The position numbers and the translations under genes were made by a program. DNA of 64,000 nt, from the NCBI GenBank assembly GCA_963971425.1, contig OZ020519.1, forward strand, positions 21,907,397 through 21,971,396, in the 5' to 3' direction. Shown in pieces: positions 1 to 64,000 of the stretch. Numbering within the stretch: the first letter of the stretch is position 1; the number at the start of each line of letters is the position of its first letter. The DNA comes from Bryoerythrophyllum caledonicum. Taxonomy: Eukaryota > Streptophyta > Bryopsida > Pottiales > Pottiaceae. The notes beneath the pieces were generated by a model. It did not search any database, had not been told where the DNA came from, and saw nothing but the letters and a program-made list of their open reading frames with translations.

Positions 1-3000
1 GGGCTTGTAAGCGGCGCCTATGCCACCCAACTTGCCCACATTTTGAGGAACCAAGGATGAAGACCCCTCTGCTCACGTGGAATGGTTTCTAGAGCTCCTC
101 ACTACTTGCCTCATCACCAACACTGATTATTTCCTAGTGTGGTTCTCGTGTACCTTGAAGGATGCCGCTTACGAGTGGCATAGGAATCACCCCCCCGACA
201 CCTTTGAGGATTGGGATAGCCTCATGAGGGCCTTTTTGGAGCACTTTAGACCCGAAGTAGGTCAAAGTAATGCTCTCACAACCCTAGCCGCGCTACGCCA
301 AGGTCCTGGGGAGGAAATCACGACCTACATTAGGAGATTCGAGCTAGTGGTTATAAGATTCGTGGGCAATCTCCTCACCAATGACACCTTAACCCAATTC
401 TTTATCCAAGAGTTCAACAATGAGGGAACCATTAGTGAGATTTTGAAGGTCCGCCCTACATCGTTAGACGCTGCCAAGGCACAAGCTAGGCTAATAGAGC
501 AAGTTGATCGAGACCAAGAGCGTATGTGTAGGAAGGAAGAGCACCACATCCCTAGTTTCATACCAATCCATGCCAAGGGCAAGAGACCAGCCCTAGAACC
601 TAACCAAGGAGCCACGGGTGCACAAGTTCCTATGTGGAACTACTATGCTCCATCCTTGAACGTTAGGCCACTAGTAGCTCTCCCCGAGCTCGCCTATCAT
701 GAAGAGCGGGGCACATGGAAGGAGGAAATGAAGAACGAAATCCTCCAATGCCAACAAGGCTTCCAGGACCAATTAGCTCAACAAATCAAGGCCATGCAAG
801 ACCAAATGGCCTTGTTGATTAAAAACCAAGTCCCTAACCCCACACCTCCACCCATAGAGTACGGTAGACATGCTTTGGGCCTATGGTGTACTCAATGTGG
901 TCAACCAGGCCATACCAATCCTTTTTGCACCACTCCAGTGGAAGCACCTCAAAACCAAGCCACTCAATCCCCGTATGTGCCTCCCGTAGGAACCAACCAC
1001 CGGCGGTAACTAACTATGTACCGCAAGGCTATGCACCTCCGAGGCAAGGTTATGGGGGACCTTTGAGACCACAATATGAAATCCATCACACGTGTCGCAA
1101 GAGGCACGCACCGGGGCAGTGTTGGGTCGAAATTGGAGTAGTATGTGGTAACTGTGGAGGTAATCACATTACCTAAGTGTGTCGTAGACCGGACAAGGTA
1201 ATTCCCATGCCCTTTCTACCAGGGAACTACCCTCAACAAGCTCAAGACCACTTGAGAGGTGCACGTAACCCACCTCCGATAATACCCTTAGGCCGCCTAG
1301 TCTCTATTACGACTACAACAATAACCTCCAAAATCAAACTCCTCCAGTGGGGGTTAATACCAAGGACGGTTACATCTCTATTAACCAAGGGCAAATCCAT
1401 GGGGGCCAACAAAACCAAGGGCAAAACCACGGTGGGCAACAAAACCAAGGCCCACAAGATGTTCGCTATGCCACCATGTCAAGTGAAATGGTTTCCACGC
1501 ATACTCCTTCCCTCACTGAGCTCAATGTAGTCTTCCACGAGGTGAGCACAACCAAGGAGGCTAGAACTTGTGAGTTACCGGCATTAGCAGTCCAAACTCG
1601 GTCTAACCGGCGGGAACCTAGATATTCGAGTCTCACTCCACCCATACCGGAAGATAGTGAGACCTCAGAGGAAGATTCACCTCACTTCTCTGACCTAAAC
1701 AAAACCACCAAGGAGGCGGTGGAAGGCACTCGACTAGCCAACTTGAAGGCCTCCCATGGGACACCTAGGTCCCGAACACCAATATCTACCCCCCAAGAGA
1801 AATGAGAAGGTCCACCAATTCCTAGTCCGGATGTTAACGCATTCCCAGTTGTCAAGGAGCAAGTGGGAGAAGGACCTTATGACTTATGGGCGGATTTGAG
1901 TCGCCTTAAGGCGGACATTACCATTGCTCAACTATTAGAGGTATCACCACCTATGAGGAAAGTTCTTAGGTCGGGCACCCCAGTGAAGCGGAGGCCTAAA
2001 GCAAGGGTTAGGTTGGCGGCTCGGGTTAAATCCGCACACCCCAATATCGAGGTCAAGGCCGTTCAAATTGAGGTCTCAATCGTAGACAAGGTGGTGTCCA
2101 ACGTGCTAGTAGACGGTGGTAGTGGTTTGAACATTATGCCCCTCTCAACCATGGAGAAGTTGGGCCTAGACATCACGGAACCCTCACCGTACATCATCAA
2201 CATGGCTAATCAAAGCTCGGAGGCCCCGTTAGGCTAAATTAGTGGTTGTAAGGTTACCACGGGGGGAATAGAGTACTCCCTCACCTTTCAAGTCATTCGA
2301 ATGTACTCTAACAAGGAGGCATACCCCTTGCTACTAGGTAGGCCTTGGTTGCAAATTGCCAATGCCACGGTAGAATGGAGAGGACCGCAACCAAACATCA
2401 CTTGTGGTCCACCGGAGAACCCTACTACGGTCCATATCCAACCAAGTAGGCTAAGATTATGCCAGGGTTGCATGGGCTCGCCGGAGGATGAATTACAAGA
2501 GGTTCTAACAAAAGAGCCTTCCAAAAAAGTGAGGTTTGCGCCCCACAAGGCGGTGGATCGAGCCCAACCCTCGAAGGCCCACGTGTTGCCATTCAAGAGC
2601 ATGGAACCGGGCCTTTATGAGTGGGTTCCCACCGGAGAGTTTGTAGAATGGTTAAGGGAGCATCTCACCTCGAGTGCGGATGAAGCCATGTCCGTGCATT
2701 TCATGGAGAGTGAACTTATTGAGGTGGAAACCGAGTTGGAACCTAGCCTTATCTCCCTTCTCGATGACTTAGAACTCGCGGCGGTGTTTGGAATAGATGT
2801 CGATGGCACACAAGGGGACGAATTGGAGGTTTTGGTGGACGAAGGCCCTCTCAACCCTTCTCTCCATTTCCGAAGAACATCCACCGGTATTCTAGCTAGT
2901 GGTTCGGGGGCAACATACCCCCAAGTTCCGAATGATTGGTACAAGGGACCCACTTAATAACCACACGTGCATCACAAGGATTGGAAGTTGATGGTGGTCT

Positions 3001-5866
3001 CTTACGACGAGGACGAGGTCTGTAGTATAAAGGTGGGGGTTGGATTGACCAAGGAAGAGATGGTGAAATACAAGTCACTAGTGGTCGAGTTTCGGGACAT
3101 TTTTGCATGGTCATACAAAGACCTCAAGGGCATTTCCTCGGCGGTGACACAACATCACATTCCCCTTCTCTCGGGTACTACTCCCATTAGACAAAAGGAG
3201 CGGCGTATGAATCCTAACCTACAACTCATTGTCAAGGCAGAGTTGGAGAAGCTACTCCAAGCGGGGTTCATTAAACCCGTGGAGATATCCGATTGGGTCT
3301 CCCCCATGGTGTTTGTTAAAAAGAAAAATGGGAAGCTTCGGGTGTGCATTGACTGTAGGAAACTCAACCACCACACCCAAAAAGACCACTTTCTCTTGCC
3401 ATTTATCAACACCATCTTAGATGAGGTAGGTGGCCATGAGCTGTATACGTTTATGGATGGCTACTTGGGCTACAATCAAATCTCCATTGCTCCCGAGGAC
3501 TATCACAAGACCGCCTTCACTACCCCATGGGGCACATTCATTTATTTGGTCATGCCTTTTGGGCTTTGTAATGCCCCTTCCGCATTCCAAAGGGCCATGA
3601 CCTATGCCTTTTCAGACCTATTGCATAAATCGATGACGGTGTTCATTGATGATTTTAGCACCCAGTCCATGAAGGACAACCACCTCGTGTGGGTGAGGCA
3701 AAGTTTTGAGAGGTGTAGGCGCACCTATATCGCTCTCAATCCCGAAAAAAACTTCCTTGCCATAGAGAAGGGAGTCTTGCTAGGATTTGTGGTCTCCAAG
3801 GACGGTAGAGAGCCGGATCCCGACAAGGTGAAGGTCATCGTGGAGTTAAACCCTTCCACAAACGTCAAAGAGATACAAAAAACCCTAGGACACATAGGGT
3901 GGTATCGGGAGGTTATCCATGACTATGCCACGAAGTCCATGCCTATCACTATACTCATCCAAAAGAACGTGAGGTTCGAGTGAACCCCAAATTGCCAAGA
4001 AGCCTTTGAGGTTTTGAAGGGGGAATTAACCACCTACCCGGTTTTGAGGCCCCCGAATTGGGAGTTGCCCTTCCACATCTTTTGCGATGCCTTGGCGGTG
4101 GCCGTAGGAAGCACCTTGTGCCAACCGGTGGGCCTTAATGGCAAGGACCACCCCATTGCCTTCGCAAGTAGGCAATTAAACCCCGCCGAAAAGAACTATA
4201 CCACCACCGAACGTGAATGTTTGGCAATGGTCTTTTCGGTCAAAAATTTTTGCCATTACTTGTTACTCAACCCCGTGGTGTTTTACGTGGACCACATGGC
4301 CATCAAGTACCTCATCAACAAGGCGGATTTAAGTGGCCGTTTAGCAAGGTGGGTCTTACTCTTGGAAGATTTTGACTACACGGTTGAGTACCGCTCGGGG
4401 AGGATGCACCTTCAAGCGGATCACCTCTCCCGCCTTTTGGAGGAAACTAGTGTAGTCCCCATTGATGAGGCCTTGATAGTTGAGGACTTGTTTAAAGTAT
4501 CCTCCATTCCCTCATGGTACAATTTAGTGGCCGAATTCCTTACCACCCACCTTCTATCAGATTCATTGTTCAAAAACGAGCATAGAAAGGTTCGCCTTTG
4601 TAGCCGCCACTTTACCATAGTGGGCGGCAAATTGTACCGCCACGGGATCGACGGCATCCTATGTCGATGTGTGACGTCTATGGAAATCTCCACAATCTTC
4701 TCGGCCTGCCATGACAGTGCATGTGGAGGGCACTTCTCTAGGACCTTGACGGCCCAAAAAGTCCTTCGCGTACACCAAGCGGTGCGACGCTTGTCAACGG
4801 TATGCCCGAAATGACCTTCGAATGAGCATGCTATTACGCGTATCCTTGCTCTTGGTCCCATTCGAGAAGTGGGGTATTGACTACGTGAGAGAGGTACATC
4901 TTAGTTCTTCTAGTGGCATGAAACACATAGTGGTGGCAACCGAGTATCTCACCAAATGGGCCGAGGCTCGAGCCGTGAAGACCAATGATGCTAACGAGGC
5001 GGCCAAGTTTTTGTTCAAACAAATCATTACCCGGTTCGGTTGTTCCAAGATCCTCATTAGTGATAGAGGAAAGCATTTTTTGAACGAGATGATCGAAGCC
5101 ATGACCAACTGGTTCAAGATCAACCACTGTAAAACAACTCCTTATCACCCTCAAACCAATGGGCACACCAAACGGGTCAACCAAACCCTCGTGAATATTT
5201 TGAGGAAGACGGTCACCGATTCCAAGAGGGATTGGGACACTAAACTCCCCGCTGCATTATGGGCCTACCGAACCACGTTCAAGGTGACCACACACGCTAC
5301 ACCCTTTTCGTTGGTGTATGGCATTGAAGCCATTTTACCAATTGAGTTCGAGATCCCCTCTCTGCGAGTGGCCGTGACCAAACGATGGTCCATGGCCACG
5401 TCCTTAGCCGATCGGTTAGAACGACTGGAGGAGCTCGATGAGATGCGCCGGTGGAGCGCCTAAAACATGGAAGCCATCCAACAGAGGAAGAAGATTGCCT
5501 TCGACAAACGGAACAAGGTCTGGTCATTGAGACCGGGAATGCTAGTCCTCCTCCAAGACACGACGAGATTGGATTTTCCAGGCAAGTTCGACGCCTTGTG
5601 GTTGGGACCCTATCTCGCGAAGGAGGTCTTCCCCAACAACTCCGTTCAACTCCAAACCCTTAACGGCGAGGAATTCCCCACGCCAACATCGGGCAACCGA
5701 TGCAAAGAGTACAAGGTGTGATTTGCTCACAACCTTCACAATTGGACCTCCCAATTTTGGTTACAACCATGGTCCATTCAAACACAAAGAGATGGGACTT
5801 GACCGTGTGCCCATGAGCAAGAGTTGGGTTCTCCGCCTCTTTGAGTTGTCCCAGATGGCCGCCATG
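1..5866 (+). mobile_element. Ty3/gypsy retrotransposon, internal region, old copy cut by the window edge
   Basis: This is the internal region of a gypsy element read on the + strand, closely related to the full-length copy at 12401-25390. In order it shows a gag domain (W-Y/H-R-N-H-P-P motif near 180), a zinc knuckle C-x2-C-x4-H-x4-C near 890-930, a protease-like V-D-G-G-S region near 2115, reverse transcriptase with F-I-D-D near 3645, RNase H near 4085, and an integrase core near 4870-5180. The 5' LTR lies outside the window. The coding region is broken in roughly ten places, so it is a fossil and clearly older than the full-length copy. No chromodomain is visible after the integrase, which fits a non-chromovirus (Athila/Tat-like) lineage; that lineage call is inference. 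Confidence 0.9.
77..5721 (+). pseudogene. gag-pol remnant of the left gypsy copy
   Basis: Gag, protease, reverse transcriptase, RNase H and integrase segments follow one another in the usual Ty3/gypsy order. They match the minus-strand polyprotein at 15164-21274 almost domain for domain. The reading frame is interrupted about ten times, so no functional polyprotein is expected. The N-terminus of gag, as seen in the full copy, begins before the window or in its first bases. Confidence 0.85.
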
Positions 5867-6770
5867 TGTGAGCCGCAAAAACGGCCCACGATGACGAATG
5901 GACCACGCATCGTGTCCATAAAGGTTAACAAGTAGTAGAAACGGGTCATTCCATTGGACTAGCTTGTGATTTTTTACCAAAATGGTTATATCGCCTTTCC
6001 AGGCGCTACTTCCTAGAATAGGAGCCACATTGTGGCAACCAAGAATTTTATAAAGTTAACCAAAAAATAAATAGAAAGGAAAAAATAAAGAAAAGGTTAG
6101 AAAAGACAAAAACAATAGAAAAGAATTAAAATTAGAAGTGGTGGAGAAGAATTTACCTCCTACCGAGTCGGGGACCGCAAGTGGCCACGGTGAGGAAATC
6201 ACGGGAAAAAATTAGGAGAAGAAGAAGAATGATGGGAGGTGAAAAGAAAAAGAACGAGGTGTTAAAAGCCCTTAAAAAATAGTCAAGGGCGTCCAAAAGG
6301 AAGTGGGAAAAAACCCTCAGCATCACTTGGTAAATTAGTCCTAATCCCACACAAGGGAGATTCAATTTAGGTAGAGTAGTTAGATTTAGCATCCTTGGAA
6401 TTAGCTTAATAGCTCACTTATTGGTGATCATGCACACACCATGTGGCATGAAGTTAAAGTAGGAGATTTAGATATTCCTTGGTTAGTGGGACACCCACTT
6501 TTGTTAATGCAAGGGTGGCACGGAATTAGTTAGACATAGGTTTATGGGTTTTTTATGAAGAAGGTCATTAATGGAAGAAGGCAAAGGCGGCGGGGAACAC
6601 CCTTTGGAACGCAAGGGGAGCAAATGAGCTTGGGGGTTACCCCCTGGGAGACTCCCATTATTCGTGTCTATAACTGAAGGATAGAGAGATATGAGAGTGA
6701 GGGAATGTAGGAGTGTGGACAGGAGGTGAGCCGGAAGCTCCCGCTGTAGGACTCAATTTCAGAGAGGAAG
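5867..6770 (+). repeat. Truncated 3' LTR of the left gypsy copy
   Basis: The LTR starts with TGTGAGCCGCAAAAACGG directly after the same C-C-A-T-G junction that borders the LTR of the full-length copy. It can be followed in diverged form for about 900 bp, through the landmarks TCACTTATTGGTGATCATGC and GTGGGACACCCACTT. It then gives way to the 38-bp minisatellite near 6770, without the 185-bp internal repeats or the far LTR end seen in the other copies. The right border is approximate. The loss suggests deletion or replacement by the expanding minisatellite. Confidence 0.7.
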
Positions 6771-7876
6771 AACAGCAACGGGAAGAACACGATCAGGAAG
6801 AAAGAACGAGCAGCAATAGGAAGAACACAATCACCAAGAAAGGATGAGCAGCAACACGAGAAAACCATCACGACGAGAGGACGAGCAGCAACAGGAAGAG
6901 TACGATCACCAAGAGAGGACAAGCAGCAACAGGAAGAGTACGATCTCGAAGAGCGGACCAATAGCAAGAGAAAAAACACGATCAAGAAGAGAGGACGAGC
7001 AACAAGAGGAAGAACACGATCACGGAGAGAGGACGAGCAGCAAGACGAAGAACACGATCACGAAGAAAGGACGAGCAGCAAGAGGAAGAACACGATCACG
7101 GAGAGAGGACGAGCAGCAAGACGAAGAACACGATCACGAAGAGAGGACGAGCACCAACAAGAAGAACATGATCACAAAGAGAGGACAAGCAGCAACATGA
7201 AGAACACGATCACGAAGAGAGGACAACTAGCAACAGGAAGAACATGATCACAAAGAGAGGACGAGCAGCAACAGAAAGAACATGATCACAAAGAGAGGAC
7301 TAGCAGCAAGAGGAAGAACACGCTCACAAAGAGAGGACAAGCAACAATAGGAAGAACATGATCACGAAGACAGGACGAGCAGCAAGAGGAAGTACACGAT
7401 CACAAAGAAAGGACAAGCAACAAGAGGAAGAACACGATTACGAAGAGAGGACGAGCAGCAACAGGAAGAATATGATCACGAAGAGAGGACCAGCAGCAAG
7501 AGAAAGAACACGATCACGAAGAGAGGATTAGCACCAAGAGGAAGAACACGATCACAAAGAGGAGACGAGCAGCAACAGAAAGAACACGATCACCAAGAGA
7601 GGACGAGCAGCAATAGGGAGACACGTTTACGTAAAGAGGACGAGCAACAACAAGATGAACACGATCACAGAGAGAAGACGAGCAGCAAGAGGAAAAACAC
7701 GATCACGAAGAGAAGACGAGCCGCAACATGAAGAACAATATCACGAAGAGAGGACAAGCAGCAATTGGAAGAACACGATCACGAAGAGAGGACGAGCAGC
7801 TAGACGAAGAACACGATCACGAAGAGAGAACGAGCACCAACAAGAAGAACATGATCACAAAGAGAGGACGAGCAGC
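6770..7876. repeat. 38-bp minisatellite array, segment 1
   Basis: This is a tandem array of an imperfect 38-bp unit with core GAAGAACACGATCACGAAGA followed by GAGGACGAGCAGCAAGAG. Successive CACGAT landmarks are 38 bp apart (for example 6977 and 7015). About 29 units are present, with many single-base variants. The + strand is purine-rich. The segment ends at 7876, where element A has inserted inside a unit. Because 38 is not a multiple of three, several frames read open by composition alone, so long ORFs here are not evidence of genes. Confidence 0.92.
7867..7876. repeat. Target-site duplication of element A, left copy
   Basis: GACGAGCAGC at 7867-7876 is repeated at 39442-39451 just outside the opposite TIR. 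The next bases of the interrupted minisatellite unit (AACATGAAG) follow only the right copy, as expected for a true duplication. The length is 9 or 10 bp, depending on which side one G belongs to. A 9-10 bp duplication is typical of MULE elements. Confidence 0.75.
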
Positions 7877-7985
7877 GGAAGAAGCTATCTTGCGTGCGGT
7901 GAGGCGTGAGCGGTGAGCGGTGAGGCATGAGCAGTGAGCAGTGCGACGTGAGCAGTGAGACATGAGCGGTGACCGGTGAGCGGTA
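7877..7985 (+). repeat. Left TIR and subterminal repeats of element A
   Basis: The first 18 bases (GGAAGAAGCTATCTTGCG) match the reverse complement of the right end at 14 of 18 positions. About 90 bp of degenerate GTGAGCG / GTGAGCAGT tandem repeats follow, again mirrored at the right end. Terminal plus subterminal repeats are usual transposase-binding regions in MULEs; binding here is inferred. Confidence 0.8.
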
Positions 7986-8598
7986 AGAAAAAAGTTTGTA
8001 AAAAGTTTCTTAAAATTGTCACTTTTTCACCATATGGAAGTAACTTTTTGACTATACGAAAGTAACTTTTTTTCTATACGATAGTATTTGAACTACAAGA
8101 ACTGAACATTATATTGGGGAACAAAATATGAAATAAGGATTCCAAGAGGGCCTTATGACCGAAAAAAGGGCACGACAATTTCACGGAAATGACCGTGGAC
8201 CTGAAACACGGTTTATGGTCCTTCAAAAAGTGTTTGAGGTCCATACTTCAACGATGGTCCGAGACGACCATAAACTACCCCGGGGAAAATGTCAGATATC
8301 AAGAACAATGAGGTCTAGGGTTCGATTCCTTGTAAAATCTTATACTTGACGAGATAGGCGATAGTAGGCAATTGCAGGAACGACTCCTACCCCGGGAAAC
8401 AAAAAAAAAACGAAAAAAACGAAAAAAAAAGCCTCTAGAAAAAAATGTGAAAAAATGTGAAAAAAAAAAATCTCAAAAAAACATTGAACGATTCTAGAAC
8501 ACTTCAAATTCTTGCCAATACAGCGGTGGCCCTGTAGTCTCACCGTCTCATATATATTATAGAAAATAGGTACAAGGGATACTTCGGGTTTGGGGTCA
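7986..8598. other. Element A left subterminal non-coding region
   Basis: No gene is visible. The stretch holds a possible RNA polymerase III B box (GGGTTCGATTCC near 8310) followed by an A-rich run at 8400-8470, which could be a degraded tRNA-derived SINE (weak). A short block at 8523-8543 (GGTGGCCCT-GTAGTCTCACC, then an ATATATAT run) recurs at both ends of element B, just beyond the gene 3' ends. Confidence 0.55.
8523..8543 (+). promoter_or_regulatory. Conserved subterminal block, copy in element A
   Basis: The sequence GGTGGCCCT followed by GTAGTCTCACC lies just past the transposase 3' end. Closely similar copies lie past the methyltransferase gene (50355-50377) and past the transposase gene (62055-62077, opposite orientation) of element B. 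It may be a 3'-end processing signal or a protein-binding site; the function is unknown. Confidence 0.45.
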
Positions 8599-9619
8599 CT
8601 AGGTGCAACCCTCTTTCTGAAGCAAGACTTCGAGAACGCGCTTAATCTCGTTGAAGCTAAAACTAGGGGCGTGCATGAAGACATTCACCTCCAGATCTAG
8701 CTCACAAATAATGGTGAAGATAAAATAAAGGTGTTTGCAGTAACACCACTGAGGACGTCTACCAAGAGACTTGCTGGACATCTCCTTGAAAGACAGGCAG
8801 TCACAACTAGGAAATTGACAGATAGAGATCATGTAGTTTGAAACCTTAGTTATGGATTTGGACTCGAACGAGAGAATGCAGCCAAAGGCAGGGTCAGGGA
8901 GCATAAGAAGGTTACTGACTTTTCTAAAAATCGAAAGCGCAGATGCGCAGGTGTTTCGATGTCTTGTGGTTGGGGCCTTCGGATTCCGGCGGACGTTCTT
9001 GCTGAATCTCCGTTTTGGATGCTCATCTGAGTTCACCGGAGTTGGAACAGATTTCAGGTCAAATATTGCACCATCCTGAGAGAACAACTTCCGGGGAGAG
9101 AGCATTACGCGTTCCGCGAGTCAAAAACCTGCATTTCCAAGTCGTAGAATCTCGGCCTTCGTAAGGGACGTGCCAGCTTTCACCGGCCAAACGTCAGGGA
9201 CCGCTGGCTTAGAAATTACCCAGTCCCTTTTTGATCCCATCACACAGCGATTGATGTCATCGTTACAGAAGAAAAACTGCATCTTATCAAGCCGCGTCTT
9301 CTTATAGTTCTTCATCATGCCAGTGTAAGTTGGTGCGGCAGTACTCTTGTTGTTCTGCACAATTCGAGCAGTACACTTCTTCTTCGTACCAACCTGTTGG
9401 GCAAAACAGGCTTTCGCTGATGTCCTCAGAAGCCTAGCAATATGCCACTTGCTCTCGTCACAGGCAGTCTCCAACACACCCATATTACACGTTACCCTTG
9501 ATGATGTTCTTGGTGTAGGGGTATTGGCGAGATACGTTGGAGCTTCCGCAACTATTGAATACACACAATCATCAGTGGTAAGGTCCACGGTAATTCGTGA
9601 AGACGCCCTTGTCGCGACC
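8599..9619 (-). pseudogene. Transposase of element A, C-terminal segment with SWIM zinc finger
   Basis: This is the downstream part of exon 2 of the element A transposase, separated from the rest by gypsy insertions. Its protein matches residues of the intact element B transposase throughout, for example the P-D-V-W-P-V-K block and the SWIM finger C-D-C ... C-K-H-L-Y-F. SWIM fingers (CxC...CxH) are common at the C-terminus of MULE transposases and bind DNA or protein. An in-frame TGA at 9121-9123 precedes the SWIM part, so a protein ending there would lack the finger. The solo LTR at 9620 interrupts the upstream side with duplication CGACC (9615-9619). The gene end at 8599 aligns with the end of the B protein. 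Confidence 0.85.
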
Positions 9620-12159
9620 TGTGAGCCAAATAAACCGCCCCCTAATGGGGTGGCTTATCTTGAACACAAGATCCTACATATGGGATGCAGCCCCTTGTGC
9701 AAACATACTTTAACCATTCATACAAGCATGATGACCCAAGGCGTGGTCACTTAAGAGGGTTCGTTAATAATTAGTGATGTGATGGTTGAATTGAGCCTTA
9801 GGTTGAATCCAACCTTTAGACAAGCGTAAATTCCGCCTCAAAGCTTTGTTTCCAATGTTTTAAAGCTCCATTAGGTTCAATTTTGCCTTGTGAACTTGAT
9901 TAGCACCTTAACCACCAATTCCAGGCCCAAGTGCGACCCTAACAGCAGCAACCAGCAGACAGGCTCCTCTTTTTATGTTAAAAGTTTAATTCTTCATTAT
10001 CTTCGTGATTATGACTCCGTTTTTTACGTTTGTTTTTTGTATTCTTATTAGTTTTTCTTGCTTAACACGATGGCAGCCTTCAATTGATCATTTGACTCGA
10101 CCCTGGACCTCCCAGCCTGCGACCAGCAGTGCACCTTCAACATATGACTTTATTCAAGATCATGCACCACATTCCTATGCATGTATCACATTCATTCACA
10201 CAAAAATCCACCCAGCCTTACTAAGAGTGAGCCTCCTGCTGTGTTCACTTACTAATGGCGCTCTAATCGGTTATTTAGTTGAATATATAGCAAACCCTAA
10301 TTCTACCGAAAAATTGGCAGCGCTTCCGCGTGGTTTTTGTATTTAGAAAATTAGGGTTCAAGTCATACACATGGAATTGAAGAGGTTCGAGGGAGAAAAG
10401 AAAAGGGGCTCCCTGATTTAATTCGGTTCACCCTCCATCCTTAGCCTTCGACTTGCTTGGTCAGCTCGTGATCTTGCTCCTCTTGTTCAGCTCGTGATCT
10501 TGCTCCTCTTGTTCAGCTCGTGATCTTGCTCCTCTTGTTGGTGCTCTTCACTCTGCAGCCCGTATCTTCGTCGTCACAGCTCCGATCCGCGCGTTCTTGA
10601 GCTTGTTGGAAAGCCAACGTTCTAATCTATCTACTCCTAAAATCTTAGCCTAATTGGACAATAACTCCGCTACTGACGAGGGAAAACCTGAGGCCGTATG
10701 AGATCCGCCACCGATCCTCCAGCTGGTCGTCCTCACTCTGCCGCCCGTATCTTTGTCGTCACAGCTTCGATCCGCACGTGTTTGAGCTTGTTGAAAAGCC
10801 AACGTTCTAATCTATCTACTCCTAAAATCTTAGCCTGATTGGACAAGAACTCCGCTACTGACGAGGGAAAACCTGAGGCCGTATGAGATTCGCCACCGAT
10901 CCTCCAGCTGGTCGTCCTCACTCCGCCGCCCGTATCTTCGTCGTCACAGCTCCGATCCGCGCGTTCTTGAGCTTGTTGGAAAGCCAACGTTCTAATCTAT
11001 CTACTCCTAAAATCTTAGCCTAATTGGACAAGAACTCCACTACTGACAAGGGAAAACCAGAGGCCGTATGAGATTCGCCACCGATCCTCCAGCTGGTCGT
11101 CCTCACTCCGCCGGCCGTATCTTCGTCGTCACAGCTCCAATCCGCGTGTTCTTGAGCTTGTTGGAAAGCCAACTTTCTAATCTATCTACTCTCCTGTTTT
11201 CGCAACGATTGAATCACATTCCAGCCCACAGGAGGGGGAAATCTGAACCCTACCTCTCTCTCTCCTTCCACACACCTCTCTCGGTTTCTTAGCTCCTACC
11301 AAACACCTCTCTCACTCCTACCTCCCACCCTTCGAATGAGCGCCCTCCAAGGGGGTAACCCCAATACCCTTGCTCCTTTCTTTGTTCCCAAGGTCGTTCC
11401 CTTCGTCGTTCACAGCCGCCAATTTGGGTGGGCACATTAATGGTCACACTAAACAACTAGTAACTAAAAAGCAATAATTCACTAGCCACCCTTGCATTTA
11501 ACACAAGTGGGTGTCCCACTAACCAAGGAATATCTAAATCTAAACTTTGACTCCATGCCACATGTGTGTGCATGATCTCAATAAGTGAGCTATTAGCTAA
11601 TTTTCAAAGGTGCAAAAATCTAATTTAACCTACCTAAATTGAATTCCCCTTGCTTGGGGTAATTCCTAATTTACTTAGTGATTGATGAGGATTCTTTTCC
11701 ACTTCTTTTTGGACCCTTTTAACTATTTTTTTTAAGGGCTTTTAACGCCCATTCTTTTTTCTTTTCTCCTCACCATCCTCCTTCTTCTTCTCCCATTTTT
11801 TTGGTTTCGTGATTTCTTCATCGTGACCGAATATGGTCTACAACTCGATAGGAGGTAAATTCTTCTCCACCACTACTCATTTTAATTCTTTTCTAATTTT
11901 CTTTTGTCTTTTTTCCCTTCTCTCTTTGCTTTTCTTTTCTGGTTTATTTCCCTTTTTTTTTCTTCCTTTTTGGCTAACTACATAAATTCCGCGATTGCCC
12001 ATAAATGACTCCTCTTTTAGTGAGGGGAAAGGCCACTTGGCCATTTTAATCAAAAAACCACGAGCTAGTCCATGGGATAACCCATTTTCACCACTCATTA
12101 GCCTTAATGGACCCGACGTGAGGTCCATTCATCACCGTGAGCCGTTTTTGCGGCTCACA
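9620..12159 (-). repeat. Solo LTR of the gypsy family, inside transposase exon 2 of element A
   Basis: A 2540-bp LTR runs from TGTGAGCCAAATAAACC to ...TTTTTGCGGCTCACA. It is flanked by the perfect 5-bp duplication CGACC (9615-9619 and 12160-12164) and has no internal region. That is the usual product of recombination between two LTRs. Strand is given in the sense of the full-length copy, whose genes run on the minus strand. Internally it carries four copies of a 185-bp tandem repeat (landmark CGTATCTTCGTCG at 10561, 10746, 10931 and 11116). The perfect duplication suggests a fairly recent insertion. Confidence 0.92.
10540..11190. repeat. 185-bp tandem repeats within the solo LTR
   Basis: About four units spaced exactly 185 bp each contain the landmarks CGTATCTTCGTCGTCACAG, GTTGGAAAGCCAAC and CTGACGAGGGAAAACC. 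Other LTRs of this family have about three (30290-30740) or about six to seven units (13080-14070). Copy number therefore varies, probably by unequal recombination or slippage during reverse transcription. A palindromic GTTGGAAAGCCAAC sits in every unit. The unit is not a multiple of three, so the minus-strand ORFs here are not taken as genes. Confidence 0.85.
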
Positions 12160-12400
12160 CGACCCTAGGACGTGAAACGCTAATCTTGTGTGGACGTTGA
12201 GAATCAAACTCAGATCCTGGAGGAAGGTCAGGCTTCCGTTTCAGGGACATGAAGACTTCCTCTCCTTCCAAATGCGGAGGGCGAGTGCAAAACTCAGCAA
12301 CTCCAGGCATGTTACAGAAAGCCTCATGAAGTGATTTTGAGTTCCCTGAACGTTGAGCAATCCGATGCGCAGCACGAAGTCGAAGCTCTTCCTTCCCAGG
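12160..12400 (-). pseudogene. Transposase of element A, middle segment stranded between two gypsy insertions
   Basis: Only about 236 bp of element A survives here, between the solo LTR and the full-length gypsy copy. Read on the minus strand it gives P-G-K-E-E-L-R-L-R, E-F-C-T-R-P-P-H-L-E-G-E-E-V and K-R-K-P-D-L-P. These match the matching part of exon 2 of the element B transposase (60700-60950). Its edges carry the duplications CGACC (12160-12164) and CCAGG (12396-12400). It joins the segments at 25391 and 9619 in order, showing that the two retrotransposons landed about 240 bp apart in the same exon. Confidence 0.85.
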
Positions 12401-15019
12401 TGTGAGCCAAATAAACCCCCCCTAGTGGGAAGCTTATCTTGAACACAAGATCCTACTTTGAGGGATTCAGCCCCTTGTTCAATCAACAATCAAGACATAC
12501 ATGCATACCTCCCATTTAGATCGCAGCGGTTCATGATGTGTTTAACGCAATGTTTTATCTATCATGAGTGCATTAGGGATGAATTATATCTTTGACTTAT
12601 TGCCGGACTTTGAACCTCTTTATCTTTTGCCTTATGGCTCCGTTTTCTATGTTTTTTTTTTGTATTCTTATTAGTTTTTCTTGCTTAACACGATGGCAGC
12701 CTTCAATTAACCATTTGATTCAATCCTAGACCCACAGCCAACGACCAGCAGTGTTCACTTAACATATGCATTCATTTAATATCATGCACTACACATTCAC
12801 ATGCATTCACACAAGTAATTCCATTCCAACCTTACTAATGACAATTAAACCACCAATTGGTTGAATTTATAACAAAACCCTAATCCTAGTGAAAATTTGG
12901 CAGCGCTTCCGCGTAGTGTTTTTAACTAGACAATTTAGGGTTCCTTCTCCACATGCAATCAAGAGAATAATGAATCAATTGGGAAAGGAAGAAGGCTCCC
13001 TGATCCCGCTCAATTCACCCTCTGCCGTGTTTGTGTTCGTTCTTGTGATTGTGGTCGTCTTCCTCTTCTTGGTGCTCTTCACTCTGCAGCCGATATCTTC
13101 GTCGTCACAACTCCGATCCGCACGTTCTTGATCTTGTTGGAAAGCCAACTTCCTAATCTATCTATTCCTAAAATCTTAGCTTAATACAACTAGAACTCCG
13201 TGACTGACGAGGGAAAAACTGAGGCCGCGTGGGATCCGCCGCCGGTTGCTCCAGCTGGTCGTCCTTGCTCCGCGGCTCGTATCTTCATCTTCGCAGCTCC
13301 AAACCGCACGCTCTTGGGCTTGTTGGAAAGCCAACGCTTTGATCTCTCTCCACCCGAAAAATCAACTTGATTGGAGCAATACTCCGTGACTGACGAGGGA
13401 AAGACCGAGGACCTATGGGATCCGCCGCCGATCTTCCAGCTGGTCGCCCTCGCTCCACGGCTTGTATCTTCGTCGTCGCAGTCCCAAATCGCACGTTCTT
13501 GATCTTGTTGGAAAGCCAACGCTCTAATCTATCTACACCATAAAGCTCAACTCGATTGGAGCAAAACTCCGTGACTGACAAGGAAAAAACCGAGGCCGTT
13601 TGAGATCCGCTGGTTGCCCTTGCTCCGCGGCTCGTATCTTCGTCTTTGCAGCTCCAAACCGCACGCTCTTGGGCTTGTTGGAAAGCCAACGCTTCGATCT
13701 ATCTACACCTAAAAGACCAACTCGATTGGACCGGAACTCCGTGACTGACGAGGGAAAACCCGAGGCCGTGTGTGGTGCGCCGCTGATCCTCCAGCTGGTC
13801 GCCTTCACTCCATAGCTCGTATCTTCGTCGTCACAGCTCCAAACCGCGTGCTCTTGAGCTTGTTGGAAAGCCAACGCGCTGATCTATCTACGCCTAAAAT
13901 CTAAGCTTCATCGGACAAGAACTGTGCGACTGACAAGGGGAAATCTGAGGACAAGTGAGATCCGCCGTTGATCCTCCAGCTGGTCGTCCTCACTCCGCAG
14001 CTCGTATCTTCGTCGTCACAGCTCCAAACCGCGCGCTCTTGAGCTTGTTGGGAAGCCCACGCTCTGATCTACCTACTCGCTAATTTTCGTAACGATTGAG
14101 TTAAATTCCAGCCCACAAGAGGGGGAAATCTGGACCCTACCTCTCTCTCTCTCTCTACACACACGCCTCTCTAACTCCTATCTCACACACTTCGAATGAG
14201 CGCCTCCAAGGGGGGTAACCCCAAAGCCCTTGCTCCCTTCTTGTTCCCAAGGTCGTTCCCTTCGTCGTTCACAGCCGCCAATTTTGGGTGGGCACATTAA
14301 TGGTCACACTAAACAACTAGTAACTAAAAAGCAATAATTCACTAGCCACCCTTGCATTTAACACAAGTGGGTGTCCCACTAACCAAGGAATATCTAAATC
14401 TAAACTTTGACTCCATGCCACATGTGTGTGCATGATCTCAATAAGTGAGCTACTAGCTAATTTTCAAAGGTGCAAAAATCTAATTTAACCTACCTAAATT
14501 GAATTCCCCTTGCTTGGGGTAATTTCTAATTTACTTAGTGATTGATGAGGATTCTTTTCCACTTCTTTTGGACCCTTTCGACTATTTTCTTAAGGGCTTT
14601 TAACGCCCCATTCTTTTTTCTTTTCTCCTCACCATCCTCCTTCTTCTTCTCCCATTTTTTTGGTTTCGTGATTTCTTCATCGTGACCGAATATGGTCTAC
14701 AACTCGATAGGAGGTAAATTCTTCTCCACCACTACTCATTTTAATTCTTTTCTAATTTTCTTTTGTCTTTTTTCCCTTCTCTCTTTGCTTTTCTTTTCTG
14801 GATTATTCCCCTTTTTTTTTTCTTCCTTTTTGGCTAACTACATAAATTCCGCGATTGCCCATAAATGACTCCTCTTTTAGTGAGGGGAAAGGCCACTTGG
14901 CCATTTTAATCAAAAAACCACGAGCTAGTCCATGGGATAACCCATTTTCACCACTCATTAGCCTTAATGGACCCGACGTGAGGTCCATTCATCACCGTGA
15001 GCCGTTTTTGCGGCTCACA
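12401..15019 (-). repeat. 3' LTR of the full-length gypsy element
   Basis: This LTR runs from TGTGAGCCAAATAAAC to CGGCTCACA, 2619 bp. It is almost identical to 22772-25390. Its ends are self-complementary (TGTGAGCCG ... CGGCTCACA around a TTTTTG loop at the right side). It carries the 185-bp repeat family at 13080-14070. Confidence 0.95.
13080..14070. repeat. ~185-bp tandem repeats in the 3' LTR
   Basis: About six units share the landmarks CTCGTATCTTCGTC, TTGTTGGAAAGCCAACGC and CCGTGACTGACGAGGGAAA. Units are more diverged from one another than those in the solo LTRs. The same block is at 23450-24440 in the other LTR. Confidence 0.8.
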
Positions 15020-15163
15020 CATGGCGGCCATCTGGGACAACTCGAAGAGGCAGAGAACCCACTCTTGTTCATGGGCACACGGTCAATATCTACCTTTTTT
15101 GTGTTCGAATGACCCATGGCAGTACCAAAATGTGGAGGTCCACTTGTGAAGGTCGTGAACAAA

Positions 15164-18100
15164 TCACACCTTGTACTCTTTGCATCGGTTGCCCGATGTT
15201 CGCGTGGGGAAATCCTCGCCATTTAGGGTTTGAAGTTGAACGGAGTTGTTGGGGAAGACCTCCTTCACGAGATAGGGTCCCAACCACAAAGCATCGAACT
15301 TCCCTAGAAAATCCAATCTCCTCGCGTCTTGAAGGAGGACTAGCATTCCCGGTCTCAATGACCGGACCTTGTTCCGTTTGTCGAAGGCAATCTTCCTCCT
15401 TCGTTGAATGGCTTCTATGTTTTGGGCGCTCCACCGGCGCATCTCGTCGAGCTCCTCCAATCGTTCTAACCGGTCGGCTAAGGACGTGGCCATGGACCAT
15501 CGTTCGGTCACGGCCACTCGCAGAGAGGGGATCTCGAACTCGATGGGTAAAATGGCTTCAATGCCATACACCAATGAGAAGGGAGTAGCATGGGTGGTCA
15601 CTTTGAACGTGGTTCGGTAAGCCCATAACGCGGCGGGGAGTTTCGTGTCCCAATCCCTCTTGGAATCGGTGACCGTTTTCCTCAAGATGTTCACGAGGGT
15701 TTGATTGACCCGTTCGGTGTGCCCATTGGTTTGAGGGTGATAAGGGGTGGTCTTACGATGATTGATCTTGAACCGGTTGGTCATGGCTTCGATCACCTCG
15801 TTCAAGAAATGCTTCCCCCTATCACTAATGAGGATTTTGGGACATCCGAACCGGGTAATGATTTGCTCGAACAAGAATTTGGCCGCATGATTAGCATCAT
15901 TCGTTTTCACGGCTCGAGCCTCTGCCCACTTGGTGAGATACTCGGTTGCCACCACAATGTGCTTCATCCCACTAGAAGAGCTCGGGTGCACTTCCCCCAC
16001 ATAATCAATACCCCACTTCTCGAATGGGACCAAGGGCAAGGATACTTGTACTGGCATGCTCATTCGAAGGTCATTTCGGGCATACCGTTGACAAACGTCG
16101 CATCGCTTGGTGTACTCATGGGCGTCTTGAAATAACGTGGGCCAATAATAACCCGCACGAAGGACTTTTTGGGCCGTCAAGGTCCCAGAGAAGTGTCCTC
16201 CACACGCACTGTCATGGCAGGCTGAGAGGATCGTGGGAATTTCCACGGACGTCACACATCGACGTAGCAAGCCGTCCACCCCCCGACGGTACAGTTTGCC
16301 CCCTACTATGGTAAAGTGGCGGCTATGGAGGCGAACCTTTCGACGCTCGTTTTTGGACAATGAGTCCGGTAGAAGGTGGGTGGTGAGGAATTCGGCCACC
16401 AGATTGTACCATGAAGGAATGGAGGATACTTTGAACAAGTCCTCATCTATCAAGGCCTCATCAATGGGGACAATACCGGGTTCCTCTGAGAGGCGTGAGA
16501 GGTGATCCGCTTGAAGGTGCATCCGCCCCGGGCGGTATTCCACCGTGTAGTCAAACTCCTCTAAAAGTAAGACCCACCTCGCTAAACGACCACTCAAGTC
16601 CGCCTTGTTGACAAGGTATTTGATGGCCATGTGATCCACGTAGAACACTACGGGGTTGAGTAACAAGTAGTGGCGAAACTTCTTGACCGAAAAGACCATT
16701 GCCAAACACTCACGTTCGGTGGTGGTATAGTTCTTTTCGGCGGGGTTTAATTGCCTACTTGCGAAAGCAATGGGGTGGTCTTTGCCCTTAAGGCCCACAG
16801 GTTGGCACAATGTGCTCCCTACAGCCACCGCCGAGGCATCACAAAAGATATGGAAGGGCAATTCCCAATTTGGGGGCCTCAAGACCGGGTAGGTGGTTAA
16901 TTCTCCCTTCAAAATCTCGAAGGCCTCTTGGCAATGGGAAGTCCACTCGAACTTCACGTTCTTTTGAATAAGTCGAGTAATGGGCATGGACTTCGTGGCG
17001 TAGTCATGGATAACCTCCCGATACCATCCTATGTGCCCTAGGGTTTTTTGTATGTCCTTGACGGTTGTGGGAGGGCTAAACTCCACAATGACCTTCACCT
17101 TGTCGGGATCCGGCTCTCGACCTTCCTTGGAGACTACGAATCCTAGCAAGACTCCCCGCTCTACAGCAAGGAAGATTTTCTCGGGATTGAGGGCAATACC
17201 GGTGCGCCTACACCGTTCAAAACTTTGTCTCACGCACATGAGGTGGTTGTCCTTCCTAGATTGGGTGCTAAAGTCATCAATGAAGACGGTCATGGATTTA
17301 TGCAGGAGATCTGAGAAGGCATACGTCATGGCCCTCTGAAATGCGGAAGGGGCATTACAAAGCCCAAAAGGCATGACCAAATAGATGAACGTGCCCCATG
17401 GGGTAGTGAAGGCGGTCTTGTGATAGTCCTCGGGGGCGATGGAGATTTGATTGTAGCCCGAGTAACCATCCATAAACGTATAAAGCTCATGACCGCCTAC
17501 CTCCTCTAAGATGGTGTTGATAAACGGCAAGGGGAAGTGGTCTTTTTGGGTGTGATGGTTGAGTTTCCTATAGTCAATGCACACCCGTAGCTTCCCATTT
17601 TTCTTTTTAACCAACACCATGGGGGAGACTCAATCGGATATCTCTACGGGTTTAATGAACCCCGCTTGAAGGAGCTTCTCCAATTCGGCCTTGACAATGA
17701 GCTGAAGGTTCGGATTCATGCGCCGCTCCTTTTGTCTAATGGGAATAGTGCCCGGGAGAAGGGGAATGTGATGTTGTGTTACCGCTGGAGGAATGCCCTT
17801 GAGGTCTTTGTATGACCACGCAAAAATGTCCCCAAATTCAACCACTAGTGATTTGTATTTCACCATCTCCTCCTCGGTCAGCCCAACGCCCACCTTGATA
17901 CTACGGACTTCATCATGCTCATGAGAGACCACCATCAATTTCCAATCATCATGATGTACATGTGGTTGTTGGGTAGGTCCTTTGTACCAATCATTTGGAA
18001 CTTGGGGGTATGTTGCCCCCGAACCACTAGCTAGTATACCGGTGGATGTACGTCGGAAGTGGAGAGATGGGTTGAGAGGGCCTTCGTCTCCCAAAACCTC

Positions 18101-21100
18101 CAATTCGTCCCCTTGTGTGCCATCCACGTCCATTCCAAATACCGCCGTGGGTTCTAGGTCATCGAGGAGGGGAACTAGGCTAAGTCCTAACCCGGGTTCC
18201 ATTTCAATGAGCTCACTCTGCATGAAATGCACAGATATGGCTTCGTCCGCGCTCGAGGTGGGGTGCTCCTTCAACCATTCTACAAATTCCCCGGTGGGAA
18301 CCCACTCATAAAGACCCGGTCCCATGCTCTTGAATGGCATCTCGTTGGCCCTCGAGGGTTGAGCTCTATCCACCGCCTTGTGTGGTGCGAACCTCATTCT
18401 CTTGGGGGGTTGTTTTGTCAATACTTCTTGTGACTCATCCTCCGAAGAGCTTATGCAACCATGGCATAGCCCTAGCCTACTTGGTTGGATGTGGACCGTA
18501 GTAGGATTCTCGGGGGGCCCATAGGTGATGTTTGGTTGTGGTCCTCCCCATTCCACCGTGGCATTGGCAATTCGCAACCAAGGTCGTCCTAGTAGCAAGG
18601 GGTATGCCTCCTTGTTGGAGTGCATTCGGATGACTTGGAAGGTGAGGGAATACTCTACACTCCCCGTGGTAACCTTACAACCACTAATTTGGCCTAATGG
18701 GGCTTCCGAGCTCTGATTGGCCATGTTGATGATGTATGGTGATGGTTCAGTGATGTCTAGACCCAATTTTTCCATAGTTGAGAGGGGCATGATGTTCAAG
18801 CCACTCCCACCGTCGACAAGTACGTTGGGTACCACCTTATCCACAATTGAGACCTCAATTTGAACCGCCTTGACTTCGATGTTGGGATGTGCAGATTTTA
18901 CACGAGCCGCCAACCTCACCTTTGCCTTAGGCCTCCGCTTCACCGGGGTGCCCGACCTAAGGACTTTCCTCATGGGTGGGGATACCTCCAACAGTTGGGC
19001 TATGGTGATGTCCGCCTTGAGACGACTCAAATCTGCCCATAAATTGTAAGGTCCTTCTCCCACGTGTCCCTCGACACGTGGGAATGTATTCACTTCGGGC
19101 CTAGGAACCGGTGGACCTTCCCATGGCTCTTGGGAAGTGGACAATGGTGTTTGTGACCTAGGTGTCCCATGGGAGGACCTTAAGTTGGCCTGTTTAGTGC
19201 CTTCCACCGCCTCCTTGGTTGTATCGTTTAGGTCAGAAAAGTGAGGTGAATCTTCCTCCGAGGTCTCATCTTCTTCTGGTATGGGTGGAGGGGGGCTCGA
19301 GTACCTAGGCTCCCGTCGGTTAGACCGAGTTTGGACTGCCAAGGCGGGTAACTCACAAGTCTTTGCTTCCTTGGTTGTGCTAACCTCGTGAAACACTACA
19401 TTGAGCTCTGTGAGGGAAGGACCTTGTGTGGATACGATGTCACTTGACATGGTGGCATAGCGCACATCCTGTGGACCTTGGTTTTGTTGGCCCCCGTGGT
19501 TTTGTTGGCCACCGTGGTTTTGTTGGCCACCGTGGTTTTGTTGGCCACCATGGTTTTGCCCTTGGTTTATAGGGATGTAACCGTCCTTGGTATTAACCCC
19601 CATTGGGGAAGTTTGACTTTGGCGGTTATTGTTGTAGTCATAGTAGAGGCTAGGTGGCCTAAGGGTGTTATCGGTGGTGGGGTTACGTGCACCTCTAAAG
19701 TGGTCTTGGGCTTCTTGAGGATAGTTCCCCGGTGGGGAAGGCATGGGAATTACCTTGTCCGGCCTTCGACATACTTGGGTGGGGTGATTACCCCCACAGT
19801 TACCACATACTACTCCACTTTCAACCCAACACTGCCCAGGTGCGTGTCTCTTGCCACAAGTGTGGTGGATTTCATACCGTGGTCGTGGAGGTCCCCCATA
19901 ACCTTGGTTTGGTGGTGTATAGCCTTGAGGGCCATAGTTAGTTGCCACCGGTGGTTGATTCCTATGGGGCGGCACATACGGGGTTTGAGTGGCCTGGTAC
20001 TGCGGTGCCGTCGCAGGGGTGGTGCAGAAGGGGCTAGTGTGCCCTGGTTGGCCACATTGAGTGCACCATAGGCCCGAGGCATGTCTACCAGACTCTATGG
20101 GTGGAGGTGTGGGGTTAGGGACTTGATTTTTAATCAACAAGGCCATTTGGTCTTGCATGGCCTTGATTTGTTGAGCTAATTGGTCCTGAAAGCCTTGTTG
20201 GCCTTGGAGGATTTCGTTCTTCATCTCCTCCTTCCAGGTGCCTCGCTCTTCGTGATAGGTGAGCTCGGGGAGAGCTACGGGTGGTCTAACGTTCAAGGGT
20301 GGAGCATAGTAGTTCCAGATGGGAACTTGTGCACCCGGGTTTCCTGGGTTAGGTTCCAGGGCCGGCCCCTTGCCCTTGGCATGGATAGGTATAAAACTAG
20401 GGATGTGGTGCTCTTCCTTCCTCCACATACGCTCTTGGTCTCGATCGACTTGCTCTATTAGCCTAGCTTGTGCCTTGGCTGCGTCTAACGATGTGGGGCG
20501 GACCTTCAGAATCTCCCTAATGGTTCCCTCACTGTTGAACCCTTGGATAAAGAATTGGGTTAAGGTGTCATTGGTGAGGAGATTGCCCACGAATCTTGTA
20601 ACCACCAACTCGAATCTCCTGACGTAGGTCGTGATATCCTCCCCTGGACCTTGACGTAGCGCGGCTAGGGCTGTGAGGGCATTACTCTGACCTACCTCGG
20701 GTCTAAAATGTTCCAAGAAGGCCCTCATGAGACTATCCCAATCCTCAAAGGTTCCGGGGGGGTGATTCCTATACCACTCGTAGGCGGCGTCCTTCAAGGT
20801 ACACGAGAACCACACTAGGAAATAACCGGTGTTGGTGATGAGGCACGTCGTGAGGAGCTCCAGAAAACGTTCTACGTGTGCGGAGGGGTCTTCATCCTTG
20901 GTCCCCCTAAAGGTGGGCAAATTGGGTGGCATAGGCGCCGCTTGCAAGCCCTCGGGTACTAAGATGGGTAAACCTCTTGGCTGAACCAAGGGATTAATGG
21001 GAGGCCGCACCGGGGGTGGTCCCCCAGAGGCCATGGTAGGGGCTGAGGGGGTACCTTGTGGGCTAGTGGTGGTGGTGGTGTTCACCGGATTGAATGAAGT

Positions 21101-21274
21101 TGAAGGAAAAGATGGAGGGAAGGGGAGGAAGGGAGTTGGTAAGGCCTCTAGTTGTACCTCCAAGAACCCCTCTGCCGTGTCCTCCGTGAGTTCCCTAGAC
21201 CTACTCCTCCTTTCACTCGCCGGTTCCCACTGTGGTGTGAGGGAAGGTCGTTGAGACCTTGTGGCTCGGGACAT
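15164..21274 (-). CDS. gag-pol of the young gypsy element
   Basis: Read on the minus strand, the order is gag (A-Y-E-W-Y-R-N-H-P-P near 20790), Q/G/N-rich linker with H-G-G-Q-Q-N repeats near 19490-19560, zinc knuckle C-T-Q-C-G-Q-P-G-H-T-S-P-F-C near 20040, aspartic protease-like V-D-G-G-S near 18810, reverse transcriptase (F-G-L-C-N-A-P-S-A-F-Q-R, F-I-D-D near 17270), RNase H (F-C-D-A-S near 16840; T-E-R-E-C-L), and integrase (H-x-C-x2-C zinc part near 16100; W-G-I-D-Y, S-D-R-G, and H-P-Q-T-N-G-H-T-E-R near 15720). The zinc knuckle also has a related C-G-x-R-H-x-P-G-x-C and C-G-N-C-G-G-N-H downstream. The region looks whole apart from about one break. Confidence 0.92.
19480..19570 (-). repeat. 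Short tandem repeat in gag (HGGQQN)
   Basis: An 18-bp unit encoding H-G-G-Q-Q-N is repeated four to five times in the linker after the gag zinc-knuckle region. The older left copy has about two units at the matching place (1400-1445), so this is a lineage-specific expansion. Confidence 0.75.
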
Positions 21275-22771
21275 CTACTCTAGGATCCAAGAGTACGGTC
21301 TAATGGTTTGTTGATGGTATTCATGTCCTCCAAAAGGTTTCCCGTCCAAGTTCCGAGGTCGTGGGTGGGTCTACACGAAGCACGGCCTAATTCGATCGGT
21401 GAGTGGGTGTTTCCAACACTCCTACTCCCGATTCTATCACGAGGATGGACTGACTCAAGACCAAGACCCAAAAATTTCTTAGTGGTGGAGTTTTAGCTCG
21501 ATGAAGCCGCCGAAGAATCCTATTAAGGACTACCCTTCAAGGGTAACGACAAAAAGCTAACCGAATTGAGGGATGTCTCCACGAGCATCACCCCGTTGGA
21601 AAGCTGTCCCTCAACTGGCGCCACACGGTACAAATCCTTACTGTGGGGCTGACCTAGGCCTCAATTTGATAAAAGGTGGGGTTCCCTGGTATCCTGGTAT
21701 CCCTCTTCCACCTTTTACCTCCTTGAACTAGGCATTACCCACTAGGAGGAAAACGACACAATCACGGGACGGCATGCAACAATGTGTGTATACAATGTTA
21801 TCACTGTGAAGAAGACATACCTTGATGCATCTCCAGCCACCCTGTCACTGTTAGTTGAAGTCGACCGTGGACCTAATCGCACTCTATCGGTGCTAAGGCC
21901 AACCAATAAGTCACATACAATGTTATAGAGGGGGATAACTTACCTTGAAGCAACTCCAGCCAATCCACTTGTTAGCACAAGATTCGTTGCATGCAATTTC
22001 GTGGTTGGCCAACCTAGTGGTTCTAAGGCAAGTGTTCCACACGGCTCAAGTGGGAAATCAGGGTTTCCTAACCCAAGTGAGGTCACCACCTCCAAGTTGG
22101 TCCTATTTACTACTCGTGGTCCTAAAAAGAGGGTGTAGTGCACATACCGTACGCAGCGCTCCTTCCAATCAGCACCCCTACGTCTTGGATGCGTCCACGA
22201 CTCCAACTCCCCACCAAGTGGCTCATTCACATACACATACGTTAACTTGCAACAATTAACTCAACTATTCCAGTTACACCAAGTTGTTCTTACCTTGGTG
22301 GTTAGTCAAGCGCGGGGGGAAGGAAGGGGCGCCCTTGTCCCATACCCGGGCACTTGCACCCATCCCCTTCGACCTAGGTGCTCACTGGAAATCCTTGTGG
22401 ATTTCCGTGGGAGGGCCTCAACCTTTCACCCCTAGGCCCCTTGCTCAACTCAAGCCACAAGCCTAGAAGGGGATCCCCCCAACACAAGGTGTTTTGTGGT
22501 TGGAGGGTCGGGAACTCCACACTCCCTTCTAGACCCCCACCTTTAAACACAACTTGGCATCCATGCACTCACCATACTTCCAAACATTCACAAGTCATTC
22601 ACCATCCAACAATAACTTAACCATTCATGAGTAAATTGGGCACTTACCTCAAGTTGCCCTATGTTGCTCCATATGCCATAAGGCTAATTGCGTTTGTACC
22701 TTACATCCAACGATAGAACAATTAGCACAATCAAACCATGAACACGCCTCCTCCCGGCAGACGCACCAAAA
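21275..22771 (-). other. Leader region of the young gypsy element with primer-binding-like site
   Basis: About 1.5 kb lies between the 5' LTR and gag, with no convincing gene. The first internal bases on the minus strand, next to the LTR at 22771, read TTTTGGTGCGTCTGCCGGGAG. The TGGTGCG...GCCGGG form resembles tRNA primer-binding sites of plant gypsy elements. The matching tRNA was not determined. Confidence 0.55.
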
Positions 22772-25390
22772 TGTGAGCCAAATAAACCCCCCCTAGTGGG
22801 AAGCTTATCTTGAACACAAGATCCTACTTTGAGGGATTGAGCCCCTTGTTCAATCAACAATCAAGACATACATGCATACCTCCCATTTAGATCGCAGCGG
22901 TTCATGATGTGTTTAACGCAATGTTTTATCTATCATGAGTGCATTAGGGATGAATTATATCTTTGACTTATTGCCGGACTTTGAACCTCTTTATCTTTTG
23001 CCTTATGGCTCCGTTTTCTATGTTTTTTTTTTGTATTCTTATTAGTTTTTCTTGCTTAACACGATGGCAGCCTTCAATTAACCATTTGATTCAATCCTAG
23101 ACCCACAGCCAACGACCAGCAGTGTTCACTTAACATATGCATTCATTTAATATCATGCACTACACATTCACATGCATTCACACAAGTAATTCCATTCCAA
23201 CCTTACTAATGACAATTAAACCACCAATTGGTTGAATTTATAACAAAACCCTAATCCTAGTGAAAATTTGGCAGCGCTTCCGCGTAGTGTTTTTAACTAG
23301 ACAATTTAGGGTTCCTTCTCCACATGCAATCAAGAGAATATTGAATCAATTGGGAAAGGAAGAAGGCTCCCTGATCCCGCTCAATTCACCCTCTGCCGTG
23401 TTTGTGTTCGTTCTTGTGATTGTGGTCGTCTTCCTCTTCTTGGTGCTCTTCACTCTGCAGCCGATATCTTCGTCGTCACAACTCCGATCCGCACGTTCTT
23501 GATCTTGTTGGAAAGCCAACTTCCTAATCTATCTATTCCTAAAATCTTAGCTTAATACAACTAGAACTCCGTGACTGACGAGGGAAAAACTGAGGCCGCG
23601 TGGGATCCGCCGCCGGTTGCTCCAGCTGGTCGTCCTTGCTCCGCGGCTTGTATCTTCGTCTTCGCAGCTCCAAACCGCACGCTCTTGGGCTTGTTGGAAA
23701 GCCAACGCTTTGATCTCTCTCCACCCGAAAAATCAACTTGATTGGAGCAATACTCCGTGACTGACGAGGGAAAGACCGAGGACCTATGGGATCCGCCGCC
23801 GATCTTCCAGCTGGTCGCCCTCGCTCCACGGCTTGTATCTTCGTCGTCGCAGTCCCAAATCGCACGTTCTTGATCTTGTTGGAAAGCCAACGCTCTAATC
23901 TATCTACACCATAAAGCTCAACTCGATTGGAGCAAAACTCCGTGACTGACAAGGAAAAAACCGAGGCCGTTTGAGATCCGCTGGTTGCCCTTGCTCCGCG
24001 GCTCGTATCTTCGTCTTTGCAGCTCCAAACCGCACGCTCTTGGGCTTGTTGGAAAGCCAACGCTTCGATCTATCTACACCTAAAAGACCAACTCGATTGG
24101 ACCGGAACTCCGTGACTGACGAGGGAAAACCCGAGGCCGTGTGTGGTGCGCCGCTGATCCTCCAGCTGGTCGCCTTCACTCCATAGCTCGTATCTTCGTC
24201 GTCACAGCTCCAAACCGCGTGCTCTTGAGCTTGTTGGAAAGCCAACGCGCTGATCTATCTACGCCTAAAATCTAAGCTTCATCGGACAAGAACTGTGCGA
24301 CTGACAAGGGGAAATCTGAGGACAAGTGAGATCCGCCGTTGATCCTCCAGCTGGTCGTCCTCACTCCGCAGCTCGTATCTTCGTCGTCACAGCTCCAAAC
24401 CGCGCGCTCTTGAGCTTGTTGGGAAGCCCACGCTCTGATCTACCTACTCGCTAATTTTCGTAACGATTGAGTTAAATTCCAGCCCACAAGAGGGGGAAAT
24501 CTGGACCCTACCTCTCTCTCTCTCTCTACACACACGCCTCTCTAACTCCTATCTCACACACTTCGAATGAGCGCCTCCAAGGGGGGTAACCCCAAAGCCC
24601 TTGCTCCCTTCTTGTTCCCAAGGTCGTTCCCTTCGTCGTTCACAGCCGCCAATTTTGGGTGGGCACATTAATGGTCACACTAAACAACTAGTAACTAAAA
24701 AGCAATAATTCACTAGCCACCCTTGCATTTAACACAAGTGGGTGTCCCACTAACCAAGGAATATCTAAATCTAAACTTTGACTCCATGCCACATGTGTGT
24801 GCATGATCTCAATAAGTGAGCTACTAGCTAATTTTCAAAGGTGCAAAAATCTAATTTAACCTACCTAAATTGAATTCCCCTTGCTTGGGGTAATTTCTAA
24901 TTTACTTAGTGATTGATGAGGATTCTTTTCCACTTCTTTTGGACCCTTTCGACTATTTTCTTAAGGGCTTTTAACGCCCCATTCTTTTTTCTTTTCTCCT
25001 CACCATCCTCCTTCTTCTTCTCCCATTTTTTTGGTTTCGTGATTTCTTCATCGTGACCGAATATGGTCTACAACTCGATAGGAGGTAAATTCTTCTCCAC
25101 CACTACTCATTTTAATTCTTTTCTAATTTTCTTTTGTCTTTTTTCCCTTCTCTCTTTGCTTTTCTTTTCTGGTTTATTCCCCTTTTTTTTTTCTTCCTTT
25201 TTGGCTAACTACATAAATTCCGCGATTGCCCATAAATGACTCCTCTTTTAGTGAGGGGAAAGGCCACTTGGCCATTTTAATCAAAAAACCACGAGCTAGT
25301 CCATGGGATAACCCATTTTCACCACTCATTAGCCTTAATGGACCCGACGTGAGGTCCATTCATCACCGTGAGCCGTTTTTGCGGCTCACA
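22772..25390 (-). repeat. 5' LTR of the full-length gypsy element
   Basis: This 2619-bp LTR is near-identical to 12401-15019 and carries the same internal 185-bp repeats at 23450-24440. The strand of transcription is minus, so the element promoter is expected inside this LTR. It abuts the element A transposase exon at 25391 with duplication CCAGG. Confidence 0.95.
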
Positions 25391-28300
25391 CCAGGCCCTT
25401 GCCCTCCTCGCTCACCTTTAGAGTATTGATAACAAGCCACGACTTGCATAAATGCACGAACCATGTCATCGACAGTGGCAACATATAGATCATTTCCATG
25501 TTTTCGAGACTGTTGCAACCACTTGTTGTAGACAATCTCCGCTAAATTGCAAGATGGCATTTCAGCCAATTCAGATTCGGAAAGTTCCTGCAGACGTCAA
25601 TCAAGAATATAAGATCAAATAACTTGAAAAAATTAGCAAAAAATAGAGAATTAGATCAATCGAGAAGAGCGAGACAACAAGGGAAGACTACGTATAAAGA
25701 AGTAAAACCAATATTCAGGTCCTGTCTAAAAGAATTAAACGGTTTCCATTAGTTAGTACATTGCAATAGTTGAGGTTAACCAAAGGAAGGTGTGCCGTCA
25801 ACGGCACATCCAACTGCAAGTGAAAAAGATAGAGGTGGATTGATTAAAAGAAATTCCAGAAGAACGAAAAGAAGATGGCGCAATATTTGTGAAGAAAGAA
25901 ATCTGACGGAGTGAACTTGCCGCTAACGGCAGTCTGTTCTGCCGCTAACGGCAGAGAACAATGGTGCGCCTCATGAGGCGGTTAAATCGTAGAATCCAGG
26001 AGTGCCCAAACCAGAAGGCATGTCATCAAGAAGCCTAGTGAAGGTTTTTGAACCACAGGAAAAAGGTGTGCCGTTGATGGCACACCCCCAAAATATAGTC
26101 TTGTCCTCACTATCATGGTCTACAGAGCAAGAGTGTGCCGCTAACGGCACACCTTTTCAGACAACATCATCCAGACTGCCGTTACTCTGGTGCCCAAATT
26201 TGTCAAAAACTTAAAATTCGATGAAAAGGAATTCGTCAAATATAAAAGCTTTCTGGAATGAATAAAGTAGAGACATACCGATACCATAAACCCACCCCAT
26301 TGACGATACCGGAAATGCCAGAAGGCAAGCCACAAATCAAGACGTACGGCACCAGCATCAGATGTTGCGCCCGACGATAACCACCAACCTTCGATAGCCA
26401 AGTACTTTGCTTCGGCTTCTTCCATTGTCTTAGCGTCTTTGTATAGCTTGCAAAGCTGACGATGTTGTTCTTGAAGGTCGGCTCTAATGTCACCCTTCGT
26501 ATGCTTTTCAAGGGATTGAGTCCAGTGAAAAAGGCACGTTCTCTCCCGATTCTCCATCGGAACCAAAGCATCACCGCTCCTGTAAAGAATACGGACTGCA
26601 TTCCAGTTGGCCTGTGCGCTATCAGCCATAAATCCCTTGAATGAAACTGTCGGTACATCGTGTCGTGCAGCAACTGCATTTAAGTTCTTCTTAAACACTA
26701 GCTGAGCTTTGACGTCTTCGGATTGCATGTCACATACGGCAATCGTCATCACACGGCAGTAGGTTGAGTCGTATACATGACACCCCATCGTGGTCCATCC
26801 CTTGACTCGTTTGACATATTCAAACATGATCCAGGAATCCTCAAGGTCCCCTCCAGGTTGCATTCGCTTCACAAGGTCGACGCCGCTGCCTGGACCAACT
26901 TCCGCCATCTTAAACACAAACACCTTGTCCGAATTGGCACCTTGGCCCGGAAATCTATTCTCCTGTACAAATGCCCAGTTGCTTGATCCCTGAAGTTTAG
27001 TAATGCTATCCATTATACCAAAGCGGCGCAAATATCTAAAAGTTGTAACCTCGTTACGGATACTAGGGGATGTCATTTGCTTAAATTTCTCTAGCACCGG
27101 AACCAATTCGTCCAAGACAAGCGGCTTCTGTGACACTCCCTCCGGACACAGCAGTAGCTCACCTAGAAACTCTTTACTTGCTTCTAAAATAATGGCAGAG
27201 TTTGTGGCAGTTGGTGTCCGTTCAACTTGCTCGGAAATGAGAGTCTTCAGCTTCGTGGATGAATCTCGACAGTTGCCTAGTTTTACAGGATGCACATGTG
27301 TTCCCATATGGACACATAAACGTGACATGGTGTCTTTACCCAGAACATAGTAAATTTTTGCATGGCAAGTTGCCAAGCAGGTAGGCTGTACTTGGCAAAG
27401 TCTGCAGACCACTGTTGAACCAGGTGGAGTAGTCCCACCGACCCCAAATACCGTTGACGACGTGCCCTCCCACTCCGTCTCATTTACGTTAGACGCTCTA
27501 TGCTTACGCTCCAAGTATTCGCATTGAGGATTAAGACATTGTAAATGTCCCAAACAAGAAGATGTCCTGAAGGTGAAGTTAGAATCATTGGCAATGTGAG
27601 TGGTAACGGTTCTTGTCCAACTATGTCCGTCATGTTTCTTATCCATACCAAAGAGAGACCCAACCTGAGAAGAAGGATTTCCTATCCCCAAGGGTGGAAG
27701 CTCGAAGAGGACATCTCCATTAAAAACTGCTGGAAGAAAGTCAACCTTCTCAACTCTAATGGAATTAAAATCTATCTTAGTTAGAACAGATTTGGATCTA
27801 GATCTAGACCGAAGATTACGTAGACAGCCGATGGTACTAGAAGACTTAACAGGATTAGGATTCTCCCTGGGCTTGAAGCTTGAAGGCTAAGGAAAACTGG
27901 CACCCGTGGCCGGAGCCGCGGCCGGAAGTGATGATTGCTTCTCCGATTCAGGTGGTCCGAAATCTGGACAATCATTGTCGAAGTCATCGCTCAGGATGTG
28001 AATGAAGTTCAAATCCGGTTCTAATTTCACTTTCTGCATGAAAGGTGTCACCTGGCCAGCAGTAGTAGACAACTTGGGTGTTAGGGAAACTTATGGGGAA
28101 TCGTCTGGACTATCCTTAGAACCATACACTCTGTACTTCCCACACCGAAGTGACCAGACTACTGCGTTGTTGCAAATACAAGATGACTGTGCAATTGTGT
28201 ATGAGAGCTCTCCCGAAAACTCGTCAAATTCCTCTTTCTCAACATTCAAGGACCCCTCAATGATATGGAAACGCTGACATAATTGAAGGGAACTAACAGT

Positions 28301-28399
28301 CGCAACTCCCTCCGAATCAGTAGAGAAACAGATCGGGACAAATGCACTATCACCACGGATTACGACGGATCCCTCCAAATGATCTGCCAGCGAAGCCAT
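25391..28399 (-). pseudogene. Transposase of element A, N-terminal and catalytic part (MULE-like)
   Basis: Exon 1 runs 28399-26285, and exon 2 starts at 25587 after a 697-bp intron (donor ATG|GTATCG, acceptor CTGCAG). The protein aligns along its length with the element B transposase. It has a Cys/His-rich region (T-C-L-G-H-L-Q-C ... H-x-H-P-V) of the WRKY/GCM kind, a first catalytic Asp in V-Y-D-S-T-Y, a second in F-M-A-D-S-A-Q-A-N-W, then C-L-F-H-W as in MULE C/H blocks. In-frame stops at 28091-28093 and 27887-27889 lie in the variable N-terminal stretch. An ATG at 28447 is an alternative start; 28399 was chosen by alignment to B. Exon 2 is cut by the gypsy element at 25390 and resumes at 12400 and 9619. 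Confidence 0.88.
25588..26284 (-). other. Transposase intron of element A carrying five palindromes
   Basis: This is a 697-bp intron, compared with 111 bp in element B at the matching position. It contains five palindromes of the TGCCG-N4-CGGCA type: 25790-25808, 25918-25931, 25940-25953, 26065-26086 and 26133-26152. The size difference is largely this palindrome-bearing sequence. Splice sites were inferred by comparison with the B protein. Confidence 0.75.
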
Positions 28400-28447
28400 T
28401 GTAATCAAAGAACGAAGCAGCGAATTATGAGAATAAAAAAGAAACAA

Positions 28448-29491
28448 GGGGTCCTCGAACTGGCAGGAAGGTGTATCATGGCAAGTTCAAAGCCTGCTGT
28501 GTGCTGAATTAATGCGATTGGAAGATTAATTGGGGATTGTGCTATAAAATCACTATAGCCGCCAAGTTCGATTGTAGTGCACCAAAATATATTGTCAGGT
28601 GGAATTATTTTAGTAAATGAGTACAATATCCTAGTTTGGTACATACGATTTATGATTATAGAATTTTGATTGGAATTGACAATGTACTCCCTATTTTGGT
28701 GGCAGTACGAAAGAGTATCTGGAGGTTTTGCCACATTGAAGCCCCATAAATGTTATTCAGAATGGCTATGGCGGTTCTAGTCATTTATGCTGGCAGGGGC
28801 TGGCGCTAGCATGGGGGTACAGACTAATGAACAGAATGAAGTATTGGACGGTGTAGTTAATTAGGAAATAGTCACCAGGGTTAATGGAGTCACCCATACT
28901 GGACCCAGATATGCCTATTCTAGAAAGGCAACTATATGTATCCTTTTGACATGAACTAGTGAGGTCACACTTTGCCGATGTCTTTCTGGTTGTTATGAAA
29001 AGACGTAAGTAGAAGCTCTATTTTAGTGATCGAAAAACACTGATGAGAAGTAGATCCGTGAGAAGAAGTGCAATGGGGAAGTCTAAGGATTCCTATCTTG
29101 AAACATCCAAAAGACTAGACTTTGATGCTGACATTGTCGATGATAGGGAGAGAAGTTCTGTGCTAGCTGGAATTTCAGAAGGCTATGTCGTAAGTGGTCA
29201 TTTCCAAAAGGGAACCAATGATTCAGCTGCTGATGATATCGGCGAGGGGACCGATGTTGAGCATGAACTGAGAGAATTGAGCGCTTGCTCAGGTACTTGA
29301 GAGATGTGGACACTTTGATTTAGGATTTGTAGTCAATCGTGATTAAAATTAATTTAAGGGTAATGAAACAATCGTGATTGATAGCAGATGGTGAATTTCT
29401 CAGAGAGTGAAGAGGTAGGTTGTGATTTTCTGAATTCTTGTTTAGCGCAGCTATATTGTTCAAAGAAGTGATCCCGAATCCGGACTACAGT
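28448..29491. promoter_or_regulatory. Divergent intergenic region of element A, left half
   Basis: This lies between the transposase start and the solo LTR. It should hold the transposase promoter on the minus side, but no core promoter could be assigned with confidence. A short charged ORF (29043-29300) lies within it. Confidence 0.4.
29043..29300 (+). CDS. Small charged ORF, possible third gene or 5' exon
   Basis: An 85-codon ORF begins with basic residues (R-S-R-S-V-R-R-S) and ends with an acidic/serine-rich tail (E-H-E-L-R-E-L-S). It lies upstream of, and in the same sense as, the methyltransferase-like gene. Element B has a 92-codon ORF at the equivalent place and orientation (57119-57397) with a similar basic-then-acidic layout and a weakly similar end. 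No family is recognised, and chance ORFs of this length are common. The C-A-G|GTACTT near its end could be a splice donor, so it might be a 5' exon of the downstream gene. Confidence 0.25.
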   Translation: MRSRSVRRSAMGKSKDSYLETSKRLDFDADIVDDRERSSVLAGISEGYVVSGHFQKGTNDSAADDIGEGTDVEHELRELSACSGT

Positions 29492-31719
29492 TGTGAGCCA
29501 AATAAACCGCCCCCTAATGAGGTGGCTTATCTTGAACACAAGATCCTACATATGGGATGCAGCCCCTTGTGCAAACATACTTAACCATTCATACAAGCAT
29601 GATGACCCAAGGCGTGGTCACTTAAGAGGGTTCATTAATAATTAGTGATGTGATGGCTGAATTCAGCCTTAGGTTGAATCCAACCTTTAGACAAGCGTAA
29701 ATTCCGCCTCACAGCTCTGTTTCCAATGTTTTAAAGCTCCATTAGGTTCAATTTCGCCTTGTGAACTTGATTAGCACCTTAACCACTAATTCCAGGCCCA
29801 AGTGCGACCCTGACAGCAGCAACCAGCAGACAGGCTCCTCTTTTTATGTTAAAAGTTTAATTCTTCATTATCTTCGTGATTATGACTCCGTTTTTTACGT
29901 TTGTTTTTTGTACTCTTATTAGTTTTTCTTGCTTAACACGATGGCAGCCTTCAATTAACCGGTTGACTCAATCCGGGACTCACAGCCAACGACCAGCAGT
30001 GCACACTTAACATACATGTTTATTCAAAATCGTGCAACATTCACTTACTATTGTAGATTAAACCGATTGTTTGGTTGAGTTGATAGCAAACCCTAATCCT
30101 AGTGAAAATTTGGCAGCGCTTCCGCGTGATTTTTTGTAACTAGAAAATTTTGGGTTCCTTCTCCACATGCAATCAAGAAGATAATGAATCAATTGGGAGA
30201 GGAAGAAGGCTCCCTGATCTAGCTCAATTCACCCTCTGCCGTGTTCGTGGTCGTTCTTGTGCTGTGGTCGTCCTCCTCTTCTTGGTGTTCTTCACTCCAC
30301 AGCCCGTATCTTCGTCGTCACAGCTCCGATCCGTACGTTCTTGATCTTGTTGGAAAGCCAACGTTCTAATCTATCTAGTCCTAAAATCTTAGCTTGATTG
30401 GACAAGAACTCCGCTACTGACGAGGGAAAACCTGAGGCCGTATGAGATCCGCCACCGCTCCTCCAGCTAGTCGTCCTCGCTCCGACGCCCGTATCTTCGT
30501 TGTCACAACTCCGATCCGTACGTTCTTGATCTTGTTGAAAAGCTACCGCTCTAATCTATCTAGTCCTAAAATCTTAGCCCGATTGGACAAGAACTCCGCT
30601 ACTGAGAAGGGAAAACCTGAGGCCGTATGAGATCCGCCACCGCTCCTCCAGCTGGTCGTCCTCGCTCCGATGCCCGTATCTTCGTCGTCACAGCTCCAAT
30701 CCGCACGTTCTTGAGCTTGTTGGAAAGCCAACGTTCTAATCTATCTACTTTCCAATTTTCGTAACGATTGAATCACAATCCAGCCCACAAGAGGGGGAAA
30801 TCTGGAACCCTACCTCTCTCTCACTTCCACACACCTCTCTCGGTTTCCTAGCTCCTACCACACACCTCTCTAACTCCTACCTCCCACACTTCGAATGAGC
30901 GCCCTCCAAGGGGGTAACCCCAAGGCCCTTGCTCCCTTCTTTGTTCCCAAGGTCGTTCCCTTCGTCGTTCACAGCCGCCATCTTGGGTGGGCACATTAAT
31001 GGTCACACTAAACAACTAGTAACTAAAAAGCTAATAAATCACTAGCCACCCTTGCATTTAACACAAGTGGGTGTCCCACTAACCAAGGAATACCTAAATC
31101 TAAACTTTGACTCCATGCCACATGTGTGTGCATGATCTCAATAAGTGAGCTATTAGCTAATTTTCAAAGGTGCAAAAATCTAATTTAACCTACCTAAATT
31201 GAATTTCCCTTGCTTGGGATAATTCCTAATTTATTTAGTGATTGATGAGGATTCTTTTCCACTTCTTTTTGGACCCTTTTGACTATTTTTTTTAAGGGCT
31301 TTTAACGCCCCATTCTTTTTTCTTTTCTCCTCACCATCCTCCTTCTTCTTCTCCCATTTTTTTGGTTTCGTGATTTCTTCATCGTGACCGAATACGGTCT
31401 ACAACTCGATAGGGGGTAAATTCTTCTCCACCACTACTCATTTTAATTCTTTTCTAATTTTCTTTTGTCTTTTTTCCCTTCTCTCTTTGCTTTTCTTTTC
31501 TGGTTTATTCCCTTTTTTTTTCTTCATTTTTGGCTAACTACATAAATTCCGCGATTGCCCATAAATGGCTCCTCTTTTAGTGAGGGGAAAGGCCTCTTGG
31601 CCATTTTAATCAAAAAACCACGAGCTAGTCCATGGGATAACCCATTTTCACCACTCATTAGCCTTAATGGACCCGACGTGAGGTCCATTCATCACCGTTA
31701 GCCGTTTTTGCGGCTCACA
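29492..31719 (-). repeat. Solo LTR of the gypsy family, between the two genes of element A
   Basis: A 2228-bp LTR runs from TGTGAGCCAAATAAACC to CGGCTCACA, with the perfect duplication ACAGT (29487-29491 and 31720-31724). It has three 185-bp internal repeats (landmarks at 30303, 30488 and 30672), which explains its shorter length. Its sequence is closer to the solo LTR at 9620 than to the full-length element. It separates the two divergent promoters and may change their control. Confidence 0.92.
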
Positions 31720-32289
31720 ACAGTCTCTTAAGGTTTAAGTTGTCTCTGATGCGTGCGGCGGGTTTGATATCATGCCGTCTGATGTATCTTCCCAGGAAGT
31801 GTTTTAGACGTCGAGCGTCGAGTGTAGATGCACTGTGAGTACTATCTGACCTAGTATACTTTCGGGTGTGCAGGAGACAGTCATCAGCGCGCCGGAGTGA
31901 TCGCCATATCGTCTAAGATGGATGGCGGCAAAGCATTTTTGGGACAGGCCAGCAAAGGTACGAACTCCGCTTGCTTTACTGCATGATTATAGAGTTGTGG
32001 GTTGCGGTAGGGTTTAGAGCATACAAGTTCAGTAATCTGTTGCGATATTTTCAACTTCACTACACTGTGAGGTCAATCTGACTTCTAGATCAACTGTGTA
32101 AAGAAGACAGTGAAGTGTTAGCGGTAGTAGTCGCCGGACCTTTGACGATGGGTGGGGGAGAAGCATCAACGACTCCGCGATCTTGAGGTATGAAATCATC
32201 ATGCTTTTTGCGTTATAATTGAGTATAGGATTGCTATAAGCGGTTTGCTTATTAATCGTGTTATACTTCCCATCGGAAATAATTTTCTT

Positions 32290-32470
32290 GGGCCGTAGGG
32301 TTTGGCGCCTTAGGCTATGGCGTCGAAGGGTGATGGCGCCTAAGGTTATGTAACCGTAGGTTTTGGCGCTTTCGGTTATGGTGCCTAAGGTTATGGAACC
32401 CGTAGTTATGGCGCCTTAGGTTATGTTGCCCAAGGTTATAGCGCTTATGGATTATGGCCATCATGTTTGT
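32290..32470. repeat. Degenerate ~16-bp tandem repeat (ATGGCGCCTWAGGTT type)
   Basis: About ten imperfect copies of TTATGGCGCC-TTAGG / TAAGG follow each other with 15-18 bp spacing. The unit contains the GGCGCC palindrome. Nothing similar is seen in element B. Confidence 0.6.
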
Positions 32471-32531
32471 CGCCATAGGGTTCGGCAGTGCGTTAGACAT
32501 ATCCCTGTCTGTAAACAGGGACCTTGCGGAG

Positions 32532-32553
32532 GGTGTGCCGGTGGCGGCACACC
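32532..32553. promoter_or_regulatory. Element A palindrome, upstream copy 1
   Basis: A near-perfect inverted repeat, GGTGTGCCG-GTGG-CGGCACACC, lies upstream of the methyltransferase-like gene. It belongs to a family of at least 15 copies confined to non-coding parts of element A. Confidence 0.75.
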
Positions 32554-32662
32554 TTCCGCGAAAGGATATCTTCTGATGAGCCTGTGTTTTGGGCGGAGTT
32601 GGTGTCGCCACAATGAAATGATCGTCAACACCATCTAGGACTTCCCGGGACTGATGTTGGAG

Positions 32663-32684
32663 GGTGTGCCGCCACCGGCACACC
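32663..32684. promoter_or_regulatory. Element A palindrome, upstream copy 2
   Basis: GGTGTGCCG-CCAC-CGGCACACC is a perfect 9-bp-armed inverted repeat with a 4-bp centre. It is about 130 bp from the first upstream copy. Confidence 0.75.
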
Positions 32685-34296
32685 TTCGTGTGCACGTCTT
32701 CTTGGAGTTGGGCTCATATATACGGTTGATTCGCCCAAACTTGTGCATGTCTTCTCGGATTCGAGCTCATTTATGTGATTGCCATAAAAGCGATTTGTGC
32801 TGAATTAGGTGATTGAGTCTTGATGTTACTTATATTCCATCTATCTCCACCCAGTTCATTACTGTGCTGCCGTCTTGAATCACATTCACAAATGATGCTT
32901 GAGTGAATCGGTAGCTCAGCAAACTGCCTACTGTTATACTACGTCGGCTCTCACCCTGAACCGAATCTTGAATTGGCTTGCTATACTCCGAATTTAGAGG
33001 TATTTTTTAGAATAGGCTTAATCTATTGTAGATCCATAATTTGGAAGATGAGCTGTTATCTGAATGGGATATCATATCTTTTCAGATTTAATCTATCACA
33101 CCTGTCTTGATGAAGTTCGCATTGATAATATCGCACATTAGAGCTCCGTTCATCTGATGCGCACATTCCCAATCATGTCCCTCTAATGATCTCTACTGCA
33201 TTTTTAGAATTGGAGAGCCAATCTAATGTGTCACGACGAGGAGAGGAACGTGATACTGAGATGGAGACATTAAATCCCTTGAATTCTACAGTGCAGCCAT
33301 CAGGTATTTTTCCGTCGGAGCTCTCTAATTATCAGTGGAGTTTTGAATTTATCACTTACAATTTTGTAACTGCAGAAAGTGCAGATGCGTTGGATCTGGA
33401 TGAGGATGGGGCGGAGAGTGAAGATGTTGCTGATGTCCCAAGACCAGTTGGAAATCCTTCAAATCCACTATCAGCCGCGGATTTGGAGAAGCAGATGGAT
33501 GACCTTGTCCTACAAGAGACCGTGAACACGACTGCCGTTTTAGACGGTCTTCGATATCAGCCCAAAGAGAAGTCGAAGAATAGCATTCCTCTTTGTCGGA
33601 TGATTGGGCTGCCCATTGTGAGACCTCACCTGAAGAACGATGTAATGGGGCTGGGCTCGCATTTTCTAAAGAACGGCTACATGGAAGGTTCAGGTGTGTT
33701 CTATGTAGCGACAGAAAATCACGAAGGGAAAATCGTTGAAGTCTCAGAGGATATCATGAAGAGTTGGAGTCCTGCGTGGATTTCAGCTAACGAGGCATTC
33801 GGGTCGCGGTTAAAGGCGGATCCGGACTTGAGAGTCTTTTCGAATATGATGTTCCAGGTGTGGGATGGCAACCATTGGCTGCAGGCATGGCTGCCTATTA
33901 CAAACCGAGACCATGGAGATGACCAGAGTTGGCATTATGCTGTTGAATCCATCCTGCTTAATATTAAAGGATATGTTCCGGTTCTTCTTTCCGCGCTTCA
34001 TCAAGTTAACTGGTATGAATCCACGACTTTACAACCTCTGAATGTTTCGCTTCATAATGATTATGTTTTCTTATGTCAAAATATCCTTACTGTTCAGGCG
34101 AAACCAGAAGTCATTTGTGACGACCAATCTTGTGCACAAGCTCTACCGTATACAAGGAATGGCTGGTCAGCCTCTGAACTACTTCGAAAAACTCGTATCG
34201 AAAGCAGAGATCAATGCTGCGGAAGCGAAGCAGAACTCCGTCAAGCGGACGTGGTACATGCTGACTTTAAAGTCTTTGAACTCCGTCCTTTACCAG

Positions 34297-35586
34297 GTTT
34301 GTCCTTCAACTGACTTTTGATTCATAGTACAGACCTCAAAATAGTTGGTTTTCTTAGATGTGTAAACTTGGAAGTCAGTATATGTGCCTTGCCTTTCCCA
34401 TACCTACTGCGGAGAGGAGGTATGCCGCTGGCGGCAGACCTCCACACCGCAAAAAACATTAGAAATTCTGCTCGGCATCATGTATTAGAATAGAGTAAAA
34501 GCGACTACATGAGATTGATTGCTTGAATCCTACGACACAACAATACGGTGAGTTGTGAATTTGGGACTGATTTGCCGCTACCGGCACACCAACCAGCCCA
34601 CAGCCCATTGCAGTGACATGTATTTAAGTGTACATATTCGCACCGATATCGTGTCACAACATACACGCTGGAAAGGGTGCCGCTGGCGGCACACCCCCCA
34701 GCTTTTTTGCTATAATGCGAGATTGGTGCTTATTAGCTAGTATACGCACCAATCTCGTGTCCCAGCGTACGTGCTGGGGGGTGTGCCGCCAACGGCACAC
34801 CCCTACACCTTTGGAATTCACTCAAATTTTGCTAGAAGTCGTGACCAGGAGATAATGATTTTCGACTTGTGGTAGGCGATTGCAAGATCTGTTTACTGTA
34901 GCGGAAGCAATAGACCTTCATAGCGCCATGTGAAGTCTTCAATTCTTTGCTCTGTGATGGTATGCCGCTACCGGCAGACCTTTCTGCTCCCTTACTCGCA
35001 CTGTACTCTTGATTGGACATGATCAGTGTTATTTCTTTCTCAATATAAAATGTGGACGACAGGAGAGTCTGTGAGGGGTATGTCGGCAGCGGCTCACCTT
35101 CTACTGCTCAAGGTTGTCATTCCAAGTAATGGCACTAATTGCTCTGCCGCTGCCATTGAGGCCGATTAGCCGTCGCCAGATCACACAAAATAATCCTCGT
35201 CGTCAGTACTCATTTGTCAATTAGGGCGACGCTTTAGTTGTTTGCCGGAAACGGCTTCTCTCGATTCCATGTTTCAGCTATCTGGAACGTGCACAGAATT
35301 CTGTAGAGCCACGGCGCATCGTAAATGTGCACACCGGAGTAATTACGACTTAATGATCTACTTCAGCAGGTACTCATTTACTGTATTCGGAGAATGATAG
35401 TCCGTTGTATTTTCGATTTCTTCAGACATCCTTGACTTTAAATGTTCATTAGCATTCGTAGTGTGCCGGTAGCGGCACTTCCTTATCCGATACTTCTTTC
35501 TCCATGAATTTGACTGTGCTTGTCCATAAAGTTCTGCTACATTAGTCTTAATGTTTGTCTCTCTAACTTTTGTGAAATAATTACAG
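34297..35586 (+). other. Intron 2 of the element A methyltransferase-like gene, packed with palindromes
   Basis: This 1.29-kb intron is far longer than the 113-bp intron at the same place in element B. It carries about eight palindromes of the family: 34419-34440, 34571-34590, 34675-34696, 34780-34801, 34959-34980, 35077-35098, a partial copy near 35142, and 35461-35480. Two of them sit in a diverged direct duplication of about 60 bp (34640-34700 and 34745-34802). Confidence 0.8.
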
Positions 35587-37026
35587 CAAGAGATCGGAGA
35601 AGCTACAGCGGTGGCGCAGAGGAAATTCGCTGAGAAATTCTCAGATCCGACAGAGTGGACTTCATCAAATGCGCAAGACTTCGTCAGAAAGGCCGTTGAG
35701 AAAATGAAGTTATCCACCCTTTCAGAGCTACGAAAGCAGCTTCCAATTGCGGATCCCAAGCACACGCCCGCGTTCCTCGGGCAAGTGAAAATACATTACG
35801 AAGCTCATGAGGACGACGCTGAGATGACTCAGGAGAAGCTTTGTATGCTGGCGACATCCGCCATGGATCCATTGATGAAAGTGAAGTGGCTGCAACGATG
35901 GAACAGAGATGGAAATCTTCGCAAATCTCTCAGGTTCCCGAAGTCGAAGTTTCCGGACAGTGAGTTCCCTGAGTGGCTTCACCGAGCAACTTGGTGGGCA
36001 CAGGTATGCATTCTACATTAACTATAGCTTCAAGATATTACTATGAAACCTTGTAGTCATTCTGTGTGGTTAAAACTATTTTGCAGCTGTCTATCGAAGC
36101 CGAGCGCTTGTTGGAAGGTTCACTGTCGGATATTGGGGTGGAAGTCAATTACGACCCTGATATTGGCGAGCCCATCACACGAATTGCGGACTACATTGAG
36201 GAACTTCGGATTCAACTTTGGGATACAGCATTCTATCGGGAGTTCAACGTGGACAAAGGCGTTCACAAGAACTTTGAACCTTCGGATCAGTGTGGGTTTA
36301 CTTCGGCACTGCGGCGTACGTTATACCGGTACTTTAAGTACATTTTGATGCCCGCAAAAGCCGTAACCCGCAGTCCTCCCTTCTTTGGGTCCTACCTAGA
36401 TCCCAAGAGCCCTTCCACGATGATCTCTGAGGGAATCAAGTCTGATTGGGGTCCTCAGCACTGGGATCGCTGCGGCTGGTATCTAGACTGCCCAGTTCAG
36501 AGTCCGCCTCATTTTGACATCTCACTGCAAGACGACATTCAACCTGAGCTAATTGGAGTGGAGAGCAGTGCTCAAATGGCTTCTGCAACAATTAAAGCAA
36601 GGGGTAAGGGCAAAGCTTCCGCAAAGAAGACTCGTGGATCATCATCGCGCGAGACTGATTTCGAGGCCGTTATTCCCTCAGCTGTTCCCGCGTCTGACAC
36701 CACCCAAGCTGCCGATGAAAGCTCTCCAAATGTAGACCCCACTCCAGAGATTCCGGTATCCCCTCCCCCTCAATCATCCCATGTGGTAAAAAGGAAGGCA
36801 TTTCATGACGCATTTTCTCCACCGACTGCGTCAGCTCCCAAGATGGGTACCAGGGTGGAGCTTTCATCTCTCCAGGATATGATGAATGGTGGAAAAGACC
36901 ACCCTTGTATGGTACGACTCAACGAGTTCATGCTGAAGGTAAGTTTCTCCAATATTTTGAGGCTACAATTTTTGCATTTCATCTCTTTTTCTGAAATTAA
37001 TGATTTCAGTTTGTACCTTTTTGAAA

Positions 37027-37040
37027 TGCCGTTGGCGGCA
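37027..37040. promoter_or_regulatory. Element A palindrome in intron 4
   Basis: TGCCG-TTGG-CGGCA lies in the 359-bp intron between exons 4 and 5 of the methyltransferase-like gene. It is the only copy in that intron and has the short core form. Confidence 0.6.
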
Positions 37041-38587
37041 ATATCATTCTGCCGTTCTATTGACTAATCAAACTTCTCAGTTTTGATTAGATGTCCTAAT
37101 TTCAGTTCGTTAAGTTTTTTTGCTTCAGCCAAAGTTTGCATTCTAAACCACACGAAAATGGAAATTTATGAGATACTGCCTCAATCGGCTCTCCGCAAAG
37201 TATCTATACATTAAAGTCTAACTCTGTTTCGGTGCATGCAGTTTTAATTTTCCAAGATACTTCTTGTAATTTTATGCTGAATTTATTGTTTTTACAGGTG
37301 TGTCCTACAACATCGAACCAGGCCCGCAGCACAGTCTGTCCCCACCGTGGTTTTGATCTAATTCTTGGGGACATTCCGGAAGGCCTCTGGGTCCCTTCTA
37401 TTTCGAGGGATGCAAAAGATGTTCCATCTTGGAATATTTATTCTGAACCCGTTGTTGAAGCTGTCTTCGAATTTGCTGATTCATTTCTTTCTGAAAAGGG
37501 ATGCATTATGGTTATCATTCCAGAGTCTGTGCACATCCGCACAGACATCTGGTCATACGCTGCAACTTACGATTTTGAGTTACTTCGTGAGTGGTGGGGT
37601 GTGAACGAACTACCGCTAGCATTGCCATCTGATCCAAGAAGGTAAGTTATTATTTATCTTCATTCGGAGCTCCATATTTTAATTTCAGTTCACTAAATTT
37701 TGATTCTTTCCAATGACTTTTCCATTACAGACCCACCGATTATGTATCCTCCTCTACGTGAGGAAGGCGCTAGGCATGGAGTCCTTCACATACATTGTGA
37801 ATGCTCAACTGTCAAAGACTGGATGGGGAGTTGAAGAGACCGACGTCCTTCTCAATCACAACGACCTCACTTCCCAGACTATGCGTGGAAATGTTCCTTG
37901 GAGGGCTGGACGGGAGAAGGGCGTCATCTTTTTCCAGATGCTTTTCGAGGCCCTCACGAATCAAGGCGCTGTGATCTTTGATGCATTTGCATCTACAGGT
38001 ATCGTTTATCCATCTATTAGCCTCAAATTTCCTACTTTGACTTCGCTTCTATTGTTTTTATGAACAATTCTGTGCTTATCTGATCCTCTAGGAAACTCCC
38101 TTCGAGCTTGTCGCGCTGCTGGACGGCATTTCGTGGGATTCAAATCGGATAAGGTTGTGTTTGAGGCGGTGTTGAAGCCACTTTTTATGCCAAAGCCTCC
38201 TCGAGCCACTCCCGTTCAGCCAGCCTCTGTGGACCTCACCATTGACGAAGATCCCCCAATCCGCAAGATTACCAAGAGAAACCGCTTGAGTAAGTAAGTC
38301 ACAACATTTAGTTTTTCATCACATATTTCCTGTCTTCCATTTTAATTTGTGCGGTCTCATTCTATTTCAGTTTGATGGCGTTGGCAGCTTCACCGGAAAG
38401 GAACTTCTTGCTCCCTTCGTATGCGGGCCAAGTAGCAAACCAGATGGTCAACGTAGTCTCTCCTTTGTCTGCATCTACTTCTTCTAGTTCAGGCTTTAGT
38501 TTTATTGATTTTCTTGATTTCGGGGCACGAGAGGAGTCGGACATTTTACTTTCATCGCCGGATAGTTACTGTAACTCCTCTTTTTAA

Positions 38588-39300
38588 AGAATTTTGATGT
38601 GCTACACTATATCTTTGCAACAACTTTCGTGGTCACTTTGCATCTCAATGCATTATCCCTCAGAAATTATTTCTGTTCCTTGGGTTCTCAAATTTTTCTT
38701 CCCGTCTTTCGGTTGGAATTAATCTAGCGCAATATTCGAAACATCAGCATTATTCCCCTAGACTCCTCCCTCTGGAGAACTATTGTATTCTGCTTATATT
38801 CTGAAATCGTCATCTTCCTACGATTCTTACTTAAACGACTCCAATTCGAATGCCGTTGGCATCCCATTATTTGCCAACCCTATACACTCTCACCCTTATT
38901 CTTTCTCTATCTCACATTATTACAATTTTTGGAACTTCTATGATCCCCCAATATCTTTTTATATCTTCATAGGACCGAATTATTTCTTATTGGCCTTCTT
39001 AGTTCTGAGACTCTTTCATGTTTTCCTCATTGATATTCCTTCGATAACCTCTTTTGTGAACGGATATCATAGGAGTCTTGCCGGGTGTCAACTAATACTC
39101 AAATTTTGCGTACATCGTTGGGCCTCTTACAATGGACATTGCCACGTACATAGGGTTCCATCTGATCGATTCATTTTGAGTCATTTCATAAAAATTAAGT
39201 TGTTTCTCTTCAGGATAACAAATTAACACCGATATTCTAGGATTTGAGGTCCCTTTTAATTCACTTTTAGGATAATTTTTGAAGTAAATGCACTTCAAAG
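38588..39300. other. Element A right subterminal non-coding region
   Basis: An AT-rich stretch lies between the gene end and the right subterminal repeats. It contains a half-conserved palindrome (ATGCCGTTGGCAT near 38851) and a 147-codon open frame (38783-39226) with no family resemblance, which I treat as chance. No gene is called. Confidence 0.5.
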
Positions 39301-39309
39301 TTTTTACCC

Positions 39310-39441
39310 CTTACTGCTCACCGCTCACGTCGCACCGCTCACCGCTCACGTCGCACCGCTCACCGCTCACGTTGCATCGCTCACCACTCACGTCGCACCG
39401 CTCACCGCTCACCGCTCAAGGCTCGCAAGATAGCATTCCCC
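39310..39441 (-). repeat. Right TIR and subterminal repeats of element A
   Basis: Tandem CACCGCTCACCGCTCACGTC-type repeats are the mirror image of the left subterminal array. They are followed by the terminal CGCAAGATAGCATTCCCC. The 9-10 bp target duplication GACGAGCAGC begins at 39442. Confidence 0.8.
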
Positions 39442-42400
39442 GACGAGCAGCAACATGAAGAACACGATCACAAAGATAAGACAACTACCAACAGAAAGAA
39501 CACGATCACAAAGAGAGGACAAGCAGCAACAGAAAGAACACGCTCACAAAGAGAGGACAAGCACCAACAGGAAGAACATGATCACGAAGACAGGACGAGC
39601 AACAAATGGAAGTACACGATCACAGAGAAAGGACGAGCAGCAAGAGGAAGAACACGATCACGAAGGGAGGACGAGCAGCAACAAGAAGAACACGATCACA
39701 AAGAGAGGACAAGCACCAAAAGGAAGAACACAATCACGAAGAGAGGACGAGCAGCAAGAGGAAGAACACGATCACGTAGAGAGGACGAGCAACAACAAGA
39801 AGAGCACGATCACGAAAAGAGGACGAGCAGCAAGAAGAAGAACATGATCACAAAGAAGGACGAGCAGCAAGAGAAAGAACACGATCACAAAGAAACGACG
39901 AGCAGCGAGGAGACAAACACGATCACAAAGAGAGGACGAGTAGCAAGAAGAAGAACACGATTATGTAGAGAGGAGAAGCACCAATAGGAAGAACATGATC
40001 ACGAAGACAGGACGAGCAGCAAATGGAAGTACACCATCACAGAGAAAGGACGAGCAGCAAGAGGAAGAACACGATTACGAAGAGAGGACGAGCAGCAACA
40101 GGAAGAACACGATCACGAAGAGAGGACTAGCAGCAAGAGGAAGAACACGATGACCAAGAGAGGACGAGCACCAAGAGGAAGAACACAATCACGAAGAGAG
40201 GACAAGCAGCAAGAAAAGAACTCGATCAGGAAGAGAGGACGAGCAGCAACAGGAAGAACACGATCACGAAGAGAGGACTAGCACCAAGAGGAAGAACACG
40301 CTCACAAAGAGGGGACGAGCAACAAGAGAAAGAACACGATCACCAAGAGAGGACAAGCAGCAATAGGGAGAACACCTTTACGTAAAGAGGACGAGCAGCA
40401 ACAAGAAGAACACAATCACAGAGAGAAGAGGAGCAGCAAGAGGAAACCACGATCACGAAGAGAAGACGAGCCGCAACATGAAGAACAATATCACAAAGAG
40501 AAGACAAGCAGCAACAGGAAGAACACGATTATGAAGAGAGGATGAGCAGCAAGAGGAAGAACACGATCACGAAGAGAGGACGAGCAACAACAAAAAGAAC
40601 ACCATCAAGAAAAGAGGACGAGCACCAAGAGGAAGAACACGATCACAAAGATGGGACGAGCAGCAACAGGAAGAACAGGATCACGAAGAGAGGACAAGGA
40701 GCAACAGGAAGAACACGATTACGTAGAGAAGACGAGCAGCAACAAGAAGAACAAGATCACGAAGAGAGGACAAGCACCAAAAGGAAGAACACAATCACGA
40801 AGAGAGGACGAGCAGCAAGAGGAAGAACACGATTACGTAGAGAGGACGAGCAACAACAAGAAGAGCACGATCACGAAAAGAGGACGAGCAGCAAGGGGAA
40901 GAACACGATCACAAAGAAAGGACGAGCAGCAAGAGAAAGAACACGATCACAAAGAGACGACGAGCAGCAAGGAGACGAACACAATCACAAAGAGAGGACG
41001 AGCACCAAGAGGAAGAACACGATCAGGAAGAAAGGACGAGCACCAAGAGGAAGAATACGATCACGAAGAGGGGACGAGGACCAAGAGGAAGAACACCATC
41101 ACAAAAAGGGGAGGAGGAGCAACTGGAAGAACACGATCACGTAGAGAGGACGAGCAGCAACAAGAAGAACACGATCACGAAGAAAGGACGAGCAGCAAGA
41201 GGAAGAACAAGATCACGAAGAGAGGACGAGGTGCAAGAGGAAGAACACGATCACAAAGAGAGGACGAGCAGCAACATGAAGAACATGACCACGAAGAGAG
41301 GACGAGCAGCAACAAAAAAACTCGATCACGAAGAGAGGACCAGCTATAAGAGCAAGAACACGATCACCAAGAGAGGACGAGCAGCAAGACGAAGAACACG
41401 ATCACAAAGAGAGGACAAGCAACAACATCAAGAACACGATCACGAAGAGAGGACAACTAGCAACAGGAAGAATACGATCATGAAGAGAGGACGAGCAGCA
41501 ACGGGAAGGACATGATCACAAAGAGAGGACTAGCAGCAAGAGGAAGAACAAGATCATGAAGAGACAACAAGCACCAAGAGGAAGAACACCATCACAAACA
41601 GGGAAGGCACATCACCACGAAGAACACGATAACGTAGAAAGGACGAGTCGCAAGAAGAAGAACACGATGACAAAGAGAGGACGAGCAACAAGAGGAAGAA
41701 CACGATCACGAAGACAGGACGAGCACAAGAGGAAGAACACTATTATGTAGAGAGGAGAAGCACCAACAAGAAGAACACAATCACGAAGAGAGGACGAGCA
41801 ACAAGAGGAAGAACACATTCACGAAGACAGGTTGTGCAACAACAGGAAGAACACGATCACGAAGAGAAGACGAGGAGCAACAGGAAGAACACAATCACTA
41901 AGAGCGGACGAGCAACAACACGAAGAACACGATTTTGAAGAGAGGATGGGCAACAACAAGAAGAACACGATCACAAAGAGAGGACTAGCAGCAAGAGAAA
42001 GAACACGATCACAAAGTGCGGACAACCAGCAACAGAAAGAACACGATCACAAAGAGACGACAAGCTGTAAGAGGAAGAATACGATCTTGAAGACAGGACG
42101 AGCAAGAAGAGGAAGAACACGATCAGGAAGAGAGGACGAGCAGCAAGAGGAAGAACACGATCACGAAGAGAAAACAAGCAGGAAGAAGAAGAACACGATC
42201 ATGAAGAGAGGACGAGCAGCAACAGGAAGAACACGATCACGAAGAGAAGACGAGCACCAAGGAGAAGAACACGATCACAAAGAGAGGCGGAGCTGCAAGA
42301 GAAAGAAGACGATCACGAAGAGAGGACGAGCAGCAACTCGAAGAACACAATTACAAAGAGAGGATGAGCAGCAAGAGGAAGAACACGATCACGAAGAGGA

Positions 42401-43672
42401 GACAAGCACCAAGAGGAAGAACACCATCACAAAGAGGGGAGGAGCAACAACTGGAAGAACACGATTACGTAGAGAGGACGAGCAGCAACAAGAAGAACAC
42501 AATCACGAAGAGAGGAAGAACAACAAGAGGAAGAACACGATCACAAAGACAGGACGAGCTCAAGAAGAAGAACACGATTATCTAGAGAGGACGAGCAGCA
42601 ACAAGAAGAATACAATCACGAAGAGAGGACGAGCAGCAACAGGAAGAACGTGATGACCAAGAGAGGATGAGCACCAAGAGGAAGAATACGATCACGAAGA
42701 GAGGACAAGCACCAAGAGGAAGAACACCATCACAAAGAGGGGAGGAGCAACAACAGGAAGAACACGATTACGTGGAGAGAACGAGCAGCAACAAGAAGAA
42801 CACAAACACAAAGAGGGGAGGAGCACAAGAGGAAGAACACGATAAGGTAGAGAGGACGAGCAGCAACAAGAAAAACACGATCACGAAGAGAAGACGAGCA
42901 GCAATAGGAAGAACACGATTACAAAGAGAGGACGAGCGGCAACAAAAAGAACACGATCATGTAGAGAAGACTAGCAGCAAGAGAAAGAACACGATCAAAT
43001 AGAGACGACAACCAGCAACAGAAAGATCACGATCAGAATGAGAGAACGAGCTGCAAGAGGAAGAACACAATCACGAAGAGAGGCCAAGCAGCAAGAGGAA
43101 GAACACGATCTTGAAGACAGGATGAGTAGCAAGAGGAAGAACACTATCAGGAAGAGAGGACGAGCAACAACAAGAAGAACACGATCACGAACAGAGGGCG
43201 AGCAGCAACACAAAGAACACGAGCACGAAGAGAAGACGAGCAGCAAGAGGAAGAACACGATCACAAAGAGACGACCAGCAGCAAGAGGAAGAACACGATC
43301 CCGAAGAGAGGACTAGTAGCAAGAGGAAGAACACGATCAGGAAGAGAGGACGAGCAGCAACAGGATGAACACGATCACGAAGAGAGGACAAGCACCAAGG
43401 CGAAGAACACGATCACGAAGAGAGGACGAGCAACAAGAGGAAGTACACGATCACAAAGAGAGGACAAGGTGCAACAGGAAAAAGACTATCATGAAGAGAG
43501 GACGAGCAGCAAGAAGAAGAACACGATTACGAAGAGAGGATGAGCAGCAAGAGGAAGAACACGATCACCATGAGAAGACGAGCAACAAAAGGAAGAACTT
43601 GATGACCAAGAGAGGACGAGCACAAGAGGAAGAACACGATTATGTAGGGAGCACGAGCACCAGAAAGAAGAA
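39442..43672. repeat. 38-bp minisatellite array, segment 2
   Basis: About 111 units of the same 38-bp repeat as segment 1, in the same orientation, lie between element A and insertion C. Variants of the last eight bases (GCAAGAG, GCAACAG, ACCAAGAG, ACAACAAG) are interspersed, so higher-order patterns may exist. Apparent ORFs of 200-270 codons (for example 41832-42653) arise because the unit lacks stops in most frames. Confidence 0.93.
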
Positions 43673-46550
43673 TGTCATAGTTTGCAGAGTCAGTATTCCT
43701 CCGGAATGCACTCAATTGTCACTAAGTACTTCCAAAGTGAACCACTCTGGTTTCGTTCCCAGAGAGATCTATTTATCCTTTCAAATTATCCAAAACCACT
43801 AAGTATCAATCACCTAGGTTAGTCACTCTATTCCGTAAAAGAGCCGGATCCTTAAACCGTGCACCGGTGTCCAAAACGGATCCAAAATGTACCGGAGCTA
43901 GTTCCCGAAAGTTATGTACAGTTGTTTCCGGAAATGATTTTCGGCAAACCAGGTGAATAGTTTGATGTACCTTTGTTTCCCCTCAGAGCAACTTCCGGAA
44001 GGTTTAAGTAAGTGACCGGAAGGCCACTGATCCTATTTTGTGTAAATGGCCGGATTCCCCAGTGCCTTGTGACTTTAAAGTGGCTAGACACCCACTGTCC
44101 CGGATTTTATAGTGCCCGGACAATCACTCTCCTTCTAATCTACTAACCGGTGATGTGGTGTTGACTCTAGACTTAGCTCTCACGACATCCGGAAGGCCTT
44201 CCGGATGCGGTCACACAAAGAACAATCCGGATTAGAAGACGTTCCAGTAGCACTTTTGTAGCCCTACGAAGATAGTGATGTAGTTTTACTGGGGAGGACA
44301 CCTTCTAGACTCACATAGCAGATTTTTCCTATCGTAGGGTAAACTCCGGTTTTTTTCTGGATCGGAATCCGGGTTCACACGGACTATTCCGTGCCCTAGA
44401 GACTACCAGGAACGCCTCTGCAATATATCTCTTCCCCTCCGGGTTCCTCCGGACTCTGAAGGTGACCAGGATCGCCTCTGCAATCTCCTCCAGTTATTCC
44501 GGACACTCTCCTGCTGGAAATCCAAACCCGCTCACTCCTTAGTTCATCAAAACATCCTTCTCTTCACAGAAACCTGCGTAATACGTACTACCGCAACGGA
44601 CCTTGTACCTAACAAACGAACATCATATGTTGCACAAACTAAGTAGCAATTCTAGTGATAGCTCCGAAATATATTCAACTATAAGGGAAACAAGATCCTG
44701 AGTTAAGAAAACTCATTATCCTAAGTACTGAAAAAAAACAACCGGATCCACTCACCACCTTATCTGCGAGAAATCCGGAGAATCTAACCTAGAAAATCTT
44801 ATCCCTAAAGGTCCGGGCTTTCAAACCTGAGATCCGCAAATTATGGATCTCAGATCCGATTTTTCCGCCAATCAACAATTCTAAGTTTCCGGTTTCGATA
44901 GACAGGTCGGTAGTTGGATGCAATCTGGAGCCCCATCGTTGATCGCTACCACAAGTTTGATGACCGGTACTAACAAATATTATGCTAAAACTAATAATCT
45001 AACTAAGGGGTCTTCTTGTTCCGTCCACTCCGGCGCATCGAAGACGCTCCCACGGTTTGCTTCCTGCCACTTACCTTATCCGGAATGGGATCCGGTACTG
45101 GACCACTTCCAGAGGCGGGAGCTTCAAAGTCGGGTTGATCGGCTGCAGCTGCCACCTGCGTCGCCTTCTCTGCGGTGCCGGTGTCGTGGTAGAGAGTTTA
45201 TGTTCCAAGAAAATACTCGATTTTTGGCTGCCACTTTGACTCAATCAAGTTCTTGATAAGAGAAACTCCAAATATATATGAAGATTGTCCCTTTCAAGAG
45301 ACAATTACTTCATTACAGAAGTCCTTATAGGACAAAGGAACCCAACTATCTAAGAAAACTATATAACTTTACAAGCCTTAGAAAATGAAACTAACCCGAA
45401 TCCTAAGAGCTTGTATCTCTTAATCTAACCGTCTAAATAGATCCAAACTTCAGCAGTAGAACTGACATACTATTAAAAACATTTATACTAAGTTTCAACC
45501 GTAGATACTTCACGGATCTTGAGATATCACCGAAATACCTACAGCCTCTCTAAAACCTTGTTTACAAACACCCGCGCACCAAAATCTTCATAACTTCCAA
45601 GAAAATGCTCCAAACGCTATGAAACTTAAGATATAGCTTGACAACATAATAAACCACCTTCTTGAAAAATCTTAGCCAAAAACTCGTCCAGAAGCCAAAG
45701 ATATGGCCAAAACCGCCACCAACATCAAAGTGATATACTTACAGCCGTGGAAAATATTTGTGCGCTGTTCAGCTCCAAATATCTCCTGCATAAAAGCTTC
45801 AAATCCTTCGACTCTTCCGCGCAAAAGGTAGAGCTTGAAAACACCTTTGCAGCCGCTTCTTCCGATCTCCAAAAGCTTTCTTGAAACTCCCGGGATGCTC
45901 AAAAGAGTGGCAGTAGGTTCCCAAATCGCCCCTTAACTTCTAACGCTCATAACTTCCTAACCCCAACTCCAAATCCTATGCTTTTTGTACCCAAAGTATA
46001 GCCCAAAATCCAATCTACTCGAATATGGCCTCTCTCGATCGAATGCCCCCTTCAAAGTTTCTGAAACGCTTGATAAGGCCGCGGACAGCCCCCTTGATTC
46101 TTATTGGACACAAGAATCGGCGAATAGGAGGACTTTTCATCCAAAATCCATCCCCCTCCAGCCCTTGCCACCTCCTCCTATCCTTTGCCACCTCCTTCAA
46201 TCCTTTGCCACCTCCTTTTTATCCTTCTATCCTTTGCCATATCATTCTATGTTTTTTACACTATCTTTTGCATATTCAATTCTATCTTTTCTATTTAAAC
46301 ATTTAGAACTAAACTCTAAACTTTGAGGCCAAACTTTATCTAAAAGCTTAACATCAAACATTTAAGTCCTAAATAATCCAAAGACTTCAACTAATTTAAG
46401 AAAAACGTACGAAATAACCCTTTCATATCAACTTTCAAACTAATTTACCAACTATTATAACAAACCCCAAACTTATAAACATATTACCAATCGTGATTGA
46501 TTTTTTACATATTTTGGGTAATCCCAATGCTACAAACGCTTATATACTAC
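43673..46550. other. Non-coding left half of insertion C
   Basis: No gene is visible. TTCCGGAA-type palindromes recur (for example 43934-43941, 43989-43996 and 44189-44210). An AT-rich stretch follows from about 45250, with scattered short open frames that show no family resemblance. Confidence 0.5.
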
Positions 46551-46559
46551 TGGATGATA

Positions 46560-46870
46560 TCTTCGCACAACGATCACGGCTCAGCGGGCTGGCTGAGCGT
46601 TCCGCCACACTAAACTAGTTCAGAGTTCGATTCCCGTAGACTTCCTGAACGGTTAATGTGACGCGTGGTCCTGGGGGCTGCTAAAACTTTAGCAGTGAGA
46701 CAGCCGGTTGGCGCTCCTAAAGCCTGAGCTAGTGACAAGATGGAGGAATATCATTCCCAAGATAAGGCTCGCCCCGGTAAAGTATGACCGTATGGTTGAG
46801 GATGAATCCACTAGTCATATCTTCATTGTTGGCTTAGACCATTCAATACCCCATATTTTTCTATACTAAT
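46560..46870 (+). repeat. Possible tRNA-derived SINE
   Basis: GGCTCAGCGGGCTGGCTGAG resembles a tRNA A box region, and about 45 bp later GAGTTCGATTCCCG matches a B box (GTTCGATTCC). A non-tRNA body of about 200 bp follows, then an AT-rich end. The boxes fit an RNA polymerase III promoter of a plant SINE. No target duplication was recognised, so the limits are approximate. Confidence 0.45.
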
Positions 46871-46895
46871 ATATGTTTTCACATCATGTACGTAA

Positions 46896-48701
46896 TCACT
46901 TCACGACACCGGGAGAAGTCCCCTGTGTGGCCTTGGGACTGGTAACCGTACCCGGATGACCTCGAGAAAGGGGAGAGGTCGTCTTCTGTCGACTGGAGGT
47001 TGGAGGCGAAAGAGGGATCCGGAAGTTGGAAGGAGAATCCTGAAAAAGTGGTGAAGGGAGTTGAGTCTTCCGGACCGTCTCCGGACTGTTGGGAGGCGCT
47101 TTGCCACTCTGTCCTGGCGGGGCTGTGTCCGGAGTGACTACCGTCTCCTCCATCGGTCCCTTAATCTTCCCGAAGCGTTCATGTGCCTGTTGTCAAGGTC
47201 CGGTTGCCTCCAGGGACGAGGTAAGATCGATGGTGGGAGTTGGCTCCGTCAGCTTCTCCGGGATAACGATGTTGGCTGCGTTGTTCGCCAGTACTTGCAT
47301 CTACCCCCACGTCTTCTCCATCTTCCGGGCGTGGTCCAGAAGGAAACGGATGACGTGACCCCGGTTTGCTTCACCTCCCTTCTCCAGATACTCCGTGAAG
47401 AGAATGCTCCGGTTGATAGTGTCAACCGGAAAACTCAACGCTTCCCGCACCTCGTTAAGGGCTTGAGCTGATGCGGCTGCCTTCGTTTCTACTGCCTTGT
47501 GAAATGCTTGGGCTTCTTCAAGCGCTGCATCTGCTTTCGAGAGATCCTGCTGCATCTTCGACCGGGCTTGCAGAAGGGTCCGGTGCTAGGCTTCCATCTG
47601 CTCCAACCGAAAATCAGTTTTCCCAAGGCTCTTCAACTACGGCAGAATCTCCTCCGAATTTTCAAGCCGGAGCTCCTCCATGATGGCGTATATCAAGGAG
47701 GTGCTGTCGTTCAGGTGTTGGTTGATCCGGGAAGCTCTCTAGGCAACATGCTAGAGCAGCTCCATAATGTCCTCGTTGTGCCTCCCGGTGAGTGTCAGGA
47801 TCTCCGGGCATCGCTCTGGCCGCTTCGACGGCCCCGCTCCATCTTCTTCTTCACCTTCGAGAGCCGGGTCTAGATGGGTGGGTGGAAAGCGCACTGGTGG
47901 TGATTCCGGTTGGGCTGAGCGACTCATTTTCCGGGTCTGGGGTCTTGGCGCCGGAGCTGTCTCCGTTTCTTCGTCTTCATCACCCTGCTCATCAGCCTCC
48001 ACCCCTCCGTACCTCTGAGTGGTCAAAAGAGCTTTGTATTTGTCGTGCTCTTCCGGTTTAAGCAGCTCATAATGGTGGTAGAGGTGGGTCAGGTACGCCG
48101 GAAGCGGCGACCCCGCCTTCCGGTTCCAGTGGAGATTCTTGATCAGTCGCTCCACCAAATCTTGCATGAGGGACCCCCAGTCGACGGTAATCTTCTCGCG
48201 CATAGCTCCTAAAAACGTCGTTGCCCACTTCAATACTAAACGCTTGGATTTCTCCGGGTGAAAAATAGGGTTTAGAAACCCTATTACGATCTGAGCTCGT
48301 GGGTCGATTAGGTCGGCGATGGAGTATCCCTCCTTCGGATCAGCCGGTCCTCGGAACTCGCCGTCCGTGAGCTCGTCCTTCCGCTCTGTCACCTTGACGT
48401 CCCCATCAGCGAAGCCGTACGTCCGCTTCCACTCCGCCCGGGTCCACTTTTCTGGGTGTGCGAGTATACTACCATCATACTGGTTGTCGGGTGCGCCTAT
48501 GAGCTCCGTCACAACCTTCTCATCCTTCGTTCCCCACGCTGCCGCTATCAGGCCGGAACACCCCATGATGTCCAGAAAGTGGAACAAGGTATGTATGTCT
48601 CAGTCGGCCGCCGGGTACTCCGGTATCACCCTCACGATGGGTGGTCCCCCGGTGGCAGCGCTCTTCACCTTCTCCTGTTTCCCGGATCTCTCGCCGGCCA
48701 T
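46896..48701 (-). pseudogene. Broken gag-like / plant transposon protein of insertion C
   Basis: A single minus-strand frame of about 600 codons starts with M-A-G-E-R-S-G-K-Q. It continues with a helical segment containing W-T-R-A-E-W-K-R and L-N-P-I-F-H-P-E-K-S-K-R, an acidic E/D stretch near 47980, a coiled-coil-like A/E/K-rich part near 47450-47550, and a Pro/Ser-rich tail ending at 46896. The layout resembles gag-like proteins of non-autonomous plant elements, but no signature motif is present and the family is not recognised. The frame is interrupted about half a dozen times. Confidence 0.45.
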
Positions 48702-49275
48702 GGCACTCTTCCGTCAGCCTCCGGTCGTACCTGCACGTACTGACCTCACAAGAACTCTCTAATACTGCCGGATGCTGGAGGAGCAACCGGCTGAGAAACC
48801 TGTAGAAGGACTAAAGAAGAGGGATCGAAATGAGTCCGGAGGAAGAGAAGAAGAAATGGAGGAGGAAGAAGAAAAATTGTTTTGGGTATTCCCCGTCGGT
48901 TGGCCTTTTTATAACGGCCCCAAAGTACAGGATTTTTCCAACGGTAGTGACGTCACTATCAAAGCTTTTTAACGGCTCTGACGTCACTATTGCCATTATG
49001 ACAGGTTCCGTAGTAGGTATATCCTGATTTCTTCTCCCGGTTAATGGTTCTTCCGGGTTCCCTAGATTATACCCGGTTCCCCACGTGACCGGCCATCCGG
49101 ATTATGCACTTCGTTAGACCTTTTAAGGACTAAGCTAATCCGGCGCCCATCCTATTTTCTAGTTATTGATTCTGTACTATCTAACTCAACTTTATTTATT
49201 TTATCACCCTATTTTTTTCTATTTTAGCTGGATTTTATGGTAATCAGCCGAAAACCTGTGGGACGACTTCCCACA
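48702..49275. other. Right end of insertion C
   Basis: No gene is visible. Two TGACGTCACTAT motifs 34 bp apart (48947 and 48981), of the bZIP/CRE palindrome type, lie upstream of the minus-strand frame. The last bases form a hairpin, TGTGGGA-CGACT-TCCCACA. The TGACGTCA pair could be part of the element promoter. Confidence 0.5.
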
Positions 49276-49776
49276 AAGAACACGATCACGAAGAGAGGAC
49301 GAGCAACAAGAGGAAGAACACGATCACAAAGACAGGACGTGCAGCAATAGAAAGAACACGATCACGAAGAGAAGACGAGCAGCAACAGGAAGAACACGAT
49401 CACCAAGAGAGGACGAGCAGAAATAGGAAGAACACAATTACGAAGAGAGGACGAGCAGCAACAAGAAGAACATGATCTCGAAGAGAGGACTAGCAGCAAG
49501 AGAAAGAACACGATCACAGAGAGAGGACAACCAACAACAGAAAGAATACGATCACAAAGACAGGACAAGCAGCAAGAGGAAGAACATGATCTTGAAGACA
49601 GGACGAGCAACAATAAGAAGAACACGATCACGAACAGAGGACGAGCAGCAACATGAAGAACACGAGCACGAAGAGAGGACGAGCAGCAAGAGGAAGAACA
49701 CGATCACGAACAGAGGACGAGCAACAACAAGTAGAACACCATCAAGAAGAGAGGACGAGCACCAACAGGAAGAACA
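49276..49776. repeat. 38-bp minisatellite array, segment 3
   Basis: About 13 units of the 38-bp repeat lie between insertion C and element B, in the same orientation as the other segments. It ends with GGAAGAACA (49768-49776), the target-site duplication of element B. Confidence 0.92.
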
Positions 49777-49850
49777 GGGGAAAACTGTTCCATGAGCCTG
49801 GAGCGGGGAGCAGGGAGTAGGGAGCAGGGAAGAAGGGAGCGGGGAGTGTG
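49777..49850 (+). repeat. Left TIR and subterminal repeats of element B
   Basis: The terminal GGGGAAAACTGTTCCATGAG aligns gap-free with the inward-read right end (about 20 of 32 positions). GGAGCGGGGAGCAGGGAG-type repeats with a 7-bp period (GGGAGCG) follow. Element A has the one-base-different GTGAGCG repeat at the same place. Confidence 0.75.
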
Positions 49851-50468
49851 GATTCTATGGAAATTTACAAAAATAAGTATATTCTCTTAGAGGTGGACCA
49901 CAAAAACCAAGAAAATCATGGAGTACCTATTACCGCGGAATTGAATATAAGGTAACATAGGCTTCTCAAAGATTTAAAAAAACACGGTTTAGGGGAAAAT
50001 ATAATATCTCAAAAATGATGATACTTTTACTACTATACAGAAAAAAACATTATACACTATCAGAACTCAGAAGCTCTGATTTTGAACTATGAATAAAACT
50101 TCCACCTAGTTCCTATTTCCAATCTTCAAGGTAATTAATAAAACTAAAATTTCAATTTATTGAGTAAAATATGTTTTCTACAATTATACGAACATCCGCG
50201 AATTTGGACAAAGCCATTGTACAAACACATTAAAGCGAATCTCAGCCAAATTGCATAGAAACTAATCTAGCAACATGCAAATTTCTAAAAGTTCAATAGA
50301 CTCTTGTTAAAGAAAAATGAACTAAGGTTGGAAACAGAAAAGTATAAAACCAAAGTAGTGGCCCTTGTAGTCTCACTACTACAATATATATAGAGGTATA
50401 ACATATTTCACCATAAGATAGCTGGTGAAACTCAAAATCGTTGACAAAAACAACTTAGTAACTACATA
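49851..50468. other. Element B left subterminal non-coding region
   Basis: An AT-rich stretch with no gene follows the left repeats. Near its inner side, at 50355-50377, is the block GTAGTGGCCCTT-GTAGTCTCACT, followed by ATATATAT and shared with element A. Confidence 0.6.
50355..50377 (+). promoter_or_regulatory. Conserved subterminal block, left copy in element B
   Basis: GTAGTGGCCCTT then GTAGTCTCACT lies just past the 3' end of the methyltransferase-like gene. It is matched in inverted orientation at 62055-62077, past the transposase, and in element A at 8523-8543. Confidence 0.5.
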
Positions 50469-53400
50469 CTACTGCCTAGATAAAGATGAACTCAAAGTAC
50501 CCCTCTGAAAGGAACTATTAGAACGACGTGGAGATAGTGAACTCATAGTAGTAGATGAATGTGAAGAGTAATCCGAGCTAACATCCCCACTCACAATAGA
50601 AGGTTCAAGAAATGGAACATCCTCTGCAGCCGACACATCCAAATATTTCAACACCCTAGGATCACCCACATAGCACGAAGAACGAAAATAAGTAGGGGAG
50701 GTAATAAGAGAGGCCTGAGCTAACGCCTCAGCATATACAGGTAAGTGGAAAGACTTCTCCGGGGACAAGCATGAAAGGTCATGAAGGATGCGCTCTCCAT
50801 ATCTAGGGGTCTTTACACGTGAGCTGTGGCAAAAAAATCAGAGCAAGATAAGGAACAAAAACATACAAAACTAAAAATTATGAATATAATGAACTAAGAA
50901 AATCAATATCCAATGCAAGACTTACGTACAGAATCGATTTCGTGGAACTATATCAATCATTGGCTCATCTTCTTCTGCCGGCTCTTCATCATCATCACCA
51001 CAGGACTGCCCTGCATAAATGCGCTGCTTCTTCAAGCCTTCACTCACACCCTGGACAATAAGCGGCTGCAGAATTGAGTTGAAAATTTCACCATCGTCCT
51101 CCAATGCCGCAACATGGCGACCCGCCTTGCGACAAGCATGAATGGAGGCGCCTGCCAATGGAAACGGCAAATGAAAGTATAAGTAAAATGACAAGCATGT
51201 AAGTTCCAAGACTACAGAAGAAATTAGAGAATTGGCACCATACCAGTAGAAGCAGTACAATCAAGCACAATGTCTCCAACATGAGTAGTAGCCTCTATCA
51301 ACATTTGAAGGAGAATAGGGTCCTTCTCTCGTGCTCCTCTCCATGGAATTGTGTCATGCATAAGCTGTGAGTCCTTTGTAACGACATTGTGGAGCACATC
51401 ATCTGCCACAATATCCATGCCAACTTCCTCCAATTCTTGAACAGGTTTTAGGGCAAATAGAGATGGTGTGGAGCCCGGGATATTGCGAACAAACAGTTTG
51501 ATGCCAAATCGAAGAGTCTGCGAAAAAAAGCCATGCAAAACTCAAACGAATTGAATTGTATCTACAAGATTCATTCCAAAACAGAAAAATTAAAATGCTA
51601 ATTATAAGAGAATTCATACCGTTTTTGAGGGGTCCTTGGCATTTGTCAAGCGCAAGCGATTGACACCCATCCACTCCTTAAAAACTCTGAAGCGATATGC
51701 TTTCATATAACCCTTCAGTTTAGAGTTCAAACCAGGATCGTCAGCATGAAATATTAACATGCTGCCATCATTATGAATATGATTATTGGCAAAATCAAAT
51801 GCCAAATCCACAAAGCTTTCATGAAGAACATTCCAAGGAGGAATAGATGGAGAAATATTTGGGACTGGCAAGTTCTCTGGAACATCCACAACCATCAAAT
51901 CCACACCAGATGTCTTCTCGGGATGCCCTGGGAAATGGCGGGGACGATCTAGCTTGTGCTGATAGAAAACATAGAGTTAGAAAGTAAATCAACAGAAACT
52001 TGAAGTATAACATAAAAAGAAACGAAGGCAGTGGATTACCTTGTCAAGAAACGCATGTAAATCTGTCCATGCCGTAGGAAATGTGTTGAACTTCGTAAGG
52101 TGAGCATCAATGGAGACCAGGGAGCCATTGATAATACACTCATCCACAGACTGAGTGTATTGAGCACTATCCTTGAGCGCATGAGAAGTACCTAGAAGTA
52201 GCCTAGACATAGAAAGCCCTGCAAACGTGGCGTCTCGTTTAAGATGCAAACGAGATAACGAATCAGAAGAGGTAGGGGATAGACCAATAGTGGAGGGGCT
52301 ATCTCCTAAGGTGCCAGATCTTGCAGAGCCGAGAGCCGCTGCCTTGACCTCTGCCTCCTTTGCCTTTGCAGCAGCAAGCTCTGCCGCTTTTTGAGCCCTC
52401 TCCAAAACCCGCTTTGCTTCATTATCCTTCTTCAGTTTTTCCCTCTCAGCTTCTTTCGCTCGCTTCGCAAGGATTTTCATCTGATCTCTCTCAGTCAAAG
52501 CACTACCACCAGCTGTGTCCGTAACCTCGTCACTAAGGTCAACAGAGGTCTGTGTCATGGCACCAACAACTCCACTAACCTCTGACCTCTCATGAGATGC
52601 CCTTATTGCTTCCTCTTCTGCTGGACAAAACCGCTTAGCACAATCCAAGTACCAACAACCATCCTTCAAATGAATAATAGACCAGGACTGAATCTGACCG
52701 GGAGTATACATGCAATGAGAGGAGTCCTTATCAACCCAGGTCTGAAGAAATAGAGGCAGGTGATGCTGCTCTAAAGCTCCCTTAACTAAGAGCTCCTTCA
52801 TAAAGTACCTGAAATATGCAAAGCAGTACTCACAAACTTTGAATTGAAACATGTATAAAAATCTGAAATTAATATCGAAAGACACGAAGAGTCTAACCTC
52901 CAAACAACACGCTTTAAAGCCAAGTCGATATACTTGTGGTCCTTAAAAGCCTTGGATCTTGAGAATGTACTCTTAGTGCGCAAGAGTGTAGGAAACGCAT
53001 GCATCTAGAGCTTAACTCTGGATGCCTCCACATACTCCTGAGGAGATCGAGGCTTTACGGGTGCATCAAGCCTCAGAGGCAAATTGTCTTCTTTCAAGAC
53101 GGATTCAAAATCCTCTGTAACGGCCTCTTCCATCTAAACAAGAGCAAGAGAAACTAATTTAACATTCTTTATAAATTGTGTGGAAAACTGCCATGAAAAC
53201 TCCAAACTGAATAAAAAAAGAGTAGTATGTGAGTAAATTAATAAAAAAAACATATACGAAGGATGTTCGTATTGTACCCCAGCCCAAAAAGAAGCTTTGT
53301 TCAACCAGGAGTCTAGTTCTTTATCACTAAATCCTCTTGCTGGGAAATGGAGTGCTTCCCGAGTAGCTTGGCTTGAATTCCACCACTCGAGCCATCGGAC

Positions 53401-54800
53401 CTTGAAATGTGCCGGAACATTGGAGGTTGCGATTAGCTGCAACTTATCCAAAGTCATTTCAGGCTTCAAATTCTTGCTCCAATGCTTTGTGACCTGAAAT
53501 TCAAAGAAGACAAAAAATTAGCAAAGCAATCAACGAATCATCCATATGTCAATGGGAAATTGCTTACCTCTTCGAGAATCTTGTCACCTAACTTGGGATT
53601 TGCAACTGCCGAAAACTTCGACCACTGGCCCTTGTACACTTGCAACTTTGCCTTTGCCGCGGCTCTCATTGCAGCGGTGATGCCTAAATCAGTCCTAAGC
53701 TCAGGTGGAGTATTCTCTTCATACAACCTGGCGGCTTCATCAGAGGCATCAGCTATTTCTTGCTGATGCAAGAAACAAGACCTAAATTTATTATTAGGGA
53801 ATAGTGGCAATGCCACACCACAATTGCTGACGACAAATACAAGTGAGACAAGCAAAGAAATATTGAACCACGTACCCGAAAGAGAAGAGAGACGAAAACA
53901 TCGACAGGCAATGGATACCATGACTTAGCGCACCCAGGATTACTCAAATACTTGCGATAATCCTCTGATGAAAGCAAATCCTGAAACGTTTCCAATGGTT
54001 GGCTCCCGATAGCCTTGATGCGATGCAGAATGTGCACAAAATTTGTCTTCACGTGTGAGTTCTCTGTTGCTCTGAAGAAGACACATTTAAAACATAATGC
54101 ATTATGAGAAGTCTGAATAGCATAATACATCAACAACTTGATCAAGGAATGTACACAAAATTCACCTGTTAATATCGTGCATCGCATGAAGGGCCAACCC
54201 AACATTGCCCTTAATATCCAGACAAATGCAATCAACTGAGATATGCCAATCAGCATCAGTCTGGTGCACCCGCTCATTGTAACCCATCCACGCCTGAAAT
54301 CGATGATTTCCATCACATATTTAGAGCTTTCGATTCAGCAAGAAGCTCAAGTGAGGGGAATCCATCAACCCAGACTCGAAGCGATCACTGGCAGCATTCC
54401 AGAGAGGTCCCCACTTCTGCCTGTCCGCATCAGTAATGAAGGATTCTTCACCCAGGCCATTTGTAAGAGATACATAAAAGACAGTAGCTCCAGGTCGGTA
54501 ACCATGAGTAAATTCCGCTTCAAGTCGCTTTATGTCCGAATCCAGAGTTGGTCGAACCAATGGCATATACGAAAGCCTGCAAAGAGGAATGTCAAAACGG
54601 GAGCTTGCCCTTGGAGAAATCCTTAATGTGTCAATTGTTGAAATGCAATTAATCCTCTGAGCATGACGAAGCTCGTCCTCGTTTAAGTGAATGTGGCAAT
54701 CAATCTCCTATGGCCCTGACAACTGGACATCTAGCACTGAACTTCCCCCAACAGAGGGTTCCGGCAAGTGCGACGGATTCTCGGACAAAGATGGATCCAT
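50469..54800 (-). pseudogene. Methyltransferase-like cargo gene of element B
   Basis: Ten exons were inferred: 54800-54166, 54071-53876, 53762-53568, 53493-53278, 53133-52898, 52808-52040, 51958-51620, 51517-51244, 51151-50926 and 50823-50469. All phases join, giving 1147 codons. An Ala/Glu/Lys-rich coiled coil of about 70 residues lies near 52320-52480. The C-terminal domain has V-D-V-P-E-N (motif IV position, 51875-51886), then R-G-A-R-E-K-D and D-C-T-A-S-T-G (motif I) and A-C-R-K-A-G-R-H, the beta-class N6/N4 methyltransferase order. Motif IV lacks the usual P-Y/F/W. Stops occur at 54708-54710 (possibly before the true start), 54321-54323, and 53005-53007 (a Trp in A), so this copy is decaying although its splice sites are kept. 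It has one intron (52809-52897) that A lacks. Confidence 0.78.
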
Positions 54801-55056
54801 GATCTGAAGACAGAAATGGAACATAGTAAGTCGAAGAGTTAGTAATCGAGGTAATGACTCTGGCGAATTTAACACCTGAACAATAGTTCAGACATTGAAA
54901 ATTCTAAAGACAAAACTCTTAATCTTGTCAGACTCATTACTGAATATGAACTGGGTCGGCGCCGGCATAATGAAGAAGTACCGCATTTCGAAAAAATAAG
55001 AACTTAACAGTCAAACATTTGCAATACAGAAATCATATTATCAAAGCAGAACCCAT

Positions 55057-55881
55057 GAGTCGGCACCGACGCTTACAAAGTTGAATCCAAAATTCCGTAG
55101 ATGAGGTAGAATCACGACGGAAATTTTCCAAGAACATTATAGCGTCGGCACTGACGCTGCAAAGACTACATAAGATTCTCCAAAATTCCTCTATGAATCA
55201 TAAAATCATTCCATGCAGAATATCGCCGACATGAAAATTTGAGAATATAGCACATAAAAACGAGCATTTGATCTTACATATCCAGCATCTGATCTAACTA
55301 AAATTGCATTTGATCTCCGACAAAGATTAGCGTCGGCACCGACGCCGACTGATCACAATCGCATGTATCTGCAATTGAAGCAATATCTGAACCAACACTA
55401 GACTATACAAAATCAACTGAAGGTAATCATAACTGAGTCGGCACCGACGGGAGACATTCAAGGAAATAATCCGAGCAAATCATCTAAAACATATGGACGA
55501 TTACCGTCACGATTTTGAGAAGATGGCCAATAAACCTTTACTCAACTCATAAATATTGCACCATGGAACAGTTGCCAAGCTGCAACGAGCGAAAGATCAC
55601 GAATTGTCCATTGATACTTATTTTTAACGAGGAACCTGTGACTGTGACAGACAGAGTCACTCAATTCACCGATGATCTCAAGTTCCTCGAAGGTCGCTTG
55701 GAGGTGCGTCGGCACCGACGCAACCCACCAGCATCAATCACATGCCGATCATCATGGCGAGCCGATACATTTGCGGCACTCGATATCGTACTTTCTGATC
55801 TACTTTCTGGAGCGAGACCTGGAATCAGTTTACTAACACTTCCAGGAAACGACGCAAGGCGGGTAGCGTCGGCACCGACGC
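55057..55881. repeat. Cluster of element B palindromes
   Basis: Six copies of [G/A]GTCGG-CA/CT-[C/T]CGAC[G] within 825 bp are spaced 85-270 bp apart, which is irregular. The central unit CGTCGGCACCGACG is a 6-bp-armed inverted repeat around CA. The clustering in non-coding DNA suggests binding sites for a dimeric protein; this is inference. Confidence 0.7.
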
Positions 55882-57118
55882 TGCAGTTACCAGACTGGAG
55901 ATGATCCAAGTTCCGAGTTCCGGGTTCCCACTTGCTGCTCGACGAGCGAGGAGGTCTCGGAGCTGGAAGTCGTGTACATGTTGTTCGAGGATCAGTTACA
56001 CGAGCGAGCGGCCGTGACGGGGATCGTCGACCGGATCCGAGCACCGAAGATGATTTGAAGCACCAAAGATGATGATGGGGTCTCATATTTCGGCCTCTGT
56101 CCACGAGACTCCCGAGGACACTTTCAGCGATCGAACCAAGCTTCCAAGTCCAGGTCTCAAATACGTCGGTACCGACGGCATGAAGACCACGTAGCAAACT
56201 TTAGATTCTATGAAAGGAACCTCTTAGTTTCTGCTTGGTACCTTCGCAACAAGGATGATACCCTAGTCAACAAACTGAGTGCTTCCAATTTACGAGGCAC
56301 CAAGCAGGATACTTCTCAACCTCAGCGTAGACACAGATGTATATCAAAGAAATTAAACTAAGCTCAAGCCGCGAACTTCTAAAGGCGCTGATGAATACTA
56401 AATGCACTGACTACTTAAGCATTTCTTTACCCAACGGGCCAAATCAGGGTTTCACAGCAAATTCAGGGTTTCACTTAAGGATAATCGAATACTGAAGTGG
56501 CCATTTCCAGATCTTCGACTTCACTGATAGAGGATCAGACTGAAACGAGTGATTTAGATTCGGTGAACATACCCTAGCAGCGGCGCTTCTCCACGGTCTT
56601 CCCGACAGCGCACACGACCTGACTGCGACCTCCTTCGGCTCCGAGGTGTCCTACATTAGTTGCATCCACTTGTTAGTTTTGATATTGATCAAGGACACAG
56701 AAGGGTAAGGAGAGAAAATACAACAACATCCGACTCCTCCAGCCGCACGCACCACGGACCGCCAAGAAGAGAAAGTGTTGCTCAGTATGATGGTGCTAGG
56801 GTTTCATGCAAAGTAACCGATGACTTGTATTTGTAACTGCAATACGGCCTTATATTACTCTGGACCCTATGTATTCAGGCCAGGAAAGACTGTAGTCGGC
56901 AACATATCCTATTTTTGGCCTCATTGAATTACAGTATATATGTTTGGACACTAACTAACAAAATCTAATATTGGATCACCAGTTTAGAATTTGAGCCGCT
57001 AAATTTGTATAGACTGATCTCTATATTTATTGTCAAATTTCACAAAGGATTATTGTTTTTTTTATTGATAGCTAACACTTACCACTTCCAATGCGCTATG
57101 CGGAAATTCCCGGCCCTC

Positions 57119-57397
57119 CTACTCCGAGCCACTAGATTCAAACCTCAACTCCTTTACAGTAGACAAGAGACTTGAAATGTCGATATCTGATGTCCTATCC
57201 TCCTTCAGTCGACACACTCTGCCTGGGCTACTCTCCTTTGAACTGGCTCCTACACCGCTACATTCCTTTTGTTTTAACTCTTTCTGCAATCGATTTCTTG
57301 TAATGGATTTCCTACTGGAGAATCTAAACCCTGTCCTCCGCCTCCCTCTAGTGCCCCTTCCTGAAGGCGTTTTGAATTGCCCATCAAGCATTTGCAC
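57119..57397 (-). CDS. Small basic/serine-rich ORF, possible third gene or 5' exon
   Basis: A 92-codon ORF with a basic first half (R-G-T-R-G-R-R-R-T-G) and an acidic/serine end (T-V-K-E-L-R-F-E-S-S-G-S-E) lies upstream of, and in the same sense as, the methyltransferase-like gene. It is placed like the 85-codon ORF of element A (29043-29300). Similarity between the two is weak and no family is recognised. It could be chance or a 5' exon. Confidence 0.25.
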   Translation of the reverse strand: MQMLDGQFKTPSGRGTRGRRRTGFRFSSRKSITRNRLQKELKQKECSGVGASSKESSPGRVCRLKEDRTSDIDISSLLSTVKELRFESSGSE

Positions 57398-58125
57398 GAA
57401 ATTCTAATCAAGATCTAAGCACAAAATTCATACATCTACTAAGACAAAACCTTCAATCTCCACACTCATCATAATGTTACGGACAGTTTGTATTCCACAA
57501 CTGATCGATCGCTCATTTGTATCCATTGGCAGCAGATGTTTGCTCGCCCTCTAAAATAACCATATTCATTTAATCATGTCCACAGTTCTCCAAGCGTGTA
57601 CAGGCTGTATCCAGACCAATATGTCGCAAAATACTCTTCTACTTGACAATTTGAAATGCCTACCACTCTGGCGCCATCATTTTATAGTGCATTCTTTTAC
57701 TATTACTTCACTGACATAAAAATGAGCTTTAACAAGCATGCTATGTTGTCCGCCTACTTGGTTTACAGCTATTTCAAGTTACCCAACTCGACGTACGTTA
57801 ATTCGAATTCCTGTTTTATTTAGTTATTGCCGCGAATTTGACAAGCAATCCTTATATATCAAATGTATAATAAATGCATTCATGATGATAACCACTTTTA
57901 ATTAACATTCATCCAATTCCAACCCAATCTGGTATACCAGTGGCTGTTCTACAAGATTAGGGTGGATATATTGGTGTCCGACTGAGTTCTCCTTTCTAAA
58001 AATTTTGACTGAATCAATATTAGCACGTTTCAGAAATCTATCTGTTATGCGTAAGAATTCAATCCGTGGAAGTGATACTAAGAGGAGGCTTCTTCTTCCT
58101 CTGGTGTGACAGTAGCTGATACTTC

Positions 58126-61100
58126 ATGGACACAATGGGATTAGGTGATTGTCACAACACTATGGCCGTTATACGGGCTTCTGACAATAGTTTGCCTCTA
58201 ACAATCCCTCTCTGTGAGGATGGATATGCTCACGTTTCAGCTTCACGGTTAAGCCTTAGATTCCATTTGAAAGCTGAGTCCTTGCATCTCGATGAAGAGA
58301 TTTATGATTCTTCCACCGGTTGCATGAGTCATACTATAGGTCAACTTCATACTCGTGATGGTAATGATAGGCTCTGGTTGCTTAAACCTGGAAGATTTAG
58401 AGTTTATGGAATTAGGGACAGTCTTATTGAATTGTCAACAGTAAATGCTACTCATCGAACTTCCCGAACACCAATTCTCTCCCGAGTGAAACTTGAGTTT
58501 GACTCTAACATGGTCATTGTCTTGAGTGATGACTCCGATGCAAATTCTCCAACTCGTAAGTTTGCATCTCTGCAATCATCACTTGAGCGCCCAGTACCAA
58601 GTTCTTCTGCTGCTCACTATCCTGTACGAGATAGTACTCCACCTCGTAAGTCAGCATCTCCGCAATCTTCACAGAGCCCACTACCTAGGTCTTCTGCTGC
58701 CCACTTTCCTGTCCAAGATCGTTCTCCAGCTAGTAAGCTAGCATCTTCGCAATCATCAATTGAGCGACCAGTACGTAGTTCTTCGGCTCCCCATTGCCCA
58801 ATCAAATTTGGGTCATCAGTTGCAGGCATTAAAGATGCTGTGAGTATCGTAGATTCACTCAAACTTCTTCGTCATGCAAAAGGATCTAGAAACATGTTGA
58901 AGAAGATTGACTATAGCACTGTTCGTATAGAAAGAGTGCATTCTCTTCCACCCGAATTCAATGACAACGTCATTTTTGAGTTACCTCCTATCCATGCGAC
59001 CGGAACGTTCTTGCAGGCAAAGTTGATGACTAGCATGGACAAGCGCTACGATGGACATGACTGGACCAAGACAATTACTTCGCATATCAAGAACGAGGCG
59101 GGATTGACGTTTCGTACATCGACTTGCCTCGGCCATCTCCAATGCGATAATGCTAATTGTGCTTACTTGACTCGGGTTCATCGAACTTCACCCGTCAACA
59201 ATACAGAGTGGGAGGGCACGTCGTCATCGTCGTTTACACCTGGCTGTCCTCCTCCACCAGGTTCAACTTTGGTTTGTAAGACTTGTAAGGTATATCCTTC
59301 TTGCATTGCGAGTTGTGATGCAAGAATTTACTATGTATTTGGCAGTTCTAGTATGACACGTGCATGTGTGCATTTAGGAGTTCATGGTCATCCCGTGAAA
59401 GTTGGTGACTACAGAGACTTAATCGATAGGACCAGTGCCCTTCTTGGGGAGCATGTTGAGAGGACCCCAAATGCTACGACCTCATCAATTGTTCTGGAGG
59501 CAAGCAAAGATCTTCTTGGTGAGCTCCTTTTGCGTCCTGAAGGTGCTTCATCAAAGTCATTGAATCTAGAGGAGTTGGTACCTGTTCTTGACAAGTGCAA
59601 GTCCATTACTTCACCTAGTATACGGAATAAAGTCACAACTTTCAGGTGCCTACGGAGGTTTGGCATCATGGATAGTATTACCAAATTGCGGGGCTACAGC
59701 AATTGGGCTTTTATTCAAGAGAATAAATTTCCAGGGCAAGGATCCGATTCAGACAAAATATTTGTGTTTAAGATGGCTGAAGTTGGGCCAGGAAGTGGCG
59801 TAGACTTGGTGAAGCGAATGCAGCCAACAGGCGACCTCGAAGACGCATGGTTGATGTTTGACCATGTAAAGCGTATCAAGCATTGGACCACGATGGCTTG
59901 CCATGTTTATGATTCAACCTATTGCAGGGTGATGTCCATAGCAGTTTGTGATATGCAATCCGAGGATGTTGCAGCTCAATGCATTTTTTGGAGAAATCTA
60001 AATGCAGTATTGGTTCGTCACAACATTCCAGATCCTCAGTTCAAAGGATTTATGGCTGATAGTGCGCAGGCGAATTGGAATGCATTGCGGATCATCTATG
60101 GAAGTGGTGATGCATCCGTTCCAATGATCAATCGAGAACGAACTTGTCTCTTCCACTGGACCCAGTCGTTGGAAAAGCATACGAAGGCCGATATCCGTGC
60201 TGATCTTCAAGATCAACATCGTCAACTCTGCAAACAGTATAAGAATGCAGAAACGTTTTCGGAGGCCGAAACTCGATACTATGCCATTGTCGGATGGTGG
60301 CATTCCTCAGGCGCTACAACCGAAGAGGGGTTGCGGCGATTGGAGTTGTGGCTCGCCTTCTGGCATTTCCGGTACCGTCAGTGGGGTGGATTCATGCAAT
60401 TGGTAAGCTTAATCTTAAATGCATTGTTTTAGGTCCTCAAATACATAGACTCTTTTTTTGTTAATGGTAATGGTTGAACCAGTTTTGTCCTAATTGTTCT
60501 GGCAAATGTGTAGGATCTTAATGATGCTGAGCTTGCCGAGATGCCCTCCTGCAATCTTGCGGAGACAATCCACAACAAATGGCTTCAAGAATCCGGTAAT
60601 CAAGGTAATGACTTGTACGTAGCAACAGTGGATGACTTTGTTAGGGCGTTTATGCAAGTGGTAAAGTATTACCAATTCCTAAAAGGTGATCGTGGAAGCA
60701 ATGGCCCTGGTAAGGAAGAGTTGCTACTAAGGGTTGCCCAACGTTCCGTCTCGCGCTCAAGGAATCCCAAAGTCCTCAATGACGCTATGGCACGAATGAC
60801 CGGGGGTAACGAATTCTGCACTCGTGATCCACACATGGAAGGAGAAGAAATTTTTGGCAGTCAAAAACGCAAACCGGATATGCCTTTGGGTGACGAGCAC
60901 GAGTCCCATCGGCCTGACAAGGTAAACTATTCCTATCCAAGAGTAAATACGAGGTCATCTAGAGCTCGTATTGGTGGACATAGTGTGAGTGACTTCTATG
61001 AGGTTCCACGTTCTACAGTACCTGAAGAAGAAGCCATACCCATGGTTACAGAAGTAATGCAATCGCCCGCTCTATCTCCTTTGTCAAGTCATGTGACGGT

Positions 61101-61974
61101 TGTTCAGGAAACTGTTTGTGATGAGTTGCAATGGCACATTGCAAGACTGCCAAAGACTTCTGCGAAAGCATGTTTTGCTTTACAGGCAATTACCAAGAAG
61201 AAATGCATTGCAAAGATTGTCCAGGACAACAAAAATACAGCTGCTCCTACCTACGTTGGGATGATGGAGAACTACAAGAAGAATAAGGTGGACCACATGC
61301 AGTTTTTTTTTTGCAATGATGATATTGAGCGTTGTGTGAAAGGCACCAAACGCAAGTGGGTTATTTCAAAGCCTGATGTTCCAGATGTATGGCCAGTGAA
61401 AATGGGAACTAATCTTTCGAAGAAAGAAATTTTGGCATTAGAGAATGCTGGATTCCAACTACCTCAACGTGTGGCGATGTCTCCAAGAAGACTATTTGGT
61501 AGCCAAGGTCCTATTTTGGATATCAATTCTTATTCCACTCCAGATTCTCCAGATGAATATCCAAAGAGCATATCAGGGAAGAGTATTCGGCGAAATTCGA
61601 AGGCTCCTACAACAAAACATTTGAACAATTGTGCATCAGCTGTCACCCTCAAATGTCGCATTCTTCAGGTGACCATGATACCCTATCCAGGATTTGGATG
61701 TATCGTTACTCTGGAATCTGGATCAGTCCCAAACTCTCAAGAGTACATGATCACTGTTGGTTCATTTCCAGAATGTTCATGTCCATACTTCAAAGAGATG
61801 TTAACAAAGTCCTTAGGGAAACGAGGACAGTGGACACAATGCAAGCATCTTTACTTCATCTTCACTGTTATTTGTAGTTTGAATTCCCAAGTAGATGTGT
61901 TCATGCATGCCCCAAGCTTCAGCTTTTACGAAGTGAAGCGTGTTTTAGAATCTGGGATAGTAAGGCACTTATAA
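58126..61974 (+). CDS. MULE-like transposase with GCM/WRKY-type and SWIM zinc fingers (element B)
   Basis: Exon 1 is 58126-60402 and exon 2 is 60514-61974; the 111-bp intron is GTAAGC...TGTAG, phase 0. The protein is 1245 aa with no internal stop. It has a Ser-rich variable stretch with three diverged repeats (about residues 145-225) and a Cys/His region at about 325-430 (T-C-L-G-H-L-Q-C, C-K-T-C-K, V-H-G-H-P-V) of the WRKY/GCM kind known in MULE transposases. In the core, Asp 596 (V-Y-D-S-T-Y) and Asp 645 (F-M-A-D-S-A-Q-A-N-W) precede C-L-F-H-W near 672; the third acidic residue is not certain. A SWIM finger C-S-C ... C-K-H-L-Y-F lies at about 1180-1203. It should cut and join element ends in the nucleus. 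The ATG at 58126 aligns with the start chosen in A. Confidence 0.87.
60403..60513 (+). other. Transposase intron of element B
   Basis: A short GT-AG intron (donor TTG|GTAAGC, acceptor TGTGTAG|GAT) separates the catalytic region from the C-terminal part. Its position is shared with element A, where the intron is six times longer and carries palindromes. No palindrome is present here. Confidence 0.85.
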
Positions 61975-62414
61975 TCTTCATTGGAGTTTTTAGTGTTTTC
62001 TATACTTCAGATTTGGAATTCTGTATGACAATGGTCATATATATTTGAATATGGAGTGAGACAAAAAGGGCCACTACCAAGTTTTTGGAATCTTATATGT
62101 GTAATTTTTCCCAAAAAAGTGTTTCTTTTTTTCCAAGTCCATTGGTTGAGTCTTGAAATATGGTCGCAAATCATGTGTTTCAACCCCCCAATTTGTTGAA
62201 TTTCTGGATATTTCATAAGAAATGCAACATCTTAAAATCCTCGAAATCAATTTTCAACCATAGCCATAAGTCCCATGATGAACACGGTAATAGGCATCCG
62301 TATTCTAATTATGAAGGCATCGATAATCAATTTATTTTTCAAATATATTTAACATGCTTTTTTAATTAATATATATTTTTAGAATTTCAGGAGAATTGTT
62401 CCTAGTTCTGGCTC
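61975..62414. other. Element B right subterminal non-coding region
   Basis: AT-rich, with no gene. It contains the inverted copy of the conserved block at 62055-62077 (AGTGAGACAAAAAGGGCCAC) soon after the transposase stop codon. Confidence 0.6.
62055..62077 (-). promoter_or_regulatory. Conserved subterminal block, right copy in element B
   Basis: Read on the minus strand it is GTAGTGGCCCTTTTTGTCTC, followed by ACT and an AT-rich run. It mirrors the left copy at 50355-50377. Confidence 0.5.
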
Positions 62415-62481
62415 CCCGCTCCTATTTTCCCCGCTCCCTGCTCCCCGCTCCCCGCTCCCCGCTCACAAACTAGCTTCGCTC
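62415..62481 (-). repeat. Right TIR and subterminal repeats of element B
   Basis: CTCCCCG-type 7-bp repeats are followed by the terminus ACAAACTAGCTTCGCTC. They mirror the left end. The 9-bp duplication GGAAGAACA starts at 62482. Confidence 0.78.
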
Positions 62482-64000
62482 GGAAGAACACGATGACGAA
62501 GAGAGGACGAACAACAAAAGGAAGAAATCGATGACCAAGAGAGGACGAGCACCAAGAGGAAGAACACGATCACAAAGAGAGGACAAGCACCAAGAGGAAG
62601 AACACCATCACAAAGAGGGCAGGAGCAGCAACAGGAAGAACACGATTACGTAGAGAAGAGGAGGAGCAACAAGTAGAACACGTTCACGAAGAGAGGTCGA
62701 GCAGCAAGAGGAAGAACACGATCACAAAGAAAGGACGAGCAGCAAGAGAAAGAACACGATCACAAAGAGACAACGAGCAGTAAAGGGACGAACACGATCA
62801 CAAAGAGAGGACGAGCACCAAGTGGAAGAACACGATCAGGAAGAGGGGAGGAGCAGCAACACGAAGAACACGATCACTAAAAGGGGAGGAGCAGCAACAG
62901 GAAGAACACGATCATGTAGAGAGGACCAGCAGCAACAAGAAGAACACGATCACGAAGACAGGACGAGCAGCAAGAGGAAGAACACGATCACGAAGAGAGG
63001 ACGAGCAGCAACATAAAAGAACACGATCACGAAGAGAAGACGAGCAGCAATAGAAAAAACCGATCACGAAAAGAGGACAAGCTGTAAGAGCAAGAACACA
63101 ATCACGAAGAGACGACAAGCTGCAAGATGAAGAACATGATCACGAAGAGAGGACAAGCAGCAACATGAAGAACACAATCACGAAGAGAGGACAACTAGCA
63201 ACAGGAAGAACATGATCATGAAGAGAGGACGAGCAGCAACGGGAAGAACATGATCACAAAGAGAGGAATAGCAGCAAGAGGAAGAACACGCTCACAAAGA
63301 GAGGACAAGCAGCAACAGGAAGAACACGATCACAAAGAGGGGACGAGCAACAAGAGGAAGAACACAATCAGGAAGACAATACGAGCACAAGAGAAAGAAC
63401 ACGATTATGTAGAGAAGACGAGTAGCAACAAGAAGAACACGATCACGAAGAGAGGACTAGCAGCAAATGGAAGAACAAGATCACGAAGAGAGGACGAGGA
63501 GCAACATGAAGAACACGATCACAAAGAGAGACTAGCAGCAAAAAGAAGAACACGATCTTAAAGACGGGAGGAGCACAAGAGGAAGAATACGATAAGGTTG
63601 AGAGGATGAGCAGCAACAAGAAGAACACGATCACGAATAGAGGACCTGCAGCAAGAGGAAGAACACGATCACGAAGAGAAGACGAGCAGCAACAGGAAGA
63701 ACACGATCACCAAGAGAGGACGAGCAGCAACATGAAGAACACGATCACAAAGAGAGACGAGCAGAAATAGGAAGAACACAATTATGAAGACAGGACGAGC
63801 AGCAACAAGAAGAACACGATCTCGAAGAGAGGACAACCTGCCACAGAAAGATCACGGCAACAAAGAAAGAACGAGCTGCAAGAGGAAGAACACAATCACG
63901 AAGAGAGGACAAGCAGCAAGAGGAAGAACACAATCTTGAAGACAGGACGAGCAGCAAGAGGAAGAAGATGATCAGGAAGAGAGGACGAGCAACAACAAGA
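62482..64000. repeat. 38-bp minisatellite array, segment 4, running off the window
   Basis: About 40 units of the same 38-bp repeat, again in the same orientation, continue to the window end. Together the four segments form one array of at least 7.3 kb that predates elements A, B and probably C. Confidence 0.92.

What the first reader, a model, noticed from the sequence alone, without database searches (positions are those of the whole stretch)
7877..62481. Two diverged TIR transposons that pair a MULE transposase with a divergently transcribed DNA-methyltransferase-like gene
Elements A (7877-39441) and B (49777-62481) have related terminal repeats, 9-10 bp target duplications, and the same two large genes in head-to-head order. 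The proteins are clearly homologous but well diverged, so the pairing is old and kept in the family, not a single capture. I know of no described MULE lineage with a beta-class N6/N4 methyltransferase-like partner; the closest ideas are the anti-silencing VANC genes of VANDAL MULEs and the TET/JBP genes linked to fungal KDZ transposons.
Basis: partly seen in the sequence, partly recalled or inferred. Interest (0 to 1): 0.88.

Follow-up and report, generated by a model that had tools for sequence, protein, structure and literature searches.

The report
Jumping genes carrying a dead-looking methyltransferase
Two related, partly decayed jumping genes from an unidentified eukaryote each carry a transposase and, reading away from it, a second gene that looks like a bacterial or phage DNA methyltransferase whose catalytic residues have been replaced, suggesting a transposon helper protein that binds DNA rather than methylates it.

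Summary
Elements A (7877-39441) and B (49777-62481) are DNA transposons. Each interrupts a 38-bp minisatellite, and the shift in repeat register (10 and 9) equals the exact flanking duplication. Their inverted termini hold arrays of 7-bp units, GAGCGGT in A, GAGCGGG in B.

Both carry head-to-head genes. Gene 1 is a Mutator-like transposase (1245 aa in B, open after one intron) with conserved D, D, CxxH, E and a SWIM-like motif, but only weak Pfam support. Gene 2 (about 1030 aa) has an N-terminal DGNHR domain resembling ParB at motif level and a C-terminal beta-class N6/N4 methyltransferase fold (HH P=9.7e-6).

A ParB-like plus methyltransferase gene opposite the transposase is already described for Sola1-1_Ec32 of Ectocarpus (PMC12477816); I found no Mutator-type example in the listings seen. 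And of 14 retrieved relatives covering the catalytic motif, 13 have D[IVL]PE and one DILE, none DPPY, so this branch is probably catalytically dead.

A's gene 1 and B's gene 2 are broken. Linkage beyond these copies rests on one indirect clue; the host-genome search did not complete. Verdict: new variant of a known kind.

The parts
6761..7876 (.). 38-bp minisatellite array, left of element A
   Evidence: TRF; register
7867..7876 (.). target site duplication of A, left copy (GACGAGCAGC)
7877..39441 (.). Element A, MULE-like transposon inflated by LTR insertions
7877..7984 (+). left terminal inverted repeat of A, with 7-bp units GAGCGGT
8602..28486 (-). gene 1 (transposase) of A in pieces: 28486-26270, 25596-25390, 12421-12158, 9654-9124, 9120-8602; in-frame stops at 28091-28093, 27887-27889 and 9121-9123; split by LTR elements
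9620..12160 (.). LTR-type insertion in A (related to the LTRs of 12401-25391)
12401..25391 (-). nested Ty3-type LTR retrotransposon, LTRs 12401-15020 and 22772-25391 (99.8% identical); not part of the transposon's own gene set
29492..31729 (.). second LTR-type insertion in A, between the two genes
33186..38297 (+). gene 2 of A (ParB-like plus methyltransferase-fold), 7 exons: 33186-34012, 34098-34296, 35587-36003, 36087-36938, 37298-37641, 37731-37998, 38092-38297; exon 5/6 junction out of frame
33864..33878 (+). ParB-like signature position of A gene 2 (DGNHW; DGNHR in most listed relatives)
37370..37381 (+). motif IV position of A gene 2, DIPE instead of DPPY
37980..38000 (+). motif I position of A gene 2 (DAFASTG)
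39301..39441 (-). right terminal inverted repeat of A, 7-bp units GAGCGGT on the minus strand
39442..39451 (.). target site duplication of A, right copy
39442..43659 (.). 38-bp minisatellite array, right of A
49276..49776 (.). 38-bp minisatellite array, left of B
49768..49776 (.). target site duplication of B, left copy (GGAAGAACA)
49777..62481 (.). Element B, MULE-like transposon
49777..49846 (+). left terminal inverted repeat of B, with 7-bp units GAGCGGG
50926..54800 (-). gene 2 of B, 9 exons: 54800-54166, 54071-53876, 53762-53568, 53493-53278, 53133-52898, 52808-52040, 51958-51620, 51517-51244, 51151-50926; three in-frame stops (54708-54710, 54321-54323, 53005-53007)
54300..54314 (-). ParB-like signature DGNHR of B gene 2
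51875..51886 (-). motif IV position of B gene 2, DVPE instead of DPPY
51244..51265 (-). motif I position of B gene 2 (LDCTASTG); the N6_N4_Mtase Pfam match spans this part
58126..61974 (+). gene 1 of B, transposase, 1245 aa, exons 58126-60402 and 60514-61974, open; D596, D645, C674-x2-H677, E776, SWIM-like C-x-C...C-x-H from residue 1180
62411..62481 (-). right terminal inverted repeat of B
62482..62490 (.). target site duplication of B, right copy
62482..63997 (.). 38-bp minisatellite array, right of B

Best explanation
A and B are two old, diverged copies of one Mutator-like DNA transposon family of a eukaryote. Gene 1 is the DDE transposase; it moves the element and leaves a 9-10 bp duplication (inferred from anatomy). 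Gene 2 is the element's own accessory protein: an N-terminal module resembling ParB joined to a beta-class N6/N4 methyltransferase fold, the domain order of phage ParB-methylases and of the Ectocarpus Sola1-1 accessory protein. In this branch the catalytic motif has been replaced by a conserved D[IVL]PE, so I infer that it no longer methylates DNA but keeps the fold as a binding module. Most likely it acts in a VANC-like way: it sits on DNA of its own family, with the 7-bp terminal arrays as candidate sites, and keeps the element expressed or presents its ends to the transposase. Shown: elements, duplications, gene order, fold of the C-terminus (by profile), motif replacement in the retrieved set. 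Inferred: ParB fold, loss of catalysis, binding sites, function.
For: Register-proved insertions. The gene pair head-to-head in both copies, five of six A introns of gene 2 in the same column as B introns. Codon-position bias in both genes. D1 in 39 of 41, D2 in 36 of 38, C of CxxH in 34 of 36 and H in 33 of 34 covered rows; PF00872 0.0068 and SWIM 0.058. Methyltransferase: Pfam N6_N4_Mtase 5.5e-5 in B and 3.5e-5 in A; PHROG DNA methyltransferase 2.2e-5; PDB DpnA 0.0016; HH against 13 phage methylases P=9.7e-6, score 43.8 against a maximum of 21.7 in 40 column shuffles. Three phage proteins among the longest tblastn matches (E 0.1, 0.2 and 2, not significant alone) are fusions with an N-terminal ParB_N match and N6_N4_Mtase. 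ParB-like exon: 616 relatives, DGNHR in 104 of the 120 listed. Motif IV D[IVL]PE in 13 of 14 relatives covering it, DILE in one; canonical [DNS]PP[YFWH] in 0 of 34, against 13 of 13 phage methylases with DPPY. Terminal 7-bp arrays differing by one base between A and B. VANC proteins bind short motifs in tandem arrays (PMC5735166, passages).
Against: ParB identity rests on 12 columns around DGNHR (HH probability 9%, P=0.0035; above 40 of 40 shuffles); no ParB_N Pfam hit in 67 members, none in the clean B model, and no PDB ParB hit. The best phage tblastn E-value (2e-4) is to a methyltransferase without a ParB match (phage JL22). The methyltransferase match covers the motif I half only; 66 columns in HH. 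No Pfam MULE hit. Arrays at the very ends could equally be transposase sites. No binding, expression or chromatin data. Only two linked copies seen, each with one gene broken, plus one indirect clue of linkage elsewhere. Active relatives with DPPY may lie outside the retrieved set, which was chosen by similarity to A and B. The host is unknown, and so is whether it silences transposons by DNA methylation.
Confidence: 0.5

Rival explanations
1. Gene 2 is an active DNA methyltransferase: the ParB-like domain finds the element, the methyltransferase places N6-methyladenine or N4-methylcytosine there to mark or de-repress it. The Ectocarpus authors suggested that such proteins bind and epigenetically modify their own transposon.
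For: Methyltransferase fold retained with motif IV followed by motif I in beta-class order; D and one P of DPPY kept; published proposal for a protein of this domain order (PMC12477816).
Against: DPPY replaced by D[IVL]PE (13 of 14) or DILE (1 of 14), and the glycine-rich FxGxG of motif I (recalled consensus) mostly by TASTG-like residues; the aromatic residue of motif IV is missing (its role is recalled knowledge).
Confidence: 0.2
2. Gene 2 is a transposition cofactor, like maize mudrB: it binds the 7-bp arrays and helps the transposase synapse or integrate, with no role in silencing.
For: 7-bp units sit at both termini facing inward, where transposition proteins bind; maize mudrB is described as apparently required for integration (PMC6446971, passages).
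Against: Terminal arrays may be bound by the transposase alone; no functional data either way.
Confidence: 0.25
3. Gene 1 belongs to another DDE superfamily and only resembles MULEs.
For: No Pfam MULE hit in 41 members; PF00872 and SWIM below cut-off; [quoted passage not shown]
Against: 9-10 bp duplications, CxxH between D2 and E, SWIM-like C-terminus fit MULEs.
Confidence: 0.12
4. Gene 2 is a passive passenger captured by the element (Pack-MULE-like cargo).
For: MULEs can capture host gene fragments (PMC6446971 passages); B gene 2 has three stops.
Against: Present in both 31%-identical copies with shared introns and constrained codons; 616 relatives of its first exons with a conserved signature.
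Confidence: 0.06

Closest known systems
ParB-like plus DNA methyltransferase accessory gene of Sola1-1_Ec32, Ectocarpus (PMC12477816, passages seen; it cites Iyer 2011 and Petroll 2025 for green and red algal transposons, neither read here)
   Same: Same domain pair, similar size (1104 versus about 1030 aa), on the strand opposite the transposase of a DNA transposon
   Different: Transposase superfamily is Sola-1 there and Mutator-like here; that paper predicts an enzyme making N4mC or N6mA, while here the catalytic motif is replaced. Sequences not compared (not held)
VANDAL MULEs with VANC anti-silencing genes (PMC5735166 passages, PMC10398659 abstract)
   Same: MULE with extra gene(s); VANC binds short motifs in tandem arrays
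   Different: No word beginning with 'methyltransferase' in PMC5735166; VANC arrays lie in non-coding regions of the element, here arrays sit in the TIRs; sequences not compared
Maize MuDR (mudrA/mudrB)
   Same: Two-gene MULE with a second gene apparently required for integration (PMC6446971 passages)
   Different: mudrB is described there as of unknown function; no comparison made here
Phage ParB-methylase fusions, e.g. Streptococcus phage EJ-1 ORF37
   Same: ParB_N then N6_N4_Mtase in one protein; profile match in the methyltransferase part
   Different: Phage proteins are about 420 aa with DPPY (13 of 13); here about 1030 aa with D[IVL]PE and a long extra middle part
Fungal transposons linked to TET/JBP genes (Iyer et al. 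2014; reference entry only)
   Same: Transposon linked to a DNA-modification gene
   Different: Different enzyme class; not tested here

Membership tests
Mutator-like elements (MULE) | Target site duplication of 8-11 bp (PMC6446971) | tested here: met
   10 and 9 bp, proved by array register
Mutator-like elements (MULE) | Terminal inverted repeats (some families lack them) | tested here: met
Mutator-like elements (MULE) | DDE triad with CxxH between D2 and E (CxxH recalled, not from a call) | tested here: inconclusive
Mutator-like elements (MULE) | SWIM or other zinc finger in the transposase | tested here: inconclusive
   C-x-C-x(n)-C-x-H in A, B and L001; Pfam SWIM 0.058 in B, 3.7 in L001, none in A; none when B's whole second exon was scanned
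Mutator-like elements (MULE) | Profile hit to MULE transposase families | tested here: not met
   No Pfam MULE at E up to 5 in 41 members; only PF00872 Transposase_mut 0.0068 in L001, below its cut-off, and not in B. Membership at Pfam level is therefore not claimed; MULE-like is
Beta-class N6/N4 DNA methyltransferase | N6_N4_Mtase fold with motif IV before motif I | tested here: met
   Pfam 5.5e-5 (B) and 3.5e-5 (A), both under the gathering score 26.7; PHROG 2.2e-5; PDB DpnA 0.0016; HH P 9.7e-6. The statistical match lies on the motif I half
Beta-class N6/N4 DNA methyltransferase | Catalytic (D/N/S)PP(Y/F/W/H) | tested here: not met
   D[IVL]PE in A, B and 13 of 14 covering relatives, DILE in one; canonical motif in 0 of 34
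ParB-methyltransferase transposon accessory proteins | ParB-like DNA-binding domain N-terminal | tested here: inconclusive
   DGNHR signature; HH prob 9%, P 0.0035, above 40 of 40 shuffles; no ParB_N in 67 members or in the clean B model
ParB-methyltransferase transposon accessory proteins | Encoded opposite the transposase inside a DNA transposon | tested here: met
   in both copies
VANC-type anti-silencing protein | Removes silencing from own family by binding arrayed motifs | not testable with these tools
   7-bp terminal arrays seen; no binding or methylation data

The most novel reading that the evidence does not exclude
A lineage of Mutator-type transposons, with many relatives in public genome and metagenome data, carries a pseudo-methyltransferase: a phage-type ParB-methylase turned into a catalytically dead, sequence-specific binding protein that recognises the element's own 7-bp terminal arrays and shields it from host silencing, co-diverging with those arrays.
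Probability: 0.25. Interest if true: 0.82.

Novelty: new variant of a known kind. Interest (0 to 1): 0.6.

Why it matters
If true, a ParB-like/methyltransferase architecture resembling that of phages has been taken up by at least two unrelated transposon superfamilies (Sola-1 in a brown alga, Mutator-type here), which points to a general helper function for DNA transposons. The replaced catalytic motif makes a direct test possible: whether such helpers work by methylation or only by binding. It could also give a counterpart to VANC outside Arabidopsis for the question how transposons fight silencing.

Tried and rejected
Chance matches of the minisatellite as the source of the duplications: rejected by register. 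A single recent capture of gene 2: rejected by 31% identity with shared introns. A third element in the gap 43660-49275: no duplication, phase offset 29, but its left flank fits the unit poorly. Target preference for the minisatellite: both insertions lie in arrays, but arrays are about 37% of the non-element window by my arithmetic, so two of two is not evidence.

Led nowhere: relatives in viral contigs, none for gene 1 or for the ParB-like exon of gene 2; genome contigs, searched for gene 1 only, one locus, L001, a 4.1-kb contig in a cyanobacterial MAG that carries gene 1 and is probably eukaryotic contamination; plasmids, none for the gene 1 core of L001; Rfam at gathering threshold, none; NCBIfam and PHROG scans of the ParB-like exon, only weak hits (4 of 67 members to a ParB-like PHROG, best 0.082); PDB with the gene 1 profile, nothing relevant. 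Pfam DUF1015 touched the DGNHR region weakly (11 of 67 members, best 0.032; 0.02 with a mistyped sequence), but not in the clean B model. Host taxon: not identified.

Contig clue: gene 1 relative P0009 and gene 2 relative P0064 each come from one contig, both listed with a longest contig of 9903 bases. Among 63 gene 1 and 119 ParB-exon lengths, three values are shared, 2022, 2690 and 9903, and none with the 34 methyltransferase hits; short lengths may match by chance, so this is suggestive only.

Papers: no paper on a MULE with a ParB or N6/N4 methyltransferase partner was seen in the listings (20 of 32 papers listed; 6 of 7; 4 of 4; 25 of 345; 20 of 2,289; 8 of 4,696; 10 of 14); I saw titles and abstract beginnings, and the library lacks most subscription journals. 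Iyer 2011 and Petroll 2025 were not read.
Full report
What is there. Element A spans 7877-39441 and element B 49777-62481. Both interrupt arrays of a 38-bp minisatellite. The flanks repeat GACGAGCAGC (A) and GGAAGAACA (B). Because exact short repeats are cheap inside a minisatellite, I tested register: at A the right flank restarts 10 positions early and at B 9 positions early, exactly the lengths of the repeats; the gap at 43660-49275 shows 29 and no repeat, though its left flank fits the unit at only 65%. The inverted termini hold 7-bp units facing inward: 12 of the 16 GAGCGGT in A and 7 of the 9 GAGCGGG in B lie in the termini.

A is larger than B because three LTR-type stretches lie in it: a full Ty3-type retrotransposon at 12401-25391 with 2.62-kb LTRs 99.8% identical, and stretches at 9620-12160 and 29492-31729. 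Without them A is about 13.8 kb by my arithmetic, close to the 12.7 kb of B.

Gene 1. In B it reads 58126-60402 joined to 60514-61974, 1245 residues, no stop. In A the same protein is in pieces on the minus strand, with in-frame stops at 28091-28093, 27887-27889 and 9121-9123 and with LTR elements inside. The protein search listed 63 relatives, with only 8000 candidates scored. In an alignment of B with 40 of the 63, D596 is kept in 39 of 41 rows, D645 in 36 of 38, C674 in 34 of 36 and H677 in 33 of 34 covered rows. E776 and a C-x-C...C-x-H SWIM-like pattern follow in B, A and L001. Profile support is weak: no Pfam MULE hit in 41 members at E up to 5 and none for SWIM in B's whole second exon; trimmed pieces gave Transposase_mut (PF00872) 0.0068 in L001 but not in B, and SWIM 0.058 in B, 3.7 in L001, none in A. 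I therefore call it MULE-like.

Gene 2. Splice models give 7 exons in A and 9 in B. Five of the six A introns fall in the same alignment column as a B intron; the sixth is 17 columns off in a poorly aligned stretch. The proteins are 31% identical. B has three in-frame stops, A one junction out of frame. The C-terminal part is a beta-class N6/N4 methyltransferase: Pfam 5.5e-5 in B (8e-5 with a mistyped junction) and 3.5e-5 in A, both under the gathering score; PHROG DNA methyltransferase 2.2e-5 in B and 3.3e-4 in A; PDB DpnA 0.0016. tblastn against phages gave 244 records at E up to 10. The best E-value, 2e-4, is to a methyltransferase of phage JL22 in which Pfam finds no ParB. Of the longest matches three proteins of about 420 aa (E 0.1, 0.2 and 2) were tested: two pass ParB_N and one is just under its cut-off, and all three pass N6_N4_Mtase. 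A profile of 13 phage methylases that match EJ-1 ORF37 over nearly its whole length (three of them tested with Pfam) matches the family's methyltransferase profile at P=9.7e-6 over 66 columns around motif I, with score 43.8 against a maximum of 21.7 in 40 shuffles.

The N-terminal part has a DGNHR signature. Its profile search found 616 relatives, of which the 120 best are listed; 104 of the 120 have DGNHR. Against 17 phage ParB-type domains only the 12 columns of the signature align (probability 9%, P=0.0035; score 24.4 against a maximum of 19.1 in 40 shuffles). No Pfam ParB_N hit appeared in 67 members; DUF1015 matched 11 weakly (best 0.032); the clean B model gave no family at E up to 1. 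ParB-like is thus a motif-level call, made more likely by the published ParB-like/methyltransferase pairing in transposons.

The altered active site. 34 relatives of the methyltransferase part were found. Read (26 of the 34 aligned with A and B), 14 relatives cover motif IV: 13 read D[IVL]PE and one DILE; A and B read DIPE and DVPE. None of the 34 holds [DNS]PP[YFWH] anywhere, whereas all 13 full-length phage methylases do. A motif I pattern like GDIVLDCTASTG is found in 27 of 34. The replacement is the same in many relatives, so it looks kept rather than random decay. The set was gathered by similarity to A and B, so active relatives could be missing.

How it most likely works. Transposition by gene 1 is inferred from anatomy. 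For gene 2 I prefer a DNA-binding helper that has lost methylation and acts on its own family, either against silencing as VANC does or at the ends during transposition. VANC proteins bind short motifs in tandem arrays (PMC5735166, passages; PMC10398659, outline and abstract). The 7-bp terminal arrays, one base apart between A and B, are candidate sites; this is inference.

What is known. PMC6446971 (passages), a survey of MULEs, has no word beginning with 'methyl' in its held text (it does speak of hypomethylation by VANC). I saw no paper on a MULE with this partner in the listings of seven searches, which mostly show only part of the papers found. So the kind is known; the Mutator-type carrier and the replaced catalytic motif are new as far as I could see.

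Limits. The host was not identified and its genome could not be searched. Linkage of the two genes rests on two copies in this window and one suggestive contig length. In each copy one gene is clearly broken, so neither is an intact autonomous element.

Noticed in passing
window 12401-25391: A Ty3-type LTR retrotransposon with long 2.62-kb LTRs holding 185-bp tandem repeats; LTRs 99.8% identical, long gag and pol ORFs, so it looks recent.
   Followed up: partly
window 1-5500: Part of a second Ty3-type element with gag, RT, RNase H and integrase pieces in several ORFs.
   Followed up: partly
window 43660-49275: A 5.6-kb stretch between two minisatellite arrays without a target duplication and without Pfam hits in the four ORFs tested; origin unclear.
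   Followed up: partly
window 6761-7876, 39442-43659, 49276-49776, 62482-63997: 38-bp minisatellite arrays, strongly A/G-rich on the plus strand, one of about 111 units; function and host distribution unknown.
   Followed up: no
L001 1-4101: A contig of a cyanobacterial MAG (AVDCRST_MAG81) carries a spliced eukaryote-type gene 1 relative, so the bin is probably contaminated.
   Followed up: partly
elements A and B: The decay is complementary: B has an open transposase and a broken gene 2; A has a nearly open gene 2 and a broken transposase.
   Followed up: partly
P0001 (855 aa): A gene 1 relative whose N-terminal roughly 200 residues seem duplicated in tandem (second, 35% match to the same part of B).
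   Followed up: no
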